Shown in pieces: positions 1-64,000 of a stretch of DNA of 64,000 nucleotides (the stretch's first letter is position 1; the number at the start of each line of letters is the position of its first letter). The notes below the pieces were generated by a model. That model was not told where the DNA came from. It did no database searches and saw only the letters and a list, made by a program, of their open reading frames with translations. The stretch is from Paenibacillus albicereus (lineage in GTDB: Bacteria; Bacillota; Bacilli; Paenibacillales; Paenibacillaceae). The stretch is taken from assembly GCF_012676905.1 (NCBI RefSeq), contig NZ_CP051428.1:4399001-4463000 (forward strand), read 5' to 3'. The position numbers and the translations under genes are program-made.

Positions 1-304
1 AGTCGTCCGCGCCGAGCTCCAGCGCCTCGATCTTGTCCGTCTCCTGCGACTTGGCCGTCAGCATGATGATGCCCATCTCCGGGTAGGCCTCGCGCAGCGC
101 CGAGCAGACCTCAAGCCCGGACAGGCCGGGCAGCATGATGTCCAGCAGGGCGATGTCCGGCGGGCCCTGCTCCGCGACGAGCCGCAGCGCCTGCTCGCCG
201 CTGCCGGCCTCGATCGGCTCCATGTCCGCGCGCTTCAGATTGATCCGCACGAAGCCGCGGATCGCCTCTTCGTCCTCTACCAGCAGGATCTTCACCGCCT
301 TCAT
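1..304 (-). CDS. Response regulator, receiver domain (partial, C-terminus outside window)
   Basis: This is the first 101 codons of a two-component response regulator; the rest lies before position 1. The N-terminus reads MKAVKILLVEDEEAIRGF, with the acidic pair (E-D-E) near residues 10-12. The phospho-acceptor Asp lies in the ALLDIMLPG motif near residue 61, and the conserved Thr in MLTAK near residue 88. These are the CheY-like receiver hallmarks. The effector domain cannot be seen. The ATG at 304 follows a GGGGGAAAGGGGGG stretch that serves as ribosome binding site. The gene starts 30 nt after the stop of the FG-GAP lipoprotein gene, so the two are probably co-transcribed, perhaps with a histidine kinase beyond the window. 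Receiver identity is secure; subfamily (OmpR or other) is not determinable. Confidence 0.93.
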   Translation of the reverse strand, partial: MKAVKILLVEDEEAIRGFVRINLKRADMEPIEAGSGEQALRLVAEQGPPDIALLDIMLPGLSGLEVCSALREAYPEMGIIMLTAKSQETDKIEALELGADD

Positions 305-334
305 CCCCCCCTTTCCCCCATCCGTCCTGTCCCA

Positions 335-1837
335 TCAGTCCCCCGGCTGCAGCCGCACGGAAGAAGCGAGCTGCTCGCCCGTCAGCCTCATCGCGTCGTA
401 GCGGTTCAAGTCGGTCGCCGACCAGCCGTCCTCGGCCTTCGGCTTGGGCTCCTCGACGGCCGCATAGACAAAGCCGCCTGCCGTGCGCAGGTTCGCCGGC
501 TTGCGTCCTTGTCCTTCCATGCCGGCGGACCAGCTTCCCCACTCCTTGACCGGGATGCCGTACAGCGTCCAGAGCGGAGCGATCGCTCCGCTCTTGGCGT
601 TGTAGTAATCCAGCTGAATGATCGCGTCGGTCTCCTCGCCGGGCCGCGACAGCGTGAACTGTCCTCTCCAGCGGGACGGAATCTGCACCGAGACGCCATA
701 GCTGTAGTCGTTGTATTCCAGCGTGACCGGCAGGAACATGTCCTTGCGGGAGAAACCGGCATCCTGCGGCCTCAGCCCGCTCCACTGGGTCCATTCGGTA
801 TACGTAATCAAGTCGGCATAGGCCGTGCCCTCGGGCTGGCCCGGCGCCTCGACCTGGCGGCTCCATTCGAGGATGCCGTCGCCGTTGATGTCGGTGTTGA
901 GCACGGGGCTCATGTTGAAGCCGAGGTCGGGCTCGTCGGCAGGCGGATAGACCTGCTCCAAGCGATCGCCGTACCATCCGGCCATGAGCGTCAGCGACGA
1001 ATGCGCGCCTGCGCCGGCTTCCGCGATGATGCCGAACCGGTCCTTGGCGATGCGACCGATCGCCAGCCGCTCGTACAGCGTCGCGTCCGGCTGCAGCGGC
1101 AGCGTCGCGGCGCGGGCGAGCTTGCCATCCGCGAAGCGGTGCACCTCCAGCATCGGCTCGTTCGGGCTGCCCGGCCGGCGGACGAGCACGAGCTCCTGAC
1201 GCCCGTCTCCGTCGACGTCGCCCGTATCGCCCGCCTCGTAGCCGAGCTCCGCGACCGGCCGCAGCAGCCTGCCCTCCTCCGACTCCTCGAACGAAGGCTT
1301 GGAGGCCGAATAGACCTGCACCTCGTACTGCTGCCAGATGAAGCTGTTGCCGGGCTGGCTGACGCGCCAGCCGGCGAGGATCTCCGGCCGCTTGTCCCCG
1401 TCCATGTCGATGAAGCTCAGCCACTCGAGGCTCGTCCCCATCGCGGAGCGCAGCAGCGCCCACGTCTTCCATTCGCCGGCTTCCCGGCGGGCGATCAGGA
1501 TGCGCGAGCTGCCGTAGGCATCGCTGTACGTCAGGACGGCCTCGGGCGATCCGTCGCCGTCGAGATCGATGGAGCGGATCGCCTCCGGCTGCCGCTCGCG
1601 CGCGGGCAGCGCGAGCGAGCTGCCCGCCGGCAGCAGCTGCTTGAGGCTGGAGCTCATGCCTCCGGCCTGCGGCGCCTCCTTGGGCGGCCTGAGCAGATCG
1701 GCAGGCGCGGCCGTATAGCGGCAGCCGGACAGGGCGAGCGCGCAAGCTCCGAGCAGCGCGAGCAGCCGCAGCGGCTTGCCGGCGCCGCTGCGGGCTGGGC
1801 TGAAGCGTCCTTTATTGCTGAAGCGGCTGTTGCTCAC
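335..1837 (-). CDS. FG-GAP/VCBS-repeat lipoprotein
   Basis: A predicted 500-residue lipoprotein. From the GTG at 1837, an arginine-rich n-region is followed by a hydrophobic stretch and the lipobox LSGC (Cys39). Calcium-loop repeats of the FG-GAP/integrin type follow: IDLDGDGSPEAVL (about residue 90), IDMDGDKRPEILAG (about 133), GDVDGDGRQELVL (about 187) and NTDINGDGILEW (about 290). These repeats normally build a beta-propeller. The GTG is chosen because AAGGAGG lies 13 nt upstream; the frame stays open further upstream but without a ribosome binding site. It sits directly ahead of a response regulator, so a surface sensor or accessory role for a two-component system is an inference from context only. 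No catalytic motif is visible. Confidence 0.78.
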   Translation of the reverse strand: MSNSRFSNKGRFSPARSGAGKPLRLLALLGACALALSGCRYTAAPADLLRPPKEAPQAGGMSSSLKQLLPAGSSLALPARERQPEAIRSIDLDGDGSPEAVLTYSDAYGSSRILIARREAGEWKTWALLRSAMGTSLEWLSFIDMDGDKRPEILAGWRVSQPGNSFIWQQYEVQVYSASKPSFEESEEGRLLRPVAELGYEAGDTGDVDGDGRQELVLVRRPGSPNEPMLEVHRFADGKLARAATLPLQPDATLYERLAIGRIAKDRFGIIAEAGAGAHSSLTLMAGWYGDRLEQVYPPADEPDLGFNMSPVLNTDINGDGILEWSRQVEAPGQPEGTAYADLITYTEWTQWSGLRPQDAGFSRKDMFLPVTLEYNDYSYGVSVQIPSRWRGQFTLSRPGEETDAIIQLDYYNAKSGAIAPLWTLYGIPVKEWGSWSAGMEGQGRKPANLRTAGGFVYAAVEEPKPKAEDGWSATDLNRYDAMRLTGEQLASSVRLQPGD

Positions 1838-1947
1838 GTTCGTTTCCGCGCCTCCTTCGCCTTCGTCGTCTAGTCGTCGCCGCCACCGGCAGCCAGAAGT
1901 CACAGCCGTCATCCCGGCCGTCGCTCCGCGGTCTCCCCGCGCGCCGG

Positions 1948-2988
1948 TCAGCCGAGCTGGTCCGGCGTCACGAAGCGGTAGCCCTTCGCCTTGAGATCCT
2001 CGATGATGAGCGGCAGCAGTTCCGCCGTATGCAGCTTGCTGCCGAAGGAGTGCATGAGGATGACGCTGCCGGGCTTCGTATGCTCCGCGACGTTCGCCCT
2101 CATCGTCTTGACCGACGTGCCCGCCCAGTCCCTCGTATCCACGTTCCAGAGCACTTCCGTGCGGCTGCCTTGGCTGAGGATCGACTTCAGCTCGGCCGAC
2201 GTCGCGCCGTACGGCGGACGGAACATCGTCGGCGTGATGCCGACGGCTTTTTGAATAAGTGTATCATTATCCTTGATTTCTTGCAGGATCTTTGTCCTTC
2301 CTCTTTTTGAGAGGTCGGGATGATTCGTCGTATGGTTGCCGAGCGCGTGCCCTTCGTCCACGATGCGCCGCATGACCTCGGGATGCTTCTTCACTTGCGT
2401 GCCGACGACGAAAAAGGTCGCCTTGACCTTCTCTTTCTGGAGAATGTCGAGAATCTCGACCGTCGTGGCCGCATCCGGCCCGTCGTCGAACGTCAGCGCG
2501 ACCGCCTTCGTGCCCTTCTCCAGCTTGGCGGTATGCGCTCGCCCGTCGTTCGGCTCGGCAAGCGGGCCGGCCGGCGGCAGCCCGTACGTATCGCCGGTCA
2601 CGGTGCTCGGCCGCTTGGATGGGGACGGCTGCTTGGAGCCGTGATCGGAAGGCGCCGACGGATGCGGCGATGTCCCGCCGGACCCGGCCGATGGATGCGG
2701 CGACGGCGAGGAAGGCGGCGTTGGCGTGGCCGACGGCGAGGCCACGCCGGGCGATGGCGTGGCCGAGGCGGCAGGCTGGAAGCCGCCGGCCTCGACATGG
2801 TCGGCGCTGCCGCAGCCGCCGGCCGCCAGCGCGAGCGCGGTCAGAGCGGCGAGCGCCGCCGCCTGTGGGGCGCGCCGGCGGACCGCCGCGCCGCCGTTCG
2901 GTTTCTGCGGATGCATTCTATTTCTATCATTCGCAGCGTGGCTGCGATTTGGGACGTTTTTCGACAAGAAAAGACAAATGGGGTTCAT
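1948..2988 (-). CDS. Polysaccharide deacetylase family lipoprotein (CE4/NodB domain)
   Basis: Predicted extracytoplasmic N-deacetylase acting on peptidoglycan or another GlcNAc polymer. The NodB motifs appear in order: ALTFDDGPDAA (motif 1, metal and catalytic Asp pair), GNHTTNHPDLS (motif 2, H-x4-H type metal ligands), FRPPYGA (motif 3), WNVDTRDW (motif 4) and VILMHSFG (motif 5). An Ala-rich signal sequence ends in the lipobox AAGGC, followed by a Pro/Ser/Thr-rich linker of about 70 residues, typical of a membrane-tethered wall enzyme. The ATG at 2988 has GGAG eight nt upstream. The ATG at 2916 would give a more usual signal peptide (Cys at residue 35) but has no clear ribosome binding site, so the start is uncertain. 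Confidence 0.85.
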   Translation of the reverse strand: MNPICLFLSKNVPNRSHAANDRNRMHPQKPNGGAAVRRRAPQAAALAALTALALAAGGCGSADHVEAGGFQPAASATPSPGVASPSATPTPPSSPSPHPSAGSGGTSPHPSAPSDHGSKQPSPSKRPSTVTGDTYGLPPAGPLAEPNDGRAHTAKLEKGTKAVALTFDDGPDAATTVEILDILQKEKVKATFFVVGTQVKKHPEVMRRIVDEGHALGNHTTNHPDLSKRGRTKILQEIKDNDTLIQKAVGITPTMFRPPYGATSAELKSILSQGSRTEVLWNVDTRDWAGTSVKTMRANVAEHTKPGSVILMHSFGSKLHTAELLPLIIEDLKAKGYRFVTPDQLG

Positions 2989-3101
2989 CTGAGGTGCTCC
3001 TAACTCTCGTAAGATAGCTCTATCGTACCGGACAAATATCGGCAAGGAGTTACAATCCGGTAACACCTCAGACGGAGCGGGAAGCCGGATAAGTTGCAGG
3101 T

Positions 3102-3132
3102 GCAGGCGAAATTCGGAGCCCGAATTTCCTGC
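3102..3132. other. Strong imperfect palindrome upstream of the deacetylase gene
   Basis: GCAGG-C-GAAATTCGG and CCGAATTTC-CTGC form a hairpin of about 13 bp with a one-base bulge and a tiny loop. It is not followed by a T run, so it is not an obvious terminator. It lies about 115 nt upstream of the deacetylase start and could be an operator or the end of the neighbouring repeat array. Function unknown. Confidence 0.4.
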
Positions 3133-3204
3133 GGGAGAAGCCGGCGAGGCGCGGACAAGCCGTGCGGCGGAGTGAGGAGAGCCTGAGCGCACAGGAAGGA
3201 CGGC

Positions 3205-3768
3205 GATCGAGTCGGGACTTCCTTCATGCGGCGTGCCGGACTCGAAGAAGCTCGACGACGGGGTCGAGACTTCCTTCATACGGCGTGCCGGGCTCGCAGG
3301 AGCACGACGACGGGGTCGGGACTTCCTTCATGCGGCGTGCCGGGCTCGCAGGAGCGCGACGACGGGGTCGGGACTTCCTTCATGCGGCGTGCCGGGCTCG
3401 ATGGAGCTCGACGACGGGGTCGAGACTTCCTTCATGCGGCGTGCCGGATTCGACGGAGCGCGACGAAGGGGTCGGGACTTCCTTCGTGCGGCGTGCCGGG
3501 CTCACAGGAGCGCGACGAAGGGGTCGGGACTTCCTTCATGCGGCAAGCCGGGCTCGATGGAGCTCGACGACGGGGTCGGGACTTCCGTCGTGCGGCGTGC
3601 CGGGCTCGCAGGAGCACGACGACGGGGTCGGGGCTTCCTTCATGCGACGTGCCGGGCTCGATGGAGCGCGACGACGGGGTCGGGACTTCCTTCGTGCGGC
3701 GTGCCGGGCTCGCAGGAGCGCGACGACGGGGTCGGGACTTCCTTCGTGCGGCGTGCCGGACTCCCCTC
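3205..3768. repeat. 52-bp tandem repeat array, family 1 (11 copies)
   Basis: The marker ACTTCCTTC recurs at 3217, 3269, 3321, 3373, 3425, 3477, 3529, 3581, 3633, 3685 and 3737, always 52 bp apart; the last copy is truncated. Each unit holds two mini-hairpins: GCTC-N4-GAGC, where the loop varies (GCAG, GATG, ACAG) while the arms hold, and CGAC-N6-GTCG. Because 52 is not a multiple of three, the long open frames across the array cycle through three frames and are not genes. The array fills the spacer between the importer binding-protein terminator and the deacetylase gene. Confidence 0.93.
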
Positions 3769-3782
3769 CCCTGCCGCAGCGC

Positions 3783-3825
3783 AAAAAGCCCTGACGAGCC
3801 GGGTCCTCCCGGCGTCAGGGCCTTG
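3783..3825 (-). terminator. Intrinsic terminator after the binding-protein gene
   Basis: Read on the minus strand, GCCCTGACG pairs with CGTCAGGGC around a GC-rich inner loop (CCGGGAGGACCCGG), followed directly by TTTTT. It sits about 30 nt after the stop of the solute-binding-protein gene, closing the importer operon. Confidence 0.85.
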
Positions 3826-3850
3826 CTTCCTCTCCACGAGTCGATGCGGA

Positions 3851-5269
3851 TTACTTCGCGACGGTCTTGTTGTAGACGGCGATCTTGTCCGTGATCTGCT
3901 TGGCGGCGCCGTCCAGCGCGGCCTTGGCGTCCTTCTTGCCGGTGAACGCCTCCTCGATCGCGCCTTCGACGAGCTGGCGCGCTTCCGGGAACACGCCCAT
4001 GACGGCGCCTTGGCTGGCCGTGCTCGGCTTGGAGGCGTGCAGCTGGTCGACAGCCGTCTGGAACTGCGGGTACTTGACGAGGTTGTCCTTGACCGCCTGC
4101 TCGTCGTACGCCTTGGTCGTAATCGGGAAATACCCTGTGTTGATATGCCACTGAGCCTGCGTCGCCGGCTCGGCCAGGTACTTGATGAAGGCCCACGCCG
4201 CCTGCTGCTCCTCGGCCGGCTTGTTGTTCAGCACCCACAGGCTCGCGCCGCCGACGACGACTCCGCCCTCGGTATCGGCGGACGGACGCGGCAGGAACGC
4301 CGTGCCGACCTCGAACTTGCCGGCCGCGCCGTCGACGATGCCGCGCAGGCCCGCCGTGGAATCCAGCGTCATCGCCACTTGGCCGGCGAGGAACGCCTTT
4401 TTCGTGTCGTCGGTCTTGCGGCCGAGGTTGAGCGCGGTCTTGGCGTCGACGAGCCCTTTCCACCACTCCAGCGTCTTCACCGCCGCCTCCTGGTTCACGA
4501 GCGATTCGGTGGCGGCGCTGTCGCGGCCGTTGCCGTTGTTGACGAGCTCCTTGCCCTGGGCGGCGAGCAGCTGCTCCATGAACCAGCCGTAGATGGCGAA
4601 CGAAGCGCCGGTCACGCCGTCCTTGGTGAGCGCCTTCGCGGCGTCGGCGACTTCCTGGTAGGTGGCCGGAGGCTTTTCCGGATCGAGCCCGGCCGCCTTG
4701 AACAGGTCCTTGTTGTAGTACAGGATCGGGTTGGACGTGTTGAAAGGCATCGAGTACTGCTTGCCGCCGAACGTGTAGTAGCCCCGGATGTTCGGCTCCA
4801 GCGAGCCGACGTCGTAGCCTTCCGCGTCGATGAACTGCTGCACCGGCGTCACCGCGCCGGAGTCGATCATGAAGCGGGAGCCGATCTCGTACACCTGGAT
4901 GAGCGACGGGCCGGACTTGGCGTCCATCGACGCCTTCATCTTGTTGAGGCTCTCGTCGTACGTGCCCTGATACACCGCCTCGACCTGCACATCCGGCTGG
5001 GACGAGTTGAAGCCGCTGACGAGCGCGTCCGCGGCCTTGCCGAGCTCGCCGCTCATCGAGTGCCACCAGACGACCTTCACCGGCTGTTTGGCCGGCTCGC
5101 TCGAAGCTTCGCCTCCGGCCGGGGACTCGGACGGCGAGGCGGTCGCGCTCGGGGCGGACGAAGCCGCGCCTCCGCTCGTGTTGTCCGGATTGCCCGCGCA
5201 GGCGGACAGAGGCAGGATCAGCATCGCCGCCGCGGCCGGCAGCACCCATTTCCAATTGCGGATGACCAT
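3851..5269 (-). CDS. ABC transporter extracellular solute-binding lipoprotein (sugar type)
   Basis: A 472-residue family 1 (UgpB/MalE-like) binding protein. The signal sequence MVIRNWKWVLPAAAAML ends in the lipobox LSAC (Cys24), followed by a Ser/Ala/Pro-rich linker and a start to the domain (KVVWWHSMSGELGKAADAL) typical of the carbohydrate-binding class. Later landmarks include ILYYNKDLFKAAGLDPEKPP and FIKYLAEPATQAQW, both usual in this family. GGGAGAG precedes the ATG. It is the last gene of the importer operon, 235 nt after the second permease gene; in most such operons the binding protein comes first. The substrate cannot be read from sequence; a CcpA site at the operon promoter supports a carbohydrate. 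Confidence 0.92.
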   Translation of the reverse strand: MVIRNWKWVLPAAAAMLILPLSACAGNPDNTSGGAASSAPSATASPSESPAGGEASSEPAKQPVKVVWWHSMSGELGKAADALVSGFNSSQPDVQVEAVYQGTYDESLNKMKASMDAKSGPSLIQVYEIGSRFMIDSGAVTPVQQFIDAEGYDVGSLEPNIRGYYTFGGKQYSMPFNTSNPILYYNKDLFKAAGLDPEKPPATYQEVADAAKALTKDGVTGASFAIYGWFMEQLLAAQGKELVNNGNGRDSAATESLVNQEAAVKTLEWWKGLVDAKTALNLGRKTDDTKKAFLAGQVAMTLDSTAGLRGIVDGAAGKFEVGTAFLPRPSADTEGGVVVGGASLWVLNNKPAEEQQAAWAFIKYLAEPATQAQWHINTGYFPITTKAYDEQAVKDNLVKYPQFQTAVDQLHASKPSTASQGAVMGVFPEARQLVEGAIEEAFTGKKDAKAALDGAAKQITDKIAVYNKTVAK

Positions 5270-5480
5270 GTGTGCAATCTCTCCCTTTTTCGTTGAAATG
5301 ATCGGCTGGCAATGACGCTATGGCAAGCCCCGAGGGGCGGACGCCTGCAAAAGGCTCCACGCTGCACGGCGCGGTTCGAGGGCTGCGCGAGTCCCGCCGG
5401 GAAGGCGGCGGCGGACGGCATGCTCGTGCTTGACGCGGTTCAAGGGGCTGCTCCAGGCTGCTCCCCTGTAGGAAGACGGC

Positions 5481-5499
5481 CGCGGCATATCCTGCCGCG
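5481..5499. other. Stem-loop between permease and binding-protein genes
   Basis: CGCGGCA-TATCC-TGCCGCG forms a perfect 7-bp stem just after the second permease stop. It lacks a T run. In binding-protein operons such hairpins often act as 3'-end stabilisers; that role is inference here. The remaining spacer to the binding-protein gene (to 5269) shows no gene. Confidence 0.45.
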
Positions 5500-5504
5500 C
5501 TTGC

Positions 5505-6395
5505 TCAGCCCTTCACCGCTCCGGCGGTGATGCCGCGCACGAGCGGACGCAGGCCGAGCGCGAGCAGCACCAGCGACGGCACGAGCACGAGCGCGACGCC
5601 GCACAGCACGAGGTTCCAGCTCGTCATCTCCTCGAACTGCAGCATCGCGATGCCGATCTGCACCGTGCGCATCGCGTCGCTGCTCGTGACGAGCAGCGGC
5701 CATAGGTACATGTTCCAGCCGTTCAGGAACACGTACACGCCGAGCGAGGCGGCGGCCGGACCGGAGAGCGGCAGCACGACGGAGAAGAAATGCCGCAGAT
5801 GGCCGCAGCCGTCGATGCGCGCCGCCTCGAACAGCTCGCGCGGCAGCTGGAGGAAGAACTGCCGGAGCAGGAACACGCCGAACGCCGACGCCGCGAACGG
5901 GACGATCAGGCCCGGGAACGTATCGAGCCAGCCCCAGCTTTTGACCGTGAGATAGTTGGGGATGATCGTCACCTCCCACGGAATCATCATCGTGCTGATG
6001 AACAGCGCGAACCAGAAGCGGCTGCCGGCGAAGCGCACGTAGACGAACGCGTACGCGGCAAGCGCCGCCGACAGCACCTGCAGGACGGTGACGGCGCTCG
6101 CGAGCAGGAAGCTGTTGGCGATGAAGCCGAAGATCGGCACCGTCTCGATCGCCTGCCGCAGGCTGGACGTGTCCAGCCCGGACGGCAGCAGACGCGGCGG
6201 GTACATCGACGCCTCCGCCGGCGTCATGAAAATCTGCGCCAGCAGGTAGAGCAGCGGCGCGACGGTGAGCATCGCGAGCGCGGCGGTCAGGACGAAGCGC
6301 AGCGCGGAGGCGGCATAGCGGCGGAACTCGGCCGATGGAGCGGCGCTGCCGGCACGTGCCGGCCGCTTGACGGGAGAAGGAGACACGGCGCTCAT
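5505..6395 (-). CDS. Carbohydrate ABC transporter permease (MalG/UgpE type)
   Basis: A 296-residue inner-membrane permease with six predicted helices. The EAA loop that docks the ATPase reads EAARIDGCGHLRHFFSVVLP, and FLNGWNMYLWPLLV follows, as in the MalG family. The ATG overlaps the stop of the upstream permease gene (ATGA), which fixes the start and implies translational coupling. Residues 1-30 are a Pro/Ala/Ser-rich cytoplasmic tail. No ATPase gene is in the operon; a shared MsmX-type ATPase encoded elsewhere is the usual solution in Bacillota. Confidence 0.93.
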   Translation of the reverse strand: MSAVSPSPVKRPARAGSAAPSAEFRRYAASALRFVLTAALAMLTVAPLLYLLAQIFMTPAEASMYPPRLLPSGLDTSSLRQAIETVPIFGFIANSFLLASAVTVLQVLSAALAAYAFVYVRFAGSRFWFALFISTMMIPWEVTIIPNYLTVKSWGWLDTFPGLIVPFAASAFGVFLLRQFFLQLPRELFEAARIDGCGHLRHFFSVVLPLSGPAAASLGVYVFLNGWNMYLWPLLVTSSDAMRTVQIGIAMLQFEEMTSWNLVLCGVALVLVPSLVLLALGLRPLVRGITAGAVKG

Positions 6396-7582
6396 TGGTA
6401 ATGCACCTTCTTTCCGAGGACGAGGAACTGGACGAGCGTCAGCAGCAGCATGATCGCGAACAGCACGATCGCCAGCGCGCTGCCCGTGCCGAACTGGTAG
6501 TTGACGAACGCCTCGCGGTAGATGGAATAGACGAGCACGTCGGTCGACCCCGCAGGTCCGCCCTTGGTCAGGATGTGGATCTGTCCGAACGACTGGAACG
6601 CGCTCATGACCGACACGACCGCGAGGAAAAAGAGCGTCGGCGACAGCAGCGGCAGCTTGACCGACACGAACGTGCGCCATCCGGATGCTCCGTCGATGCG
6701 GGTGCTGTCCAGCACGTCGCCGTCCAGTCCCTGGATCGCCGCCAGCAGCAGCACGAACGGGAAGCCCGAGTTCATCCACACGGTCATGAGCGAGACGGAA
6801 CCGAGCGCGCTGCCGGGATCGGTCAGCCACTGCACGGGATCGAGGCCGAGCTGCAGCAGCAAGTAGTTGAGCATGCCGAGCGACGGATGATAGAGGATCA
6901 TCCAGATGATGGAGGCCGTGCTGACGGACATCGCGAGCGGCAGCGAGAACAGGAAGCGCAGCGCGCTTCGCCCCCGCCCGGCCGAGTGGACGAGACTGGC
7001 GCAGAGCAGGCCGAGCGCGAGGCCGGCCGGCACGGTCAGCAAGGTGAACTGGAGCGTGACGAGCAGGCTGTTCCAGAACGCGGACGACTGCAGCATGCCG
7101 GTATAGTTGTCCCAGCCCGCGTAGGCGGCGACGCGGCCGCGCGGATCGGTCAGCTGGAAGCTGAGATAGATGGAGCGGAGCATCGGGTAGAAAAGGAATA
7201 CGGCGAACACGGCCAGCGACGGCGCGAGGAAAGCATAGCCGAGCGCCTGCTCGCGCCAGCGGCGGAGCCGGGCGGTGCGCGCTGCGGCGCGCGGGCCGGC
7301 CGCGCTTGCGGCGACGCCGGGGGCGGATGCGCCGGGCGTGTCGCGGAGCTCGGACGGGCCTGCGGCGCTTGCGGCGACGCCGGGGGCGGATGCGCCGGAC
7401 GTGTCGCGGAGCTCGGACGGGCCTGCGGCGCTTGCGCCGCCGAGCGTGGAGGCGCTGGACGTCGCGAGAGGGCTGGATGCGTCGGATGGCGTGCGGAGCC
7501 CGGATGCGTCTGGGACGCTTGCGGCGGCTCCGGGGCCGGTCCGGTGCTGCGGCCGGGAGGGATCAACGGGAGAGCTGCTCAT
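6392..7582 (-). CDS. Carbohydrate ABC transporter permease (MalF/UgpA type) with repeat-rich N-terminal tail
   Basis: A 396-residue permease. The membrane part starts near residue 112 (LGYAFLAPSLAVFAVFLFYP) and the EAA loop is DSTRIDGASGWRTFVSVKLP. Family members usually have about 290-310 residues. The excess is an N-terminal tail of about 110 residues rich in Ala/Ser/Pro/Gly, containing a 21-residue unit (core GPSELRDT-GASAPGVAAS, 63 bp) in two full copies plus remnants. The tail is probably cytoplasmic and disordered. The ribosome binding site at the ATG is weak (GGTGG), so translation could begin further in and the tail might not all be made. First gene of the importer operon. Confidence 0.87.
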   Translation of the reverse strand: MSSSPVDPSRPQHRTGPGAAASVPDASGLRTPSDASSPLATSSASTLGGASAAGPSELRDTSGASAPGVAASAAGPSELRDTPGASAPGVAASAAGPRAAARTARLRRWREQALGYAFLAPSLAVFAVFLFYPMLRSIYLSFQLTDPRGRVAAYAGWDNYTGMLQSSAFWNSLLVTLQFTLLTVPAGLALGLLCASLVHSAGRGRSALRFLFSLPLAMSVSTASIIWMILYHPSLGMLNYLLLQLGLDPVQWLTDPGSALGSVSLMTVWMNSGFPFVLLLAAIQGLDGDVLDSTRIDGASGWRTFVSVKLPLLSPTLFFLAVVSVMSAFQSFGQIHILTKGGPAGSTDVLVYSIYREAFVNYQFGTGSALAIVLFAIMLLLTLVQFLVLGKKVHYQ

Positions 7583-7681
7583 GGAAGGTTGTCCACCGCC
7601 TTTGTCGGATAGTCGGCCGTGCGGGCCGATTCTGGGCTCATATCCCCTACGTTAAGGAAGATTTGTTATCCCTTTGTCAGG

Positions 7682-7717
7682 ATATTATGAAGATAAAAAA
7701 ATATGTCAGCGCTTTCA
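7682..7717 (-). promoter_or_regulatory. Importer promoter with overlapping CcpA (cre) site
   Basis: On the minus strand CTGACA (-35, 7704-7709) and TAATAT (-10, 7682-7687) are 16 bp apart. The -35 hexamer lies inside TGAAAGCGCTGACA (7704-7717), which matches the catabolite-response-element consensus TGWNANCGNTNWCA at every position. A cre over the -35 predicts repression by CcpA/HPr-Ser-P when preferred sugars are present. The start codon is about 95 nt downstream. Confidence 0.75.
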
Positions 7718-7799
7718 TCAAGTGATGAAACAATTCTCCAGCGTGTTGCCGCAGAGCACTAGCAGCCGGATTAAGCGACAGCCTTCAGGATGAGACGAA

Positions 7800-7846
7800 G
7801 AAAAAAAGCGTTCCTCTACCTGATTCAGGTAGAGGAACGCTTTTAA
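7800..7846. terminator. Bidirectional intrinsic terminator at the end of the purine operon
   Basis: Two perfect 16-nt arms (GCGTTCCTCTACCTGA and its complement) flank a single base, with a T run of seven on the minus strand and TTTT on the plus strand. It lies about 265 nt after the purD stop, beyond the family-2 repeats, so those repeats would be part of the purine operon's 3' untranslated region. Confidence 0.92.
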
Positions 7847-7861
7847 AACGTATGTTGAGGC

Positions 7862-8066
7862 GGAAGGTGCCGAATCCAAGGCAGAAATATGCCTTGGATT
7901 CGGTTCTCCAGCCTGATTGCGCCCGATCCAAGACAGAAATGTGCCTTGGATTCGGCTCTCCAGCCTGATTGCAGTCGATCCACGGCGGAAATATGCCTTG
8001 GGTTCGGCTCTCCCGCATGATTGCGCCCGATCCACGGCAGAAATATGCCTTGGATTCGACTTTCCC
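7862..8066. repeat. 52-bp tandem repeat array, family 2 (4 copies) in the purine operon 3' UTR
   Basis: CAGAAAT or a close variant recurs at 7882, 7934, 7986 and 8038, exactly 52 bp apart. Each unit centres on a hairpin: in copy 1, CGAATCCAAGGCA and TGCCTTGGATTCG form a perfect 13-bp stem around GAAATA. Copies 2-4 keep most of the stem, with substitutions that are partly G-U wobbles on the minus-strand RNA. The array is transcribed with purD before the terminator. Confidence 0.9.
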
Positions 8067-8104
8067 CCTCCGGGGGGCAAGCGCGGCGGAGGGCGATCGG
8101 GCGG

Positions 8105-9385
8105 TTATGCCTGCCCGGCCGCCTTGAGCGCCTTCATGGCGATGTCGCTGCGGCGCTGCATGCCTTCGAACGAGATCAAGCCCGCCGCTTCGTACGCGCG
8201 CTCGCGCGCCTCGGCGATGTCGCGGCCGAGCCCGACGATGCCGAGCACGCGGCCCCCGCTCGTCACGATCTCGCCGTCCTTCTCCGCCGTGCCGGCGTGG
8301 AAGACGAGTGCCCCCGCTTCCTTGGCCGCCTCCAGCCCGGAGATCGGCCGGCCTTTCGGATAGGAGCCCGGATAGCCCTCGCTCGCGGCGATGACGCAGA
8401 CGGCGGCCTCGTCCTTCCACTTGATCTCGATGTCGGCCAAACGCCCTTCCATGGCGGCGAGCACGATGTCGAGCAGGTCCGTCTCCAGACGCGGCAGCAC
8501 GACCTGCGTCTCCGGATCGCCCATGCGGGCGTTGAATTCGACCGTCTTGACGCCGTCCGGCGTCAGCATGAGCCCGGCGAACAGCACGCCGCGGAAAGGC
8601 CGGCCCTCGGCGACCATCGCGCGCGCTGTCGGCTCGATGATATTCACGATGGCGTCGTCCACGAGCGCCTGAGGCAGATGCGGCAGCGGCGAGTACGTGC
8701 CCATGCCGCCGGTATTCGGCCCTTTGTCCCCGTCGAAGATCGGCTTGTGGTCCTGCGCCGGCACCATCGCGCGCACCGTCTCGCCGTCGACGAAGGCGAG
8801 GATGCTCATCTCCTGTCCGGTCATGAACTCCTCGATGACGACCTGGCTGCCCGATGCGCCGAACACGCCGCCGAGCATCATGCCGCGCAGCGCCTCTTCA
8901 GCCTCGTCCAGCGTCGCCGCCACGGTGACGCCCTTGCCCGCGGCGAGGCCGTCGGCCTTGACGACGATCGGCGCCTGCTGCGTCCGCAGGTAGGCGAGCG
9001 CCGCCTCGAAGTCCGTGAACGACTCGTAGCGGGCAGTCGGGATGCCGTATTTGCGAAGCAGGTCCTTCATGAAAATCTTGCTGCCCTCGATCTCCGCCGC
9101 CTTGCGGTCCGGTCCGAACGCAGGGATGCCCGCGTCCTGGAACGCGTCGACGATGCCCGCCGCCAGCGGATCGTCCGGGCCGACGAAGACGAGGTCGATC
9201 TCGCGCTCCCGCGCCAGCTGCACGAGATCGTCGAAGTGGTCGACCGCGATCGGCACGCATTCGGCCAGCTCCGCGATGCCGGCGTTGCCGGGGGCGCAGA
9301 GCAGCTCCTTGACTTTGTGGCTTTTGGCCAGCGACCAGACGATCGCATGCTCGCGGCCTCCGCCGCCGATGACCAGAATACGCAA
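8105..9385 (-). CDS. purD: Phosphoribosylamine-glycine ligase (GAR synthetase)
   Basis: Joins phosphoribosylamine and glycine using ATP to make GAR, step 2 of IMP synthesis. The 426-residue length matches the family. The N-terminus LRILVIGGGGREHAIVW is the PurD nucleotide-fold signature; PIVVKADGLAAGKGV and the ATP-grasp segment EFNARMGDPETQVVLP follow. The start is the TTG at 9385, with AAGGAGG eight nt upstream; the frame extends 19 codons further but without a ribosome binding site. It is the last gene of the operon, 86 nt after purH, followed by hairpin repeats and the operon terminator. Confidence 0.97.
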   Translation of the reverse strand: MRILVIGGGGREHAIVWSLAKSHKVKELLCAPGNAGIAELAECVPIAVDHFDDLVQLAREREIDLVFVGPDDPLAAGIVDAFQDAGIPAFGPDRKAAEIEGSKIFMKDLLRKYGIPTARYESFTDFEAALAYLRTQQAPIVVKADGLAAGKGVTVAATLDEAEEALRGMMLGGVFGASGSQVVIEEFMTGQEMSILAFVDGETVRAMVPAQDHKPIFDGDKGPNTGGMGTYSPLPHLPQALVDDAIVNIIEPTARAMVAEGRPFRGVLFAGLMLTPDGVKTVEFNARMGDPETQVVLPRLETDLLDIVLAAMEGRLADIEIKWKDEAAVCVIAASEGYPGSYPKGRPISGLEAAKEAGALVFHAGTAEKDGEIVTSGGRVLGIVGLGRDIAEARERAYEAAGLISFEGMQRRSDIAMKALKAAGQA

Positions 9386-9471
9386 TGCAAACTCCTCCTT
9401 GAAATGAAGTGGACCTATGAGGCGATCGATCTCGGATAACACGAAAAGGACGCCGAAGCGCCCTCGCCGCC

Positions 9472-11019
9472 TTAGTGCTTGAAGTGGCGCACGCCGGTGA
9501 ACACCATCGCGATGCCGTGCTCGTTGGCCGCCCGGATCGACTCCTCGTCCTTGATCGAGCCGCCCGGCTGGATGATCGCGGTGATGCCCGCCTTGGCCGC
9601 GAGCTCGACCGTATCGCCCATCGGGAAGAACGCGTCCGACGCGAGCGCCGCTCCCTTGGCCTGCTCACCTGCCTGCTCGATGGCGATGCGGGCCGCGCCG
9701 ACCCGGTTCATCTGGCCGGCGCCGACGCCGACGGTCCGATCGTCCTTGGCCAGCAGGATCGCGTTCGACTTGACATGCTTGACGACCTTCCAGCCGAACA
9801 GCAGCTGCTTCATCTCCTCGGCGGTCGGCTGGCGCTCGGTGACGACCTTCAGATCGGCTTCGGAGATGCTGTGCACGTCGCTCTCCTGCACGACCATGCC
9901 GCCCTCGACGCTCGTCACGACCCAGTCGCTCTTGCGGCCCTCGGCCGAGGCGAGCTCCCCGGTGCGGAGCAGGCGGATGTTCTTCTTGCGGCTGAGGATG
10001 TCCAGCGCCTCCGGCGTGTAGTCGGGCGCGAGGATGATTTCCAGGAAAATCTCCGAAAGAAGCTGCGCCGTCTCCTCGCCGATCATGCGGTTCGCCGCGA
10101 CGATGCCGCCGAAGATGGACGTCGGGTCGGCTGCGTACGCTTTCTGGTAGGCCTCGTGGATGTCGGCGCCGACGCCGACTCCGCACGGATTCATATGCTT
10201 GACGGCGACGACGGCCGGCTCGCTGAACTCCTTGACGATGGCGAGCGCCGCGTTGGCGTCATTGATGTTGTTGTAGCTGAGCTCCTTGCCGTGCAGCTGC
10301 TCGGCGGTCGTGACGTTGCCCTCCGAGGCCAGCGGCCGGCGATAGAAGGCGGCGCGCTGATGCGGGTTCTCCCCGTAGCGCAGGTCCTGCACTTTTTCGT
10401 ACGTGACCGTGTAGCGCTCCGGCAGCGGGTCGCCGCCGAGCTTGGACAGGTAGTCGCCGATGAGCGCGTCGTACGCGCCGGTATGGCGGAACACCTTGGC
10501 CGCGAGACGCTTGCGCGTGTCCAGCGACGTGTCGCCGCCCTGCTTGATTTCGCCCAGCACGCCCTCGTAATCGGCGGCGTCGACGACGACGGTGACGAAG
10601 GCGTGGTTTTTGGCCGCGGAGCGCAGCATCGTCGGGCCGCCGATGTCGATGTTCTCGATGGCGTCCTCGTACGTCACGTCGGGCTTTGCGATCGTCGCCG
10701 CGAACGGGTACAGGTTGACGACGACGAGGTCGATGTAGTCGAGGCCGAGCTCGCGGATGGCGCGCTGATGCTCCTCGTTGTCGCGCACGGCGAGCAGTCC
10801 GCTGTGCACGGCCGGATGCAGCGTCTTGACGCGGCCGTCCATGATTTCCGGGAAGCCCGTCACCTCGGAGATGCCGATGACCGGGATGCCTTCCTTCTCC
10901 AGCAGGCTGTGCGTGCCCCCGGTGGAGATGATCTGTACGCCGGCTGCCGCCAGCTCCCTCGCGAACTCAACGATGCCGGTCTTGTCCGATACGCTGATAA
11001 GCGCCCTGCGAATAGCCAC
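9472..11019 (-). CDS. purH: Bifunctional AICAR transformylase / IMP cyclohydrolase
   Basis: Catalyses the last two steps of IMP synthesis: formylation of AICAR with 10-formyl-THF and ring closure. At 515 residues it is full length. The N-terminal MGS-like cyclohydrolase domain begins [19 protein letters not shown] and contains [14 protein letters not shown]. The transformylase part contains the conserved [11 protein letters not shown] (catalytic Lys-His) and ends with [16 protein letters not shown]. The start is GTG with AGGAGG seven nt upstream. It is separated from purN by a 770-nt repeat-filled spacer, unlike the tight spacing in B. subtilis. Confidence 0.97.
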
Positions 11020-11084
11020 GTTGTCCCCTCCTGTATGAAAATGAATCGATGAATGCTTGCTGCAGCGCAGCTGCGAAGACCCTC

Positions 11085-11150
11085 GTGCTGGCCGCTGCGC
11101 GGTGATCCCGTGCTGGCCCGCTGCGCGGTGAATTCGTGCTGGCCGCTGCG
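11085..11150. repeat. Short 25-26-bp direct repeats upstream of purH
   Basis: The string CGTGCTGGCC(C)GCTGCGCGGTGA recurs three times in the purN-purH spacer; the third copy is cut short. Nothing else is visible between the purH start and the inverted-repeat element that follows. Confidence 0.7.
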
Positions 11151-11154
11151 TACC

Positions 11155-11290
11155 CGCTCCGCGGACGGAACCTTCTTCCGATACCGCTGAAGCCCAGATT
11201 CCTCTGAATCTCCCTATTCAAAAAGGGAGGAATCCGGCCTTCAAGGGTAACGCTCCCGCTTCTCCAGAAGGATTCCGTCCCCTCCGCTCC
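11155..11290 (+). repeat. Dispersed inverted-repeat element, copy A
   Basis: A block of about 130 bp bounded by near-palindromic ends (GGACGGAACCTTCT and AGAAGGATTCCGTCC). It holds an inner inverted repeat (GATTCCT, later AGGAATC) and the marker TGAAGCCCAGATTCCTCTGA. The same block occurs at 18936-19069 in this orientation and at 21137-21259 inverted. It is non-coding and folds into nested hairpins, as a MITE or a REP/BIME-like element would. No target duplication was identified. Confidence 0.75.
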
Positions 11291-11342
11291 ACCGCTTGCG
11301 AAGGAAAGACTTCACGCGCGGCTGTCAGGATAACCCGGCGCG

Positions 11343-11787
11343 CTCAAGGTAGTCCGGACTCCTTCTTGCGGCGCATCCGGGTCATCCCGGCGCGCTCAAG
11401 GTAGTCCGGACTCCTTCATACAGCGCTTCCGGGTCATCCCGGCGCGCTCAAGGAAGTCCGGACCCCTTCTTGCGGCGCATCCGGGGCATCCCGGCGCGCT
11501 CAAGTCAGTCCGGACCCCTTCATACAGCGCTTCCGGGTCATCCCGACGCGCTCAAGGTAGTCCGGACCCCTTCGCGCGGCGCATCCGGGTCATCCCGGCA
11601 CGCTCAAGGTAGTCCGGACCCCTTCTTGCGGCGCATCCGGGTCATCCCGGCGCGCTCAAGTCAGTCCGGACCCCTTCATACGGCACTTCCGGGTCATCCC
11701 GGCGCGCTCAAGGTAGTCCGGACTCCTTCATGCGGCGCATCCGGGTCATCCCGGCGCGCTCAAGGCAGTCCGGACCCCTTCGCGGAC
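11343..11787. repeat. 52-bp tandem repeat array, family 3 (9 copies) in the purN-purH spacer
   Basis: CTCAAG recurs at 11343, 11395, 11447, 11499, 11551, 11603, 11655, 11707 and 11759, always 52 bp apart; the last unit runs up to the purN stop. Each unit contains a palindrome AGTCCGGACT (or AGTCCGGACC) and a hairpin CCGGG-TCAT-CCCGG. The sequence is unrelated to families 1 and 2. It would be transcribed as intercistronic RNA of the purine operon. Confidence 0.93.
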
Positions 11788-11790
11788 TTC

Positions 11791-12657
11791 TTACTTGTCC
11801 GCCGGATCATCGTCCGGTCCGGCTCCTGCGCCGGAAGAGACGAGCACGCGGCGGCCGTCGAGCGAGATCCGTCCCTCGGCGAAGCCGCGCACCGCCCACG
11901 GGTAGAGCACGTTCTCGGCGGCATGGATGCGCTCGGCGAGCGAGGCCTCGCTCTCGCCCTCGTCGATCTCCAGCGCCCGCTGCGCGATGATCGGCCCGCT
12001 GTCGAGGCCGCCGTCGACGAAGTGGATCGTGACGCCAGTCACCTTGACGCCGTAGTTCAGCGCCTGCCGGATCGCATGCATGCCGGGGAAAGCCGGCAGC
12101 AGCGACGGATGGATGTTGATCATCCGCCCTGCAAAGGCGTCGACGAGCACCGGCGTCAGGATGCGCATGTAGCCCGCCAGCACGACGAGGCCGACGCCGC
12201 GGCGCTCCAGCTCGGCGAGGATCTCGCCTTCGTACGCTTCGCGCGAAGCGTACGCCGACGAGTCGAACACCCAGGTGTCGATTCCGCTGCGGCGCGCCCG
12301 CTCCACGACGGGCGCCTCCGCACGGTCGCAGACGAGAAGCTCGATGGAGCCTCCGAGCTTCCCGTCCGCCGCCGCGTCCGCCAGCGCCTGGAAATTGCTG
12401 CCCTGGCCGGAGGCGAAGATGGCGATGCGCAGCTGCCCCTCGGGACGGCCAACGTGAGCTGGCTGGCCGAGACGCTGCCCGCTGCGGACATGTCCATCCG
12501 CCTGCTCGCCGAACCGCTGGCCACCGCCGGGATGTCCGTCCGCCGGCTGGCCGAGCCGCTGCCCGCTGCGGAGATGTCCGTCCGCCTGCTCGTCTCGGCG
12601 CGGCCCGCCCGTCCGGCCTGCGCCCTCCAGATCGACGCTCAGCGGCTGCTCGGCCAT
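11791..12657 (-). CDS. purN: Phosphoribosylglycinamide formyltransferase with a repetitive N-terminal extension
   Basis: Transfers a formyl group from 10-formyl-THF to GAR (step 3). The conserved core starts at residue 76 (LRIAIFASGQGSNFQAL) and contains the catalytic region MINIHPSLLPAFPGMHA and VTIHFVDGGLDSGPII. Typical PurN has about 190-210 residues; this frame has 288. The extra 75 residues are Gly/Gln/Arg/His-rich, with a 14-residue unit (core SGQRLGQPADGH, 42 bp) in about three copies. The ATG overlaps the purM stop (TGATG), supporting translation from there; an internal start near residue 76 would need CTG and has no good ribosome binding site. Confidence 0.93.
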   Translation of the reverse strand: MAEQPLSVDLEGAGRTGGPRRDEQADGHLRSGQRLGQPADGHPGGGQRFGEQADGHVRSGQRLGQPAHVGRPEGQLRIAIFASGQGSNFQALADAAADGKLGGSIELLVCDRAEAPVVERARRSGIDTWVFDSSAYASREAYEGEILAELERRGVGLVVLAGYMRILTPVLVDAFAGRMINIHPSLLPAFPGMHAIRQALNYGVKVTGVTIHFVDGGLDSGPIIAQRALEIDEGESEASLAERIHAAENVLYPWAVRGFAEGRISLDGRRVLVSSGAGAGPDDDPADK

Positions 12658-13700
12658 CAGACGTCCGCCCCGGTGAAGGTGACGATGCGGCTGCCCTCCG
12701 TAACGGTGCCGATGCGGTACGCCGCCTCGCCTAGCTCCGCGAGCGCGGCAAGCGCCGCCTCCGCCTCGTCCGGCGGCACGACGACGACGAGGCCGATGCC
12801 CATGTTGAACGTCGTGAACATGTCGCGGTTCGTGATGGAGCCTTTGTCCTGGAGCAGCTTGAAGATCGGCTGGATCGGCCAGCTGCCGCAGTCCACCTCG
12901 ACGTTCACGCCTTCCGGCAGCACGCGCGGGATGTTCTCGATGAAGCCGCCGCCGGTGATGTGGGCCATGCCCTTCACCCGCACCTTGGCGATCAGCTCCA
13001 GCGCCGGCTTGACGTAGATGCGCGTCGGCTCCAGCAGCACGTCGCCGAGGCGCTTGCCGCCGAGCTCCGCCAGCTCGTCCTGCAGGCCGTAGCCGGCCTG
13101 CTCCAGCAGCAGGCGCCGCACGAGCGAGTAGCCGTTGCTGTGGATGCCGCTCGACGCCAGGCCGATGACCGCGTCGCCGGGAGCGATCGTGCTGCCGTCG
13201 ATCATCTTGGCGCGGTCGACGACGCCGACCGTGAAGCCGCCGATGTCGTATTCCTCCGGCGTGTACATGCCAGGCATCTCGGCCGTCTCGCCGCCGATCA
13301 GGGCGCAGCCCGCCTGCACGCAGCCTTCGGCGATGCCGGCCACGATCTGCTCGATCTTCTCCGGCTCGACCTTGCCCGTCGCCAGGTAGTCGAGGAAGAA
13401 CAGCGGCTCCGCGCCCTGCACGATGATGTCGTTGACGCACATGGCGACGGCGTCGATGCCGATCGTGTCATGCTTGTCCATGGCAAAGGCGAGCATGAGC
13501 TTCGTGCCGACTCCGTCCGTGCCCGAAACAAGCACCGGCTCCTCGTACTTGTTCTTGTCCAGGCTGAACAGGCCGCCGAAGCCGCCCAGCCCGCCGAGCA
13601 CCTCCGGACGGATCGTCCTCTTCACGTGCTTCTTCATGCGCTCGACCGCTTCGTTGCCCGCCGCGATGTCGACGCCGGCTTGCTTGTATGCCTCTGCCAT
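12657..13700 (-). CDS. purM: Phosphoribosylformylglycinamidine cyclo-ligase (AIR synthetase)
   Basis: Closes the imidazole ring of FGAM to AIR with ATP (step 5). The 347 residues cover the whole family, beginning [17 protein letters not shown]. The AIRS N-domain motif [14 protein letters not shown], the segment [15 protein letters not shown] and the C-domain motif [16 protein letters not shown] are all present. GGGAG lies about ten nt upstream of the ATG. Its stop overlaps the purN start by one base. The 168-nt gap to purF holds no visible gene. Confidence 0.97.
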
Positions 13701-13868
13701 TCTCCTGTCACTCCCTGCAAAATGGTAGGGACCGCCCGGCGCGGACGCCGCGCGCGGCCCTGCAATGCGATGGATGCTGCGGCCCGCCGGACATCGCTGT
13801 CAAGCGGCTGCTCCCGAACCTCGAACGCTCGATCCGTAGAGTGTGGTCTGGCTCCCCCGCTGCCGCCT

Positions 13869-15494
13869 CTAGCAGCTGCAGCTCTTGTCCGAGCTTTCGT
13901 CGACCGGGGTCGGGTAGTCGTTGTTGAAGCAGGCGAGGCACAGGCCGCCGCCCTTGCTGTCGCCCGGCACCGAGGCGGACTCGATGAGCCCCTCGGCGCT
14001 CAGGAAGTAGAGCGAGTCGGCGTTGATCGCCTCGCGGATCTCCTCGACCGTCTTGGACGAGGCGATCAGCTCGCGCCGGTCCGGCGTGTCGATGCCGTAG
14101 TAGCACGGATTGGCGAACGGCGGCGAGCTGATGCGCACATGCACCTCGGCCGCGCCGGCCTCGCGCAGCATGTTGACGATGCGCAGGCTCGTCGTGCCGC
14201 GCACGATGGAGTCGTCGATCATGACGACGCGCTTGCCCTGCACGATCTTGCGCACGGCCGACAGCTTCATCTTGACGCCCTTCTCGCGCAGCTCCTGCGA
14301 CGGCTGGATGAACGTGCGGCCGGAATACTTGTTCTTGATGAGCCCCATCTCGTACGGGATGCCCGTCTGCTCGGCGTAGCCGATGGCCGCGCTGATGCTG
14401 GAGTCCGGCACGCCGACGACGATGTCGGCGTCCACGAACGCCTCGACCGCGAGGCGGCGGCCCATCTGCTTGCGCGCCGTATGGATGTTGACCTCGTTGA
14501 TGTCGCTGTCCGGCCGGGCGAAGTAGATGTATTCCATCGCGCAGCTGGCGCGGCGCTCTTCCTGGTCGAACCGGTCCTCGTGCAGGCCGTCCGCGTCGAG
14601 GATGAGCAGCTCGCCCGGCTGCACGTCGCGCACGTACTCCGCGCCGATCGTCTCGAACGCGCAGGTCTCGGAGGCGAACACGTAGCCGTCGCCGAGCCGT
14701 CCCATGACGAGCGGACGCAGGCCGTTCGTGTCGGAAGCGACGAGCAGCCGCTCGTTGGTCATGATGAGGAAGGCGAAGCCGCCGACGATACGCCGCAGCG
14801 CGTCTCGGGCCGCGCTCACGAAGTCCTTGGGCGAGCGCGCGATCAGATGCGCGATGACCTCCGTGTCGCTCGTCGTCTGGAAGATCGAGCCCATGCCCTC
14901 CAGCTCGCGGCGGATCGAAGGCGCGTTGACGATGTTGCCGTTGGTCGCCACGGCGAGGTCGCCGTCGCGGTACTTGAACACGAGCGGCTGCGCGTTGCCG
15001 AGCTGGCTCGCGCCGGACGTCGAGTAGCGCACATGCCCGATCGCGCGGTCGCCCGGCAGCGAGGCGAGGATGTCGGTCGTGAACACTTCCTTGACGAGGC
15101 CCATGCCGCGATGGTAGGCGAAGCCTCCGGTCGCGCTGTCCACCGTGCAGACGCCCGAGCTTTCCTCGCCGCGATGCTGCAGCGCATGCAGGCCGTAGTA
15201 CGACAGCGACGAGGCGTCCGGCGTGCCGAACACGCCGAACACGCCGCATTCCTCCTTGAGCTTGTCGAAAATATCGTCGCGGCCGATGCCCGCGTTGTAG
15301 TGGGCGTCCTCCCAGGCGCGCGACACCGCGCGCAGCTCCTCGGAGCCGGCGACGGCATAACGGCCGCCGTCGGCAAGCGCCGGCGGCGCCTCGCCGGCAG
15401 CCGCCGTGCCGTCCGCGCGGAGGACGGGGGCGCTGTCCGCGCCCTCGCCCCAGCGGGAGCCGGGCTGGACCGCCAGCCTTATTTCATCCGGCAT
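13869..15494 (-). CDS. purF: Amidophosphoribosyltransferase (glutamine PRPP amidotransferase)
   Basis: Commits PRPP to purines using glutamine. The class II glutaminase nucleophile is the Cys in [13 protein letters not shown], exposed after propeptide removal. From the ATG at 15494 (GAAGGAAG seven nt upstream) that Cys is residue 83, so the propeptide would be about 82 residues against 11 in B. subtilis. The PRPP loop [13 protein letters not shown] is intact. Cysteines in RRASCAMEY and GLCLACFNN correspond to ligands of the [4Fe-4S] cluster found in the Bacillus-type enzyme. The start overlaps the purL end by 16 nt. The long Ala/Gly-rich propeptide is the only oddity. Confidence 0.96.
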
Positions 15495-17728
15495 GGGATC
15501 GCTTCCTTCCACACGCTCCGCAGCTCGGCGACCGCGGCCTTCACGCCCGGCTTGCCGTTCACGCGGATGTCCAGCTCCTCTCCGCCGACCGTGCCGATCT
15601 CCGCATGCGGGACGCCGCGCTCCGCCAGCAGCGCCAGCAGCTCGCCCTTGCGCTCCGGCGACGCGCTCAGCAGGATGCGCGACTGCGACTCGCTGAACAG
15701 CGCATGGTCCGGACGCAGGTCCGTCGCCACGTCTACTCTCGCGCCGAGGCCGCGGCCGAAGCTCGCCTCCGCCAGCGCCGTCGCCAGCCCGCCCTCGGAC
15801 AGGTCATGCGCAGAAGCGACGAGGCCGGCGCGGATCGCCGCCTGGACCGCGTCCAGCAGCGTCTTTTCGACCGCCAGGTCCAGCGCCGGAGGACGTCCCT
15901 CCGCCTTGCCGCCGCGCACCTGTTGCAGCTCGCTGCCGCCGAACTCGGCGCGGGTCTCGCCGATCAGGATGACGGAGTCTCCCGCCCGCTTGAACTCCTG
16001 CGTCGTGATGAAGTCGATGTCGTCGATCAGGCCGACCATGCCGATGACCGGCGTCGGGTAGATCGCGCCTTTGGCGTTCTCGTTGTACAGGCTGACGTTG
16101 CCGCCGATGACCGGCGTCTCCAGCACGCGGCAAGCCTCGCTCATGCCGTCGGCCGATTTTTCGAGCTGCCAGAACACCTCCGGCTTCTCCGGACTGCCGA
16201 AGTTGAGGTTGTCCGTGATCGCCAGCGGCTGCGCGCCGGAGCAGACGATGTTGCGCGCCGCTTCGGCGACCGCGATCGCGCCGCCGACCTCGGGGTCGAG
16301 GTAGACGTAGCGGCCGTTGCAGTCGGTCGTCATCGCCAGCGCCTTGCGCGTGCCCGGCACGAGCACGACGGCCGCGTCCGAGCCGGGAGGCACCGCGGTG
16401 CCCGTACGCACCATGTAGTCGTACTGCCGGTATACCCACTCCTTGCTCGCGACCGTCGGGGAGCCCAGCACGTCCTTGAGCGCGCCCGTCAGGTCCGTGA
16501 TCTCCTCGAAAGCCGCCGTGTCGATCGACGCGCTCGCCGCGTAGGAGGCCGGCTCCTGCGAAGGCTTGCTGTACACCGGGCACTCGTCCACGAGCGCCTT
16601 GACCGGCATGTCGGCGACCTGCTCGCCTTGGTGGAACAGCCGCAGGCGGCCGTCGTCGGTCACCTTGCCGACCTTGGCGCAGATGACGCCCCAGCGTTCG
16701 AAAATCTCGCGCGCCTGCGCCTCATGCTCCGGCGCGACGACGAACAGCATGCGCTCCTGCGACTCGGACAGCATCATCTCGTACGGCGTCATGCCTTCCT
16801 CGCGCTGCGGCACCTCGTCGAGGTACAGCTCGAGGCCGTTGCCGGCCTTGGACGCCATCTCGGCGCTGGAGCAGGTCAGGCCCGCCGCGCCCATGTCCTG
16901 GATGCCGAGCACGATGCCGGAGTCGATCAGCTCGAGCGTCGATTCCATGACGAGCTTTTCCATGAAGGGATCGCCGACCTGCACGGCCGTGCGCTTCTCC
17001 TCGGACTCCTCGGACAGCTCGACCGATGCGAACGTCGCGCCGTGGATGCCGTCGCGGCCGGTCGCCGGACCGACGTAGAACACGGGGTTGCCGACGCCCA
17101 TGGCGACGCCGCGCTGGATCTTGTCGTGGTCGATCAGGCCGACGCACATCGCGTTGACGAGCGGGTTGCCCTCGTAGCTCTCGTCGAACATGACCTCGCC
17201 CGCGACCGTCGGGATGCCGATGCAGTTGCCGTAGCCGGCGATGCCGCCGACGACATGCTCGAACAGGTACTTGACGCGGTCGCTCTCCAGCCGGCCGAAG
17301 CGCAGGCTGTTGAGCAGCGCGACCGGACGCGCCCCCATCGAGAAGATGTCGCGGATGATGCCGCCGACGCCCGTCGCCGCGCCCTGGTAAGGCTCGACCG
17401 CGGACGGATGGTTGTGCGACTCGATCTTGAACACGACCGCCTGGTTATCGCCGATGTCGACGATGCCCGCGCCCTCGCCCGGTCCCATGAGCACTTTCGG
17501 GCCGGTGATCGGGAACTTCTTGAGGATCGGCTTGGAGTTCTTGTAGGAGCAGTGCTCCGACCACATGACGCTGAAGACGCCGATCTCGGTATAGTTGGGC
17601 TGCCGGCCCATGAAGCCGCAGATGAGCTCGTACTCGTGGTCCGTCACGCCGAACTGCTGGTAGATCTTCTGCTCGGCGATCTGCTCCGCCGTCGGTTCCA
17701 ACGCCTTAGCTGTTGACTGCTGCGTCAT
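15479..17728 (-). CDS. purL: Phosphoribosylformylglycinamidine synthase, large subunit
   Basis: The synthetase subunit of the three-part FGAM synthase (PurS-PurQ-PurL), converting FGAR to FGAM with ammonia from PurQ. Its 749 residues fit the small Bacillus-type PurL. Signatures include [18 protein letters not shown], the ATP-site region [21 protein letters not shown] and [13 protein letters not shown]. The start is the ATG at 17728, with GGAGG seven nt upstream and 23 nt inside purQ. It lies between purQ and purF as in B. subtilis. Confidence 0.98.
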
Positions 17729-18401
17729 GCTGTTCCCTCCATGCGTTCAAAATCGATGTGAACATCCGCTTGCCGTCCTCGGAGCCGAGCAGCTGGCTGA
17801 CCGCCCGCTCGGGATGCGGCATCATGCCGACGACGTTGCCGCGCTCGCTGCAGATGCCGGCGATGTCGTGGACCGAGCCGTTCGGGTTGCCGCCATTCGC
17901 GTAGCGGAACACGATCTGGTTGTTCTGCTGCAGCCGCGCCAGCGTCTCGTCGTCGCAGTAGTAGTTGCCTTCGCCGTGGGCGATCGGAATCGAGATGACC
18001 TCGCCCTGGCGGTACTGGTTCGTGAACGGCGTCGAGGCGTTGACGACCTCGAGCGGCGACGGGTGGCAAAGGAACTTGAGGTCGCGGTTGCGCAGCAGCG
18101 CGCCCGGCAGCAGGCCGGCCTCGGTCAGGATCTGGAAGCCGTTGCAGATGCCCAGCACGTACTTGCCGGCCTCGGCCGCCTTGACGACCTCGGCCATGAC
18201 CGGAGCGAAGCGGGCGATCGCGCCGCAGCGCAGATAGTCGCCGTAGGAGAAGCCGCCCGGCACGAGGATCGCGTCGTAGGCGGAGAGATCGGTGGCCGTA
18301 TGCCAGACGTAGTCGACGGACTGCCCGATCGTCTCTTCGACCGCCTTGTAGCAGTCGATGTCGCAGTTCGATCCGGGGAAAACGATGACGGCGAACTTCA
18401 T
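17706..18401 (-). CDS. purQ: Phosphoribosylformylglycinamidine synthase, glutaminase subunit
   Basis: Class I glutamine amidotransferase that feeds ammonia to PurL. At 231 residues it is the normal size. The nucleophile elbow is [12 protein letters not shown] (Cys), and the His-Glu dyad lies in [11 protein letters not shown]. The N-terminus [16 protein letters not shown] is typical. GGAGGG sits eight nt before the ATG, and the gene follows purS after only 4 nt. Confidence 0.98.
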
Positions 18402-18405
18402 CCGA

Positions 18406-18648
18406 TCAGCCCTCCAGCTCGAAGCGGTAGTCTTCCACGACCGTGTTGGCCAGCAGCTTCTCGCACATGGCGCGCACGCGCTCCTCGGCCTCGGCGCGGT
18501 CCGTCGTGTCCAGGGTCAGCTCCAGGTACTTGCCGATGCGGACCTTGTCCACTTCCGCGAAGCCCATGCTGTGCAGGGCTCCCTGCACGGCCGTTCCTTG
18601 CGGGTCGAGCACGTTTTGCTTGATCGTCACGTATACGGTTGCTTTCAT
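18406..18648 (-). CDS. purS: Phosphoribosylformylglycinamidine synthase subunit PurS
   Basis: The 80-residue scaffold that holds PurQ and PurL together. The sequence reads [20 protein letters not shown], then [16 protein letters not shown], as in all PurS proteins. GAGGAG lies eight nt upstream of the ATG. It is the first gene of the S-Q-L-F-M-N block, after a 1.4-kb repeat-filled spacer that separates it from purC. Confidence 0.98.
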
Positions 18649-18730
18649 CGTGGCAACTCCTCATGAGTGGATTGATTATCAAGGCGGTTGAATGTTCGTG
18701 GGGCTGACTGTTTGTCGGGTGAACGGCTGC

Positions 18731-18858
18731 GAGCAGGGACGAGCGGCTAGGCGGGCAGGGCTGAGCGGCTAGGCGGTCCAGGGACGAGCGGCTAGGCGGG
18801 CCAGGGACGAGCGGCTAGGCGGGCAGGGACGAGCGGCTAGGCGGGCAGGGACGAGTAG
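18731..18858. repeat. 22-23-bp tandem repeats upstream of purS
   Basis: GAGCGGCTAGGCGG with GGGACGA or GGGCTGA recurs at 18741, 18763, 18786, 18809 and 18831, with a final decayed copy at 18853. Spacing is 22-23 bp. Non-coding. Confidence 0.85.
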
Positions 18859-18935
18859 AGTACAACCGCCGCGAGGGACGAGGCGCCGGCCTTGGCCGCT
18901 CTCGGGCAGCGATAGCAGTCGCCCCGGGCCTTCGC

Positions 18936-19069
18936 CGCTCCGCGGACGGAACCTCTTTCCGATTCCGCTGAAGCCCAGATTCCTCTGATCTCCCGTTCCG
19001 AAATGGAAGGAATCCGGCCTTCAAGGGAACCGCTGCCGCTTCTACAAGAGGCTCCGTCCCCTCCGCTCC
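18936..19069 (+). repeat. Dispersed inverted-repeat element, copy B
   Basis: The same element as 11155-11290, in the same orientation. Ends GGACGGAACCTCTT and AAGAGGCTCCGTCC are inverted repeats with one mismatch. The inner palindromes GATTCCT/AGGAATC and TTCC-GAAAT-GGAA are present. The changes at the two ends (CCTTCT/AGAAGG in copy A, CCTCTT/AAGAGG here) match each other, so pairing is kept between copies. Confidence 0.78.
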
Positions 19070-19080
19070 CTGCTCCAAGC

Positions 19081-19740
19081 CGACCAGCTCGATTTTTTCG
19101 ACTTAAAGCCGTCTTGACCCACTCCCCGAAGCCCAGTAACTCGATTTTTTCGACTTAACGCCTGCCGGACCCACACCTCGAAGCCCAGTAACTCGATTTT
19201 TTCGACTTAACGCCTGCCGGTTGCACACCTCGAAGCCCAGTAACTCGATTTTTTCGACTTAATGCCTGCCGATTGCACACCTCGAAGCCCAGTAACTCGA
19301 TTTTTTCGACTTAACGCCTGCCGGATGCACACCCCGAAGCCCAGTAACTCGATTATTTCGACTTAACGCCTGCCGGACCCACACCTTGAAGCCCAGTAAC
19401 TCGATTTTCTCGACTTAATCCCTGCCGGATGCACTCCCCGAAGCCTAGTAACTCGATTTTTTCGACTTAATGCCTGCCGGATGCACTCCTCGTAGCCCCG
19501 TAACTCGATTTTTTCGACTTAATGCCTGCCGGATGCACACCCCAAAGCCCAGTAACTCGATTTTTTCGACTTAATCCCTGCCGGATGCACACCTCGAAGC
19601 CCAGTAACTCGATTTTTTCGACTTAACGCCTGCCGGATGCACTCCCCGAAGCCCAGTAACTCGATTTTTTCGACTTAACGCCTGCCGGATGCACACCCCG
19701 AAGCCCAGTAACTCGATTTTCTCGACTTAACACCTGCCGG
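19081..19740. repeat. 52-bp tandem repeat array, family 4 (13 copies) in the purC-purS spacer
   Basis: The motif CTCGATTTTTTCGACTTAA recurs with CTCGA at 19088, 19140, 19192, 19244, 19296, 19348, 19400, 19452, 19504, 19556, 19608, 19660 and 19712, strictly 52 bp apart. On the minus strand each unit folds as UAA, a G-G mismatch, UCGA, an AAAA loop, UCGA, UUA. Units differ mainly in the linker CCTGCCGG-N-GCAC-CC-GAAGCC. It runs straight into family 5. Confidence 0.94.
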
Positions 19741-19754
19741 TTGCACGTACTGTC

Positions 19755-20045
19755 GATCCCGAGCTGCTCGGTTTTTCCGCGCATTTCCCTGTCCGACCGC
19801 CTGTCGGTACCGAGCTGCTCGGTTTTTCCGCGCAACTCTCCTGTCCGACCGCCTGTCAATCCCGAGCTGCTCGGTTTTTCGACGCAACTCTCCTGTCCGA
19901 CCGCCTGTCGGTACCGAGCTGCTCGGTTTTTCCGCGCAACTCTCCTGTCCGACCGCCAGTCGATCCCGAGCTGCTCGGTTTTTCCGTGCAACTCTCCTGC
20001 CCGACCGCCTGTCGGTGCCGTGCTGCTCGATTTTTCCGCGCAACG
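19755..20045. repeat. 52-bp tandem repeat array, family 5 (6 copies) next to purC
   Basis: The core (CGAGCTGCTCGGTTTTTCC, or TGCTGCTCG in the last copy) occurs near 19761, 19812, 19864, 19916, 19968 and 20020, with one step of 51 bp and the others 52. On the minus strand GAGUUGC pairs with GCAGCUC (one U-G), enclosing CGG-AAAAA-CCG. It resembles the family at 51.2-52.1 kb (CGAGTAACTCGGTTTTTCCGCG) more than its neighbour family 4. It ends just after the purC stop. Confidence 0.92.
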
Positions 20046-20058
20046 CACGGGCGTGCGG

Positions 20059-20958
20059 TCAGCTCAGCTCTTCGCCGACAATGGCGCGGTAGATGGCGCG
20101 ATAGCGAGCGGTCGTCGCGGCGACGACCGGCTCCGGCAGCGGGGCGGGCTTGCTGTCCCGGTCCCAGTCGGAGCCGAGCAGATACGTGCGCACCGGCTCT
20201 TTGTCCATGCTGTCGATCTCGATGTCGAGCTCGTACTTGTCCTGCGCCCAGAAGCGCGAGCTGTCCGGCGTAAAGATCTCGTCGATCAGGATGATCTCGC
20301 CGTCGACGAGCCCGAACTCGAACTTGCAGTCGGCCAGCAGGATGCCTTGCTCCAGGCAGCGCGCATGCGCGAATTCGTACAGCCGGATGCTGCGGTCGCG
20401 CAGCTCGGCCGCGACGTCCGCGCCGACCAGCTCTTCCATGCGCGAGAACGGGATGTCCTCGTCATGGCCGACGTCGTTTTTGGCCGCCGGGGTGAAGATC
20501 GGCCGCGGGAAGCGCTCGTTCTTGCGCAGCCCCTCCGGCAGCGGGATGCCGTTGATCTGGCCGGTCGCCGCATATTGACGCCAGCCGCCGCCGGTGATGT
20601 AGCCGCGCACGACGCATTCGATGTCGATCCGCTCCGCCTTGCGCGTCACCATGATACGGCTGCGCAGCGCGTCCTTGTCCTGGACGAGGTCACCGAGCAG
20701 CTCCACGGCCGTGTGGACGACATGGTTGGGCTGAAGGGCCGCCGTCTGCTCGAACCAGTACGCGCTCAGCCGGTTGAGCACGTTGCCCTTGTCCGGCACG
20801 GGCGGATCGAGCACGTAGTCGAACGCGCTGATGCGGTCGGTGACGACGATCAGGTACTGCTCTCCGAGATCGTAGAGCTCGCGGACTTTTCCTTTATAGA
20901 GCAGCGGCGCCTCGATGAGGTCCGCGGCCGTCGATAGCGCCGTCGTTGCTGCGGCCAT
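20059..20958 (-). CDS. purC: Phosphoribosylaminoimidazole-succinocarboxamide synthase (SAICAR synthetase)
   Basis: Couples CAIR with aspartate using ATP. The protein has 299 residues, the longer form resembling yeast Ade1 rather than the 241-residue B. subtilis PurC. Motifs: LLYKGKVRELYDLG (ATP loop), VVTDRISAFDYVLDPPVPDKG, and the SAICAR signature IDIECVVRGYITGGGW. The ATG at 20958 has AGGAGG seven nt upstream; the frame stays open for 17 more codons upstream without support. It lies between purB and purS as expected, but with unusually long spacers on both sides. Confidence 0.96.
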   Translation of the reverse strand: MAAATTALSTAADLIEAPLLYKGKVRELYDLGEQYLIVVTDRISAFDYVLDPPVPDKGNVLNRLSAYWFEQTAALQPNHVVHTAVELLGDLVQDKDALRSRIMVTRKAERIDIECVVRGYITGGGWRQYAATGQINGIPLPEGLRKNERFPRPIFTPAAKNDVGHDEDIPFSRMEELVGADVAAELRDRSIRLYEFAHARCLEQGILLADCKFEFGLVDGEIILIDEIFTPDSSRFWAQDKYELDIEIDSMDKEPVRTYLLGSDWDRDSKPAPLPEPVVAATTARYRAIYRAIVGEELS

Positions 20959-21136
20959 GATAGCTCCTCCTGCCATTGCGAGATAGATGAAGCAAAACGA
21001 TTCGTCCACCGACCAGGCCTGCTGATGCTGACCTGAAAAGCAGCTTCGTCGCGAGCGAGCCTGCGAGCGCTCGAACGGATGATTCCTGCGAGCGAGCGGT
21101 GCTTGCCGCGATCGGATGGAGCCTCTCGGCCCGCTG

Positions 21137-21259
21137 AGAGCGGAGAGGACGGAATCCTCTTGGAGAAGCGCCTTGAATGCCGGATTCCTGCTCGGGGAAG
21201 GAAGATCCGAGGAACCTGGGCTTCAGCGGAATCGGAGAGAGGCTCCGTCCGCGCAGCGG
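21137..21259 (-). repeat. Dispersed inverted-repeat element, copy C (inverted)
   Basis: The reverse complement of this stretch matches the elements at 11155-11290 and 18936-19069: GGACGGAGCCTCTCTCCGAT at one end, TGAAGCCCAGGTTCCTC inside, and AAGAGGATTCCGTCC at the other end. It sits in the 357-nt purB-purC spacer, which otherwise shows no gene. Confidence 0.72.
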
Positions 21260-21315
21260 CGCTGGCGGGCTGTGGCCCCCTCCTTGCAGCGACGCCCCCA
21301 GCTGCAAAAGCTTCC

Positions 21316-22611
21316 CTAGATCAGCTCCAGCCGGCGGAAGATCGTGTCGACATGCTTCAGATGCCAGCTCGGGTTGAACGCGTCGTCGATCTCCTGCTCG
21401 CTCAGCGCGGCCGTGATCTCCGGCGTCTGGGCGATGATGTCGCGGAACTGGCGTTGCTCCTCCCACGCCTGCATCGCGCGCGGCTGCACGGTGTCGTACG
21501 CCTGCTCGCGGCTGAAGCCCTTGTCGATCAGCATCGTCATGACGCGGCCGGAGAACGGCACGCCGAACGTGCGGCCCATGTTGCGCTTCATGTTGTCCGG
21601 GAACACCTGCAGGTTCTTGAGGATGTTGCCGAGGCGGTTCAGCATGTAGTTGAGCAGCATCGTCGCGTCCGGCAGGATGATGCGCTCCACGGAGGAATGG
21701 CTGATGTCGCGCTCATGCCAGAGCGGCACGTTCTCGTAGGCGCTGACCATATGGCCGCGGATGACGCGCGCCAGGCCGGAGATGTTCTCGCAGCCGATCG
21801 GGTTGCGCTTGTGCGGCATCGCCGACGAGCCCTTCTGGCCCTTGGCGAACGGCTCCTCGACCTCGCGGAACTCGCTCTTTTGCAGCGCGCGGATCTCGGT
21901 GGCGAACTTGTCCAGCGAGGTGGCGATCAGCGCCAGCGTCGCCATGTACTCGGCGTGGCGGTCGCGCTGCAGCGTCTGCGTGCTGATCGGCGCCGGCTTC
22001 GTGCCGAGCTTGCGGCAGACGAACTCCTCGACGAACGGATCGATGTTGGCATACGTGCCGACCGCGCCGGAAATCTTGCCGTACTGGACGCCGTCCGCGG
22101 CATGGCGGAAGCGCTCCAGGTTGCGCTTCATCTCCTCGTGCCAGAGCGCCAGCTTGAGGCCGAACGTCGTCGGCTCGGCATGCACGCCGTGCGTGCGGCC
22201 CATCATGACCGTATCCTTGTAGGCGACGGCCTGGCCGCGCAGGATTTCGATGAAGTTCGTCACGTCGCGCTCAAGAATCTCGTTGGCCTGGCGCAGCAGG
22301 TAGCCCATGGCCGTGTCGACGACATCGGTCGAGGTCAGGCCGTAGTGCACCCACTTGCGCTCCGGTCCGAGCGTCTCGGATACCGCGCGCGTGAAGGCGA
22401 TGACGTCATGGCGCGTCTCCAGCTCGATCTCGCTGATCCGGTCGATGTCGAACCCGGCCTTCTCGCGCAGCGCGGCAACGTCCTCCTGGGGGATGACGCC
22501 GAGCTCGGCCCAAGCCTCGCACGCGCAGATCTCCACTTCCAGCCAAGCCTTGAACTTATTCTCTTCCGTCCAGATCGCCCGCATCTCGGGCCTGCTGTAA
22601 CGCTCCAACAT
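21316..22611 (-). CDS. purB: Adenylosuccinate lyase
   Basis: Cleaves SAICAR to AICAR and adenylosuccinate to AMP. The start [20 protein letters not shown] at 22611 gives 431 residues, as in B. subtilis; the GTG four codons earlier would sit too close to its AAAGG. The fumarase/aspartase signature [19 protein letters not shown] is intact, with the catalytic Ser in its loop, and [14 protein letters not shown] carries the catalytic His. It is the third operon gene, 49 nt after purK. Confidence 0.97.
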
Positions 22612-22660
22612 TGCAGAATCCACACCTTTGCCTAGTTATTGAAAACCTCTATGTTCCATT

Positions 22661-23893
22661 TTATCGTATCGCGTCGTTCTCCGCCTGCCAGATGCCGGTT
22701 CCCTGAATCCAGGCGAGCGCGGCGTCCGCATCCGGCGCCAGCACGTTCACATGGCCCATCTTGCGGCCCGGCTTGGCCTCCGCCTTGCCGTACAGATGCA
22801 GCTTGGGCGCGACGCCGAGGCGCTCCGCCTCGCCGTCCGGCGCGCTCAGCCGGGCGACCGCCGGCTCGACATGCTGGCCGAGCAGGTTGACCATGACGAC
22901 CGGGCTCAGGAGCGACGGATCGCCGAGCGGCAAGCCGCAGACGGCCCGCACATGCTGCTCGAACTGCGAAGTCCGGCAAGCCTCCATCGTATAATGCCCG
23001 CTGTTGTGCGGGCGCGGCGCGAGCTCGTTGACGTACAGCCCGCCGTCCTCCGTCAGGAACAGCTCGACCGCGACGAGGCCGACCGCGCCTAGCCCCTCGA
23101 CGATGCGCAGCGCGAGCCGCTCCGCCTCGGCGAGCACCTCGGGGGCGACCCGGGCCGGCACGATGGACAGGTGGAGGATATTGTCCACATGGACGTTCTC
23201 CGCCGGGGGGAACACGCGCACCTCGCCGAGCGAGCTGCGCGCCGCGATGACGGACAGCTCCTTAGCGAAGCGGATGAACTGCTCCAGCACGAGATCGGCG
23301 CCCGTCCGCGACAGCTCCGCGTAAGCGGCGGGAATTTCCTCCTCGCTGCGGATGACCCACTGGCCCTTGCCGTCGTAGCCGCCGGTCGCCGTCTTGAGCA
23401 CGGCCGGCAGCCCGAGCCGGGCCGTCGCCTCGCGCAGCTCGTCCTCGCTGCGGATCTCCGCATAGGGAGCGACCCGCGCTCCCGCCGCCTCGACGGCGCG
23501 CTTCTCGCGGAGGCGATGCTGCGTCGTGTAAAGCAGCTCGCTGCCCTGCGGCACGTACGACTGCTCCATCAGCATCGCGGCGACGCCGGCGTCGACGTTC
23601 TCGAACTCATACGTGATGACGTCGCAGCGCTCCGCCAGCTCCCGCGCCGCCGCGCGGTCGTCGTAGGCCGCGGTGATGCTGCCGCCGACCTGGGCGGCAG
23701 GCCCGTCCTCGGCCGGATCGAGCGCGACGAAGCGGTAGCCCATCGCGCTGCCGGCGAGCGCCAGCATGCGGCCGAGCTGGCCGCCGCCGAGCACGCCGAC
23801 CGTCGCGCCGGGTCGTACGACGCGCGCCTGATCGGGCGCGACGGCCGCTCCGCCCGGACCGAGCGCCGCATCCTTGTTGCCGGCCGCGCTCAC
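22661..23893 (-). CDS. purK: 5-(Carboxyamino)imidazole ribonucleotide synthase
   Basis: ATP-grasp enzyme that carboxylates AIR to N5-CAIR. It has 410 residues; the N-terminal glycine-rich motif [18 protein letters not shown] begins near residue 27 after a short Ala/Gly-rich lead. Other landmarks are [36 protein letters not shown] and [18 protein letters not shown]. The GTG start overlaps the purE stop (GTGA) with GAGGAG five nt upstream, so the pair is translationally coupled. Confidence 0.97.
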
Positions 23894-24378
23894 AGCAGCT
23901 CCTCGCCGCTCGCGAGCACCTGCTCGCGGATCGCGTCCCGCCGCGCCTGGACGCGCGCCTGCACGTCCGGGTCGAAGGCGCCCAGCATCTGGGCGGCCAG
24001 CAGGCCGGCATTGGCGCCGCCCGCCGCGCCGATCGCCACCGTGGCGACCGGGATGCCGGCCGGCATCTGCACGATCGAGAGCAGCGAGTCGAGGCCGCTC
24101 AGCGACGATGACTTGACGGGCACGCCAATGACCGGAAGAGGCGTCTTGGACGCGACCATTCCGGGCAGATGGGCCGCTCCGCCGGCTCCCGCGATGATGA
24201 CCTTGAGTCCGCGCCCGGCGGCGCTCGAGGCATAGTCGAACATCAGATCCGGCGTCCGGTGGGCGGACACGACCCGCTTCTCGTAGGCGATGCCGAGCTC
24301 GTCCAGCACCTCGCATGCGAGCTTCATCGTCTCCCAATCCGACTTGCTGCCCATGATGACGCCTACGCTTGCACCCAT
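23890..24378 (-). CDS. purE: N5-CAIR mutase, catalytic subunit (class I PurE)
   Basis: Converts N5-CAIR to CAIR. A 162-residue protein with the class I signatures [27 protein letters not shown] (catalytic His) and [13 protein letters not shown]. The ATG at 24378 follows GGCGGG by eight nt. It is the first gene of the purine operon, about 370 nt downstream of the promoter. The long leader carries a guanine-class riboswitch and a terminator hairpin. Confidence 0.97.
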
Positions 24379-24414
24379 CTCATCATCCCGCCTTCGCCTG
24401 TTATATGGAGGTAC

Positions 24415-24490
24415 AAAAAAATCCCGCGGAACGAAAGGCGCTCCGGCCTCTGTCGGGAGAGGGTACGGAAGGCCGTCCAGCCTGCGGGAT
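24415..24490 (-). terminator. Riboswitch-controlled leader terminator upstream of purE
   Basis: On the minus strand ATCCCGC (24484-24490) pairs with GCGGGAT (24421-24427), followed by seven T. The region between the arms is GC-rich and folds further. It lies about 90 nt after the aptamer and 37 nt before the purE start, the expected place for the expression platform. The competing antiterminator pairing was not worked out. Confidence 0.72.
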
Positions 24491-24581
24491 CGCGGAACGG
24501 CGCGCAAGCCCGACGCCGCAACATGCGAGCCAGGCGGCAGCGCCGCTCTGCCCGAAGCGCCATGACGGGGCTCCGGTTCTT

Positions 24582-24647
24582 CCCGTAGTCCGGCGATTCC
24601 GGTCGCCGGGTAGAAACGTTCGGGCCGATTCCCGAAGATATACGAGG
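24582..24647 (-). promoter_or_regulatory. Purine riboswitch aptamer (guanine class) in the purE leader
   Basis: Read on the minus strand: P1 (CTCGTA paired with TACGGG), J1/2 TATATCTT, P2 CGGG/CCCG with loop AATCGGC, the invariant J2/3 GTTTCTACC, P3 CGGCGA/TCGCCG with loop CCGGAA, and J3/1 GACTA. The pyrimidine that pairs with the ligand is C (position 74 of the xpt aptamer), predicting guanine or hypoxanthine rather than adenine. Ligand binding should favour the downstream terminator and shut off the operon. Confidence 0.95.
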
Positions 24648-24753
24648 AGTATGCGATTATCGGACAAGTCGGACGCCGCTCGCTCCGCTTGCCCCATTCC
24701 AAGATTCGACATCGGCGAGGCAAGCCAAACCCGGCTGCCCGCTTCGCCTTCCT

Positions 24754-24782
24754 AGTGTACCAATCCGCCCCGGTACTGTCAA
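24754..24782 (-). promoter_or_regulatory. Purine operon sigma-A promoter
   Basis: Minus-strand TTGACA (24777-24782) and TACACT (24754-24759) are separated by 17 bp. The transcription start would be near 24747, giving a leader of about 370 nt that includes the riboswitch. Confidence 0.88.
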
Positions 24783-24786
24783 CCAG

Positions 24787-24832
24787 AAAAGGCGAACGTT
24801 AAATACTTAAAATCTCACAATAGTTCGCTTTT
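24787..24832 (-). promoter_or_regulatory. PurR operator (paired PurBoxes) upstream of the purE promoter
   Basis: Two inverted PurBox-like sites, AAAAGCGAACTAT and (opposite strand) AAAAGGCGAACGTT, have CGAAC cores 25 bp apart. This closely matches the B. subtilis purE operator layout. The pair lies immediately upstream of the -35. PurR is a repressor relieved by PRPP, so the operon seems to answer to both PRPP (PurR) and guanine (riboswitch). Confidence 0.82.
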
Positions 24833-24954
24833 AATGCTTTGGGACCAAACGTGACCCATTCCGCAGCAGCGCCCCTTCGAGCGGGGGCTGTTCAGGAAAA
24901 GGAAGCGCTTCCGGCGATAAGCAAGGCGTGCGGCACCTGGAATAGGAACGAAAA

Positions 24955-24988
24955 AAGCCAACCTGGCCCTTAGGTCAGATTGGCTTCC
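24955..24988 (-). terminator. Intrinsic terminator after the nitroreductase gene
   Basis: On the minus strand AAGCCAATCTGACC pairs with GGCCAGGTTGGCTT (two weak positions) around TAAG, followed by a T run. It lies about 95 nt past the nitroreductase stop. The stretch 24840-24950 shows no other feature. Confidence 0.85.
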
Positions 24989-25083
24989 ATCGTCTTAAAC
25001 CCGAACATCCCCGCTCGCAGGAATGTGAGATTAGCTCACACCGGATCGCTCGGTCGGCGTCCGATTCCGAACATCCCGGCGCC

Positions 25084-25653
25084 TCAGGACATCCAGAACG
25101 TCTTGTCCTTGGCGGCGATGCGCCGACCCTCCGGGACGTTCATGCCCGGATAGCCGAGGTAGACGAAGCCGACCAGTTCCTCCCCGTCCTTGAGCCCGAA
25201 CGCCGACTTCATGGACGGGTGCTGCATCGGCTCGCCGCTGCGCCAGACAGCCCCGAGCCCTTCCTCGCAGGCCGTCAGCAGCATGTTCTGCACGGCGCAA
25301 TGCACGGCCGCGAGCTCCTCCGAGCGGATGACTCGGGGGTTCGTCGAGGGCGAGCAGGCCACGGCGATGACGACAGGAGCGCGCATCGCTTTCGCTTCCT
25401 CGCGCGACAGCCGCGATTCCTTTTCCCCGGCTTCCAGTCCGTCCAGCGACTCCAGCGCCGCGTTGGCATAAGCTCGCCCCAGCACGCGCCGCCCCTCGCC
25501 CGTCATGACGAAAAACTTCCATGGCTCCGTATGGTGATGATTAGGCGCCCACACCGCCGATTCCAGGATGCGCTCGATCTTCTCCTTCTCCACCGGCAGA
25601 TCCAGCACCTTGCCGACGCTTCTCCGCTGCCGGATCGCTTGCTGCAGCTCCAT
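25084..25653 (-). CDS. Nitroreductase family protein (YdjA-like)
   Basis: A 189-residue FMN-dependent nitroreductase-fold oxidoreductase. The N-terminal FMN-phosphate motif is AIRQRRSVGKV; the flavin loop reads VWAPNHHHTEPWKFFVMTG. GLGAVWRSGEP and FVYLGYPG match the short YdjA-type subgroup. Physiological substrate unknown. AGGAGG is eight nt before the ATG. It is transcribed divergently from the DUF11 gene and away from the purine promoter. Probably monocistronic, with its own terminator. Confidence 0.92.
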   Translation of the reverse strand: MELQQAIRQRRSVGKVLDLPVEKEKIERILESAVWAPNHHHTEPWKFFVMTGEGRRVLGRAYANAALESLDGLEAGEKESRLSREEAKAMRAPVVIAVACSPSTNPRVIRSEELAAVHCAVQNMLLTACEEGLGAVWRSGEPMQHPSMKSAFGLKDGEELVGFVYLGYPGMNVPEGRRIAAKDKTFWMS

Positions 25654-25712
25654 CCGCTTCCCCTCCTCTGCAAAGTCAGGTCCGGATCATGCACTCGGAC
25701 ATTGCTTCTTCT

Positions 25713-25741
25713 ATTATAACGGTCCGGACGATCCGGGGAAA
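25713..25741 (-). promoter_or_regulatory. Nitroreductase promoter with palindrome in the spacer
   Basis: A perfect -10 TATAAT (25713-25718, minus strand) is preceded by a poor -35 (TTTCCC). Between them CCGGA-CGA-TCCGG (25724-25736) is a perfect inverted repeat, placed as an operator would be. The regulator is unknown. Confidence 0.45.
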
Positions 25742-25835
25742 GCTTAGACCAAGCAAATAATTAAGCAGTTAAACAAAATGTCCATCCCTGCGGCATAAAC
25801 TTGAACGTCGGCTTCGACTTTACCGCAAGGCGGTG

Positions 25836-28800
25836 ATGACCATCCCATTGCTCGTTCGAGCCATCTTCAATGCAGCAGGCGCCATGACGTTCACGGGCAA
25901 TACGCTGGGCCTCAGCCGTTCCGACACGGTCGGCGTGCCCGGCACGCAGGACAGCATCGGCGCATTCACGACGACGAATACCGCGCTTCAATTCGGCAGC
26001 TACCCGGCCGGCACGACCGACAACTACACGCTGAACAGCTCGGCAGCCGTGCTCGTCCTGCCCGCAGGCAGCACCGTCCTGTATGCGGAGCTCATCTGGG
26101 GCGGCACGTATGTCAACGGCAGCGTCAACCTGACGTCGGCGATCAACAACCCCGTCACCTTCACGACGCCCGTCGGCGCCAGCACCGTCTCGCCGGACAG
26201 CGTCACGGCCCAGACCGGCATCGCGCTCGGCACCGGCGTGCTGGCGTACGTAAGGACCGCCAACGTCACCCCGCTCGTGCAGGCTGGAGGAGCCGGCACC
26301 TATACGACCGGCGGCGCCGTCGGCACGATCGTCGTGAACGGGGACTCGACGGCCAACCATTGCGGCTGGACGCTGGCGGTCCTTTACAGCAACGCCTCTT
26401 TGCCGCTGCGCAATATGTCGCTGCGGGTCGGCTCGGTGCTCGTCACGACGACCGGATCGACGACGACGACGATCACCGGCTTCGCCACGCCCGTATCCGG
26501 GGCCCTCGGAGCCCGCGCGCTGTTCAGCTCCCAGGAGGGCGACGCCAACCGGACCGGCGACCAGGCGCTATTCGGCCCGACCGCCTCCTCGCTCGTCGCC
26601 CTGTCGGGGCCGAACAACCTGGCCGCGAACTTTTTCGCCTCGCAGATCAACAACGACGCCGGACTGCTCAATACGAGCGGCACGTTCGGGACGCGCAACC
26701 AGACCAACGGCGCGCCCGGCACCAACATCGTCGGCGGCCGCCAAGGCTGGGACATCACCAACGTCGACATCAGCGCCCGCCTCGTCAACAGCCAGACGAG
26801 CGCCGTCCTGACGCTCACGACCTCCGGGGATGCCTACATCCTGAACGCCAGCGGCATCCAGATCAACATCAACTCGCCGAGCGTCACCGTCACCAAGAGC
26901 GCGAGCGCGGCCGGCGCCGCCATCGGCGATACGCTCACCTACACCGTCGTCATGACGAACAGCGGCACCGCCAACGTGACGAACGTCGTCCTCACCGATC
27001 CGCTGCCCGCCGGACTCAGCTTTGTCGCCGGCAGCGTGACGGTCGGCGGGACCGCGCTCCCGACCGCCGACATCCGCAGCGGCGTGGCGATCGGCACGCT
27101 GACATTCGGCACGAGCGTCACGGCGACGTACCGGGCGACCGTCACCGCGCTGCCGAGTCCGCCGCAGCTGAACAACACGGCCAGCGCCTCGTTCTCGTTC
27201 GTCAGCATCGCCGGGGGCAGCACGATCACTGCCGTCATCCCCTCCAACACGGTGTCGACGCCGGTGTACGCGCCCGTCCTGTCGCTCGCCAAGTCGGCCA
27301 GCGCCGCGGCCGCGACCGTAGGCGACACCGTCACCTATACGATCGTCGCCGCCAACAGCGGCAGCATCGCCGCGGCCGTCACGCTGACCGACAACATCCC
27401 GTCCGGCAGCAGCTTCGTGACGGGCAGCTTCCGGGTAAACGGAACGGCAATCGCAGGCGCGAACCCGGCGGCGGGCGTCGCCATCGGCAGCATCGCCGCC
27501 GGCGGCAGCTCGACGATCACGTTCCAGGTGAACGTGAACAGCCTGCCCACGCCGCCGCAGCTCGTCGACCAAGCGACTGCCGCCTATACGTACCAGCCGC
27601 CGGACGGCCGGACGCTGTCCGGCTCCGCCGCTTCGAACACGGTCGCCATTCCCGTCAGCCTGCCGAGCGTGAGCGTCGCCAAAACGGCCAGCACGACCGA
27701 TCTGGCCGTCGGGGAAACGATGACGTACACGAGCGTCATTACGAACAGCGGCGGAACGGCCCTGACGAATGTCGTGCTCACCGATCCCGCGCCGTCCGGG
27801 ACCGCCTTCGTCACGGGCAGCGTCACGGTCGGCGGCGCGGCGCGGCCGACCGCGATTCCCGGCGCGGGCATCGCGGTCGGGACGATCGCCGCCGGCGCTT
27901 CCGTCGCCGTCGCGTTCCAAGTGACGGCTCAATCCGTGCCCGCCGGCGGCAGCCTCTCCAACCAGGCGGCTGCCTCGTACAGCTCCGGCACGGCGACCGG
28001 GCAGTCGCTGTCCAACCTCGCCGTGACGCCGGTCTACCAACCCGTCATCTCCTTGACCAAAACGGCTTCCGCCGCCGCGGTCGTCGTCGGAGATACCGTC
28101 ACGTACACCGTCACCGCCGCGAACAGCGGCAACATCGCCGCCGCCGTCACGATCACCGATCCGATCCCGGCCGGCTCGACCTTCGTGCCGGGCAGCGTCA
28201 CGATCGGCGGCGTGCCCGCGCCGGGCGCCAGCCCCGTGACCGGCATCAATGCCGGCACGATCGCGGCGGGAAGCTCGAGAGCGGTCACGTTCCAGCTGAC
28301 GCTCGCCTCGCTGCCGTCTCCGCCGCAGCTGGCCAACCAGGCTTCGGCCACCTACAGCTACACGCTGCCGAGCGGACGCAGCCTGAGCGGGAGCGCCTCG
28401 TCGAATACCGTCACGCTGCCGGCCTCGTCGCCCAACGTCACGCTGACAAAAGGCGCGAGCGCCACGGCCGCCGCCGTCGGCGATACGATCGCTTATACGA
28501 TCGCCTTGTTCAACAGCGGCGGCTCGCCCATCCAGAACGTCATCGTCTCCGATCCGCTGCCGGCAGAGCTCGGCTTCGTCTCCGGCAGCGTCACCGTAAA
28601 CGGGATCGCCCAGCCGTCGGCCAATCCGAATACCGGCATCACGCTCGGCACGATCGCCTCCGGGGGCGGGGCGACGATCGTCTTCCAGGCGTCCGTGAAC
28701 GCCATCCCGTCCTCCGGCTCCGTGGCCAACCAGGCGAAGGCCGCCTTCGCCTCCGGCGCTTTCGCCGGCGCCTCCGTCTCGAACGCCGTGTCGGTGCCCG

Positions 28801-31800
28801 TCGTCCAGCCGGTCTTTTCCATCGTCAAGTCGGCCAGCTCGGCCTCGCTTACGGTCGGGGACTCGTTCACCTATACGCTCGTCATCCGCAACAGCGGCAA
28901 CGCGGCCGCCCCGTTCACCGTCAAGGACATCCTGCCCGCCGGCCTCGTCTTCGTCGTCAATACCGTCACCTTGAACGGAGCGCCCAACCCCGGGCTCGAT
29001 CCGGGAGCCGGCATCGACCTGGCGGCGATCGCCCCTGGCGCCTCCGTCACCGTCGCGTTCGTCGCGAACGTCGTCTCGCTGCCGTCGCCGCAGACAGCGA
29101 GCAACTCGGCGAGCGGCAGCTATTCCTTCACGCTTCCCGGCGGCCGCCTGGTCATCGGCACGGCCGCTTCGAACACGGTGACGCTGCCGGTCTCCTCGCC
29201 GAGCGTGACGGCCGTCGCCAGCTTCAACCAGAGCGTGGCCGTCGTCGGAGACACGCTCGTCTACACCGTGATCGTCACGAACAACGGCGCCTCGCCGGTG
29301 AACGGAGTCGTGCTGGCAGACAGCTTGCCGGCCGGCACCGCTTTTGTACCCGGCAGCGTTATCGTATCGGGGACCGCGCTCCCCGCCGCATCGCCTTCCT
29401 CCGGCATTCCGCTCGGCACTCTGGCACCGGGGGCTTCGGCCGCGGTCCAATTCGAGGTGAACGTAACGATGGCCATCCCATCTCAGATCAACAACCAGTC
29501 GACGGTCAGCTTTACCTCCGGCAGCTTCTCCGGCACGTCGGCATCCAATGTGACCACGACGCCGGTCACGCAGCCGCAGCTCTCGCTCGTCAAGTCGGCG
29601 AGCCGCGCGGCCGTCACGCTCGGCGATACGGTCGCCTACAGCATCGTCGTGACGAACAGCGGCAACCTGGCCGGCAACGTCTCGCTGGCCGACACGCTGC
29701 CCGCCGGCATGAGCTTCGTGCCCAACAGCCTGGCTGCAGACGGCGTGCCGCTGCCCGGCGTCGACCCGACGGCCGCTCCGTTCAACATCGGCAACGTCCT
29801 GCCCGGCTCGAGCGTGACGGTGACGTTCTCGCTGGCCGCGACGACGCTGCCGAGCCCGCAGGTATATGTCAACCAGGCCTCGGCGACGTATTCGTTCACG
29901 CCGCCGGACGGCCGCACGCTGGGCGGGACGGCTGTGTCCAACTCGGTGAGCGTCTCCGTCTCGCCTCCCAACGTGTCCATCGTCAAGTCGACGACCGCGG
30001 CGGACGCCGCCGTCGGCGATACGATTCCCTACAGCATCGCCGTCACCAACGCCGGCATCGACCCGGTCAACAACGTCGTCCTCACCGACCCGCTTCCGGC
30101 AGGAACGGCGCTCGTGGCGGACAGCGTCACGGTGAACGGCATTCCGGTCGCCGCCGCCCCCGCGGCCGGCATCCAGCTCGGCACGCTCGCGCCCGGCGCG
30201 GGCGCCACGGTCGCGTTCAGCGTGACGGTGACCAGCGTGCCGCCGGGGGGCACGGTCGGCAACCAGGCGTCCGTCGCCTTCACTTCCGGCGCCCTCGCCG
30301 CCTCCGCGCTGTCCGCTCTCGTCTCGACGCCGGTCTATCAGCCGAGCCTGGCCGCCGTCAAGACGTCGTCGACAACGAGCGCGACGCTCGGCGATACGAT
30401 CAGCTATACGGTCACGCTGACGAACAGCGGCAACTACGCCGCGCTGGCGACGGTGACCGACCCGGTCCCTCCCGGCACGGCATTCGTCCCGAACAGCGTC
30501 ATCGTCGGCGGCGTTCCCCAGCCGGGCGCGGACCCGAGCGCCGGCATCGCCGCGGGCGTCGTCGCGCCCGGACAGAGCGTGGCCGTCTCGTTCTCGTACA
30601 ACATCGTCTCGCTGCCCGTGCCGCAGGTCATCACCAACCAAGCGCAGGCCGCCTACAGCTTCACGCTGCCGAGCGGGCGCACGCTGACCGGCAGCACGAG
30701 CTCCAACCTGCTGCCGATCCCGGTATCGGCGCCCAATCTGACGCTGACGGCGAGCGCCGGACTGGCCGCAGCGTCCGTCGGCGACGTCATTCCGTACACG
30801 ATCGTGCTGACGAACAGCGGCGCGACGACGCTGAGCAGCATCGTGCTCACCGATCCGCTGCCGCCCGGCACCGCCTTCGTGGCCGGCAGCTATGCGGTGA
30901 ACGGCATCGCGAATCCGGCCGCCAACCCCGCAGCGGGAGCTCCTGTGCCCGATCTCGCGCCAGGCGCGAGCGCTACCGTCACCTTCTCGCTCCAGGTCGT
31001 CTCGCTGCCGAACCCGGCGCAGATCTCCAATACGGCTTCGGCCAGCTTCACGACCGGCACGTTTTCGGGAGCAGCCTTTTCGAACACGGTCGTCACGCCG
31101 GTCTATCAGCCGATCATCGCAGCCGTCAAGTCGGCCGGCACTGCCAACGCGACGGTCGGCGATACGGTCGTGTACACGGTCATACTGAGCAATACCGGGA
31201 ATTACGGCGCGAGCGTCACGGTGTTCGACGTCATCCCGACAGGCACGGCCTTCGTGCCGAACAGCGTCATCGTCGGCGGCTCGCCGGTGGCCGGAGCCGA
31301 CCCGGCGACCGGCATCCCGGCCGGCGTCGTGAACGGCACGCCGGTCAGCGTCATGTTCTCCGTGGTGATCGAGTCGCTGCCCGCCGGCCAGCAGCTCGCC
31401 AACCAGGCGACGGCCGCTTTCGCCTATACGCTGCCTGACTCGCGCACGCTGACCGGCAGCGCGGTCAGCAATACGGTGACGATCCCGGTCAGCTCGCCGA
31501 ACGTGCAGGTCGTCAAAAGCGTCAGCGCCGACGACGCCGTCGTCGGCGACACGCTGGTCTATACCGCGCTCGTGAGCAACAGCGGCATCGAGAACGTCGC
31601 GAACGTCGTGCTGTCGGACACGGTGCCGCCCGGCAGCTCGTTCGTGCCCGGCAGCGTCACCGTCGGCGGCGCCTCGCTGCCGACCGCCAATCCCGCCACC
31701 GGCATCGCGGTCGGCACGATCGCGCCGGGCGGCTCGGTCGCCGTCGCCTTCAGCGTGGTCGTCAGCGGGCTGCCGACGCCGCCGAGCCTGACCAACAGCG

Positions 31801-32555
31801 CTTCGGCCGCCTTCACTTCCGGAGCTTTTGCCGGCAGCTCGATTTCGAATCCGGTCATCACGCCCGTCTACCAGCCGATCCTCTCGCTCGTCAAATCGGC
31901 GGACCGGACGCAGGCGACGGTCGGAGACACGGTCACCTACTTCGTGACGGCGACCAATACGGGCAACTACCCTGCCAGCCTGACCGTGTTCGACAGCCCG
32001 CCGACCGGCTCCGACTTCGTGCCGAACAGCGTACTCGTCAACGGCGTGCCGCAGCCGGGCGCCGATCCGACGGCCGGCATCGCGGCGGGCGTGCTCGCGC
32101 CGGGAGCGAGCGCCGTCATCGTCCTTTCGCTGCAAGTCAACGTCACCTCGCTGCCGAATCCGCAGCTGCTCAGCAACCAGGCGACCGGCTCGTTCACGTT
32201 CAGCCCGCCCGACGGCCGTACCTTGACGCAGAGCGTCCTGTCCAACACGCTCGTCATCCCGGTCTCCTCGCCGGATGTCACGGTCGTGAAAAGCGCCTCG
32301 GCGATCGACGCCGTCGTGGGCGATACGCTCACCTACACGATGACCGTGACGAACAGCGGCATCTCGCCGGTCGACAACGTCGTGCTCGTCGACCCCGTGC
32401 CGGCCGGGGCCGCGTTCGTGCCCGGCAGCGTCACCGTGAACGGCGCCGCGCAGCCCGCCGCCAGCCCGGCGTCCGGCATCGCGGTCGGCACGATCGCCGC
32501 CGGCACGACGGTCACCGTTACGTTCCAGGTGACGGTGACCGCGGTAAACACTTGA
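25836..32555 (+). CDS. Giant DUF11-repeat protein, N-terminal part (15 modules), ends in a frameshift
   Basis: A 2239-residue frame. Residues 1 to about 345 form the characteristic head domain (PLLVRAIFN, then GAMTFTGNTLGLSRSDTVG) that leads this class of Bacillus/Paenibacillus proteins and lacks a signal peptide. Fifteen DUF11 modules follow, each with a VGDT-YT motif, N-SG, a D-lPaGt-FVpGSV strand and a GTIApG turn. They alternate between two types of module end, so the real repeat is a pair of about 265 residues. AAGG five nt before the ATG at 25836 selects the start; the GTG one codon earlier is too close. No LPXTG or SLH anchor is present. At 32553 a TGA stops the frame, while homology continues in another frame. 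Predicted extracellular or spore-surface fibre; function unknown. Confidence 0.85.
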   Translation: MTIPLLVRAIFNAAGAMTFTGNTLGLSRSDTVGVPGTQDSIGAFTTTNTALQFGSYPAGTTDNYTLNSSAAVLVLPAGSTVLYAELIWGGTYVNGSVNLTSAINNPVTFTTPVGASTVSPDSVTAQTGIALGTGVLAYVRTANVTPLVQAGGAGTYTTGGAVGTIVVNGDSTANHCGWTLAVLYSNASLPLRNMSLRVGSVLVTTTGSTTTTITGFATPVSGALGARALFSSQEGDANRTGDQALFGPTASSLVALSGPNNLAANFFASQINNDAGLLNTSGTFGTRNQTNGAPGTNIVGGRQGWDITNVDISARLVNSQTSAVLTLTTSGDAYILNASGIQININSPSVTVTKSASAAGAAIGDTLTYTVVMTNSGTANVTNVVLTDPLPAGLSFVAGSVTVGGTALPTADIRSGVAIGTLTFGTSVTATYRATVTALPSPPQLNNTASASFSFVSIAGGSTITAVIPSNTVSTPVYAPVLSLAKSASAAAATVGDTVTYTIVAANSGSIAAAVTLTDNIPSGSSFVTGSFRVNGTAIAGANPAAGVAIGSIAAGGSSTITFQVNVNSLPTPPQLVDQATAAYTYQPPDGRTLSGSAASNTVAIPVSLPSVSVAKTASTTDLAVGETMTYTSVITNSGGTALTNVVLTDPAPSGTAFVTGSVTVGGAARPTAIPGAGIAVGTIAAGASVAVAFQVTAQSVPAGGSLSNQAAASYSSGTATGQSLSNLAVTPVYQPVISLTKTASAAAVVVGDTVTYTVTAANSGNIAAAVTITDPIPAGSTFVPGSVTIGGVPAPGASPVTGINAGTIAAGSSRAVTFQLTLASLPSPPQLANQASATYSYTLPSGRSLSGSASSNTVTLPASSPNVTLTKGASATAAAVGDTIAYTIALFNSGGSPIQNVIVSDPLPAELGFVSGSVTVNGIAQPSANPNTGITLGTIASGGGATIVFQASVNAIPSSGSVANQAKAAFASGAFAGASVSNAVSVPVVQPVFSIVKSASSASLTVGDSFTYTLVIRNSGNAAAPFTVKDILPAGLVFVVNTVTLNGAPNPGLDPGAGIDLAAIAPGASVTVAFVANVVSLPSPQTASNSASGSYSFTLPGGRLVIGTAASNTVTLPVSSPSVTAVASFNQSVAVVGDTLVYTVIVTNNGASPVNGVVLADSLPAGTAFVPGSVIVSGTALPAASPSSGIPLGTLAPGASAAVQFEVNVTMAIPSQINNQSTVSFTSGSFSGTSASNVTTTPVTQPQLSLVKSASRAAVTLGDTVAYSIVVTNSGNLAGNVSLADTLPAGMSFVPNSLAADGVPLPGVDPTAAPFNIGNVLPGSSVTVTFSLAATTLPSPQVYVNQASATYSFTPPDGRTLGGTAVSNSVSVSVSPPNVSIVKSTTAADAAVGDTIPYSIAVTNAGIDPVNNVVLTDPLPAGTALVADSVTVNGIPVAAAPAAGIQLGTLAPGAGATVAFSVTVTSVPPGGTVGNQASVAFTSGALAASALSALVSTPVYQPSLAAVKTSSTTSATLGDTISYTVTLTNSGNYAALATVTDPVPPGTAFVPNSVIVGGVPQPGADPSAGIAAGVVAPGQSVAVSFSYNIVSLPVPQVITNQAQAAYSFTLPSGRTLTGSTSSNLLPIPVSAPNLTLTASAGLAAASVGDVIPYTIVLTNSGATTLSSIVLTDPLPPGTAFVAGSYAVNGIANPAANPAAGAPVPDLAPGASATVTFSLQVVSLPNPAQISNTASASFTTGTFSGAAFSNTVVTPVYQPIIAAVKSAGTANATVGDTVVYTVILSNTGNYGASVTVFDVIPTGTAFVPNSVIVGGSPVAGADPATGIPAGVVNGTPVSVMFSVVIESLPAGQQLANQATAAFAYTLPDSRTLTGSAVSNTVTIPVSSPNVQVVKSVSADDAVVGDTLVYTALVSNSGIENVANVVLSDTVPPGSSFVPGSVTVGGASLPTANPATGIAVGTIAPGGSVAVAFSVVVSGLPTPPSLTNSASAAFTSGAFAGSSISNPVITPVYQPILSLVKSADRTQATVGDTVTYFVTATNTGNYPASLTVFDSPPTGSDFVPNSVLVNGVPQPGADPTAGIAAGVLAPGASAVIVLSLQVNVTSLPNPQLLSNQATGSFTFSPPDGRTLTQSVLSNTLVIPVSSPDVTVVKSASAIDAVVGDTLTYTMTVTNSGISPVDNVVLVDPVPAGAAFVPGSVTVNGAAQPAASPASGIAVGTIAAGTTVTVTFQVTVTAVNT

Positions 32556-34237
32556 TGTCGCCGCTCGAACCGCTGCACAACCAGTCGACCGTCCGCTTCC
32601 AGGCCGGCGTCGTCAGCTCCGCCGCTTACTCCAATACGGTCATCACGTTCGTCGCGGGGCCGCGCATCCGGCTGCAGCTGACCGCGTCCGCGGCGGAGGC
32701 GGCCGTAGGCGGCATCGTGACCTACACGGTGACCGCCTTCAACGAAGGCAATCTCGCCGGCGAGCTGACGGCCGGCGCGAGCATCCCGCCGGGCGCCGTC
32801 TTCGTCCCCGGCAGCGTCGTCCTTGGCGGTGGCCTGCTGCCCGGCGCCGATCCGGCGCAGGGCATCTACCTCGGCCTGCTGGAGCCCGGCGGCAGCGCCT
32901 CGTTCCGGTTTCAAACGCTGGTCACCGGCCCCGTGCCGGGAGGCGCGCTCGTGAACGAAGCCTGGGGCTCGGCGACGTTCCGGACGCCGGGCGGACGGGT
33001 GCTGGCGATCGGCGCGGAGCCGGCGTCGCTCTCGATTCCCGTGCGCTCGGCCGCGCTGGCCGCGTATCTGACGGTCGGGCCTGCACTCGTCGCTGTCGGC
33101 GCAACCGCAGAGTACGTCTTGCGGATCGTCAACGCCGGCAGCTCCGCCGCGACGGGCATCCTCGCCCGCTTCTCACTGCCTTCGGGCGTGGCGTTCATCC
33201 CCGGCAGCGTCACTCTGAACGGCGTCCGGCTGACGGACGCCGATCCGCTCGCCGGCATCTTCGTCGGGGAGCTCGCACCTGGCTCGGAGATCGGGCTGTC
33301 GTTCGCCGTACGCGTCGACTCGTCCGCCGCCTCCGGCCAGCTCGCCTCCGCATCGGTGGAGTATGTGACGGCGGACGGGGAGCCGGCTGCCGTCCCGTCC
33401 AACCCGGCCCTCCTGACGGTCGTGCCGCCCAATCCGCCGGACCCGCCCGAAGCGGCGAAGCGGGTCGACGCCCATCAGGCTTCGCCCGGCGACATTCTCA
33501 GCTATGTCGTGACGGCGAGCGTGCCGTCCGGACCGCCGCTTTACGCCGTGCTGGTCGATCCGCTGCCGCCCGGGCTGAGATATTTGGCTGGCAGCCTGCG
33601 GGTGAACGGCGAAGCTCCGCCGGCAGCCGCCGGCAGCCTGGATAGCGGGCTTGCGCTCGGCTTCGTCGCGCCGGGCGCTCCGGTCACGGCATTCTACCGG
33701 GCGGAGGTGCTGCCGCTCCAGGGGCAGCCCGCTTCCGAGCCGCTCGCGGTGCGCAACGGCGCTGTCGTCCGCTTCAGCGCGGGGGCAGGCCGGCCGGTCG
33801 AGAGCGAGGTCGCAGCCGGGCCGGCGCTGACCGTCGTGACGGCAGCGGCTTTCCGCGTCGCGGCGGCGGCGGATCGGACCGTCAGCGAGCCCGGCGAGAC
33901 GGTGGGCATCGAGATCGCGATCCACGCGATCGGCAGCCAGCCCGCCGAGGGCTTCCTCTCGGGCTTCGTGCCCGAAGGGCTGCAGCTGCTGCCCGAGACA
34001 TTGCGGCTCGACGGCGAACCGGCCGCCGTGCTGGCCGCAGGCCTGCCGCTCGGCCTGCTGCTTCCGGGCAGCGTGCGCCGGGTGCGGTACGACGGCCGCG
34101 TCGCGGCCGACTTCAGCGGCAGCGAGCTCGTCGGCACCGCCGCGCTCAGCTGGAGCTACGAGCTGGAGGGGCGCGTCTACCGCGGCGTCGCGCTGGCTCC
34201 GCGCTACCGGGTGCGGATCGTTTCGCAGCAGGAGTGA
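32555..34237 (+). pseudogene. C-terminal part of the DUF11 giant protein, in a shifted frame (4 modules)
   Basis: Directly after the stop of the N-terminal part, homology resumes in the -1 frame (SPLEPLHNQSTVRFQ, a DUF11 strand) and adds four diverged modules (VGGIVTYTV, VGATAEYVL, PGDILSYVV, PGETVGIEI). The ATG at 32555 overlaps the upstream TGA as TGATG, so coupled re-initiation would make a 560-residue second polypeptide. No AGGAGG or slippery heptamer is seen at the junction. A one-base deletion in CACTTGATG (or a sequencing error) would explain everything. The frame ends without an anchor. Called a pseudogene fragment with a real possibility of a split but expressed protein. Confidence 0.65.
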
Positions 34238-34255
34238 GGGGCGGGGAGGTGGCTG

Positions 34256-34440
34256 CCGAGGTGGCGATTGCTGGGGTGGCGGTTGCTGGGGTGGCGGCTG
34301 CTGGGGTGGCGGCTGCTGGGGAGGCACCCGCCTCGGCTGGCAGCTTCGACCTGGAACTGGTCGATGAAGCGCGCCCCGTAAGCTCCGACACAGATTAATG
34401 AAGCGCGCCCCGTCAGCCTCCGATACGGATTAATGAATCA
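34256..34440. repeat. Short tandem repeats after the DUF11 gene
   Basis: Two small arrays: a 15-bp unit (GGTGGCGGCTGCTGG and variants), about five copies at 34256-34326, and a 34-35-bp unit starting ATGAAGCGCGCCCCGT at 34364 and 34398 with a decayed third copy at 34433. Non-coding. Together with the copies at 34522-34704 they fill the 630-nt gap to the immunity gene. Confidence 0.75.
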
Positions 34441-34521
34441 CGTCCAGACACAGCCGCTCCTAGCGGAATGGTTTAGGGAAAGCTTGCGCCGAAGCCCATT
34501 CTTTCCCGGTTGCATGTTGAT

Positions 34522-34704
34522 AACGAACCTCACAAGCGCTATTCGTGCGGAATCGGGCCATTGAGTCTTCTAACGAAACCCACAAGCGCTATGAGCCGAT
34601 AAATCACCGAAACGCCCCCCTCCGCGCCTGAATAACGCTTATCCGTTTCGTTAAATAAAGTTGAACGTGGGTTTTGAACGAAATAGCGTCGCTCAGGTTC
34701 GTTA
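34522..34704. repeat. Family-6 repeats: two direct and two inverted copies about 51 bp apart
   Basis: TAACGAACC-CAC-AAGCGCTATTCGT (from 34523) and TAACGAAACCCACAAGCGCTAT (from 34573) are 50 bp apart. On the opposite strand TAACGAAACG-ATAAGCG (ending 34653) and TAACGAACC-GAGCGACGCTATTTCGTT (ending 34704) are 51 bp apart. The block is thus an inverted pair of near-52-bp repeats. ACGAA/TTCGT mini-stems lie in the AACGAACC-type copies. Confidence 0.65.
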
Positions 34705-34811
34705 CATTGGTTCGATGCGGTCGAAATAGATGGACGCTGAACCTCCGCCTATCGAGCCCGTTCGGCACGAGGAGCGCATCCAGCAGGAAGGGGCGAAGAA
34801 CTCTATTTCGT

Positions 34812-34851
34812 AAAAAAGCTCGCCCCGCGAATCGTTCACGGGGCGAGCTTT
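34812..34851 (-). terminator. Intrinsic terminator after the immunity-type gene
   Basis: AAAGCTCGCCCCG and CGGGGCGAGCTTT form a 13-bp stem (minus strand) around TGAACGATTCG, followed by T's. It lies about 20 nt after the stop of the gene that ends at 34870. An almost identical stem follows the secreted-protein gene at 35765-35800. Confidence 0.9.
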
Positions 34852-34869
34852 CAAATTTTTTAACAGCCG

Positions 34870-35670
34870 TTATAGGTCTTCCGTTTCCCTCACGACATGC
34901 CACTTCAGATCGAGCAGGATCGGCGGGTAATAGATCGGAGCGATCCACGACAGCTCTCCGTTCGCATAGAGGCGTCCGAGCAGGAGTTCACCATCCCCAT
35001 CCTTCTTCAGCCTCCATTCTCCGCTCGCCACGACGGTTCCGTCCTCGATCCGCTTCTGCGCTTCGTCAAAGGAAAATTGCTCGCCGACCTCTTCTGGTTC
35101 CGTCTCCGTTGCCGCCCCGCCTTGTTCCTCTTGCTCCGAATCCCATAGGAGAAAGAAAGCAAAGCCCTTCAAATCCGCGGCTTCAACCGCTTGCTTGAAC
35201 GTGTCGGTGACATAGACTTCGGTTCCACGAAACTCAGGCGTCTTGAATATAGCATTGTCCCCGATGATCTCTGGACGAAAAGCATATCGCTCAATGTCTG
35301 TAATTACCTGCGGATATCTCGGATTTCTTGTGTAGATCGCTTTCTCGTAATCCAAAGCTTCCAACACCGTCGTCACGTTGATGGCATAGTAGGGCTTCTC
35401 CGGATGAATGAACGGCAACACTTCGACGTTGCGGTCAATCATCGGCTGCAGTACGGTTAATGCCCTCTCTGAAATAATCGGGACGCCACCTCCCACTCCC
35501 GTACAATCGGTAGGCAAGCTTTTCTTCGAGAGGTGTCTCACCTCGAATGGAACCCAATCTTCTTTCATCGGTTTACCGTTAAAATAATCGTAGAACTTGA
35601 AGTCTTCGTTCAGAAAATTCAATAACTCTTACCCTTTGTCCATCGCGTAAATGAATTTCCAAATTTTCAT
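34870..35670 (-). pseudogene. Imm11-type immunity protein gene with an in-frame nonsense codon
   Basis: From the ATG at 35670 (GGGAGGGG six nt upstream) the frame reads MKIWKFIYAMDKG, then TAA at 35629-35631, then ELLNFLNEDFKFYDYFNGKPM in the same frame to 34870. Later parts (PIISERALTVLQPMIDRNVE, YYAINVTTVLEALDY) match the DUF1629/Imm11 family of immunity proteins to polymorphic toxins. One base change (TAT or TAC to TAA at codon 14) would explain the stop. Alternatively a shorter 250-residue product could start at the TTG at 35622, which has AAAGGG nine nt upstream. No toxin gene is adjacent. Base composition is lower in GC than the surroundings, suggesting transfer. Confidence 0.75.
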
Positions 35671-35764
35671 GGCTGCCCCTCCCGTTATCCTAGTCCTGCA
35701 TCTTATCGAATTCATTCTCTTAAACGGACGACCACTCCTCTATGGATTGCATATCCAAGAACAC

Positions 35765-35800
35765 AAAAAACTCGCCCCGCGATGTTCAGGGGCGAGCCTT
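35765..35800 (-). terminator. Intrinsic terminator after the secreted repeat-protein gene
   Basis: Minus-strand GCTCGCCCC and GGGGCGAG form the stem around TGAACATCGC, followed by TTTTTT. It closes the two-gene secreted-protein operon about 45 nt after the stop. Confidence 0.88.
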
Positions 35801-35842
35801 TTGATTTAGATGATTAAATGGCCGTTCCAGTCGGAGAAGGGG

Positions 35843-37720
35843 TTACAAGATCGAACGGCTGTCCGAAGAGCGGAAGAAGTCCAATGCCGACGAAGCATGA
35901 AGGTTCAGCTTCAGCCCAAGATCGAGGCTGCCGCGCTTGTGGGAAGCATAGCTTCCTTTCTGCTGCTTGCTGCTGCCTTCATGTCCGTTCACGCTGCTGC
36001 GGTCGCTATAGCTGTCATAGCTGGATTTACCTTCGAGATTCAGGTTCAGCCCGAGACCGAGGCTGCCGCGACTTTCGCCGGCGTAGCTGCTGCTACGGTC
36101 AGAGACGACGTTTTGCACGCCTTTGTCCGAAACATAGCTTGCGCTGCGGTCGTAACTCGTGCTGCTTTCGCCTTCTGCATTCAGGTTCAGCCCGAGATCG
36201 AGGCTGCCGCGGCTTTCGCGCTCGATCGAAGACTCGTTCGAGTTCGCGTAAGCGCCGGACTCCGTTCCTTTGCCGCCTTCAGCAAAGTCCTTGCCGTAGC
36301 TGTAGCCCTTCGAATCGCGGCTCCACTTCTCGTAGGAAGAAGAGCTGTCCGCGTTCAGGCCGAGATCGAAGCTGCCTTTGCTTTCGCTCTCGACCGAAGA
36401 CTCGTTCGAGCTCGCAGTTGTGGCAGACTGCGTTCCTTTGCCGCCTTCAGCAAGACCCTTGCCGTAGCTGTAGCCCTTCGAATCGCGGCTCCACTTCTCA
36501 TAGGAAGAAGAGCTGTCCGCGTTCAGGCCCAGATCGAGGCTGCCGTCGCTCGACTTCGACGTTTGAGTGGCCGTTTCCGTCATGCGACGGTCGCCGTTCT
36601 CGCCGGTCTCCGTTTCGGACGCGTAGCTCGTCATCGTCTCCTGCTCGCTGGAACTGTCCGCGTTCAGACCGAGATCGAGGCTGCCGTCGCTCGACTTCGA
36701 CGTTTGAGTGGCCGTTTCCGTCATGCGACGGTCGCCGTTCTCGCCGGTCTCCGTTTCGGACGCGTAGCTCGTCATCGTCTCCTGCTCGCTGGAACTGTCC
36801 GCGTTCAGACCGAGATCAAGGCTGCTGTCGCTCGACTTCGACATTTGAGCGGCCGTTTCCGTCATCTGACGAGCGCCGTTCTCGCCGGTCTCCGTTTCGG
36901 ATGCGTAACTCGTCATCGTCTCCTGCTCGCTGGAGTTGTCCGCGTTCAGGCCGAGATTGAGGCTGCTGTCGCTCGACTTCGACGTTTGAGTCGCGGCTTC
37001 CGTCATCTGGCGGGCGCCGTTCTCGCCGGTCTCCGTTTCGGACGCGTAGCTTGTCATCGTCTCCTGCTCGCTGGAGTTGTCCGCGTTCAGGTTCAGATCG
37101 AAGCTGCTGTCGCTCGACTTCGACGTTTGAGTGGCGGCTTCCGTCATCTGACGGGCGCCGTTCTCGCCGGTCTCCGTTTCGGTCGCGTAGCTCGTCATCG
37201 TCTCCTGCTCGCTGGTGCTGTCCGCGTTCAGGCCGAAATCGAGGCTGCTGTCGCTCGACTTCGACGTTTGAGTCGCGGCTTCCGTCATCTGGCGGTCGCC
37301 GTTCTCGCCGGTCTCCGTTTCGGACACGTAGCTCGATTTCGTTTCCTGCTCGCTGGAGCTGTCCGCGTTCAGGTTCAGGCCGAGGTCGAGATGGCTATCG
37401 CTCGACGTCGATGTCGTCGTCTCCGAGGCCGTCGAAGCGCGGCCGCCGTCATCCGTAGAAGAATGGCTTTGAGTCGACTCCGTGCGGCTGCTTCCGCTAA
37501 GACCGAGGTTCAGGCCGAGGCCGAAGGAGCTGTTGGAGGAAGATTGGGAGGAGTAAGAGCTCTGCTCCTGCTTCATCTCCGTTCCTTCCGAGGCATGAGC
37601 GCCTCCAGCTGCCGCCAGCGCACCGATCACGACGCTCGTCGAAAGCACCGACAGCTTTACCCAGGATGGCATCTGAACCGACTTGAACCCTTTGTTGGTC
37701 ACCGTTTGGATCGTTTTCAT
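35843..37720 (-). CDS. Secreted Ser/Thr/Glu-rich protein with LDLGLNLNADSSS repeats
   Basis: Function unrecognised. The 625-residue product starts MKTIQTVTNKGFKSVQMPSW, followed by a hydrophobic segment and a signal-peptidase site after GGAHA. The rest is repetitive: about seven units of 47 residues (141 bp), each LDLGLNADSSSEQETMTSY, then ETETGENG-R-MTE-A-TQTSKSSD. Further units are built on the same LDLGLN-ADSSSSYEKWS strand, ending with LDLGLKLNLHASS. In all, LDLGLN-type strands appear about a dozen times, spaced by acidic Ser/Thr spacers. The start has AAGGAG ten nt upstream. It follows the Pro-rich secreted gene after 55 nt. The regular short amphipathic strands suggest a surface fibre or amyloid-like matrix protein, which is speculation. 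Confidence 0.85.
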   Translation of the reverse strand: MKTIQTVTNKGFKSVQMPSWVKLSVLSTSVVIGALAAAGGAHASEGTEMKQEQSSYSSQSSSNSSFGLGLNLGLSGSSRTESTQSHSSTDDGGRASTASETTTSTSSDSHLDLGLNLNADSSSEQETKSSYVSETETGENGDRQMTEAATQTSKSSDSSLDFGLNADSTSEQETMTSYATETETGENGARQMTEAATQTSKSSDSSFDLNLNADNSSEQETMTSYASETETGENGARQMTEAATQTSKSSDSSLNLGLNADNSSEQETMTSYASETETGENGARQMTETAAQMSKSSDSSLDLGLNADSSSEQETMTSYASETETGENGDRRMTETATQTSKSSDGSLDLGLNADSSSEQETMTSYASETETGENGDRRMTETATQTSKSSDGSLDLGLNADSSSSYEKWSRDSKGYSYGKGLAEGGKGTQSATTASSNESSVESESKGSFDLGLNADSSSSYEKWSRDSKGYSYGKDFAEGGKGTESGAYANSNESSIERESRGSLDLGLNLNAEGESSTSYDRSASYVSDKGVQNVVSDRSSSYAGESRGSLGLGLNLNLEGKSSYDSYSDRSSVNGHEGSSKQQKGSYASHKRGSLDLGLKLNLHASSALDFFRSSDSRSIL

Positions 37721-37775
37721 TTGACATGCACTCCTTCTCATTTTTAAGGGTGTGGGATGAGGGTCATCGCAACGC

Positions 37776-39149
37776 TTATGAGAAAGAGGCTGCCATCGGA
37801 GGCTGCTCCGGCGGCGGCAATCGCCACTGGTCATGCCCAAGCAAGTATTCGATTCGAAGAATGATTTCCGTACGCGTCAGTCCGGAAAGGCCTTTGCCTT
37901 CGGCCAGGACGCCCGGGTAAGCACCCGATGCGCCGGCGAAGCCGTTCGCGCTGCCGGACGCGCCGCCCGGAGGCGGAGGTCCGCCTGACGGTCCGCTTCC
38001 CGTCAGTCCCGGCCCGGCCGGTACGGCTGGCAAAGGAGGAGGCGCGGCTGCCGGAAGGAAAGGCGCGGACGGAAGCCGCTGCGGCGCCGCGCCGTCCGTA
38101 CGATCGGTTGCCGCCGCTTCACGGGAAGGACGATCCCCCGCTGGCGGAGCCGCTAACCCGCCATCCATGCCAGCCCCGTTCACTGGAGGCGCGGATGGAT
38201 ACGGCAATCCGATCGGGCTTGCTGCAGGTGGACTCGAAGACGGGTCCAGCGCAGGCGTTCCGCTTGGAACGGGGCTCTGCGGCATGACCGTCGGCAGTCC
38301 CGTAGGCGTGCCCTGCGGCGCTTCGCTCGGAGCAACGGAAGGCGGAGCCGACGTTCCCGGCGTGCCGCCCGGAGCTCCCGGCGTCGGCGGCGGCTTCGGA
38401 GAAGCACTGCCTCCTCCCGAGCCGATCGGCGGTGGGAGCGACGGGACGCTCGGGAGCGGCGGCGCTGTCGGAAGAGCGATGTCGACCGAAGGCAGCGGCA
38501 CCTGAACGCCTGGAGCCTTCACGCCCCCGCCGCCCGCTCCGACTTGGCCGCGCGGGACGTCGACCGATACCTCTGGCGTGTCGATCGATACGCCCGGCAA
38601 GCTTGCGCTCCCGGATGAGACGTCCACGCCGAGCTTGGAGCCGTCCACGGATACCGACGGCGCCGTCACGCTCGCGACAGACGTATCGACGACGATCGGG
38701 GAGACCGATACGGAAGGCAGCGGGACAGTTCCTTCGCCTTTGCCGGCTTCGATCTGCGGCATGCCGACCTTGGCGATCGGCGTCTCGATCTCGATCGGCG
38801 TCACGCTCAGAGCAGGTCCTTCCTCGTTCCCGCCGAGTCCGATCTCCGGCGTCTTCACGCTGCCGAGCGGCGTGTCCACCTCGATCGGAGGCAAGACCAG
38901 CCCAAGCCCCGTTCCCCTTTCGGAAGATGCGGCCGAGGAGCCGCTCGGAGCAGCCGAGGCTGCAGGCGGAGCGCCGGTGGATGCGGCCGGCGAAGCGCTA
39001 GGCTTGACGATGCCGCTCACGGGCTCGATGATTTCCTTCAGCAGCGCGTAGGCCGGAGGAGAGTGAGCCAGCTGCAAGCCCATTCCCGCCAAGGCGAACG
39101 CTCCGGCTGCCAAGGCTTTCCGCCATCCGTACAAGCTTCTTCCGCTCAT
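37776..39149 (-). CDS. Secreted Pro/Ser/Gly-rich protein of unknown function
   Basis: A 457-residue predicted exported protein. MSGRSLYGWRKALAAGAFAL starts a signal peptide with a likely cleavage near PAYA. Residues 80-230 contain valine-rich repeated strands of the type PIEVDTPLGSVKTPEIG, PIEIETPIAKVGMPQIE, PIVVDTSVASVTAPSV and VSIDTPEVSVDVP, about 35 residues apart. The middle is a Pro/Ala/Ser/Gly linker. The C-terminal tail LTRTEIILRIEYLLGHDQWRLPPP is predicted helical and non-repetitive. AGGAGG is seven nt before the ATG. It is the first gene of the pair with the LDLGLN-repeat gene. No family recognised; a wall-associated or coat-like role would be a guess. Confidence 0.83.
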   Translation of the reverse strand: MSGRSLYGWRKALAAGAFALAGMGLQLAHSPPAYALLKEIIEPVSGIVKPSASPAASTGAPPAASAAPSGSSAASSERGTGLGLVLPPIEVDTPLGSVKTPEIGLGGNEEGPALSVTPIEIETPIAKVGMPQIEAGKGEGTVPLPSVSVSPIVVDTSVASVTAPSVSVDGSKLGVDVSSGSASLPGVSIDTPEVSVDVPRGQVGAGGGGVKAPGVQVPLPSVDIALPTAPPLPSVPSLPPPIGSGGGSASPKPPPTPGAPGGTPGTSAPPSVAPSEAPQGTPTGLPTVMPQSPVPSGTPALDPSSSPPAASPIGLPYPSAPPVNGAGMDGGLAAPPAGDRPSREAAATDRTDGAAPQRLPSAPFLPAAAPPPLPAVPAGPGLTGSGPSGGPPPPGGASGSANGFAGASGAYPGVLAEGKGLSGLTRTEIILRIEYLLGHDQWRLPPPEQPPMAASFS

Positions 39150-39345
39150 CTCTCCCCCTCCTTTCCCGCATGCAGAGGATAATTACCTTATATGGAGCGA
39201 AGCGCATGATAAATAATATTATTCAGAATCAAAAATGCGAAATAATTATTATTTTTATCCGTTATTCACCCTTACTTATTATGTATAACGCAAGATAATC
39301 GTCGACGGATCACATCATTTCAAATAAATAAAAATTATTATTGAA
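39150..39345 (-). promoter_or_regulatory. AT-rich upstream region of the secreted-protein pair
   Basis: About 150 nt of strongly AT-rich DNA, such as ATAAATAATATTATTCAG and AATAATTATTATTTTTATCC, in an otherwise GC-rich neighbourhood. Several -10-like hexamers exist, so no single promoter can be chosen with confidence. It probably carries the promoter for the secreted-protein operon. Confidence 0.45.
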
Positions 39346-39420
39346 GTTATGTGCGAGTTCATTCGCCCCCTTCCTTACCCGGCCCTTTCCGCATGGAAAC
39401 ATATGGACGCGATTGAAAGC

Positions 39421-39462
39421 AAAAAAGCCGCTCTCCGGCGCCGGATGGCGAGGGAGGCGGCT
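39421..39462 (-). terminator. Intrinsic terminator after the purine permease gene
   Basis: Minus-strand AGCCGC-CTCC and GGAG-A-GCGGCT pair around a GC-rich inner hairpin, followed by TTTTTT. It lies about 110 nt past the permease stop. Confidence 0.8.
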
Positions 39463-39548
39463 CAGGCAATGCCTAAGGCTACGGCGCAGGCAATGCCGAA
39501 GGCTACGGCTTGGGCAATGCCGAAGGCTACGGCTCAGGCTATGCCGCT
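39463..39548. repeat. 24-bp tandem repeats (GCAATGCCGAAGGCTACGGC)
   Basis: Three to four copies of a 24-bp unit lie between the permease stop and its terminator. On the plus strand they would read as KATAQAMP octapeptides, but the frame starts in an AT-rich leader without a ribosome binding site, so coding is unlikely. Confidence 0.75.
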
Positions 39549-39571
39549 CGGGCAATGCCCGAGATTACGAC

Positions 39572-40960
39572 TCAGCCTGCTCCGAGATACAGGTAGCGGA
39601 GCGTGATGAGCACGGCCAGAACCCACATGAGCGGATGGATGTCGTATTTCTTTCCGGACTTGCCGGTCAGGTTGGCCAGCAGCGCCAGGATGACATACGA
39701 CACGATGCCGAAGCTGATGCCGTTGGCGATGTTGTACGTGAACGGCATCAGGATGACGATGAAGAACGACGGAACGGCGTAGACCATGTCTTGGAAGTCG
39801 ATCTCCTTGACGGACTGCATCATGAGCAGGCCGACGAGGATGAGCGCCGCCGCGGTCGCCGAGCCCGGGATGAGCGCGACGAGCGGGGCGAGGAAGATCG
39901 AGAGCAGGAAGCAGATGCCGGTCGTAACGGCCGTCAGGCCGGTGCGGCCGCCTTGGGCGATGCCGGAGGAGCTCTCCACGAAGGCCGTGACGGTGCTCGT
40001 GCCGAGCATCGCGCCGCCGCTGACGCCGACGGCGTCGACGAACATCGCTTTGCCGACGCGCTTCTTGCCTTCCTCGGGATTCTTCATGAAGCCGGCGCGG
40101 TTGGCCGTGCCGACGAGCGTGCCGAACGTGTCGAACAGCTCCACGAACGTGAATGTGAGCACGACGGTGATGAGACCGACCTGCATGACGCCGGCGAAGT
40201 CGAAGTGCCAGAAGTTGAGCTCGCTGAAGTCCGGCATCCACGTCGGGTTCTCCGCCATCGTCGGGAGGTTGCCCGTGAGCCAGGCGACGAGCGTCGTGCC
40301 CAGGATGCCCCACAGGAACGCGGCCGGCACGCGCAGCACCATCAGCACGGAGATGAGCAGCAGGCCGACGATCGTCAGATAAACGGACGGGTTATGCAGG
40401 TCGCCCATGTGGATGACCGTCTCGAAGCTGAGCAGGTTGGTGAAGGTGCCTTTCTCGACGTCGGTGACCGCGGTCTCGGCGGCGATCGTCATGATGCCGC
40501 TGTTCTTGAGGCCGACGACGGCGATGAACAGGCCGATGCCGACCGTGATCGCGTGCTTGAGGCTGTCCGGCACGGCGGTGATGAGCATCTGGCGGATCTG
40601 CGTGACCGTCAGGATGAGGAAGATGATGCCCGAGATGAAGACGGCCGTGAGGCCCATCGCCGGCGAGATCGGATTGCCTGTTCCCTGCGAGGCGATGATG
40701 GTGGCGGCGAAGTAAGCGTTGAGGCCCATGCCCGGCGCGAGCGCCACCGGGAAGTTGACGAACAGGCCCATCGCGATCGTGAAGATGCCCGCGGCGAGCG
40801 CGGTCGCGAGGAACACCGACGTCCAGCTGAGGCCCGATGCCGACAGGATGCTCGGATTGACGGCCAGGATGTAGGCCATCGTCATGAACGTCGTGAGGCC
40901 GGCCATGATTTCGGTGCGGATGGTCGTTCCGTTTTCCTTGAGCTTGAAGAAGCGCTCCAT
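39572..40960 (-). CDS. pbuG: Hypoxanthine/guanine permease (AzgA/PbuG family)
   Basis: A 462-residue membrane protein with about 12-14 helices. The N-terminus MERFFKLKENGTTIRTEIMA, followed by GLTTFMTMAYILAVNP, is the AzgA/PbuG signature. LAPGMGLNAYFAATI, VELFDTFGTLVGTANRAGF and GTSTVTAFVESSSGIAQGGR are further family motifs for base recognition. AAGGGGG precedes the ATG at 40960. It takes up purine bases for salvage. Its leader contains a guanine-class riboswitch with its own terminator, so uptake is shut off when guanine is plentiful, like the purine operon upstream. Confidence 0.95.
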   Translation of the reverse strand: MERFFKLKENGTTIRTEIMAGLTTFMTMAYILAVNPSILSASGLSWTSVFLATALAAGIFTIAMGLFVNFPVALAPGMGLNAYFAATIIASQGTGNPISPAMGLTAVFISGIIFLILTVTQIRQMLITAVPDSLKHAITVGIGLFIAVVGLKNSGIMTIAAETAVTDVEKGTFTNLLSFETVIHMGDLHNPSVYLTIVGLLLISVLMVLRVPAAFLWGILGTTLVAWLTGNLPTMAENPTWMPDFSELNFWHFDFAGVMQVGLITVVLTFTFVELFDTFGTLVGTANRAGFMKNPEEGKKRVGKAMFVDAVGVSGGAMLGTSTVTAFVESSSGIAQGGRTGLTAVTTGICFLLSIFLAPLVALIPGSATAAALILVGLLMMQSVKEIDFQDMVYAVPSFFIVILMPFTYNIANGISFGIVSYVILALLANLTGKSGKKYDIHPLMWVLAVLITLRYLYLGAG

Positions 40961-41047
40961 GCTGCTTGTCCCCCTTGGACCGTTGGATTGGCTGGCGCCC
41001 GAGGCGCTCCCTCGCGGGAGGCGGATCGGACCGTTGTTCGGAAAAGC

Positions 41048-41100
41048 AAAAAAGGAGAGCGCGCGGCAGCGGGCAGGCGGCTGCCGGAAGCGTCTCTCCC
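41048..41100 (-). terminator. Riboswitch-controlled leader terminator of pbuG
   Basis: Minus-strand GGGAGAGACGC-TTCC-GGCAGC pairs with GCTGCCGCGCG-CTCTCC, followed by TTTTTT. It lies about 100 nt after the aptamer and 90 nt before the permease start. Confidence 0.85.
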
Positions 41101-41202
41101 GGATCGTCCGGAGCGGAAGCTCGCGACCTGCTCCCTCCCTCATCCTCTGCCGCATGGCGGAGAAGATCAGAGGACGAGAGCGGCACGAGGGCTTGCGCTC
41201 CG

Positions 41203-41276
41203 AACTTTCGTAGCCAGGTCATTTACGGTGACCGAGTAGAGACTTCCGGGCCGATCCCCGGAATTATACGAAAGTT
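41203..41276 (-). promoter_or_regulatory. Purine riboswitch aptamer (guanine class) in the pbuG leader
   Basis: P1 is a perfect 10-bp stem (AACTTTCGTA with TACGAAAGTT). Then follow J1/2 TAATT, P2 CCGGG/CCCGG with loop GATCGGC, J2/3 GTCTCTAC, P3 GGTCA/TGACC with loop CCGTAAA, and J3/1 ending GCTA. The ligand-pairing base is C, so guanine/hypoxanthine specificity is predicted. The conserved J2/3 GTTTCTAC has one substitution (GTC). Confidence 0.93.
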
Positions 41277-41303
41277 GCGTTGAATTTCGATCAGAACGTA
41301 ACT

Positions 41304-41369
41304 AATTTACCTTCCTATTCGACAGAAGTCAACCGAATTCTTTTGTTTTCGACCTGTTTTCCGAACATT
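41304..41369 (-). promoter_or_regulatory. pbuG promoter and candidate PurBox
   Basis: Minus-strand TTGACT (41327-41332) and TAAATT (41304-41309) are 17 bp apart. Upstream, AATGTTCGGAAAA (41357-41369) matches the inverted PurBox consensus AWWGTTCGGWWWT at 12 of 13 positions. A second box at the expected distance is weak, so PurR control is only probable. Confidence 0.68.
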
Positions 41370-41391
41370 ATCCAGCATCTTGGAAAAATCG

Positions 41392-42615
41392 TCAGCGATC
41401 TGCCTCTCCAGCAGAGACGGCCGGGCGCAGGCGCGCGACGGCGAGTCCCGCCAAGCCGAACAGCAGGAACGCGCCGCCGAGCAGCCAGAACAGGCTGCCG
41501 GCCGCCCCGTACCGCAGGCCGAAGCCGCCGACGACCGGACCGGCGATGCTGCCGACGGAGAAATGGATCGAGGCGAGCACGTTGGCCCCCGGCAGCAGAT
41601 GGCGCGGGAGCTGGTCCGCCGCATAGGCGAGGCCGAGCGAGAAGAACGAGCCGACGAGGCCGCCGGCAAGCGCCAGCAGCGCGGCGATGAGGAGGACGCT
41701 ATCGCCCGCCGCCGGCACGCAGGCGAACAGCGCGCCGCCGCCCAGGCCGCAGCCGATCAGCACCGGCAGGCGGCCGATGCGGTCGCTGAGCGCGCCGAGC
41801 GGCAGCTGCAGCAGCAGTCCGCCGAGGCCGATCGCCGGCAGCAGCGCGCTGATCGCTTCGCGCTCGAGGCCGATGCGCGTGCCGTACAGCGGGAAGCTGC
41901 TGTTCATCGACGCCTCCATGATGCCGTACAGCATCGCCGGCAGCAGCGCGTACCAGGCGATGCGATAGACCTTGAGGTAGCGGGCGGCGCCGGTCGCCTC
42001 GCCCGGCTCGGCCGTGTCCGGACGCTCCTTGGCCGGGAGGCCGAGCGCGAGCAGCAGCACGGCCGCGTACAGCCCTGCGCTGACGAGGAACGGCGCCGCT
42101 TCGCCGAAGTGCAGCAGGTTGATGCCGAGCGGGCCGATGCTGAAGCCGACGCCGTAGGACATGCCGTACAGCGAGATGAACTTGCCGCGATGGGCCGCCG
42201 GCGCGCGGCTGACCATCCAAAGCTGGGTGGCGAAGTGCATGGCGCTGTCGCCGACGCCGATGACGACGCGCAGCAGGAACCACGCGGTCAGCGACCCCGC
42301 CGTCACCGGAAACAGCAGCGTGGCGGCGGTGATGAGGACGATGCCCGTGACGATGACCGCCTTGAAGCCGAAGCGCCGCACCGGACGCTCGATGAAGAAC
42401 ATCGTCGAGAACGTCCCGATGTACAGCGCCATCGAGTTGAGGCCGTTGATGTCCTCGGGCACGCCCGCCCGCTCCAGCAGGATCGCGAGCAGCGGCAGCA
42501 GCAGCCCCTGGCTCGCCCCCGCCGTGACGACGACGGCGAGCAGCACGAGCAGCCGGTAGCTGACGAGCCGCCCGGGCGGCTCGAGGAAAGGGCTGGCGGA
42601 AGCAGGTTCATTCAT
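41392..42615 (-). CDS. MFS transporter
   Basis: A 407-residue major facilitator with 12 predicted helices. The helix 2-3 loop carries FFIERPVRRFGFKAV and the helix 8-9 loop GALSDRIGRLPVL, the paired MFS motif A positions. The TM5 region LYGMSYGVGFSIGPLG resembles the drug/metabolite exporter branch. The ATG at 42615 is taken as the start; AAGGAG is 13 nt upstream, rather far. No terminator is visible before the pbuG promoter, so the genes could partly read through. Substrate unknown; the neighbouring purine genes do not show what it moves. Confidence 0.88.
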   Translation of the reverse strand: MNEPASASPFLEPPGRLVSYRLLVLLAVVVTAGASQGLLLPLLAILLERAGVPEDINGLNSMALYIGTFSTMFFIERPVRRFGFKAVIVTGIVLITAATLLFPVTAGSLTAWFLLRVVIGVGDSAMHFATQLWMVSRAPAAHRGKFISLYGMSYGVGFSIGPLGINLLHFGEAAPFLVSAGLYAAVLLLALGLPAKERPDTAEPGEATGAARYLKVYRIAWYALLPAMLYGIMEASMNSSFPLYGTRIGLEREAISALLPAIGLGGLLLQLPLGALSDRIGRLPVLIGCGLGGGALFACVPAAGDSVLLIAALLALAGGLVGSFFSLGLAYAADQLPRHLLPGANVLASIHFSVGSIAGPVVGGFGLRYGAAGSLFWLLGGAFLLFGLAGLAVARLRPAVSAGEADR

Positions 42616-42723
42616 GATGGGACGATGGCTCCTTCGTTCGCTTGCTTCGTGATTGCTCCGCATGCGCAGCTGTCATGCGGAATTTTTTTTCATTCGAAAT
42701 TCGCTTAAATTTTACCATAATGA

Positions 42724-42786
42724 AGCCGCTGCAAAAAAGGAACCAGCGGCTGATGCCGGGCCGCTTTTCGAGTTTATCCGAAAAGC
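42724..42786. other. Two stem-loops between the MFS and asparaginase genes
   Basis: AGCCGCTG/CAGCGGCT (42724-42751, perfect 8 bp) and GCTTTTCG/CGAAAAGC (42763-42786, perfect 8 bp). Neither is followed by a clear T run on the side of a gene end. They lie in the divergent region, 110-170 nt upstream of the MFS start. No further gene is seen in 42616-43035. Confidence 0.4.
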
Positions 42787-42955
42787 TCGGTTTTGCTTGA
42801 ACGGCCTGCCGTAGAGCAAGACTCTCCTTTTGCAGATCGATATGGAAAGAACTGTCCAAATCATGAGTTTCATAGCCAATATGTCATGAATTCTTCCTCG
42901 ATATAAACTTCCAATCGCATCCTACGGAAAAAGGCTTTGCATCAATCCAAATCCT

Positions 42956-43003
42956 TGTAAAGTTAACTAACATTTAATAGACTTATAGCATCTTACGTTA
43001 TAT
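42956..43003 (+). promoter_or_regulatory. TnrA/GlnR-type site and -10 element ahead of the asparaginases
   Basis: TGTAAAGTTAACTAACA (42956-42972) matches the TnrA/GlnR consensus TGTNANAWWWTMTNACA at 15 of 17 positions and keeps both TGTNA and TNACA arms. A -10 TTATAT lies at 42998-43003. The site centre is then near -46, the usual spacing for TnrA activation. B. subtilis ansZ is a known TnrA-activated gene, so induction under nitrogen limitation is inferred. Confidence 0.7.
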
Positions 43004-43035
43004 ATCCTTACATAAAGAATGGAGGAACCTGTCTG

Positions 43036-44223
43036 ATGTCTGAATCCTTATCCCTCAAGCGTCTGCTGTTCTATGCCCTCGCCGTCTCGCTGCTGGCCGG
43101 ACTGCTGTCCGCCTTCGGCGCGCCGCGCGCAAGCGCCGCTGAAGCGGCACCCCTACCGCCGCTGCCGCAAGCCTCGAAATCGTCGCCGCTGCCGAACGTC
43201 GTCGTCATCGGCACCGGAGGCACGCTGGCCGGCAAGGCCAATGCCCCGACCAGCTTCCAAAGCTATCGTGCCGGCACTTACCTGATCGCCGATCTCGTGA
43301 AGCAGCTGCCCGACAGAAGCCAGCTCGCCGACGTGTCGACCTATCAATTCGGCAACAAAGGCTCCGGCGGCTATACGATTCCGGAGCTGCGCGAGCTGTC
43401 GCTTGCAGTCGACGAGGCGCTCCGCATTTACGACGCAGCCGTCGTCACGACGGGTACCGATACGATGGAGGAGATCGCCTACTTCCTCGATCTGACCGTG
43501 CGCAGCGAAAAGCCCGTGGTCGTCACCGGCGCGATGCGCCCGTGGGACGTGATCGGCACCGACGGACCGGCCAACCTGTTCAACGCGATCAAGCTGGCCG
43601 GCAGCGGCAAGACGACCTCGTTCGGGACCGTCCTCATGCTCAACGACTACATCCACGCGGCGCGCGACGTGACGAAGAGCAACTCGCATCGGATGGATAC
43701 GTTCGACACGCCGATGCTCGGCGCGCTCGGCTACATCGACGAGAAGAACATCCGCGTCTACCGCGCGCCGGGAAGAGCCGCAAAAGCCGGTACCGCCGCC
43801 TGGAAAACGCCGTTCGACCTGAGCCGGATCGCGTCCGAGGCGCTGCCGAAGGTCGAAGTCGCCTACGCGTATCAAGCGGCAGGAGCGGGCGCGATCAACG
43901 GCTTCGTCAAGGACGGCGCCAAGGGCATCGTCACTGCCGGCACGGGCGCGGGCGGCCTGTCCTCCGCGATGAACGCGGCGCGGTCCGAAGCGGTCAAGCA
44001 GGGCGTAGTGTTCGTCACGACGACCCGCACCGGCTCCGGCACGATGTATCCGGGAAGCTCGCCTGGCATCATCGCCGGCGACAGCCTGAACGCCCAGCAC
44101 GCGCGTATCCTGCTGTTGCTCGGCCTCGCCTTCTCAAGCGACTTCGACACGATCAAGGGCTGGTTCGCCGACTATGGCACTAGCGCGGCCAGCGCCGCCA
44201 GCACCGCCAGCGCTACGGAATAA
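43036..44223 (+). CDS. Secreted type II L-asparaginase
   Basis: Hydrolyses extracellular asparagine to aspartate and ammonia. It has 395 residues with a signal peptide (LLFYALAVSLLAGLLSAFG, cleavage after ASA). The two nucleophile motifs are intact: GTGGTLAGK near residue 60 and VVTTGTDTMEEIAYFLDLTV, with Thr-Asp. The Lys-type support region is VTGAMRPWDVIGTDGPAN. The C-terminus is a short Ala/Ser tail. GGAGG lies ten nt before the ATG. It is followed after 15 nt by a second, closely similar asparaginase gene, clearly a tandem duplication. Confidence 0.95.
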   Translation: MSESLSLKRLLFYALAVSLLAGLLSAFGAPRASAAEAAPLPPLPQASKSSPLPNVVVIGTGGTLAGKANAPTSFQSYRAGTYLIADLVKQLPDRSQLADVSTYQFGNKGSGGYTIPELRELSLAVDEALRIYDAAVVTTGTDTMEEIAYFLDLTVRSEKPVVVTGAMRPWDVIGTDGPANLFNAIKLAGSGKTTSFGTVLMLNDYIHAARDVTKSNSHRMDTFDTPMLGALGYIDEKNIRVYRAPGRAAKAGTAAWKTPFDLSRIASEALPKVEVAYAYQAAGAGAINGFVKDGAKGIVTAGTGAGGLSSAMNAARSEAVKQGVVFVTTTRTGSGTMYPGSSPGIIAGDSLNAQHARILLLLGLAFSSDFDTIKGWFADYGTSAASAASTASATE

Positions 44224-44238
44224 AGGAGGACAAGACCA

Positions 44239-46014
44239 ATGGCTACCTTGTTGACTACGCTCCAACGCTCCGCCGCTCTGGCGGCGATGCTCTCCCTTGC
44301 CGCCGGCGCCTTCGCGGCGTCCGGCCCGGCCCCGGCCGCCGCGGCCGCCGAGGCCGCGGCGATCAGCGCCAACCCCTTCGCGCCGACGGCGGAGATCCCC
44401 GCCGTGCCGGAGGCTTTTCAAACGTCCGAGCTGCCTGACGTCATCGTCGTCGCCACCGGCGGCACGCTGGCCGGCAAGGCGGCGGACGGGACGAGCTTCC
44501 AGAACTACCGCGCCGGCACCTATCTCATGGAAGACCTGGTCGCGCAGCTGCCGGGCAAGGAGAAGATCGCCGACGTCGAGACGGCGCAATTCGGCAACAA
44601 AGGATCCGGCAGCTATACGCTTCAAGACCTGTACGACCTGTCGCAGACGGTGGACGCGGCGCTGGAGAAGTACGACGGCGCGGTCGTGACGACGGGCACC
44701 GACACGATGGAGGAGATCGCCTACTTCCTCGATCTGACCGTGCGCAGCGAAAAGCCCGTCGTCGTCACCGGCGCGATGCGCCCGTGGGACGTGATCGGCA
44801 CCGACGGACCGGCCAACCTGTACAACGCGATCAAGCTGGCCGGCAGCGGCAAGACGAAGGGCTACGGCACCGTCGTCATGCTGAACGACGTCATCCAGAC
44901 GGCGCGCGACGTGACGAAGGCCAATGCCCACCGGATGGATACGTTCGAGACGCCGGTGCTCGGCGCGCTCGGCTACATCGACGAGAAGAACATCAGCCTC
45001 TACCGCCTCAACGCGCGGGCGATGGCTTCCGGCACGCCGCAGTGGCGCACGCCGTTCGACCTGACGACGATCGCCAAGAGCAACCTTCCGGCTGTCGAGA
45101 TCGCCTACGCCTATCAAGGAGCAGGCGGAGGCGCGATCAAGCAGTTCGTCGAGGACGGCGTCAAAGGCATCGTCACCGCCGGCACCGGCGCAGGCGGCTT
45201 GTCTGCGGACATGAGCGCCGCCCGTGCCGAGGCGATCCAAAAAGGCGTGCTGTTCGTCACGACGACGCGCACCGGCTCCGGCACGATGTACCAAGGCAAT
45301 ACGCCGGGCATCATTGCCGGCGACAGCCTCAATCCGCAGCACGCGCGCATCCTGCTGACGCTCGCGCTGGCGTTCAGCTCCGATTACGACACCGTCAAAG
45401 GATGGTTCCAGACGATCGGCACGCAGGACGTCCCCGCCTCCGGCACGGTGGAGCCGGCCGCGCCGGCTCCGGAGCTCGTCGCCAGCGACCTGGCCGGCCA
45501 CTGGGCCGAGGAGCCGGTCAAGCGAGCCGCCTCCTACGGCATCGCCGCAGGTTATCCCGACGGCACGTTCGGCCCCGACAAGCCGGTTACCCGCGCCGAG
45601 CTCGCCGTCATGCTGATGAACGCGCTGAACGTGCAGCCGGCTGTCGCGGGCGAGCCGTTCGCCGACGCCGCCTCGATCGGCGAATGGGCCCGGACAGCCG
45701 TGGCGCAGGCCAAGCAGCTCGGCATCGTCAAAGGCTATGCCGACGGCAGCTTCAAGCCGAATGCGCCAGTCACCCGCGCCGAGATGGCGGCGATGGTCGG
45801 AGCGGCTCTCGGCCTGCAGGGACCGGCTGACGGCCGCACCTCGTTCGCCGACGACGCGGCGATCCCGGCGTGGGCGATCCCCGCTCTGAACGGCATCCGT
45901 CAAAAAGGACTGATCGACGGCCGCGACGGCAACCGCTTCGAGCCGTCCGCGGCGACGACGCGCGCGGAAGCATCCGTTCTGCTCCTGCGGGCCCATGACC
46001 TCGGCTCAGCCTGA
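44239..46014 (+). CDS. Cell-surface L-asparaginase fused to three SLH domains
   Basis: A 591-residue fusion. After a signal peptide (AAMLSLAAGAFAA) the asparaginase domain (about residues 70-395) keeps the motifs ATGGTLAGK and VVTTGTDTMEE and is near-identical to the upstream gene in many stretches. A short Pro/Ala linker leads to three SLH repeats (starting about residues 415, 470 and 535), each with the TRAE signature: FGPDKPVTRAELA, FKPNAPVTRAEMA and FEPSAATTRAEAS. SLH domains bind pyruvylated wall polymers, so this enzyme should stay on the surface while its neighbour is released. AAAGGAGG is nine nt before the ATG. Probably co-transcribed with the first copy; a bidirectional terminator follows. 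Confidence 0.95.
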   Translation: MATLLTTLQRSAALAAMLSLAAGAFAASGPAPAAAAAEAAAISANPFAPTAEIPAVPEAFQTSELPDVIVVATGGTLAGKAADGTSFQNYRAGTYLMEDLVAQLPGKEKIADVETAQFGNKGSGSYTLQDLYDLSQTVDAALEKYDGAVVTTGTDTMEEIAYFLDLTVRSEKPVVVTGAMRPWDVIGTDGPANLYNAIKLAGSGKTKGYGTVVMLNDVIQTARDVTKANAHRMDTFETPVLGALGYIDEKNISLYRLNARAMASGTPQWRTPFDLTTIAKSNLPAVEIAYAYQGAGGGAIKQFVEDGVKGIVTAGTGAGGLSADMSAARAEAIQKGVLFVTTTRTGSGTMYQGNTPGIIAGDSLNPQHARILLTLALAFSSDYDTVKGWFQTIGTQDVPASGTVEPAAPAPELVASDLAGHWAEEPVKRAASYGIAAGYPDGTFGPDKPVTRAELAVMLMNALNVQPAVAGEPFADAASIGEWARTAVAQAKQLGIVKGYADGSFKPNAPVTRAEMAAMVGAALGLQGPADGRTSFADDAAIPAWAIPALNGIRQKGLIDGRDGNRFEPSAATTRAEASVLLLRAHDLGSA

Positions 46015-46024
46015 TTCAAGCATC

Positions 46025-46069
46025 AAAACGCCCTTTGCCCGACGAAACCGTCGTGGCAAAGGGCGTTTT
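46025..46069. terminator. Bidirectional terminator between the asparaginase and guaA genes
   Basis: AACGCCCTTTGCC and GGCAAAGGGCGTT form a perfect stem capped by CGACG-AAAC-CGTCG, with A and T runs on both sides. It serves convergent transcription. Confidence 0.92.
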
Positions 46070-46086
46070 CCGTTTGGCTTACTTCT

Positions 46087-47628
46087 TCATTCCCACTCGA
46101 TCGTCGCCGGCGGCTTGGACGTGATGTCGTAGACGACGCGGTTGACGTTGTCGACCTCGTTGACGATGCGCACGGAGATCTTCTCCAGCACGTCCCACGG
46201 GATGCGCGCCCAGTCGGCCGTCATGCCGTCGATGGACGTCACGGCGCGGATGCCGACGGTGTAGGAGTACGTGCGGGCGTCGCCCATGACGCCGACGCTG
46301 CGCATGCCCGGCAGCGCCGTGAAGTACTGCCAGATCTCGCGGTCGAGGCCGGCCTTGGCGATCTCGTCGCGCAGGATCGCGTCGGACTCGCGCACGATCT
46401 CCAGCTTCTCGTCCGTCACTTCGCCCAGCACGCGGATCGCGAGGCCGGGACCCGGGAACGGCTGGCGCCAGACGATGGCGTCGGGCAGGCCGCATTCGGA
46501 GCCGACCTTGCGGACCTCGTCCTTGAACAGCGCGCTCAGCGGCTCGACGAGCTTGAACGTGATGTCCTCCGGCAGGCCACCGACGTTGTGATGGGACTTG
46601 ATCGTCTGCGCGGTCGCGGTGCCGCTCTCGACGATGTCGGTGTACAGCGTGCCCTGGGCGAGGAATTCGAAGTTCGCGAACTTGGCGGACTCCTCCTGGA
46701 ACACGTAGATGAACTCGTTGCCGATGATCTTGCGCTTCTGCTCCGGATCGGAGACGCCGCGCAGCTTGCCGAGGAAGCGCTCGCTGGCGTCGACCTTGAT
46801 GACCTCCATGCCGAACTTGCCGACGAACGTCTCCATGACGCTCTCCGCCTCGCCCTTGCGCAGCAGGCCGTGGTCGATGAACATGCACGTCAGGCGATCG
46901 CCGATCGCCTTGTGGACGAGCATGGCGACGACGGAGGAGTCGACGCCTCCCGACAGCGCGCACAGCACGCGGCCGGTGTCGCCGACCTTCTCGCGGATGT
47001 CGCGGATCGCGTCGTCGATGAACGTCTCCATGCTCCAGTCGCCTTCGCAGCCGCATACCGTATAAAGGAAGTTGCGGATCATGTCGTTGCCGTAGACGGA
47101 GTGGCGCACCTCCGGGTGGAACTGCACGGCGTAGAAATTCTTGTCCGGATGGCTCATGGCCGCGATCGGCGCATGTTCCGTTCCCGCATCCAAGCGGAAG
47201 CCCTCCGGCATCTCCACGACGAGATCGGTATGGCTCATCCATACCGTCTGGCGGTTCTCCAGGCCGAGCGCGAGCGCCGCGCCCTCGGCGAACGTCACGT
47301 CCGCGCGGCCGTACTCGCGCTTGCCGGCGCGCTGCACCTTGCCCTTGAGCTGATGGCTCATCAGCTGCATGCCGTAGCAGATGCCGAAGATCGGCAGGCC
47401 GAGCTCGTAGATCTCCGGATCGACCATCGGCGAGTTTTCTTCATAGACGCTGGCCGGCCCGCCGGAGAAGACGATCCCCTTCGGCGCCAGCTCGCGGATC
47501 TTGGAAGCCGGAGTGTTGTACGGCAGCAGCTCGCTGTAGACGCCGAGATCCCGGATGCGCCGAGCAATCAGCTGGTTGTACTGTCCTCCGAAATCGAGAA
47601 CCACGATCATTTCATTAGGCTTGTTCAC
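46087..47628 (-). CDS. guaA: GMP synthase (glutamine-hydrolysing)
   Basis: Aminates XMP to GMP. The GTG at 47628, with GGGAGGT six nt upstream, gives 513 residues, as in B. subtilis. The glutaminase domain has the Cys nucleophile in [10 protein letters not shown] and the His-Glu pair in [11 protein letters not shown]. The PP-loop is [15 protein letters not shown], and the dimerisation end reads [16 protein letters not shown]. It complements the purine operon and pbuG within the window. Confidence 0.98.
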
Positions 47629-47657
47629 GCCCGTACCTCCCTCAGTCAATTGGACTC

Positions 47658-47687
47658 ATTCTATCAAAGCGGCTTCCGGCCAGTCAA
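47658..47687 (-). promoter_or_regulatory. guaA promoter
   Basis: Minus-strand TTGACT (47682-47687) and TAGAAT (47658-47663) are 18 bp apart. The leader would be only about 20-25 nt, too short for a riboswitch, so guaA seems not to be controlled like purE and pbuG. Confidence 0.72.
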
Positions 47688-47775
47688 GGCAGGAAGCCGC
47701 GCGGCTGCGCGGCCGGACGGCCGCGGACGGGAGCGGGAGATGGACGGCCGGAGCCGAAGACACGGGCCGAGCCGG

Positions 47776-48020
47776 GAGCGGGCGGCGGGAGCCGGAGACG
47801 CCGGCTGAGCCGGGGGCGCAGCCGGAGGTGGCCGGAGACGTCGGCTGGGCCGGTGGCGCAGCCGGAGGTGGCCGGAGACGTCGGCTGGGCCGGTGGCGCA
47901 GCCGGAGGGCGCGGACGGAGCGGGGCCGGCGCGAAGCGCAGCGCTACGCGCGGGTTTCCGCGCGTAGGAGGCTTGGCCGCGCGCCCAAGCGGCGGCTACG
48001 CGCGGGGTTTCCGCGCGCAA
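47776..48020. repeat. 40-bp direct repeats and a two-copy 52-bp hairpin repeat (family 8) after the transglutaminase gene
   Basis: A 40-bp unit (GCGCAGCCGGAGGTGGCCGG plus 20 more) starts at 47816 and 47856, with a third start at 47896 and a related stretch before. Then CTACGCGCGG-GTTT-CCGCGCGTAG at 47944 (perfect 10-bp stem) recurs at 47996, exactly 52 bp on, as a slightly decayed copy. These fill the 400-nt gap between the transglutaminase stop and guaA. Confidence 0.85.
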
Positions 48021-48037
48021 AAGCTTCGCGGCGCGCC

Positions 48038-51000
48038 TCAGGCGCGGTCGCGGCGGACGAGCGCCATCGCGGCGGCCAGCTCCGCCGCCGCGGGGCCGCG
48101 CCAAGTCGCAGGCGCCGCGAAGCGCGCGGCCTCGGCCCAGGCCGCGAGCCGGCGCAGCGCAGCGGCGGCCGCCGGCGCAAGCCGCGGCGCGAGCGCCTCG
48201 GCGCGCTCGGCCGGGCCGCCGCCGAGCAGCGGCGCCGCGCCTTGCCGGCGCTCGAGCGCGCGCAGCTGCGCCTCCGCCGCGGCAAGCAGCGCGGCCCGCT
48301 GCGCGGCGCGGCGGCTGCGGCGCTCGCCGCCTGCCGCCGCCAGCGCGTAGCGGCGCAGCGCCAGCGCGAGGCGCAGCCGCGTGCGCAGCCCCGGCGAGGC
48401 CAGCGCAGCCGCGAGCGCGCCCAGCGCGGCGACGGCCGCGGCAGGGCCGGGCTGCGCCAGCGCACGCGCGAGCTCGGCCGCACGGCCGGCCGCAGCGCCT
48501 GCGGCCTCGCGCAGCCGCGAGCTTGCGGCTGCGTCTTGCTGCGGCGCCGGGCTCGGCGCAGCCGCGGCGCCCTCGGCGTCGGCGGCAGCCGGAATCTCCG
48601 GCTGCTGCGCGGCGCCCGCCGCGTACCCCGGCGTCGGGTCGATGGCGACCCACCCGGCGCCGGGAAAATAAACCTCCACCCAAGCATGCGCGTCCAGCCC
48701 GCTGACCCGGTACAGCTCTCCCCCGGCTCCGGCCGCGGCGCCTCCAAGCGCCGCACGGGCTTCCGCAGGAGCTTTTCCCGACGCCAGCGCTTCGCCTGGA
48801 GCGAAGCCCTTCACCCACCGGGCCGGAATGCCGACCGACCGCAGCAGCACCGCCATCGCCGTGGAGAAATGCACGCAGTAGCCGACCTTCCGCTCGAACA
48901 GGAACTGGTCGACCAGATCCTGCCCCGGCGCGGGAGCGGCGGTTTCCGTCAGCGAGTACCGATAGTTCGCCTTCAAGTAGTCCCTCACCGCGGCGACCTG
49001 CCCGTACCGGTCTTCCTTGCCGGCGGTCGCCGCCACGGCGAGCTCCTTCACCCGCTGCGGCAGCGAGGCGGGCAGCTGCAGCGCCGCTTTCAGCTCAAGC
49101 TCGAGCTGCCCGTCCGTGGTGTCCGCCGTCGGCTCCGCCTGCGCTCCGGAGGCCGCCGCTCCCGCCGCAGCGCCAAGTCTCATCTGCTCCTCCGTCGGCC
49201 GGACGAGCTCCGACAAGACCGTGTAGCCCAGCGCGCCGCCGGCCGCTTGGGGCAAGTAGACGGCTCCGCCGCCGGTTTCGCTCAGGTAGGACGTCCATTC
49301 TGCGGACGTGTCCGCTCCCGGCGATCGGGCCGACAGAATCGATGCGGCCCGTCCGGCTGCGGGCAGCGGCATCCCTTCCTCCAGACGGGGCAGCCAGACC
49401 GATTGCCGGATCGTTTCCGCGACTTCGGGCTCCATGCGCTGACGTTCTTTGCTCGGACGACCTGTGTCGGCCGCTCCCGAACTCGCCGGCTCTGCGTCCG
49501 CCCTCGCCGAGCTTTCTGACTCCGTGCCCGTCCGCTCGGCGCCATCCCCGGCCACGACGGCTTTCCCCGATGCTGCCGCTGCCGGGCCGACGGCACGCGA
49601 GACCAGCTCGGCGCCTTCCTCCCTCCAGCCTTGGCCGGTGTAGACGGTTTTCGCTTCCATTCTCCAATAAAGAGGCTCGGGGGACACCGCCCAGAACAGC
49701 GTGCGCCCGGACTGCCGCAGCGGCGCTCCGAGAAGCGTGTCGTCCCGGCCGTAGCCCGTTTCGGCCGCCGTGCCGGCCGTTCCGCCTTCTGCAGCCGGCG
49801 TCCCGCCCTCCCCGCTGAAGATCGGGGAGCGGCGGACCGTTCCGGCCCCGTCCTGCGAAGCGGAGGCGCGAATCGCCTGCTGCGCTTTCAGCGCCCAGCC
49901 GGCGGGCTGCTCCGCGGCAGGCTTGCCGGCCGACAGCCCGGCCGCGCCGAGCGCAAGCAGAGCGGCGGCTCCTCCGCTCGCCGCCCACCAGCGCCAAGGC
50001 GGCATCTCCGCCCCATCGGGAAGCGCGGATGCCGTTCCGGCGGTCCATGCATCCGACTGGCGCCGCTTCAGCCGATGCAGGGAGAGCAGCGCGCCCAGCA
50101 GCACGCCTTCGGCCGCAGCGCGCGCCAGATTCGGCATCGTGTCGATTCCGAACCATTCGCTGAGCAGCCATAGATACCCCGCCGTCAGCCCCAGCAGGCC
50201 GATGCCCCACTGTCGGATCCAGACCAGCGTCTGCAGCGCCGAGAGCAGGATCGACAGCCCGAGCAGCAGGCAAAAGGCCTGTCCGGCACCCGACATTGCG
50301 GGAGGACCGCCCTCCAGCAGCAGACCGGCGTCCGCCGCAAGCTGCTTCGGCAGCCGGACGAAGCCGGACCAGCCGCTCTCGTCCAAGCCGATCCAGCCCG
50401 CGCCCGCCGTCACGACGGCGAGCCGGAGCAGCAGCGAAGCCCAGCCGGGCAGCAGCAAGACGCCGGCAAGCAGCAGCAAGCCGGCTATGGCGGCCAGCTC
50501 GCCGATGCGGTACGCGCCGTTCCACTGCGGCAGCCTCGAGAGCGGCAGCAGCCACTCCGCCAGCAAGCCGAGCAGCAGGAGGCTGGAGGCGGTCCGAAGC
50601 GGCCAGCGGAGCAAGCCGCCCGCTTGCTCGAGGCGCGCACGGCGGCCGGCAGGCGACGGCCGGTCGGCCGAACCGGCGACGACAGCCGCTCCATGGCTGC
50701 CCGCTGCCTTAGAGCGGCTTCCTGGCCGAGACGGCGAGACGCCTCCGCTTGCCGCGCTTCTGCCTGCCCAGCTGCCGGCTGCCTTTCCCCTGCTGGCTGC
50801 CTTTCCCCCGCCCGCCGCGCCACCGCTTGCCATCCCGCCGATCCTTCCCGTGTCTCCGCTTGCCGCACCTGGGATGGAAGCACCCGTTCCCGTTTGGTCC
50901 CAAGCTGTTGCGCCTCCTATTGCCCATCTGCCAGCCGCGCCTCCGCCCCCCGTTCTAACGGCCTTTCCCGCCTGTCCCGAACCGGCCTGCATCCAGGCCG

Positions 51001-51052
51001 ATCCTTGCAGCACCAGCCCAGCCGAGACCTTGTTCGAGCCGCTGTCCTTCAT
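48038..51052 (-). CDS. TgpA-like transglutaminase membrane protein
   Basis: A 1004-residue membrane protein. Residues 1-120 form a Gly/Ala/Ser-rich cytoplasmic lead. Six to seven helices follow (from ASSLLLLGLLAEWLLPL to about residue 350). A large external part contains the transglutaminase-like core: Cys in VGYCVHFSTAMAVLLRSVG, His in DAHAWVEVYF and Asp in WVAIDPTPG. A further helix and a cytoplasmic Ala/Arg-rich tail end the protein. GGAGGAG is seven nt upstream of the ATG. The gene belongs with DUF58 and moxR, which often occur together in bacteria; a role in envelope protein handling is suggested by that context. A 1.1-kb repeat array separates it from the DUF58 gene. Confidence 0.88.
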   Translation of the reverse strand: MKDSGSNKVSAGLVLQGSAWMQAGSGQAGKAVRTGGGGAAGRWAIGGATAWDQTGTGASIPGAASGDTGRIGGMASGGAAGGGKAASRGKAAGSWAGRSAASGGVSPSRPGSRSKAAGSHGAAVVAGSADRPSPAGRRARLEQAGGLLRWPLRTASSLLLLGLLAEWLLPLSRLPQWNGAYRIGELAAIAGLLLLAGVLLLPGWASLLLRLAVVTAGAGWIGLDESGWSGFVRLPKQLAADAGLLLEGGPPAMSGAGQAFCLLLGLSILLSALQTLVWIRQWGIGLLGLTAGYLWLLSEWFGIDTMPNLARAAAEGVLLGALLSLHRLKRRQSDAWTAGTASALPDGAEMPPWRWWAASGGAAALLALGAAGLSAGKPAAEQPAGWALKAQQAIRASASQDGAGTVRRSPIFSGEGGTPAAEGGTAGTAAETGYGRDDTLLGAPLRQSGRTLFWAVSPEPLYWRMEAKTVYTGQGWREEGAELVSRAVGPAAAASGKAVVAGDGAERTGTESESSARADAEPASSGAADTGRPSKERQRMEPEVAETIRQSVWLPRLEEGMPLPAAGRAASILSARSPGADTSAEWTSYLSETGGGAVYLPQAAGGALGYTVLSELVRPTEEQMRLGAAAGAAASGAQAEPTADTTDGQLELELKAALQLPASLPQRVKELAVAATAGKEDRYGQVAAVRDYLKANYRYSLTETAAPAPGQDLVDQFLFERKVGYCVHFSTAMAVLLRSVGIPARWVKGFAPGEALASGKAPAEARAALGGAAAGAGGELYRVSGLDAHAWVEVYFPGAGWVAIDPTPGYAAGAAQQPEIPAAADAEGAAAAPSPAPQQDAAASSRLREAAGAAAGRAAELARALAQPGPAAAVAALGALAAALASPGLRTRLRLALALRRYALAAAGGERRSRRAAQRAALLAAAEAQLRALERRQGAAPLLGGGPAERAEALAPRLAPAAAAALRRLAAWAEAARFAAPATWRGPAAAELAAAMALVRRDRA

Positions 51053-51149
51053 GCCGTTTCTCCTCCATTCGTTGCGCACGGCGCCGGCCGGAGCTCATGC
51101 AACGGTTCGGCGCCGCGCCATTGCAGCTCCGCGACCGCACTGCTCCTCT

Positions 51150-52140
51150 CGCTCCGACGCTCCCACACCCGAGTAACTCGAATTTTCCGCGTTACTTCTC
51201 TCGTTTCGCCGCTCCCGCACCCGAGCAACTCGGTTTTTCCGCGTTGCTCCCTCGCTCCGACGCTCCTACGCCCGAGTAACTCGGTTTTTCCGCGTTACTC
51301 CTCTCGCTCCGACGCTCCCGCGCCCGAGTAACTCGGTTTTTCCGCGTTACTCCTCTCGTTTCGCTGCTCCCACGCCCGAGTAACTCGATTTTTCCGCATT
51401 ACTCCTCTCGCTCCGACGCTCCTACGCCCGAGTAACTCGGTTTTTCCGTGTTGCTCCTCTCGCTCCGACGCTCCCGCGCCCGAGTAACTCGGTTTTTCCG
51501 CGTTACTCCTCTCGTTTCGCTGCTCCCACGCCCGAGTAACTCGATTTTTCCGCATTACTCCTCTCGCTCCGACGCTCCTACGCCCGAGTAACTCGGTTTT
51601 TCCGTGTTGCTCCTCTCGCTCCGACGCTCCCGCACCCTAGTAACTCGGTTTTTCCGCGCTACTCCCTCGCTCCGACGCTCTCGCACCCGAGTAACTCGGT
51701 TTTTCCGCGTTACTCCTCTCGTTTCGCCGCTCCCGCACCCGAGTAACTCGGTTTTTCCGCGTTACTCCTCTCGTTTCGCCGCTCTCGCACCCGAGTAACT
51801 CGGTTTTCCGCGTTGCTCCTCTCGTTTCGCCGCTCCCGCACCCGAGTAACTCGATTTTTCCGCGTTACTCCTCTCGTTTCGCCGCTCCCGCACCCGAGTA
51901 ACTCGATTTTTCCGCGTTGCTCCCTCGCTCCGACGCTCCCACGAGCCGAGTAACTCGATTTTCCCGCCTTACTCCTCTCGCTCCGACGCTCTCGCACCCG
52001 AGTAACTCGGTTTTTCAGCGCTACTCCCTCGCTCCGACGCTCTCGCACTCGAGTAACTCGGTTTTTCCGCGTTGCTCCCTCGCTCCGACGCTCTCGCACC
52101 CGAGTAACTCGGTTTTTCCGCGCTACTCCTCTCGCGCTGC
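51150..52140. repeat. 52-bp tandem repeat array, family 7 (about 19 copies)
   Basis: CGAGTAACTCGGTTTTTCCG recurs with GAG at 51171, 51223, 51274, 51326, 51378, 51430, 51482, 51534 and so on to 52102; steps are 52 bp with a few 51. Each unit forms a hairpin in which GAGTAAC pairs with GTTACTC around CGG-AAAAA-CCG (minus strand). The copy at 51223 has GAGCAAC with GTTGCTC, a matched double change, and others carry single changes leaving G-U wobbles. The array fills the spacer between the DUF58 and transglutaminase genes. Open frames crossing it are not genes. Confidence 0.95.
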
Positions 52141-52217
52141 CGCTCCCGAGCCCAAAACAGCACTTCGATATCGCGGAAAGCACACACGCCCTTCCGCTGT
52201 TGCTGGATGGCGAAAGC

Positions 52218-53870
52218 CTAGCGCCAAGCCGTCCAGCTTCCGCTTTCGCCTGCACTTCCGTTTGCAATTCCCGTCCAGCCTCCGCTTCCGCCGCCCCCCT
52301 CCATCACGTTCGCAGCCGAGCGCCACGCGCGGCATCTAGGCGCATCGAGCGGCAGCCAGACGAGCGCGACGCCGGCGGCAGCTGCCCAACGCTCCCGCTC
52401 GCGCCGGGCAGCCGAAGGCAGCGCTGGCCCGATCGGCACGCGCAGCTCGAGCGTGCAGCGCGCAGCGCGCGCGAGCTCCGCCAGCCGCTCCCAGCCGCCC
52501 CCGATCGGCGTCAGCGCCGCGATGCGGCTGCCGGGCGCGAGCGAGCCGCTTCGCAGCAGCCGCTCCAGCGCCTCGTCCGCGCCGCCGCCAGGCTGCGGCG
52601 TGGCGGCGGCCAGCCGCCGGGCCGCGAGCGCCAAGCCGCGGCCGCCGGCCGCCGCAAGCGGCGCCTCCGCTCCGGCGGCCAGCCGCGCCGCCCAGCCGGC
52701 TGCGGCCGCGTCGCGGAGCAGCGCGGCCGCCTGCCCGACGCAAGCGTCCAGCAGCGCGTCAGCTCCGCCGCTGGCCGCGCGTGCGCTCGGCAGCCCGCTC
52801 ACGCTCGCCGGCCGCTGCCAGCGCGAGCGCTCCAGCTCCAGCAGCACGAGGAGCTCCGGCGTTCCGGCCGGCTCGTCCTGCCGCGTCTGCAAGCCTCGCC
52901 CTCGCGCCGCGGCTCGCCAATCGACCCGGCGAAGCGGGTCGCCTTCGCGGTAGGCGCGCGTCATCGGGCCCGGCCCCGCCGCGCCGCGCGGGCGGCCGTC
53001 TCCGTGCTCGCCGCTGCCGCCTCCTGCCGCCGAAGGGCCCGGACTGCCTGCGGCAGGCCCGCCGAGCGGCGGCCCTTCCGGCTCCGGCAGAACGGCAAAG
53101 CCGTCCGGCGTCTCCAGCCGGACCGACGTCCAAGCGAGGCCGAGCGGATCGCCGATCGAAACGACGCACGGTCCATAGCCGTATTCCCCGCGCCTCAGCC
53201 GGCCCAGCCGGTAAGACACGGTCCATTCTTTCCGCAGCCAAGGCAGCGCCCAGCAGGCGAGCACGAGCGGCTGCTCCGAGACGCCCGTCCGCCGGCTCAG
53301 CTCCTCGCGCACGTGCACGATCAACAGCGGCGGCAGGCGGCGGCCGCTGAACCGCAGCCGCACCGCCGCCTCTCCCGCCTCGGCGCCGGGCTCAAGCTCG
53401 CGCGCCAGCCGAAGGCTGCCGCCGCAGGTCCAGCTCCATAGCGCCGACAGCGCCGGCAGCGCGAGCAAGCCTGCAGCCAGTACCGCCGCGAACCAGTCGA
53501 GCGCCGAGCCGCGCGCCGCCGCCGCTCCGGCCGCACTGCCGAATGCAAGCGCCAACAGGCCTAGAGCCAGCCTGCGCGAACGGGGAAGTCCGATGCGGCC
53601 CGCTTTTTTCCGGCTCCGAGACGTTCCGGCTTGACCAGGACCGCCGCCCGACGCGCTCATCCCCGCTTGGCTCGCCCCTGCCGCGCCGCCCGCCACGCTC
53701 ATCCTCGCTTGCTTCGCCCCTGCCGCGCCGACCGGCACGCTCATCCCCCCTTGGCTCGTCCCTGCCGTGCCGCCCGCCACGCTCATCCCCGCTTGGCTCG
53801 TCCCTGCCGCGCCGCCAGCCACGCTCATCCTCGCTTGGCTCGCCCCTGCCGCCCCGCCCGACGCGCTCAT
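52218..53870 (-). CDS. DUF58 protein with a 14-residue repeat N-terminus
   Basis: A 550-residue membrane-associated protein. Two helices (LALGLLALAFGSAAGAAAA and LDWFAAVLAAGLLALPAL) are followed by a beta-rich region and the DUF58 signature YREGDPLRRVDWRAAARG-R-LQTRQ. The von-Willebrand-like part ends near residue 510. Residues 1-76 are a tandem repeat of 14 residues (MSVAGGAAGTSQAG and variants, 42 bp), five full copies plus one decayed; every copy begins with Met, so translation could in principle start at several. The first ATG overlaps the moxR stop (ATGA). DUF58 proteins partner with MoxR ATPases; the exact role here is unknown. Confidence 0.88.
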   Translation of the reverse strand: MSASGGAAGASQARMSVAGGAAGTSQAGMSVAGGTAGTSQGGMSVPVGAAGAKQARMSVAGGAAGASQAGMSASGGGPGQAGTSRSRKKAGRIGLPRSRRLALGLLALAFGSAAGAAAARGSALDWFAAVLAAGLLALPALSALWSWTCGGSLRLARELEPGAEAGEAAVRLRFSGRRLPPLLIVHVREELSRRTGVSEQPLVLACWALPWLRKEWTVSYRLGRLRRGEYGYGPCVVSIGDPLGLAWTSVRLETPDGFAVLPEPEGPPLGGPAAGSPGPSAAGGGSGEHGDGRPRGAAGPGPMTRAYREGDPLRRVDWRAAARGRGLQTRQDEPAGTPELLVLLELERSRWQRPASVSGLPSARAASGGADALLDACVGQAAALLRDAAAAGWAARLAAGAEAPLAAAGGRGLALAARRLAAATPQPGGGADEALERLLRSGSLAPGSRIAALTPIGGGWERLAELARAARCTLELRVPIGPALPSAARRERERWAAAAGVALVWLPLDAPRCRAWRSAANVMEGGGGSGGWTGIANGSAGESGSWTAWR

Positions 53871-54910
53871 CGGCCGCCCGCCTTGCCGCCGGGCAGCGGC
53901 GTCGCGGCGAGCAGCCGCTCCAGCACGAGCCGCGGCGCCTGCCGGTCCGGCTGGCCATAAGCGCCGCGCGCCGCCAGCCGATGCTCCAGCACCGGCCGGG
54001 CGACCGCCCGCAGATCGGCGGGTCGCACGAAGTCGCGTCCCCCGATATAGGCAGCCGCCTGCGCCGCCCGCAGCCAGTCGCGCGAGGCGCGAGGGCTGGC
54101 GCCGAGCTCAAGCTCCGGCGCCGTGCGGGTCGCCTGCACGATCTGCACGATATAGGCGAGCAGCTCCGGGCTGCAGTGGACGGCCCGGCTCTCCTCCGCC
54201 ATCCGCTGCCACTGCCGCAGCGAGACGACCGGCCGCAGCTGCTCCGGCGCCGGACGCTCGCCGGCGGCGAGCATTTCCAGCATGCGCGCCTCCTCGCGCG
54301 GCTCCGGGTAGCCGATCGACAGCCGCATCATGAAGCGGTCCATCTGCGCCTCCGGCAGCGGGAACGTCCCTTCTCCGTCGAGCGGATTCTGCGTCGCGAG
54401 CAGCAGCCATGGCTCCGGCAGCGGCCGGGTGACGCCGTCCACCGTGACGCGGCGTTCCTCCATCGCCTCCAGCAGCGCCGACTGCGTGCGCGGCGACGTG
54501 CGGTTGATCTCGTCCGCGAGCACGACGTTCGCCATGATCGGGCCTTCCCGGTAGACGAACTCGCCCGCGCGCGCATCCCAGACGGACGAGCCCGCCACGT
54601 CGGCCGGCAGCAGATCGGAGGTGAACTGGATGCGGCGGAACTGTCCTCCGAGCAGCCGCGCGAGCGCGCGCGCCAGCATCGTCTTGCCGACTCCCGGCAC
54701 GTCCTCGAGCAGCACATGCCCTCCGGCGAGCATCGCCGTCATCGCCAATCCGATCGTCTCGCCCTTGCCGAGCAGCACGCTCTCCGAGCGCGCCGCCATG
54801 CGGGCGAGCAGCGCCGCCGGCGGCTCCGGCCACTCCTCTCGACTGTCCCTCGCGGCGCTCCGGTACGGGTCCCCCCAAGCGGCGCGCTCCTGCTCCGGCT
54901 GCATGGCCAT
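53867..54910 (-). CDS. MoxR-family AAA+ ATPase
   Basis: A 347-residue ATPase of the chaperone-like MoxR class. Walker A is LLEDVPGVGKTMLARALA, Walker B VVLADEINRTSPRTQSALLE, and sensor 1 LLLATQNPLDGEG. The arginine-finger region QMDRFMMRLSIGYPEP is also present. The ATG at 54910 has AAGGGAG nine nt upstream; an ATG three codons earlier (54919) would overlap the ribosome binding site, and one two codons later is also possible. First gene of moxR-DUF58-transglutaminase. No promoter could be fixed; TCTAGC-N9-GCTAGA lies about 30 nt upstream. Confidence 0.93.
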   Translation of the reverse strand: MAMQPEQERAAWGDPYRSAARDSREEWPEPPAALLARMAARSESVLLGKGETIGLAMTAMLAGGHVLLEDVPGVGKTMLARALARLLGGQFRRIQFTSDLLPADVAGSSVWDARAGEFVYREGPIMANVVLADEINRTSPRTQSALLEAMEERRVTVDGVTRPLPEPWLLLATQNPLDGEGTFPLPEAQMDRFMMRLSIGYPEPREEARMLEMLAAGERPAPEQLRPVVSLRQWQRMAEESRAVHCSPELLAYIVQIVQATRTAPELELGASPRASRDWLRAAQAAAYIGGRDFVRPADLRAVARPVLEHRLAARGAYGQPDRQAPRLVLERLLAATPLPGGKAGGR

Positions 54911-54937
54911 CGCTTTCATCTCCCTTTTCCGCCTCTG

Positions 54938-54961
54938 AATCTAGCGGACCGTTTGCTAGAC
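54938..54961 (-). promoter_or_regulatory. Inverted repeat upstream of moxR
   Basis: TCTAGC and GCTAGA are separated by nine bases, just upstream of the moxR ribosome binding site. A similar CTAGATTC-containing palindrome lies upstream of the deacetylase gene at 57790-57807, and the flanks of both read CTAGATTC-AGAG toward the gene. Possible shared operator or -10 element. The rest of 54962-55080 holds only A-runs and a weak hairpin. Confidence 0.35.
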
Positions 54962-55080
54962 AGTCTCCCCATTCCGCGGACGATGTAGACGGCGGCGCAG
55001 CCGTTTCCTTTCCCCTAGCAAAAAAAAGCCGCTCCTTCCCGGTATCCCGGAAAAAAGCCGCTCTCCTCTTGCCTATCTCG

Positions 55081-55695
55081 CTATCGCGTGAACACGATCT
55101 CCTCGACCGTCGCAGCGGCTTCGCCGCTCCCCGGCCGTCGAGGGCGGAACAAGAACCGCTGACCGGGCGCCTCGTCCGGCAGCGCCGGCGTCACGACGTA
55201 CCGCCACATCATCGAATGGCCCGAGCTCCCGCCGCCCTCGAACCGGACCCGGTACGGTCCTTCGACGCGCAGCTCGCCGTGAAACCATCCGTCCCGTTCT
55301 CCCGGCGGACATGCCTTCAGAGGAACCGGATCGTCGTCTCCGACGAGCGAGATGACGCTCGCATTGCCGAACTGCCGGATCGAGGACAGCGTATACACCG
55401 TCTCACCCTTGACGACGGTCTGGCCCAGCACGATCATCCGCCGGTATCCTTCCGGCTCGATCACTGGCCGGAATGCCTCGTCATCCGTCCGCAGAAAGGC
55501 GAACAACGCGTTCAAATAGTCCTCCTGGACGTCATTGGCTTCGGCCCAGGCCGACAGATCCTCCGCAGGAGGAAAGCCTGGCTGCGCCCCGGCGATCCGC
55601 TTCCTCTCGCCAATCAAGCCGCACAGCCGGGCGTCCAGCTCCAGCAGCCTGCGGTCGTAGTCCTCCGTCGGCCGCTCGAACAGCATTCGTCTCAA
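55081..55695 (-). CDS. Hypothetical protein with a chorismate-mutase-like N-terminal helix
   Basis: A 204-residue protein with no family I can name securely. It begins LRRMLFERPTEDYDRRLLEL, then DARLCGLIGERKRIAG; this helix with paired Leu/Arg/Lys resembles the first helix of AroQ chorismate mutase or a coiled coil, but the catalytic set is not evident. The C-terminal half is beta-rich (YRVRFEGGGSSGHSMMWRYV, TVEEIVFTR), with no signal peptide or membrane segment. The TTG at 55695 has GGAGGG seven nt upstream; the first ATG is three codons further in. It lies after the deacetylase gene on the same strand. Cytoplasmic. Confidence 0.75.
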   Translation of the reverse strand: MRRMLFERPTEDYDRRLLELDARLCGLIGERKRIAGAQPGFPPAEDLSAWAEANDVQEDYLNALFAFLRTDDEAFRPVIEPEGYRRMIVLGQTVVKGETVYTLSSIRQFGNASVISLVGDDDPVPLKACPPGERDGWFHGELRVEGPYRVRFEGGGSSGHSMMWRYVVTPALPDEAPGQRFLFRPRRPGSGEAAATVEEIVFTR

Positions 55696-55800
55696 TCCGC
55701 ATCCCTCCTTGCGCCGGTCCGGGCTATGAAGGATGCTGGCCCGCCGTGCTTCCTGCTTCGGCAAGCCGAGCGCCATCTCCTTCCTTATAAAGGAAATCCG

Positions 55801-57765
55801 CTACGCCTCGTCCGCCGGGGCCGGCTCCCGAACGCCCGGCGCTGCTTCCGGGTGCTCTCCCGCTCCTTCCCCATCCATACCATCTCCGTCTGCGGCGCTG
55901 CGCAGCCAGCCGTCCACGCTGCCCGGCGACTTCTCCAGCCGCTGCAGCGGATCGCCGAGCAGCCGCAGCAGCTCCTCGAGCGGCGCGTACAGCGTGCCCG
56001 CGGCGTCGCGGAACGCCGTCTCCGCCTCCAGCGCCGCCGCTTCGCCCGCCGGAGCGTGGACGATCGCCGTCCTCTGCGATCCGTTCCACTCCACCCGTCC
56101 GCCCAACGCTTCCGCCACCCGCCGCACGGGCACGTACAGCCCGCCTTCGACGATCCGGTACTCTCCGTACGTGATCCGGACCTCGCCCGAAGCGCTGTGC
56201 AGCCGCAGATCGGCGAGCTGCGTCCCGTAGGTTTTGGAAGCGGCGTCCGTTTCCGACCGCGCTTCCTTGCCCGCAGCCGCGTCCGCCTTCTCCGCCTTCT
56301 CCGCCTCTTCCGCCTTGCCCCCCTGCACCGCGCTTCCGGACGTCCCGGCCTTGCTCGGCTCCGTGCCGGACGGTCCCGAACCGGCCTTGCCGGAACCGGT
56401 GCCGGACCGCTCCGGCTCCGCCGCGCCTCCGCTCGGCTTCACCCCGCCGCCCCAGGCCGGCACGCTGTCCGCCGCAGCCGCGAGCCACTCCGGACTGCGC
56501 CGCAGCTCGCGGCTGCGCGCGGCCAGCGCGGCGATCTCCGCCGCCTTCGGCGTCTCCCGCTTCCACTTCAGCTTGGCCGCCACCGGGAATACCGGCGCCT
56601 CGCCGCTCCCGTCCAGAGCCGCGAACCGGTAGCCGCGCGCTTGGTAGAACGCGATGATCGCAGGCAGCGCCTTGACCGACTCGCCGTGGCCGGTGCCGTC
56701 ATGCAGCAGCACGGTCATCTCCCGCTTCAGCGCCGCCGACGTCGCGCCGGCGGCGATCTCTGCGGCCGGCACGCCGACCCGCTTGGAGTCGCCGCTGTCC
56801 ACGTTCCAGTCCGCCATCGTGTAGCCGGCCTCGCGCATCGCGCGGAAGTAGCCGTCGTCGAAGTTCGTGTACGTTCCTCCGGGAGCCCGCACGAGCGTCG
56901 TCGCGACGCCCGCGTCCAGCAGCGCCTGCTCCGTGAGCAGCGTCTGCCGCGCGTACCCCTGGAAGCTGCCGTAGAGCTGCTTGTAGTCATGGTCGTAGGA
57001 ATGGTTGCCGATCGCATGCCCCTCCTCGCGCGCCCGCTGCACGAGCTCGGGATGCGCCTTCACCTGCCGGCCCATCATGAAAAAGGTCGCCTTGATCCCC
57101 TGCTCGCGCAGAATGTCCAGCACCTGGGCCGTATGCTCGCTCGGGCCGTCGTCGAAGGTCAGGTAGACGGTCTTGGCGGCGGCAGCGGCGGACGCGCCGG
57201 CAGCGGACCGCGCCTCCTTGGCGGAAGCGGCCTGAGCCGATGCCGGGGACGGCGGTTCCGCTTGCGCGTCCGTGCCCGCGCCTGTACCCGCGCCCTTGCC
57301 TGCACCTGCGGCTGCAGCCGTGCCCGGAGCCGTCTGCGGAAGTCCGCCGGGCGCCGCCTGGCGCAGCGCCTCCAGCAGCTCCGCCCCGCCGATCTCCGGC
57401 CGGGGCGAGCCGGCGGCCGCGATCGCTTGAGCCGGCGAGGCGCCGCCGGTTGCCCTTCCGCTCGCCGGCGGCGCGACCGCAGCCGCAAGCGCAGCGGCGT
57501 CGCCGGCCGCAACCGCCCTTCCGCTCGCCGGCGGCGCGACCGCAGCCGCAAGCGCGGCGGCGTCGCCGGCCGCAACCGTCCTTGCGCTTGTCCGCTGCGC
57601 GGCCGACGCGGCTTGCCCGGCCGGCTCTCCCCCGGCGGCATGAGCCGCGCTCATCGCTGCCGGAGCGGCCAGCGGCCGCTCGGCGCCCGCTCCTCCGAGG
57701 CCTGTCCAGCCGATACCGAGCGCGGCCGTCGCCGCCAGGAGCCGCATGCCTAGCTTTTTCCCCAT
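55801..57765 (-). CDS. Secreted polysaccharide deacetylase with a copper-amine-oxidase-N-type domain
   Basis: A 654-residue exported protein. After a signal peptide comes an Ala-rich linker with a duplicated 21-residue unit (VAAGDAAALAAAVAPPASGRA, 63 bp). The NodB/CE4 domain (about residues 195-400) carries YLTFDDGPSEHT, GNHSYDHDY (H-x3-H), RAPGGTYTNF, WNVDSGD and VLLHDGTGHG, so the active site looks complete. A Glu/Ala/Lys-rich linker leads to a Cu_amine_oxidN1-type beta domain (YGEYRIVEGGLYVPVRRVAE, then ALGGRVEWNGSQRTAIVH), a module common in Paenibacillus exported proteins. The start ATG has AGGGTGG nearby. Likely a wall-modifying deacetylase, distinct from the shorter lipoprotein one at the left end. 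Confidence 0.9.
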   Translation of the reverse strand: MGKKLGMRLLAATAALGIGWTGLGGAGAERPLAAPAAMSAAHAAGGEPAGQAASAAQRTSARTVAAGDAAALAAAVAPPASGRAVAAGDAAALAAAVAPPASGRATGGASPAQAIAAAGSPRPEIGGAELLEALRQAAPGGLPQTAPGTAAAAGAGKGAGTGAGTDAQAEPPSPASAQAASAKEARSAAGASAAAAAKTVYLTFDDGPSEHTAQVLDILREQGIKATFFMMGRQVKAHPELVQRAREEGHAIGNHSYDHDYKQLYGSFQGYARQTLLTEQALLDAGVATTLVRAPGGTYTNFDDGYFRAMREAGYTMADWNVDSGDSKRVGVPAAEIAAGATSAALKREMTVLLHDGTGHGESVKALPAIIAFYQARGYRFAALDGSGEAPVFPVAAKLKWKRETPKAAEIAALAARSRELRRSPEWLAAAADSVPAWGGGVKPSGGAAEPERSGTGSGKAGSGPSGTEPSKAGTSGSAVQGGKAEEAEKAEKADAAAGKEARSETDAASKTYGTQLADLRLHSASGEVRITYGEYRIVEGGLYVPVRRVAEALGGRVEWNGSQRTAIVHAPAGEAAALEAETAFRDAAGTLYAPLEELLRLLGDPLQRLEKSPGSVDGWLRSAADGDGMDGEGAGEHPEAAPGVREPAPADEA

Positions 57766-57789
57766 CTCCGTCCACCCTTTCCTACTCTC

Positions 57790-57807
57790 GAATCTAGTGC
57801 TAGATTC
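57790..57807. promoter_or_regulatory. Perfect palindrome at the deacetylase promoter region
   Basis: GAATCTAG-TG-CTAGATTC is a perfect 8+8 inverted repeat, 25-42 nt upstream of the deacetylase start and touching the stop codon of the glycerophosphodiesterase gene. Shape and position suit an operator. See the similar element upstream of moxR. Confidence 0.5.
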
Positions 57808-58781
57808 TATGAGCCTGACGGGCGTCTTATGCCGTCCGGAGTTTTTTTGATCCAGTCGCGGAACCGGTCGGGCTCGTCCGTCACGATGCCGTCCGCTCCT
57901 GCGGCCGCCGCCTGGACCGCTTCGCGCCGCCGGTCGACCGTCCAGACGAATACGGCCATGCCCGAGCCGTGGACGCGGCGCACGAGCTTCGGCTGAGCCA
58001 GCTGCTTGCGGAGGTTGGCATACGTCGCCAGGTCGGCCATCTCATGCAGCCGGCCTTGCTCCAGCTCCTCCTCGCGCGAGAGGATGATGCCGAGCGGCAC
58101 CGACGGCACGAGCTCGCCGAGGCGCTTGAGCGAAGGCAGGCTGAACGACTGCACGATGAGCGGAGCCCTGCGCCAGCCCGGTCCTTCCTCCTCCAGCCGC
58201 TGCTCCCCCGTCAGGCCGAAGCGGATGAGCGCCGCGGCGACGGCGCGCTCGAGCCCCGGCTGCAGCTCCGGAGCCTTCAGCTCGACGAGCAGCCCGATCT
58301 TGCCGCCGTACCGGCGCAGCACCTCCTCGAAGCGGGGAATCCGCTCCGCCCGGTACGCCTCGGAAAACCAGCCGCCGGCGTCGAGCGCCTCCAGCTCCCG
58401 CATCGTCCGGCGCGCGGCGATGCCGTGCCCGTCCGTCGTCCGCTCCAGCTTGTCGTCGTGCAGCACGAACGGCACTCCGTCCCGCGACAGCTGCACGTCC
58501 AGCTCGATGTAGTCGGCTCCCTGCCGCAGCGCCAGATCGAACGCCGCGAGCGTATTTTCCGGCGCGGCCGCGGACGCGCCCCGATGGGCGATCACAAGCG
58601 GCCGGAACGGCCCGATCGCGGCTTGCCGGGACTCCGCTGGCTCCTGCGCCGCCTGCACGCTCGGCTTCGCGGCTTGCGCCTGCGGCGGCAGGCTCAGCGC
58701 GGACAGGCAGGCCAGCAGGAGGAAGCAGGCTTTCTTGCAGCTGCGGATGCGGTATCCCAACCCTATTCCGGCACGGCTCAT
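57807..58781 (-). CDS. Secreted glycerophosphodiester phosphodiesterase
   Basis: Splits glycerophosphodiesters to glycerol-3-phosphate and an alcohol, outside the cell. It has 324 residues; the ATG at 58781 has AAGGAG eight nt upstream, and the frame is open further up without support. A signal peptide (CKKACFLLLACLSALSLPP, cleavage after AQA) is followed by the catalytic motif VIAHRGASAAAPENTLAAF. ADYIELDVQLSRDGVPFVLHD provides the metal Glu and Asp with a second His. LLVELKAPE and the C-terminal VFVWTVDRR and DGIVTDEPDRF complete the family core. It may serve phosphate or teichoic-acid scavenging. Confidence 0.94.
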   Translation of the reverse strand: MSRAGIGLGYRIRSCKKACFLLLACLSALSLPPQAQAAKPSVQAAQEPAESRQAAIGPFRPLVIAHRGASAAAPENTLAAFDLALRQGADYIELDVQLSRDGVPFVLHDDKLERTTDGHGIAARRTMRELEALDAGGWFSEAYRAERIPRFEEVLRRYGGKIGLLVELKAPELQPGLERAVAAALIRFGLTGEQRLEEEGPGWRRAPLIVQSFSLPSLKRLGELVPSVPLGIILSREEELEQGRLHEMADLATYANLRKQLAQPKLVRRVHGSGMAVFVWTVDRRREAVQAAAAGADGIVTDEPDRFRDWIKKTPDGIRRPSGS

Positions 58782-58881
58782 GACGGTCTCTCCTTCGGCT
58801 TCGTTTTCCTTAGCATGCCCGTCTTGGACGTTTTTACCAATCTTATCGAAGCATCTGCCCTCAGGTCGCGCGCCGGAATGC

Positions 58882-58922
58882 AAAAACGGAACGAAAGGAA
58901 GCCGGGGCTTCCCTTCGTTCCG
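58882..58922 (-). terminator. Intrinsic terminator of the glycosyltransferase/ABC-2 operon
   Basis: Minus-strand CGGAACGAAGGGAAGC pairs with GCTTCCTTTCGTTCCG (one mismatch) around CCCG, followed by TTTTT. It lies about 20 nt after the last permease stop. Confidence 0.92.
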
Positions 58923-58943
58923 CTTGCTTGGCTGCCGGACGGC

Positions 58944-59744
58944 CTACGAGCCCGTGCCGGAATAGCTGTTGATGCCTTTTTTCCAGACGGCGCTCGCGAT
59001 CAGGAACAGCGCGATGCCGATCAGCGGAGAAGCATACGCCATGGCCGGCGTCTCTCCCCCCGCCCCCAGGAACAGCTGGGACGGGAAAAACGCGATGCAG
59101 GCGATCGGAAAAATGAAGGTGAACACGAACTTGAAGAAATCGTTGAAGATGCTGACCGGATACTTGGCGAAGTCGCGGAAGCGGCTGATGAGGGAGATGA
59201 CATGGAACGGGTCCATGATCCAGAAGCCGGTCGAGGCGGCCAGAATCATCAGCGAGACCATGATGAGCGAGGAGCCGAGCAGCGTGAGCAGGAACAGCAG
59301 CACATGGCCCGCCGTCCAGTCCAGCCCGAGCTCCGAGGAGGCGTACCAGATGCCGGCCGCGCCCATCACGACCTGGCTCAGGCCCTTGAGGTCGAACACC
59401 TCGGACATATAGTAGAACATGACGTTGATCGGCTTCAGGTAATACTTGATGAACGTGCCGCTCAGCAGATGGGACCAGATGCTCCAGATGTTGTCGAAAA
59501 ACAGCTGGAGCGGGCTGAGCGCGAGCAGGGAAAAGCTGTAGATGAACAGCATCTCGTGGAACCCGAGCCCGTGCAGCTCCGGAATGGAGTTGAAAATGAC
59601 CCACACCGGGAAGATTCCGGCGAGATTGGTGAAGATCATGCCGATCATGCTGATGAGGAAATCGGCTCGGTACTGCAGCTTCGCCTTGATGTACTGGGAA
59701 GCGATCGAGAAGTAGATCCTTCCGTAATAAAGAGGCAGGCGCAT
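58944..59744 (-). CDS. ABC-2 type permease (PF06182-like), second subunit
   Basis: A 266-residue membrane protein with six predicted helices, starting MRLPLYYGRIYFSIASQYIK, then AKLQYRADFLISMIG. The segments ADFLISMIGMIFTN, LLSGTFIKYYLKPINVMFYYM and FPIACIAFFPSQLFLG match the ABC2_membrane_6 permease class, which works as a heteropair with a second permease and one ATPase. GGAGG sits eight nt upstream of the ATG, and the gene follows its partner after 4 nt. Export is the usual direction for ABC-2 systems. Substrate unknown. Confidence 0.87.
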   Translation of the reverse strand: MRLPLYYGRIYFSIASQYIKAKLQYRADFLISMIGMIFTNLAGIFPVWVIFNSIPELHGLGFHEMLFIYSFSLLALSPLQLFFDNIWSIWSHLLSGTFIKYYLKPINVMFYYMSEVFDLKGLSQVVMGAAGIWYASSELGLDWTAGHVLLFLLTLLGSSLIMVSLMILAASTGFWIMDPFHVISLISRFRDFAKYPVSIFNDFFKFVFTFIFPIACIAFFPSQLFLGAGGETPAMAYASPLIGIALFLIASAVWKKGINSYSGTGS

Positions 59745-59748
59745 GGTA

Positions 59749-60546
59749 TCATCCTCCGTTGACGGTGATCGATCGGGTCGCGGCGGCGTGCAGCAGCCGG
59801 CTGAGCGCGAGCAGGACGAGCACCCAGATCCCCTGCTCCAGCAAGGCGAGCGCGTACTCCGGGTGCCCGTACTCCTTGGACGTGATGATCGTCAGCGGGA
59901 TGTGATAGATCGCCTGGAACGGCAAGTAGCTGCAGAACGTCTGGAAGCCTGCCGGGAAAAAGCTCATCGGCACCATCGCGCCGGACAGGAACAGCACGAG
60001 CACGTCCTTGGCCGTGCAGATGCCCCAGATGGATTCCGTGTAGAAGGAGCACAGTCCGATCATGTAGTCGATGAAGAACGAGAGCAGCAGGGCGAGCATG
60101 ACCGACACGAGGAAATAGAGCAGGTTGACGCCGATCTGAAGGCGCGTGTCGAAGACGAACAGCAGCACGAGCAGCGTCGGCAGCGAGATCGTCAGGAAAT
60201 TGCTGAATACCGCGCCGACCGCCTCGAACAGCTTGTTCAGCTGGTAGTCGAGCGGCTTGGTGAAGCTGGTGATGATGTCGCCGCTCAGGATGTTCGCGGC
60301 CATGAACCATTCCGTATACACCTGATACATCGTGAACAGCGAGGAAGCGAGCGCCAGGTAGGCGAACGCTTCGTTGAACGTCATTCCGTTCAGCATCCCC
60401 CGTCCCTCGTAGACCGCCATCCACAGGAAATAGATGACGGTCACATAGATGAGGTTGCCGAAAAACGTGAACAGGAACGTGGACCGTCGCGAGACGCGCG
60501 TCATGAAGCTGCTTCTCGCCAGGGCGAAATACCGGACCGTATTCAT
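59749..60546 (-). CDS. ABC-2 type permease (PF06182-like), first subunit
   Basis: A 265-residue membrane protein of the same class (MNTVRYFALARSSFMTRVSR start, then RSTFLFTFFGNLIYVTVIY). It has ILSGDIITSFTKPLDYQLNKL, equivalent to the LLSGTF-KYYLKP segment of the next gene, and YLPFQAIYHIPLTIIT near the end. Its ATG overlaps the ATPase stop (ATGA). Together with its neighbour and the ATPase it forms a complete transporter. Confidence 0.88.
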   Translation of the reverse strand: MNTVRYFALARSSFMTRVSRRSTFLFTFFGNLIYVTVIYFLWMAVYEGRGMLNGMTFNEAFAYLALASSLFTMYQVYTEWFMAANILSGDIITSFTKPLDYQLNKLFEAVGAVFSNFLTISLPTLLVLLFVFDTRLQIGVNLLYFLVSVMLALLLSFFIDYMIGLCSFYTESIWGICTAKDVLVLFLSGAMVPMSFFPAGFQTFCSYLPFQAIYHIPLTIITSKEYGHPEYALALLEQGIWVLVLLALSRLLHAAATRSITVNGG

Positions 60547-61565
60547 GCGAGCGCCCCTTCGTAGATGTCCTTGACGATCTTGTCGATGCTGATCTCCTCG
60601 ATCTTGATGTCCTGGATCGGATACAGGCTGCCCAGGTAATGGAGCACCTCGATGAGCTGCACCTGCTCCTGGTTCAGCGTGACGTGGAGCCAGCCTTCCT
60701 CGCCGGGCTCCATCTGAATCGCGTCCGGCCGGCTGAACTGCCCGTGGACGCCCGCGGCCAGCTGGTCCATCGCCAGCAGCTGGGCGGGATCGAGCTGGAT
60801 CTTGAGCGTGCGGTGGGCGCCGAACATCTGGGTAACCCGGGCGATGCTGCCGTCGTACACGACGGCTCCCTTGTCGATCACCACGATCCGCTTGCAGAGC
60901 GCCTCGATGTCGCTGAGGTCATGGGTGGTCAGGATGATCGTCGTCTTCTTCAGCTGGTTGAGAGACTGGATGACCTGCCGGATGCGCGTCTTGACCGAGA
61001 TGTCGAGGCCGATCGTCGGCTCGTCGAGGAAGATGACCTTGGGATCGTGCAGGAAGGCGGCCGCCACGTCGCACAGCATCCGCTGGCCGAGCGAGAGGTA
61101 GCGGACCGGCGTGGAGTACAGCGCCTTGAGGTCGATCAGATCCTCGAACAGCCCCATGTTCCTCGCGAACTCCGCCTTGTCGACCTGATAGATCTGCCGC
61201 AGGATCTTGAACGACTCGATGACCGGCAGATCCCACCACAGCTGGGTGCGCTGGCCGAACACGACGCCGATCTCCTGCATGTTGCGCGCGCGGTTCTTCG
61301 TCGGCACCCGGCCGTTGACGGTCAGCGTGCCCGAGCTCGGCTTCAGCACCCCCGTCATCATCTTGATCGTCGTCGACTTGCCCGCGCCGTTGGGCCCGAC
61401 AAAGCCGACGATCTCGCCCTCATCGATCTCGAGCGACAGCCCCTTCACCGCCTCCACGACCCGATAGTCCCGGGAAAACAGGTCGCGGAACGCGCCGCCC
61501 AGCCCTTCGGAGCGATTCAGCACCTGATAATTCTTCTTCAAGTCCACCAGCTTGATCATCGTCAT
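60543..61565 (-). CDS. ABC transporter ATP-binding protein (ABC-2 exporter)
   Basis: A 340-residue ATPase. Walker A GFVGPNGAGKSTTIKMMTG, Q-loop VVFGQRTQLWWDLP, signature YLSLGQRML (a variant of LSGGQ), Walker B VIFLDEPTIGLD and the switch His in LTTHD are all present. About 100 residues follow the core as a C-terminal extension. GGAG precedes the first ATG at five nt. The start overlaps the stop of the MFS-like gene upstream (ATGA), so the whole operon is coupled. Confidence 0.95.
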   Translation of the reverse strand: MTMIKLVDLKKNYQVLNRSEGLGGAFRDLFSRDYRVVEAVKGLSLEIDEGEIVGFVGPNGAGKSTTIKMMTGVLKPSSGTLTVNGRVPTKNRARNMQEIGVVFGQRTQLWWDLPVIESFKILRQIYQVDKAEFARNMGLFEDLIDLKALYSTPVRYLSLGQRMLCDVAAAFLHDPKVIFLDEPTIGLDISVKTRIRQVIQSLNQLKKTTIILTTHDLSDIEALCKRIVVIDKGAVVYDGSIARVTQMFGAHRTLKIQLDPAQLLAMDQLAAGVHGQFSRPDAIQMEPGEEGWLHVTLNQEQVQLIEVLHYLGSLYPIQDIKIEEISIDKIVKDIYEGALA

Positions 61566-62560
61566 ACCGTCTCCACCTTGTTCATCGTCCTTTTGTAAGC
61601 CGCCATCAGGAGCATCGCCAGCGCGGCCGAGCCGCCCGCGAGGTACACGGTCGAGCTGATCGTCTGCGTCGCCAGATAGAGCAGCATGCCGAGCACGACG
61701 CCGAGCACATGGCCGATGTTCTCGGAGAAGACGACATCCTGCTTGGACAGCTCCTGATAGCGGCTATTGATCTTGGTGATGCAGAATACGGTGCCGCCGC
61801 CGAGGCCCGTCGCGATCCACAGCGCCACGACGAGCGGACCGTTGTCGATCTGCCAGGCCATGAGCAGCAGCACGAGGCTGAGGAACAGATGGCCGCCGAG
61901 GAAATAGCGGAAGTAGCGCTCCGCCCTCAGGAAATGCGAGATGCCCGTGTAGGTGATCCAGCCCAGGACGAAAAAGATGCCGACCCAGATGGAGGAGCCG
62001 CTCGGAACGGCCTGCCACAGAAGGATGATGACGAAGTAGGCATAGCTGAAATAGTGGATCTGATGGATAATCATCACCCAGCTCAGAAACCGTACTTTCG
62101 GCCGGATGAGCTTGGCCCGCTCGAACGTCCACGGCACGGCCGCCGCGATGACGGCCAGCAGCAGCGCGGCTCCGGCGCTGACCGCCGCTCCGGTGAACGG
62201 AGCCGCCAGGAAGCCGAGGATGCGGAACGAGCGCTTGATCGTCGTCCCGACGTTCTCCTTTTGGATGGACCGCAGCGACTGGATCGCGACCGCCATCAGC
62301 GCGTAGCCCGCGAACAGGTACGCATACGTGTCCGGCTGGTAATGCGCCAGCCCGAGCAGGACCGCCGCTCCCGCGGCGCTGAGCAGCGTCAGGGCGCGGT
62401 TGATGCGGATCGGATTGGGCACGAGATTGCCCAGCTGGTAGGCCAGGCCGATGCCGATGATCGCGAACAGGCCGAGCCCGAGCTCGATCGCATACAGGAT
62501 GCCGCCGAGCTCGACCGCTCCGGAGAGGAGGCTGAGGAACAGAAAGATCGCCCGATTCAC
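61562..62560 (-). CDS. MFS-like polytopic membrane protein
   Basis: A 332-residue integral membrane protein with about nine to ten helices, starting at the GTG at 62560 (GGAGGAG four nt upstream, GTGA overlap with the glycosyltransferase stop). It resembles half-conserved MFS permeases: GLGLFAIIGIGLAYQLGN, GYALMAVAIQSLRSIQKENV and YFLGGHLFLSLVLLLMAW. No MFS motif A is clear. It sits between a glycosyltransferase and the ATPase, so a link to glycan precursor handling or to the exporter is plausible. No specific family recognised. Confidence 0.8.
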   Translation of the reverse strand: MNRAIFLFLSLLSGAVELGGILYAIELGLGLFAIIGIGLAYQLGNLVPNPIRINRALTLLSAAGAAVLLGLAHYQPDTYAYLFAGYALMAVAIQSLRSIQKENVGTTIKRSFRILGFLAAPFTGAAVSAGAALLLAVIAAAVPWTFERAKLIRPKVRFLSWVMIIHQIHYFSYAYFVIILLWQAVPSGSSIWVGIFFVLGWITYTGISHFLRAERYFRYFLGGHLFLSLVLLLMAWQIDNGPLVVALWIATGLGGGTVFCITKINSRYQELSKQDVVFSENIGHVLGVVLGMLLYLATQTISSTVYLAGGSAALAMLLMAAYKRTMNKVETV

Positions 62561-63468
62561 CGCGCTCCTCCGCCTTCCTGGCCGACGAGGCGCTGCCCGC
62601 GCCGCTCCAGCAGCTTCTGGTTCAGCTCCGTATAGTAGCAGGTATGCCACAGCGCCGTCGCTTCCGTGTCGTACTTGGCATGCATGTAATCGCGCTTGCG
62701 TTCGAAATCGCGCTCCCGCTCCTCCGGATCGGCCTGGCGGCTCTCGTCTTCCTTATGCGGATAATGGAGGCTCTCCGCCTCCCGGCTCAGCGCGAAGTCG
62801 ACGCCGTCCCGCTCCAGCGCCAGCCCCAGATCCGTATCCTCGCCGCCCCAGGTCCGGTAGAACTCGTCGAACAGCCCGACTCGGAAGAGCGTCTGCGTGC
62901 GGACGGAGACGTTGCCGCTCCAGAAGATCACCCAGGCGGCCGGCCAGGCGGACAGGTCGTCTCCCAGCTCCCGGTAGAGCGGCTCGCGGACGTCCGTGAA
63001 GCCTCCGCTGCGGATGCGCGCCAGCGCCTCGTCGACGCCGCTGGCCGCCAGGTCCTGCAGGACGGACTCCTCGAAGCTCTCGTCCTCGAAGCCGTAGATG
63101 TAGCCGATGACCGCGACTTCCTTGCCCGCCGCCTCATGCGCGTCCAGATGCGCCTGCACGGCGCGGCTGCCGAGCAGGATGCCGCAGTCCACGAACAGGC
63201 AGAGCGGCGCTTCGGCCGCGCGGATGCCCAGATTGCGGGCCTGTCCGGCGCGGAAGCCTTCGTCTTCTTGCCGGACATAGCGGAGATGCAGCCGCTGCGC
63301 CCAGCCTTCGAGCAGCTGCTCCGTACCGTCGCTGGAGCCGTCGTCCGCGACGATGACTTGAATCTCGTCCCGTTCGAGCGACTGCGCCTCGATCGACTCC
63401 AGCGTGCGGTGCAGCGCTTCTTTCCGGTTGTAGGTCGGTATGATGATGCTCACTTTGTATCCGCTCAT
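62557..63468 (-). CDS. Family 2 glycosyltransferase
   Basis: A 303-residue GT-A enzyme. It begins with SIIIPTYNRKEALHRTLESI and has the nucleotide-binding Asp pair in VIVADDGSSDGTEQLL. LFVDCGILLGSRAV stands in the DXD position in a weakened form. The acceptor Asp region is FDEFYRTWGGEDTDLGLALE. This GGEDTDL pattern resembles galactosyltransferase-type and chondroitin-polymerase-type members. GGGAGGA lies nine nt upstream of the ATG. Cytoplasmic; the acceptor is unknown. Second gene visible in the operon. Confidence 0.9.
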   Translation of the reverse strand: MSGYKVSIIIPTYNRKEALHRTLESIEAQSLERDEIQVIVADDGSSDGTEQLLEGWAQRLHLRYVRQEDEGFRAGQARNLGIRAAEAPLCLFVDCGILLGSRAVQAHLDAHEAAGKEVAVIGYIYGFEDESFEESVLQDLAASGVDEALARIRSGGFTDVREPLYRELGDDLSAWPAAWVIFWSGNVSVRTQTLFRVGLFDEFYRTWGGEDTDLGLALERDGVDFALSREAESLHYPHKEDESRQADPEERERDFERKRDYMHAKYDTEATALWHTCYYTELNQKLLERRGQRLVGQEGGGAR

Positions 63469-63471
63469 GGC

Positions 63472-64000
63472 TTATCGTCCTCCCGCGTTCATGCTTGCTG
63501 CTTCCTGCGCCTGCCCGCCCGGCCGCCTCCCGGCCGCAGGCGGCTTGCTCGACCCGGCCGGGGCCCACGCCGGCACGCCGCGCGCGTCGATCCAGCGCAT
63601 CGACCGTGCCCATACCCGGCGCTGCAGCAGCCGGAGCGCGCCCCTGCGCAGCGCTTCCCGCAGGCCAGGCCGGCGGGCGGGCGGGCGCCGGAAGTCCTTG
63701 CCGATGGAATATTCCCAGGCGAACCGCTTCCGGAAATACGGCAGCTCCTCCTCGTGCAGCAGATACGAATAGTACACGCCGACGAATATCCGCACCTGCT
63801 GCTTGATCCATTCGCGGTACCCGGTCGCGACATGGAAGCGGAACACCGAGCCGGCCGGCTTGACGATCGAGCTCGTCCCGTCCGCCTCATAGCGCTCTTT
63901 GCCGAGCAGCGCGTAATGGTTGCCGATGAAGCCGTCGTCGGCGATGCCCGTCGCATCGTCGGGATAGCGGGGAAACGTCCGCAGGAACGCGCCCAAGCTG
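63472..64000 (-). CDS. Glycosyltransferase, probable GT2 C-terminal part (partial)
   Basis: The 5' end lies beyond the window. The visible 175 residues include GIADDGFIGNHYALLGKERY and ATGYREWIKQQVRIFVGVYY. The acidic DD and the later QQVRIFVG resemble the ED and Q-Q/R-xRW regions of processive GT2 enzymes, but the Trp is replaced. The C-terminus (RRPPARRPGLREALRRGALR) is basic. Only 3 nt separate it from the next glycosyltransferase gene. Family assignment is tentative because the N-terminal half is missing. Confidence 0.6.
   Translation of the reverse strand, partial: SLGAFLRTFPRYPDDATGIADDGFIGNHYALLGKERYEADGTSSIVKPAGSVFRFHVATGYREWIKQQVRIFVGVYYSYLLHEEELPYFRKRFAWEYSIGKDFRRPPARRPGLREALRRGALRLLQRRVWARSMRWIDARGVPAWAPAGSSKPPAAGRRPGGQAQEAASMNAGGR

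What the first reader, a model, noticed from the sequence alone, without database searches (positions are those of the whole stretch)
3205..52140. Seven or more unrelated intergenic tandem arrays share one period: 52 bp
Arrays at 3205-3768, 7862-8066, 11343-11787, 19081-19740, 19755-20045, 47944-48020 and 51150-52140 have different sequences but unit lengths of 52 bp (rarely 51); another at 34522-34704 is near 51. The counted positions hold over up to 13 consecutive units. 52 bp is close to five turns of B-DNA, so hairpins or bound proteins would fall on the same face. A single mechanism (a polymerase, a recombinase or a nucleoid or RNA-binding protein with fixed spacing) seems to impose the length while the sequence drifts. 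I know of no described repeat class with this property.
Basis: seen in the sequence. Interest (0 to 1): 0.85.

Follow-up and report, generated by a model that had tools for sequence, protein, structure and literature searches.

The report
Helix-phased 52-bp palindrome arrays in Paenibacillus
Between many genes of this Paenibacillus chromosome sit head-to-tail rows of DNA palindromes placed about five turns of the double helix apart, most of them pointing with the direction of DNA copying; the constant 52-base spacing was already published, but the palindrome layout, the whole-turn spacing and the direction rule give its unknown purpose something concrete to test.

Summary
Observation mostly right: six of the eight listed arrays are clean 52-bp tandem repeats, a seventh is two hairpins 52 bp apart, the eighth is not above chance. 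The claim that no such class is described is wrong: Subirana & Messeguer (PMC8161180) describe 52-nt, constant-length, sequence-variable repeats in Bacillus and Paenibacillus, function unknown. The arrays are not all unrelated: in this genome most fall into three families, each a conserved dyad core of 23-27 bp plus a fast-drifting linker.

What I add: (1) across Paenibacillus species, arrays at the same pur-operon junctions have mostly unrelated sequences but mostly the same pitch; (2) recurrent intervals between cores are 51-52, 62 and 72-73 bp, steps of about 10.3 bp, so 123-, 113- and 164-bp repeats are 51+72, 51+62 and 51+51+62; (3) the core centre is A-rich on the leading strand in 42 of 46 T and P arrays here, 17 of 18 where flanking genes converge or diverge; (4) 16 of 27 published Bacillus consensus repeats carry a significant dyad.

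Best reading, inferred: polar platforms of palindromes on one face of duplex DNA for a cooperatively binding protein. An RNA-hairpin role and neutral, slippage-driven satellites remain open.

The parts
3211..3763 (-). Family G array, 52 bp x 10.6, dyad core about 23 bp (TGAAGG..GTCCGGAC..CCTTCA type); 11 cores
   Evidence: TRF; core scan
7874..8065 (+). Family P array, 52 bp x 3.7, core ATCCAAGGCAGAAATATGCCTTGGAT (10-bp arms); one of the two P arrays whose A-rich centre is not on the leading strand
   Evidence: TRF
11334..11781 (+). Family G array, 52 bp x 8.6, between two minus-strand genes (pur operon by my reading)
   Evidence: TRF; genes; core scan
19088..19746 (+). Family T array (TAACTCGATTTTTTCGACTTA sub-type), 52 bp x 12.7, between purS and purC
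   Evidence: TRF; gene names from reading the translation, recalled
19750..20044 (+). Family T array (CCGAGCTGCTCGGTTTTTCCGCG sub-type), 52 bp x 5.7, same junction; one P. pasadenensis array there is 73% alike
   Evidence: TRF
51143..52148 (+). Family T array, 52 bp x 19.4, core GAGTAACTCGGTTTTTCCGCGTTACTC (compensatory variant of GAGTTGC..GCAACTC)
   Evidence: TRF
47944..48020 (.). Two related hairpins (CTACGCGCGGGTTTCCGCGCGTAG type) 52 bp apart; perhaps a degenerate two-unit remnant
18729..18855 (.). 22-bp tandem array (5.7 copies) beside the T arrays; possibly the two-turn size class, not tested
   Evidence: TRF

Best explanation
These are members of the published Firmicutes class of 52-nt tandem repeats. 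Shown, for the samples examined: each unit is a dyad core of about 25 bp plus a linker of about 26 bp. Cores vary less than linkers, and stems change by compensation. Cores occur in arrays and rarely alone. The core-to-core interval is held at 51-52 bp, and in some species alternates with 62 or 72-73 bp, that is about 5, 6 or 7 turns of B-DNA. Arrays are rare in divergent gaps and lie between co-directional or convergent genes. In families T and P the A-rich core centre lies on the leading strand. Inferred: the spacing is kept because a protein that recognises the species' own dyad binds cooperatively along one face of the duplex, building a polar filament or looped platform read by, or protecting against, the replication machinery or transcription-driven supercoiling. 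Tandem duplication and conversion homogenise each array; linkers drift freely in sequence but not in length.
For: Pitch: family T 248 of 263 same-strand core intervals <=260 bp are 51-52; family G 124 of 124 are 51-53. Core/linker mismatch between neighbouring units: T 0.080/0.213, G 0.077/0.181, P 0.124/0.270; solo cores 4 of 33, 2 of 18 and 0 of 17 groups. Other intervals: 123=51+72, 113=51+62, 164=51+51+62; listed core positions give 51 x33 and 72-73 x18 of 60 in G337, 51 x17 and 71-72 x10 of 29 in G362, 51 x6, 61-62 x6 and 113-115 x47 of 62 in G375; 51.5, 62 and 72.3 fit one repeat of 10.30-10.35 bp. Same junction, mostly unrelated sequence, mostly same pitch. Polarity: T 27 of 29, P 15 of 17, 17 of 18 in convergent or divergent contexts against 61:50 for control dyads in convergent gaps, Fisher p=0.0013. 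Divergent context 2 of 56 arrays against 17% of intergenic gaps, p=0.0023; family P convergent 9 of 13, p=2.9e-5. Dyads in 16 of 27 published Bacillus consensus repeats. p-values are not corrected for the number of tests.
Against: No protein was identified. Sense-strand G.T mismatches exceed A.C in core arms (79:25 in 22 arrays from 18 loci picked for clear dyads; 203:106 on the leading strand in family T, 97:24 of it at one stem position), an RNA-like or single-strand-DNA signature that a duplex model does not predict; family P shows the reverse (19:29). The six- and seven-turn intervals rest on few core families (two each that look independent; in one of them 73 was seen once), the rule was found after the fact, and arrays of other periods exist in the same loci (8-10, 19, 22, 26, 36, 38, 46, 64, 65, 86, 95, 183, 219, 237 and others); a 95-bp interval recurs at L220. 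Family G has no A-run centre and no clear polarity. Genes are themselves mostly leading-strand (641 of 916), so co-directional arrays alone would look biased.
Confidence: 0.45

Rival explanations
1. RNA-level element: arrays are transcribed 3'-UTR or intercistronic strings of A-loop hairpins that stabilise mRNA or bind a protein; the strand bias reflects transcription.
For: In the assumed pur operon span 25 of 27 arrays with at least two dyads are A-centred on the sense strand, none T-centred, 2 equal (11 more of 38 had fewer than two dyads and were dropped); control dyads 168:146. Sense-strand G.T over A.C 79:25. Leading-strand RNA folds slightly better than its complement after composition control in family T, p=0.048. 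B. coagulans 52-nt repeats are reported transcribed (PMC8161180; PMC8625621).
Against: Family P in convergent contexts follows replication in 9 of 9, 4 of them nearer the lagging-strand gene's end. Nothing about RNA hairpins asks for 51/62/72-nt spacing. Families G (p=0.104) and P (p=0.455) show no significant strand difference in folding after composition control.
Confidence: 0.25
2. Neutral satellites: palindromes on the lagging-strand template cause slippage, arrays expand and homogenise, and the 52-bp length is inherited from an ancestral unit; no function.
For: Linkers of related arrays keep traces of common descent (nearest-linker identity median 0.54-0.68); P. pasadenensis has a diverged array at the same junction; the strand bias fits hairpins on the lagging-strand template.
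Against: Neutral drift should scatter unit length once linkers are near saturation (mean linker identity 0.32-0.39), yet modal spacing stays 51-52 in three families here and is the commonest period in other species. Cores are conserved over linkers within arrays.
Confidence: 0.22
3. REP/BIME-like mobile palindromes spread by a REP-associated tyrosine transposase.
For: Extragenic palindromes, hundreds of copies, found between co-directional and at convergent genes.
Against: No Y1_Tnp (PF01797) in either array-rich genome, G000 or G004; 6 of 21 genomes searched have it. Solo cores are rare.
Confidence: 0.03

Closest known systems
52-nt tandem repeats of Bacillus and other Firmicutes (Subirana & Messeguer 2021, PMC8161180)
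   Same: Unit 51-53 nt, non-coding, sequence variable between families and species, several families per genome with shared short signals, partial conservation between strains, abundant in Paenibacillus.
   Different: The main text reports no dyad architecture (it notes short sequences and their reverse in one repeat), no six- or seven-turn variants, no replication polarity; 'palindrom', 'hairpin' and 'orientation' do not occur in it (supplements not read).
REP/BIME elements with RAYT transposases (PMC3733652 passages; PMC2817692 and PMC8266576 listing only)
   Same: Extragenic palindromic repeats of 20-40 bp in high copy, sometimes in tandem.
   Different: No Y1 transposase in the two array-rich genomes, few single copies, fixed pitch, one direction along the array.
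CRISPR arrays
   Same: Palindromic repeats at regular spacing.
   Different: Linkers repeat along an array (TRF match 73-97% over whole units), so they are not unique spacers; many loci per genome.
Replication-oriented motifs such as KOPS, SRS and Chi (recalled, no call)
   Same: Skewed orientation towards the leading strand.
   Different: Those are single short motifs, not phased palindrome arrays.

Membership tests
Firmicutes 52-nt tandem repeats (PMC8161180) | Constant repeat size 51-53 nt | tested here: met
Firmicutes 52-nt tandem repeats (PMC8161180) | Variable sequence between families and species | tested here: met
   51/52-bp units at the purC junction 0.35-0.59 alike (null 99% 0.49), except 0.73 between this genome and P. 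pasadenensis
Firmicutes 52-nt tandem repeats (PMC8161180) | Non-coding | tested here: met
   all six window arrays lie between called genes (own gene caller)
Firmicutes 52-nt tandem repeats (PMC8161180) | At least four repeats | tested here: met
   five of six window arrays; 7874-8065 has 3.7 by TRF and four cores
Firmicutes 52-nt tandem repeats (PMC8161180) | Host in Firmicutes | tested here: met
   PurC 93% identical to P. pasadenensis
REP/BIME | RAYT (Y1_Tnp) in the genome | tested here: not met
   0 matches in G000 and G004
REP/BIME | Many single copies | tested here: not met
   6 solos of 68 groups, in partly targeted samples
REP/BIME | GTAG or CGTC tag at one end | not tested
   no formal scan
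CRISPR | Unique spacers between repeats | tested here: not met
   linker mismatch between neighbours only 0.18-0.27
CRISPR | Adjacent cas genes | not tested
   not searched

The most novel reading that the evidence does not exclude
Firmicutes chromosomes carry a class of replication-polar, helically phased palindrome arrays: a species-specific dyad, co-evolving with its own recognition protein, is repeated every whole number of helical turns (5, sometimes 6 or 7) between genes, with its A-rich centre on the leading strand, forming oriented filament or loop platforms for nucleoid organisation or fork passage. Sequence is free; face of the helix and direction are not.
Probability: 0.3. Interest if true: 0.85.

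Novelty: new member of a known kind. Interest (0 to 1): 0.58.

Why it matters
The 52-nt repeats were published as enigmatic: strict length, free sequence, no known function. A dyad core, a spacing rule in helical turns and a direction rule turn that into tests: half-turn spacers should break it, the partner should bind cooperatively to phased dyads, and flipped arrays should fail. If right, this is a widespread chromosome-organising element of Firmicutes that sequence comparison alone cannot see.

Tried and rejected
RAYT mobilisation: rejected, no PF01797 in G000 or G004.

CRISPR: rejected, linkers are not unique spacers.

Sense-strand terminators: family T has a stem followed by T5 on the lagging strand, antisense to 18 of 20 co-directional gene pairs, so terminator avoidance could add to the bias; it does not explain family P.

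Strand composition alone: T arrays are more purine-rich on the leading strand (0.643) than other intergenic DNA (0.525), so background skew is not enough.

RNA strand test: mixed. Uncorrected, leading-strand RNA folds better in T (p=1.8e-5) and G (p=0.042), not in P; with composition controlled T p=0.048, G 0.104, P 0.455. G.T over A.C holds in family T, mostly at one stem position, and in other species; P is opposite; G could not be used because its inner core positions are fixed mismatches.

Known RNA families: at gathering scores Rfam finds only two purine riboswitches in the window.

A first gene caller was trained on shadow ORFs and mis-called strands; replaced.

An interval search with all similar hairpins gave off-turn values too (27, 33, 54, 68, 76, 80, 95, 106, 107, 118, 127 in other species, nearly all single sightings, 95 twice at one locus; many in this genome), so I rely on recurrent intervals.

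Literature; their listings and abstract starts show no report of helical-turn variants or replication polarity of 52-nt repeats. PMC8161180: whole main text read, supplements not; PMC6749651: part 1 of 5; PMC8625621: part 1 of 3 and passages; PMC3733652: passages. Subirana & Messeguer 2020 (J Bacteriol), cited there, was not read.

Full report
What is there. TRF gives six clean 52-bp arrays in the window, five of them with 5.7-19.4 copies and one with 3.7, and almost no indels. The other two listed places are a two-hairpin remnant (47944-48020) and nothing above chance (34522-34704). A codon-based gene caller, trained on this genome's own stretches, puts every array between genes on the minus strand. 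Three arrays at two of the junctions lie in what I read as the pur operon. The window lies at 4,399,001-4,463,000 of one 5.17-Mb contig. The closest named PurC is Paenibacillus pasadenensis, 93% (the window's own record may be left out of that list).

Not unrelated, and not undescribed. In 1.25 Mb of this chromosome (393 kb spaced, 793.5 kb array-targeted, and the window) TRF gives 71 non-coding arrays of period 49-54 with at least 2.5 copies. A core scan groups sites of three cores into 59 groups of three or more: T (GAGTTGCTCGGTTTTTCCGCGCAACTC and variants) 29, G (TGAAGGCAGTCCGGACCCCTTCA) 15 and P (ATCCAAGGCAGAAATATGCCTTGGAT) 15, from 303, 142 and 75 sites. A few arrays carry none of the three (for example L034 16400 and L064 14189, period 49). 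The class was published: constant 52 nt, variable sequence, several families per genome, mainly Bacillus, especially abundant in Paenibacillus, no known function (PMC8161180). The question of function is still open there.

Anatomy. Neighbouring units differ at 8% of core positions and 21% of linker positions in T, 8/18% in G and 12/27% in P. Stems change by compensation: T pair 10/16 is G-C in 23 arrays and A-T in 6; pair 4/22 is T-A in 21 and A-T in 6; pair 0/26 is G-C in 22 and C-G in 3, of 29. Cores are rarely alone: 6 solos in 68 groups, though most stretches were picked because they held arrays. Linkers of different arrays have drifted to 32-39% mean identity, yet the modal spacing is 51-52 in every listed T, G and P array but one, a three-core P group with 101 and 52. 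T allows 51/52 exchanges (67 of 272 intervals not modal); G is nearly strict (4 of 123); P has 11 of 56 not modal.

Across species. In 74 named pur loci with standard offset (of 80 fetched), 13 have an array just downstream of purC and 14 about 7 kb further on, roughly the place of this window's 11334-11781 array. Of the 13, nine include a 51/52-bp array or a 102-, 113- or 164-bp composite; the other four have 26, 38, 64 and 219 bp. Of the 14, twelve conform and two have 22 and 42 bp. Units of 51-52 bp at the purC junction are mostly no more alike than shuffled units (0.35-0.59; null 99th percentile 0.49), except this genome against P. pasadenensis (0.73). In 112 non-redundant loci (8 of 120 dropped as duplicates) 22 of 60 arrays judged non-coding have period 51-52; eleven more were set aside as possibly coding, seven of them with period 51.

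The turn rule. Larger periods decompose: 123 = 51+72, 113 = 51+62, 164 = 51+51+62, 102 = 2x51; the 153-bp array has dyads mostly every 51 bp. Whole-genome pattern searches list core positions: G337 60 intervals (51 x33, 72 x16, 73 x2, 123 x7, 50 and 122 once each; one 174-bp pair in the listing was not entered), G362 29 (51 x17, 72 x9, 71, 122 and 124 once each), G375 62 (51 x6, 61 x2, 62 x4, 113 x40, 114 x6, 115, 124, 175 x2), and G352, G332 and G354 mainly multiples of 51 give or take one (from the listed hits; those listings are incomplete). A further core family (P. glycanilyticus, L136) has 52 twice and 73 once. 51.5, 62 and 72.3 fit a repeat of 10.30-10.35 bp, the pitch of B-DNA. The published second size class, 20-21 nt, is two turns, as its authors note. 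I treat the rule as moderately supported: few independent core families, found after the fact, with off-turn arrays present.

Direction. The contig starts with dnaA and dnaN (recognised by eye) and GC skew changes sign between the samples at 2.37-2.39 and 2.58 Mb; I split replichores at 2.5 Mb. The A-rich core centre is on the leading strand in 27 of 29 T arrays (where the T-rich strand is the lagging one) and 15 of 17 P groups, two of which are pairs only; in some P groups the A and T counts are close. Where flanking genes converge or diverge it is 17 of 18 (P 9 of 9, T 6 of 7 convergent and 2 of 2 divergent, the last two at one locus). Control dyads in convergent gaps give 61:50, in all gaps 288:238 (Fisher against the convergent controls p=0.0013). 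Four of the nine convergent P arrays lie nearer the lagging-strand gene and still follow replication. In other species' pur operons 25 of 27 arrays with at least two dyads are A-centred on the sense strand, none T-centred, 2 equal (11 of 38 dropped for too few dyads; controls 168:146); some of these arrays are related by clade, and transcription and replication are expected to agree there, so they do not separate the two. Family G has no A-run and no clear bias.

Context. Divergent gaps hold 2 of 56 arrays against 17% of gaps (p=0.0023); P prefers convergent gaps (9 of 13, p=2.9e-5); 22 of 34 co-directional arrays lie nearer the upstream gene's 3' end (p=0.037). Genes came from my own caller, so some gaps may hide missed genes.

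Generality. Of 27 published Bacillus consensus repeats (50-54 nt, some related to each other), 16 have a dyad reached by at most 5% of 60 shuffles each. So dyad plus linker is probably a common plan of the class, not a Paenibacillus peculiarity. A-rich centres were not tested there.

Mechanism. The pitch in whole turns and the rarity of single cores point to cooperative binding on one face of duplex DNA; the direction points to replication. Against this, sense-strand G.T exceeds A.C in the arms (79:25; 203:106 in T), which suits RNA or single-stranded DNA hairpins on the lagging-strand template; P shows the opposite (19:29). A neutral account, slippage at lagging-strand hairpins with inherited unit length, explains direction and array growth but not why unit length survives near-saturation of the linkers.

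Noticed in passing
window 24566-24665 (-) and 41191-41291 (-): Two purine riboswitches, the first upstream of the minus-strand genes that I read as the pur operon.
   Followed up: no
window 18729-18855: A 22-bp tandem array (5.7 copies) beside the 52-bp arrays in the purS-purC gap; may be the published two-turn (20-21 nt) size class.
   Followed up: no
window 36185-37456 and 53642-53897: Repeats of 141/168 bp and 42 bp inside or beside long open frames, probably protein repeats (period a multiple of three).
   Followed up: no
   Followed up: partly
L135 919-1130, L209 13427-13610, G001 L070 and L079: Another repeat family (AAGCTTATGCTTACGAAG) with pitch 37-41 bp shared by several Paenibacillus species; less regular than the 52-bp class.
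   Followed up: no
G337 (P. castaneae) core hits: Counted by hand per locus (2.041 and 2.044 Mb as one), cores are 14 plus and 4 minus below 2.1 Mb, 4 plus and 11 minus above: a replichore-like switch; the origin in that scaffold was not located and the listing is incomplete.
   Followed up: partly
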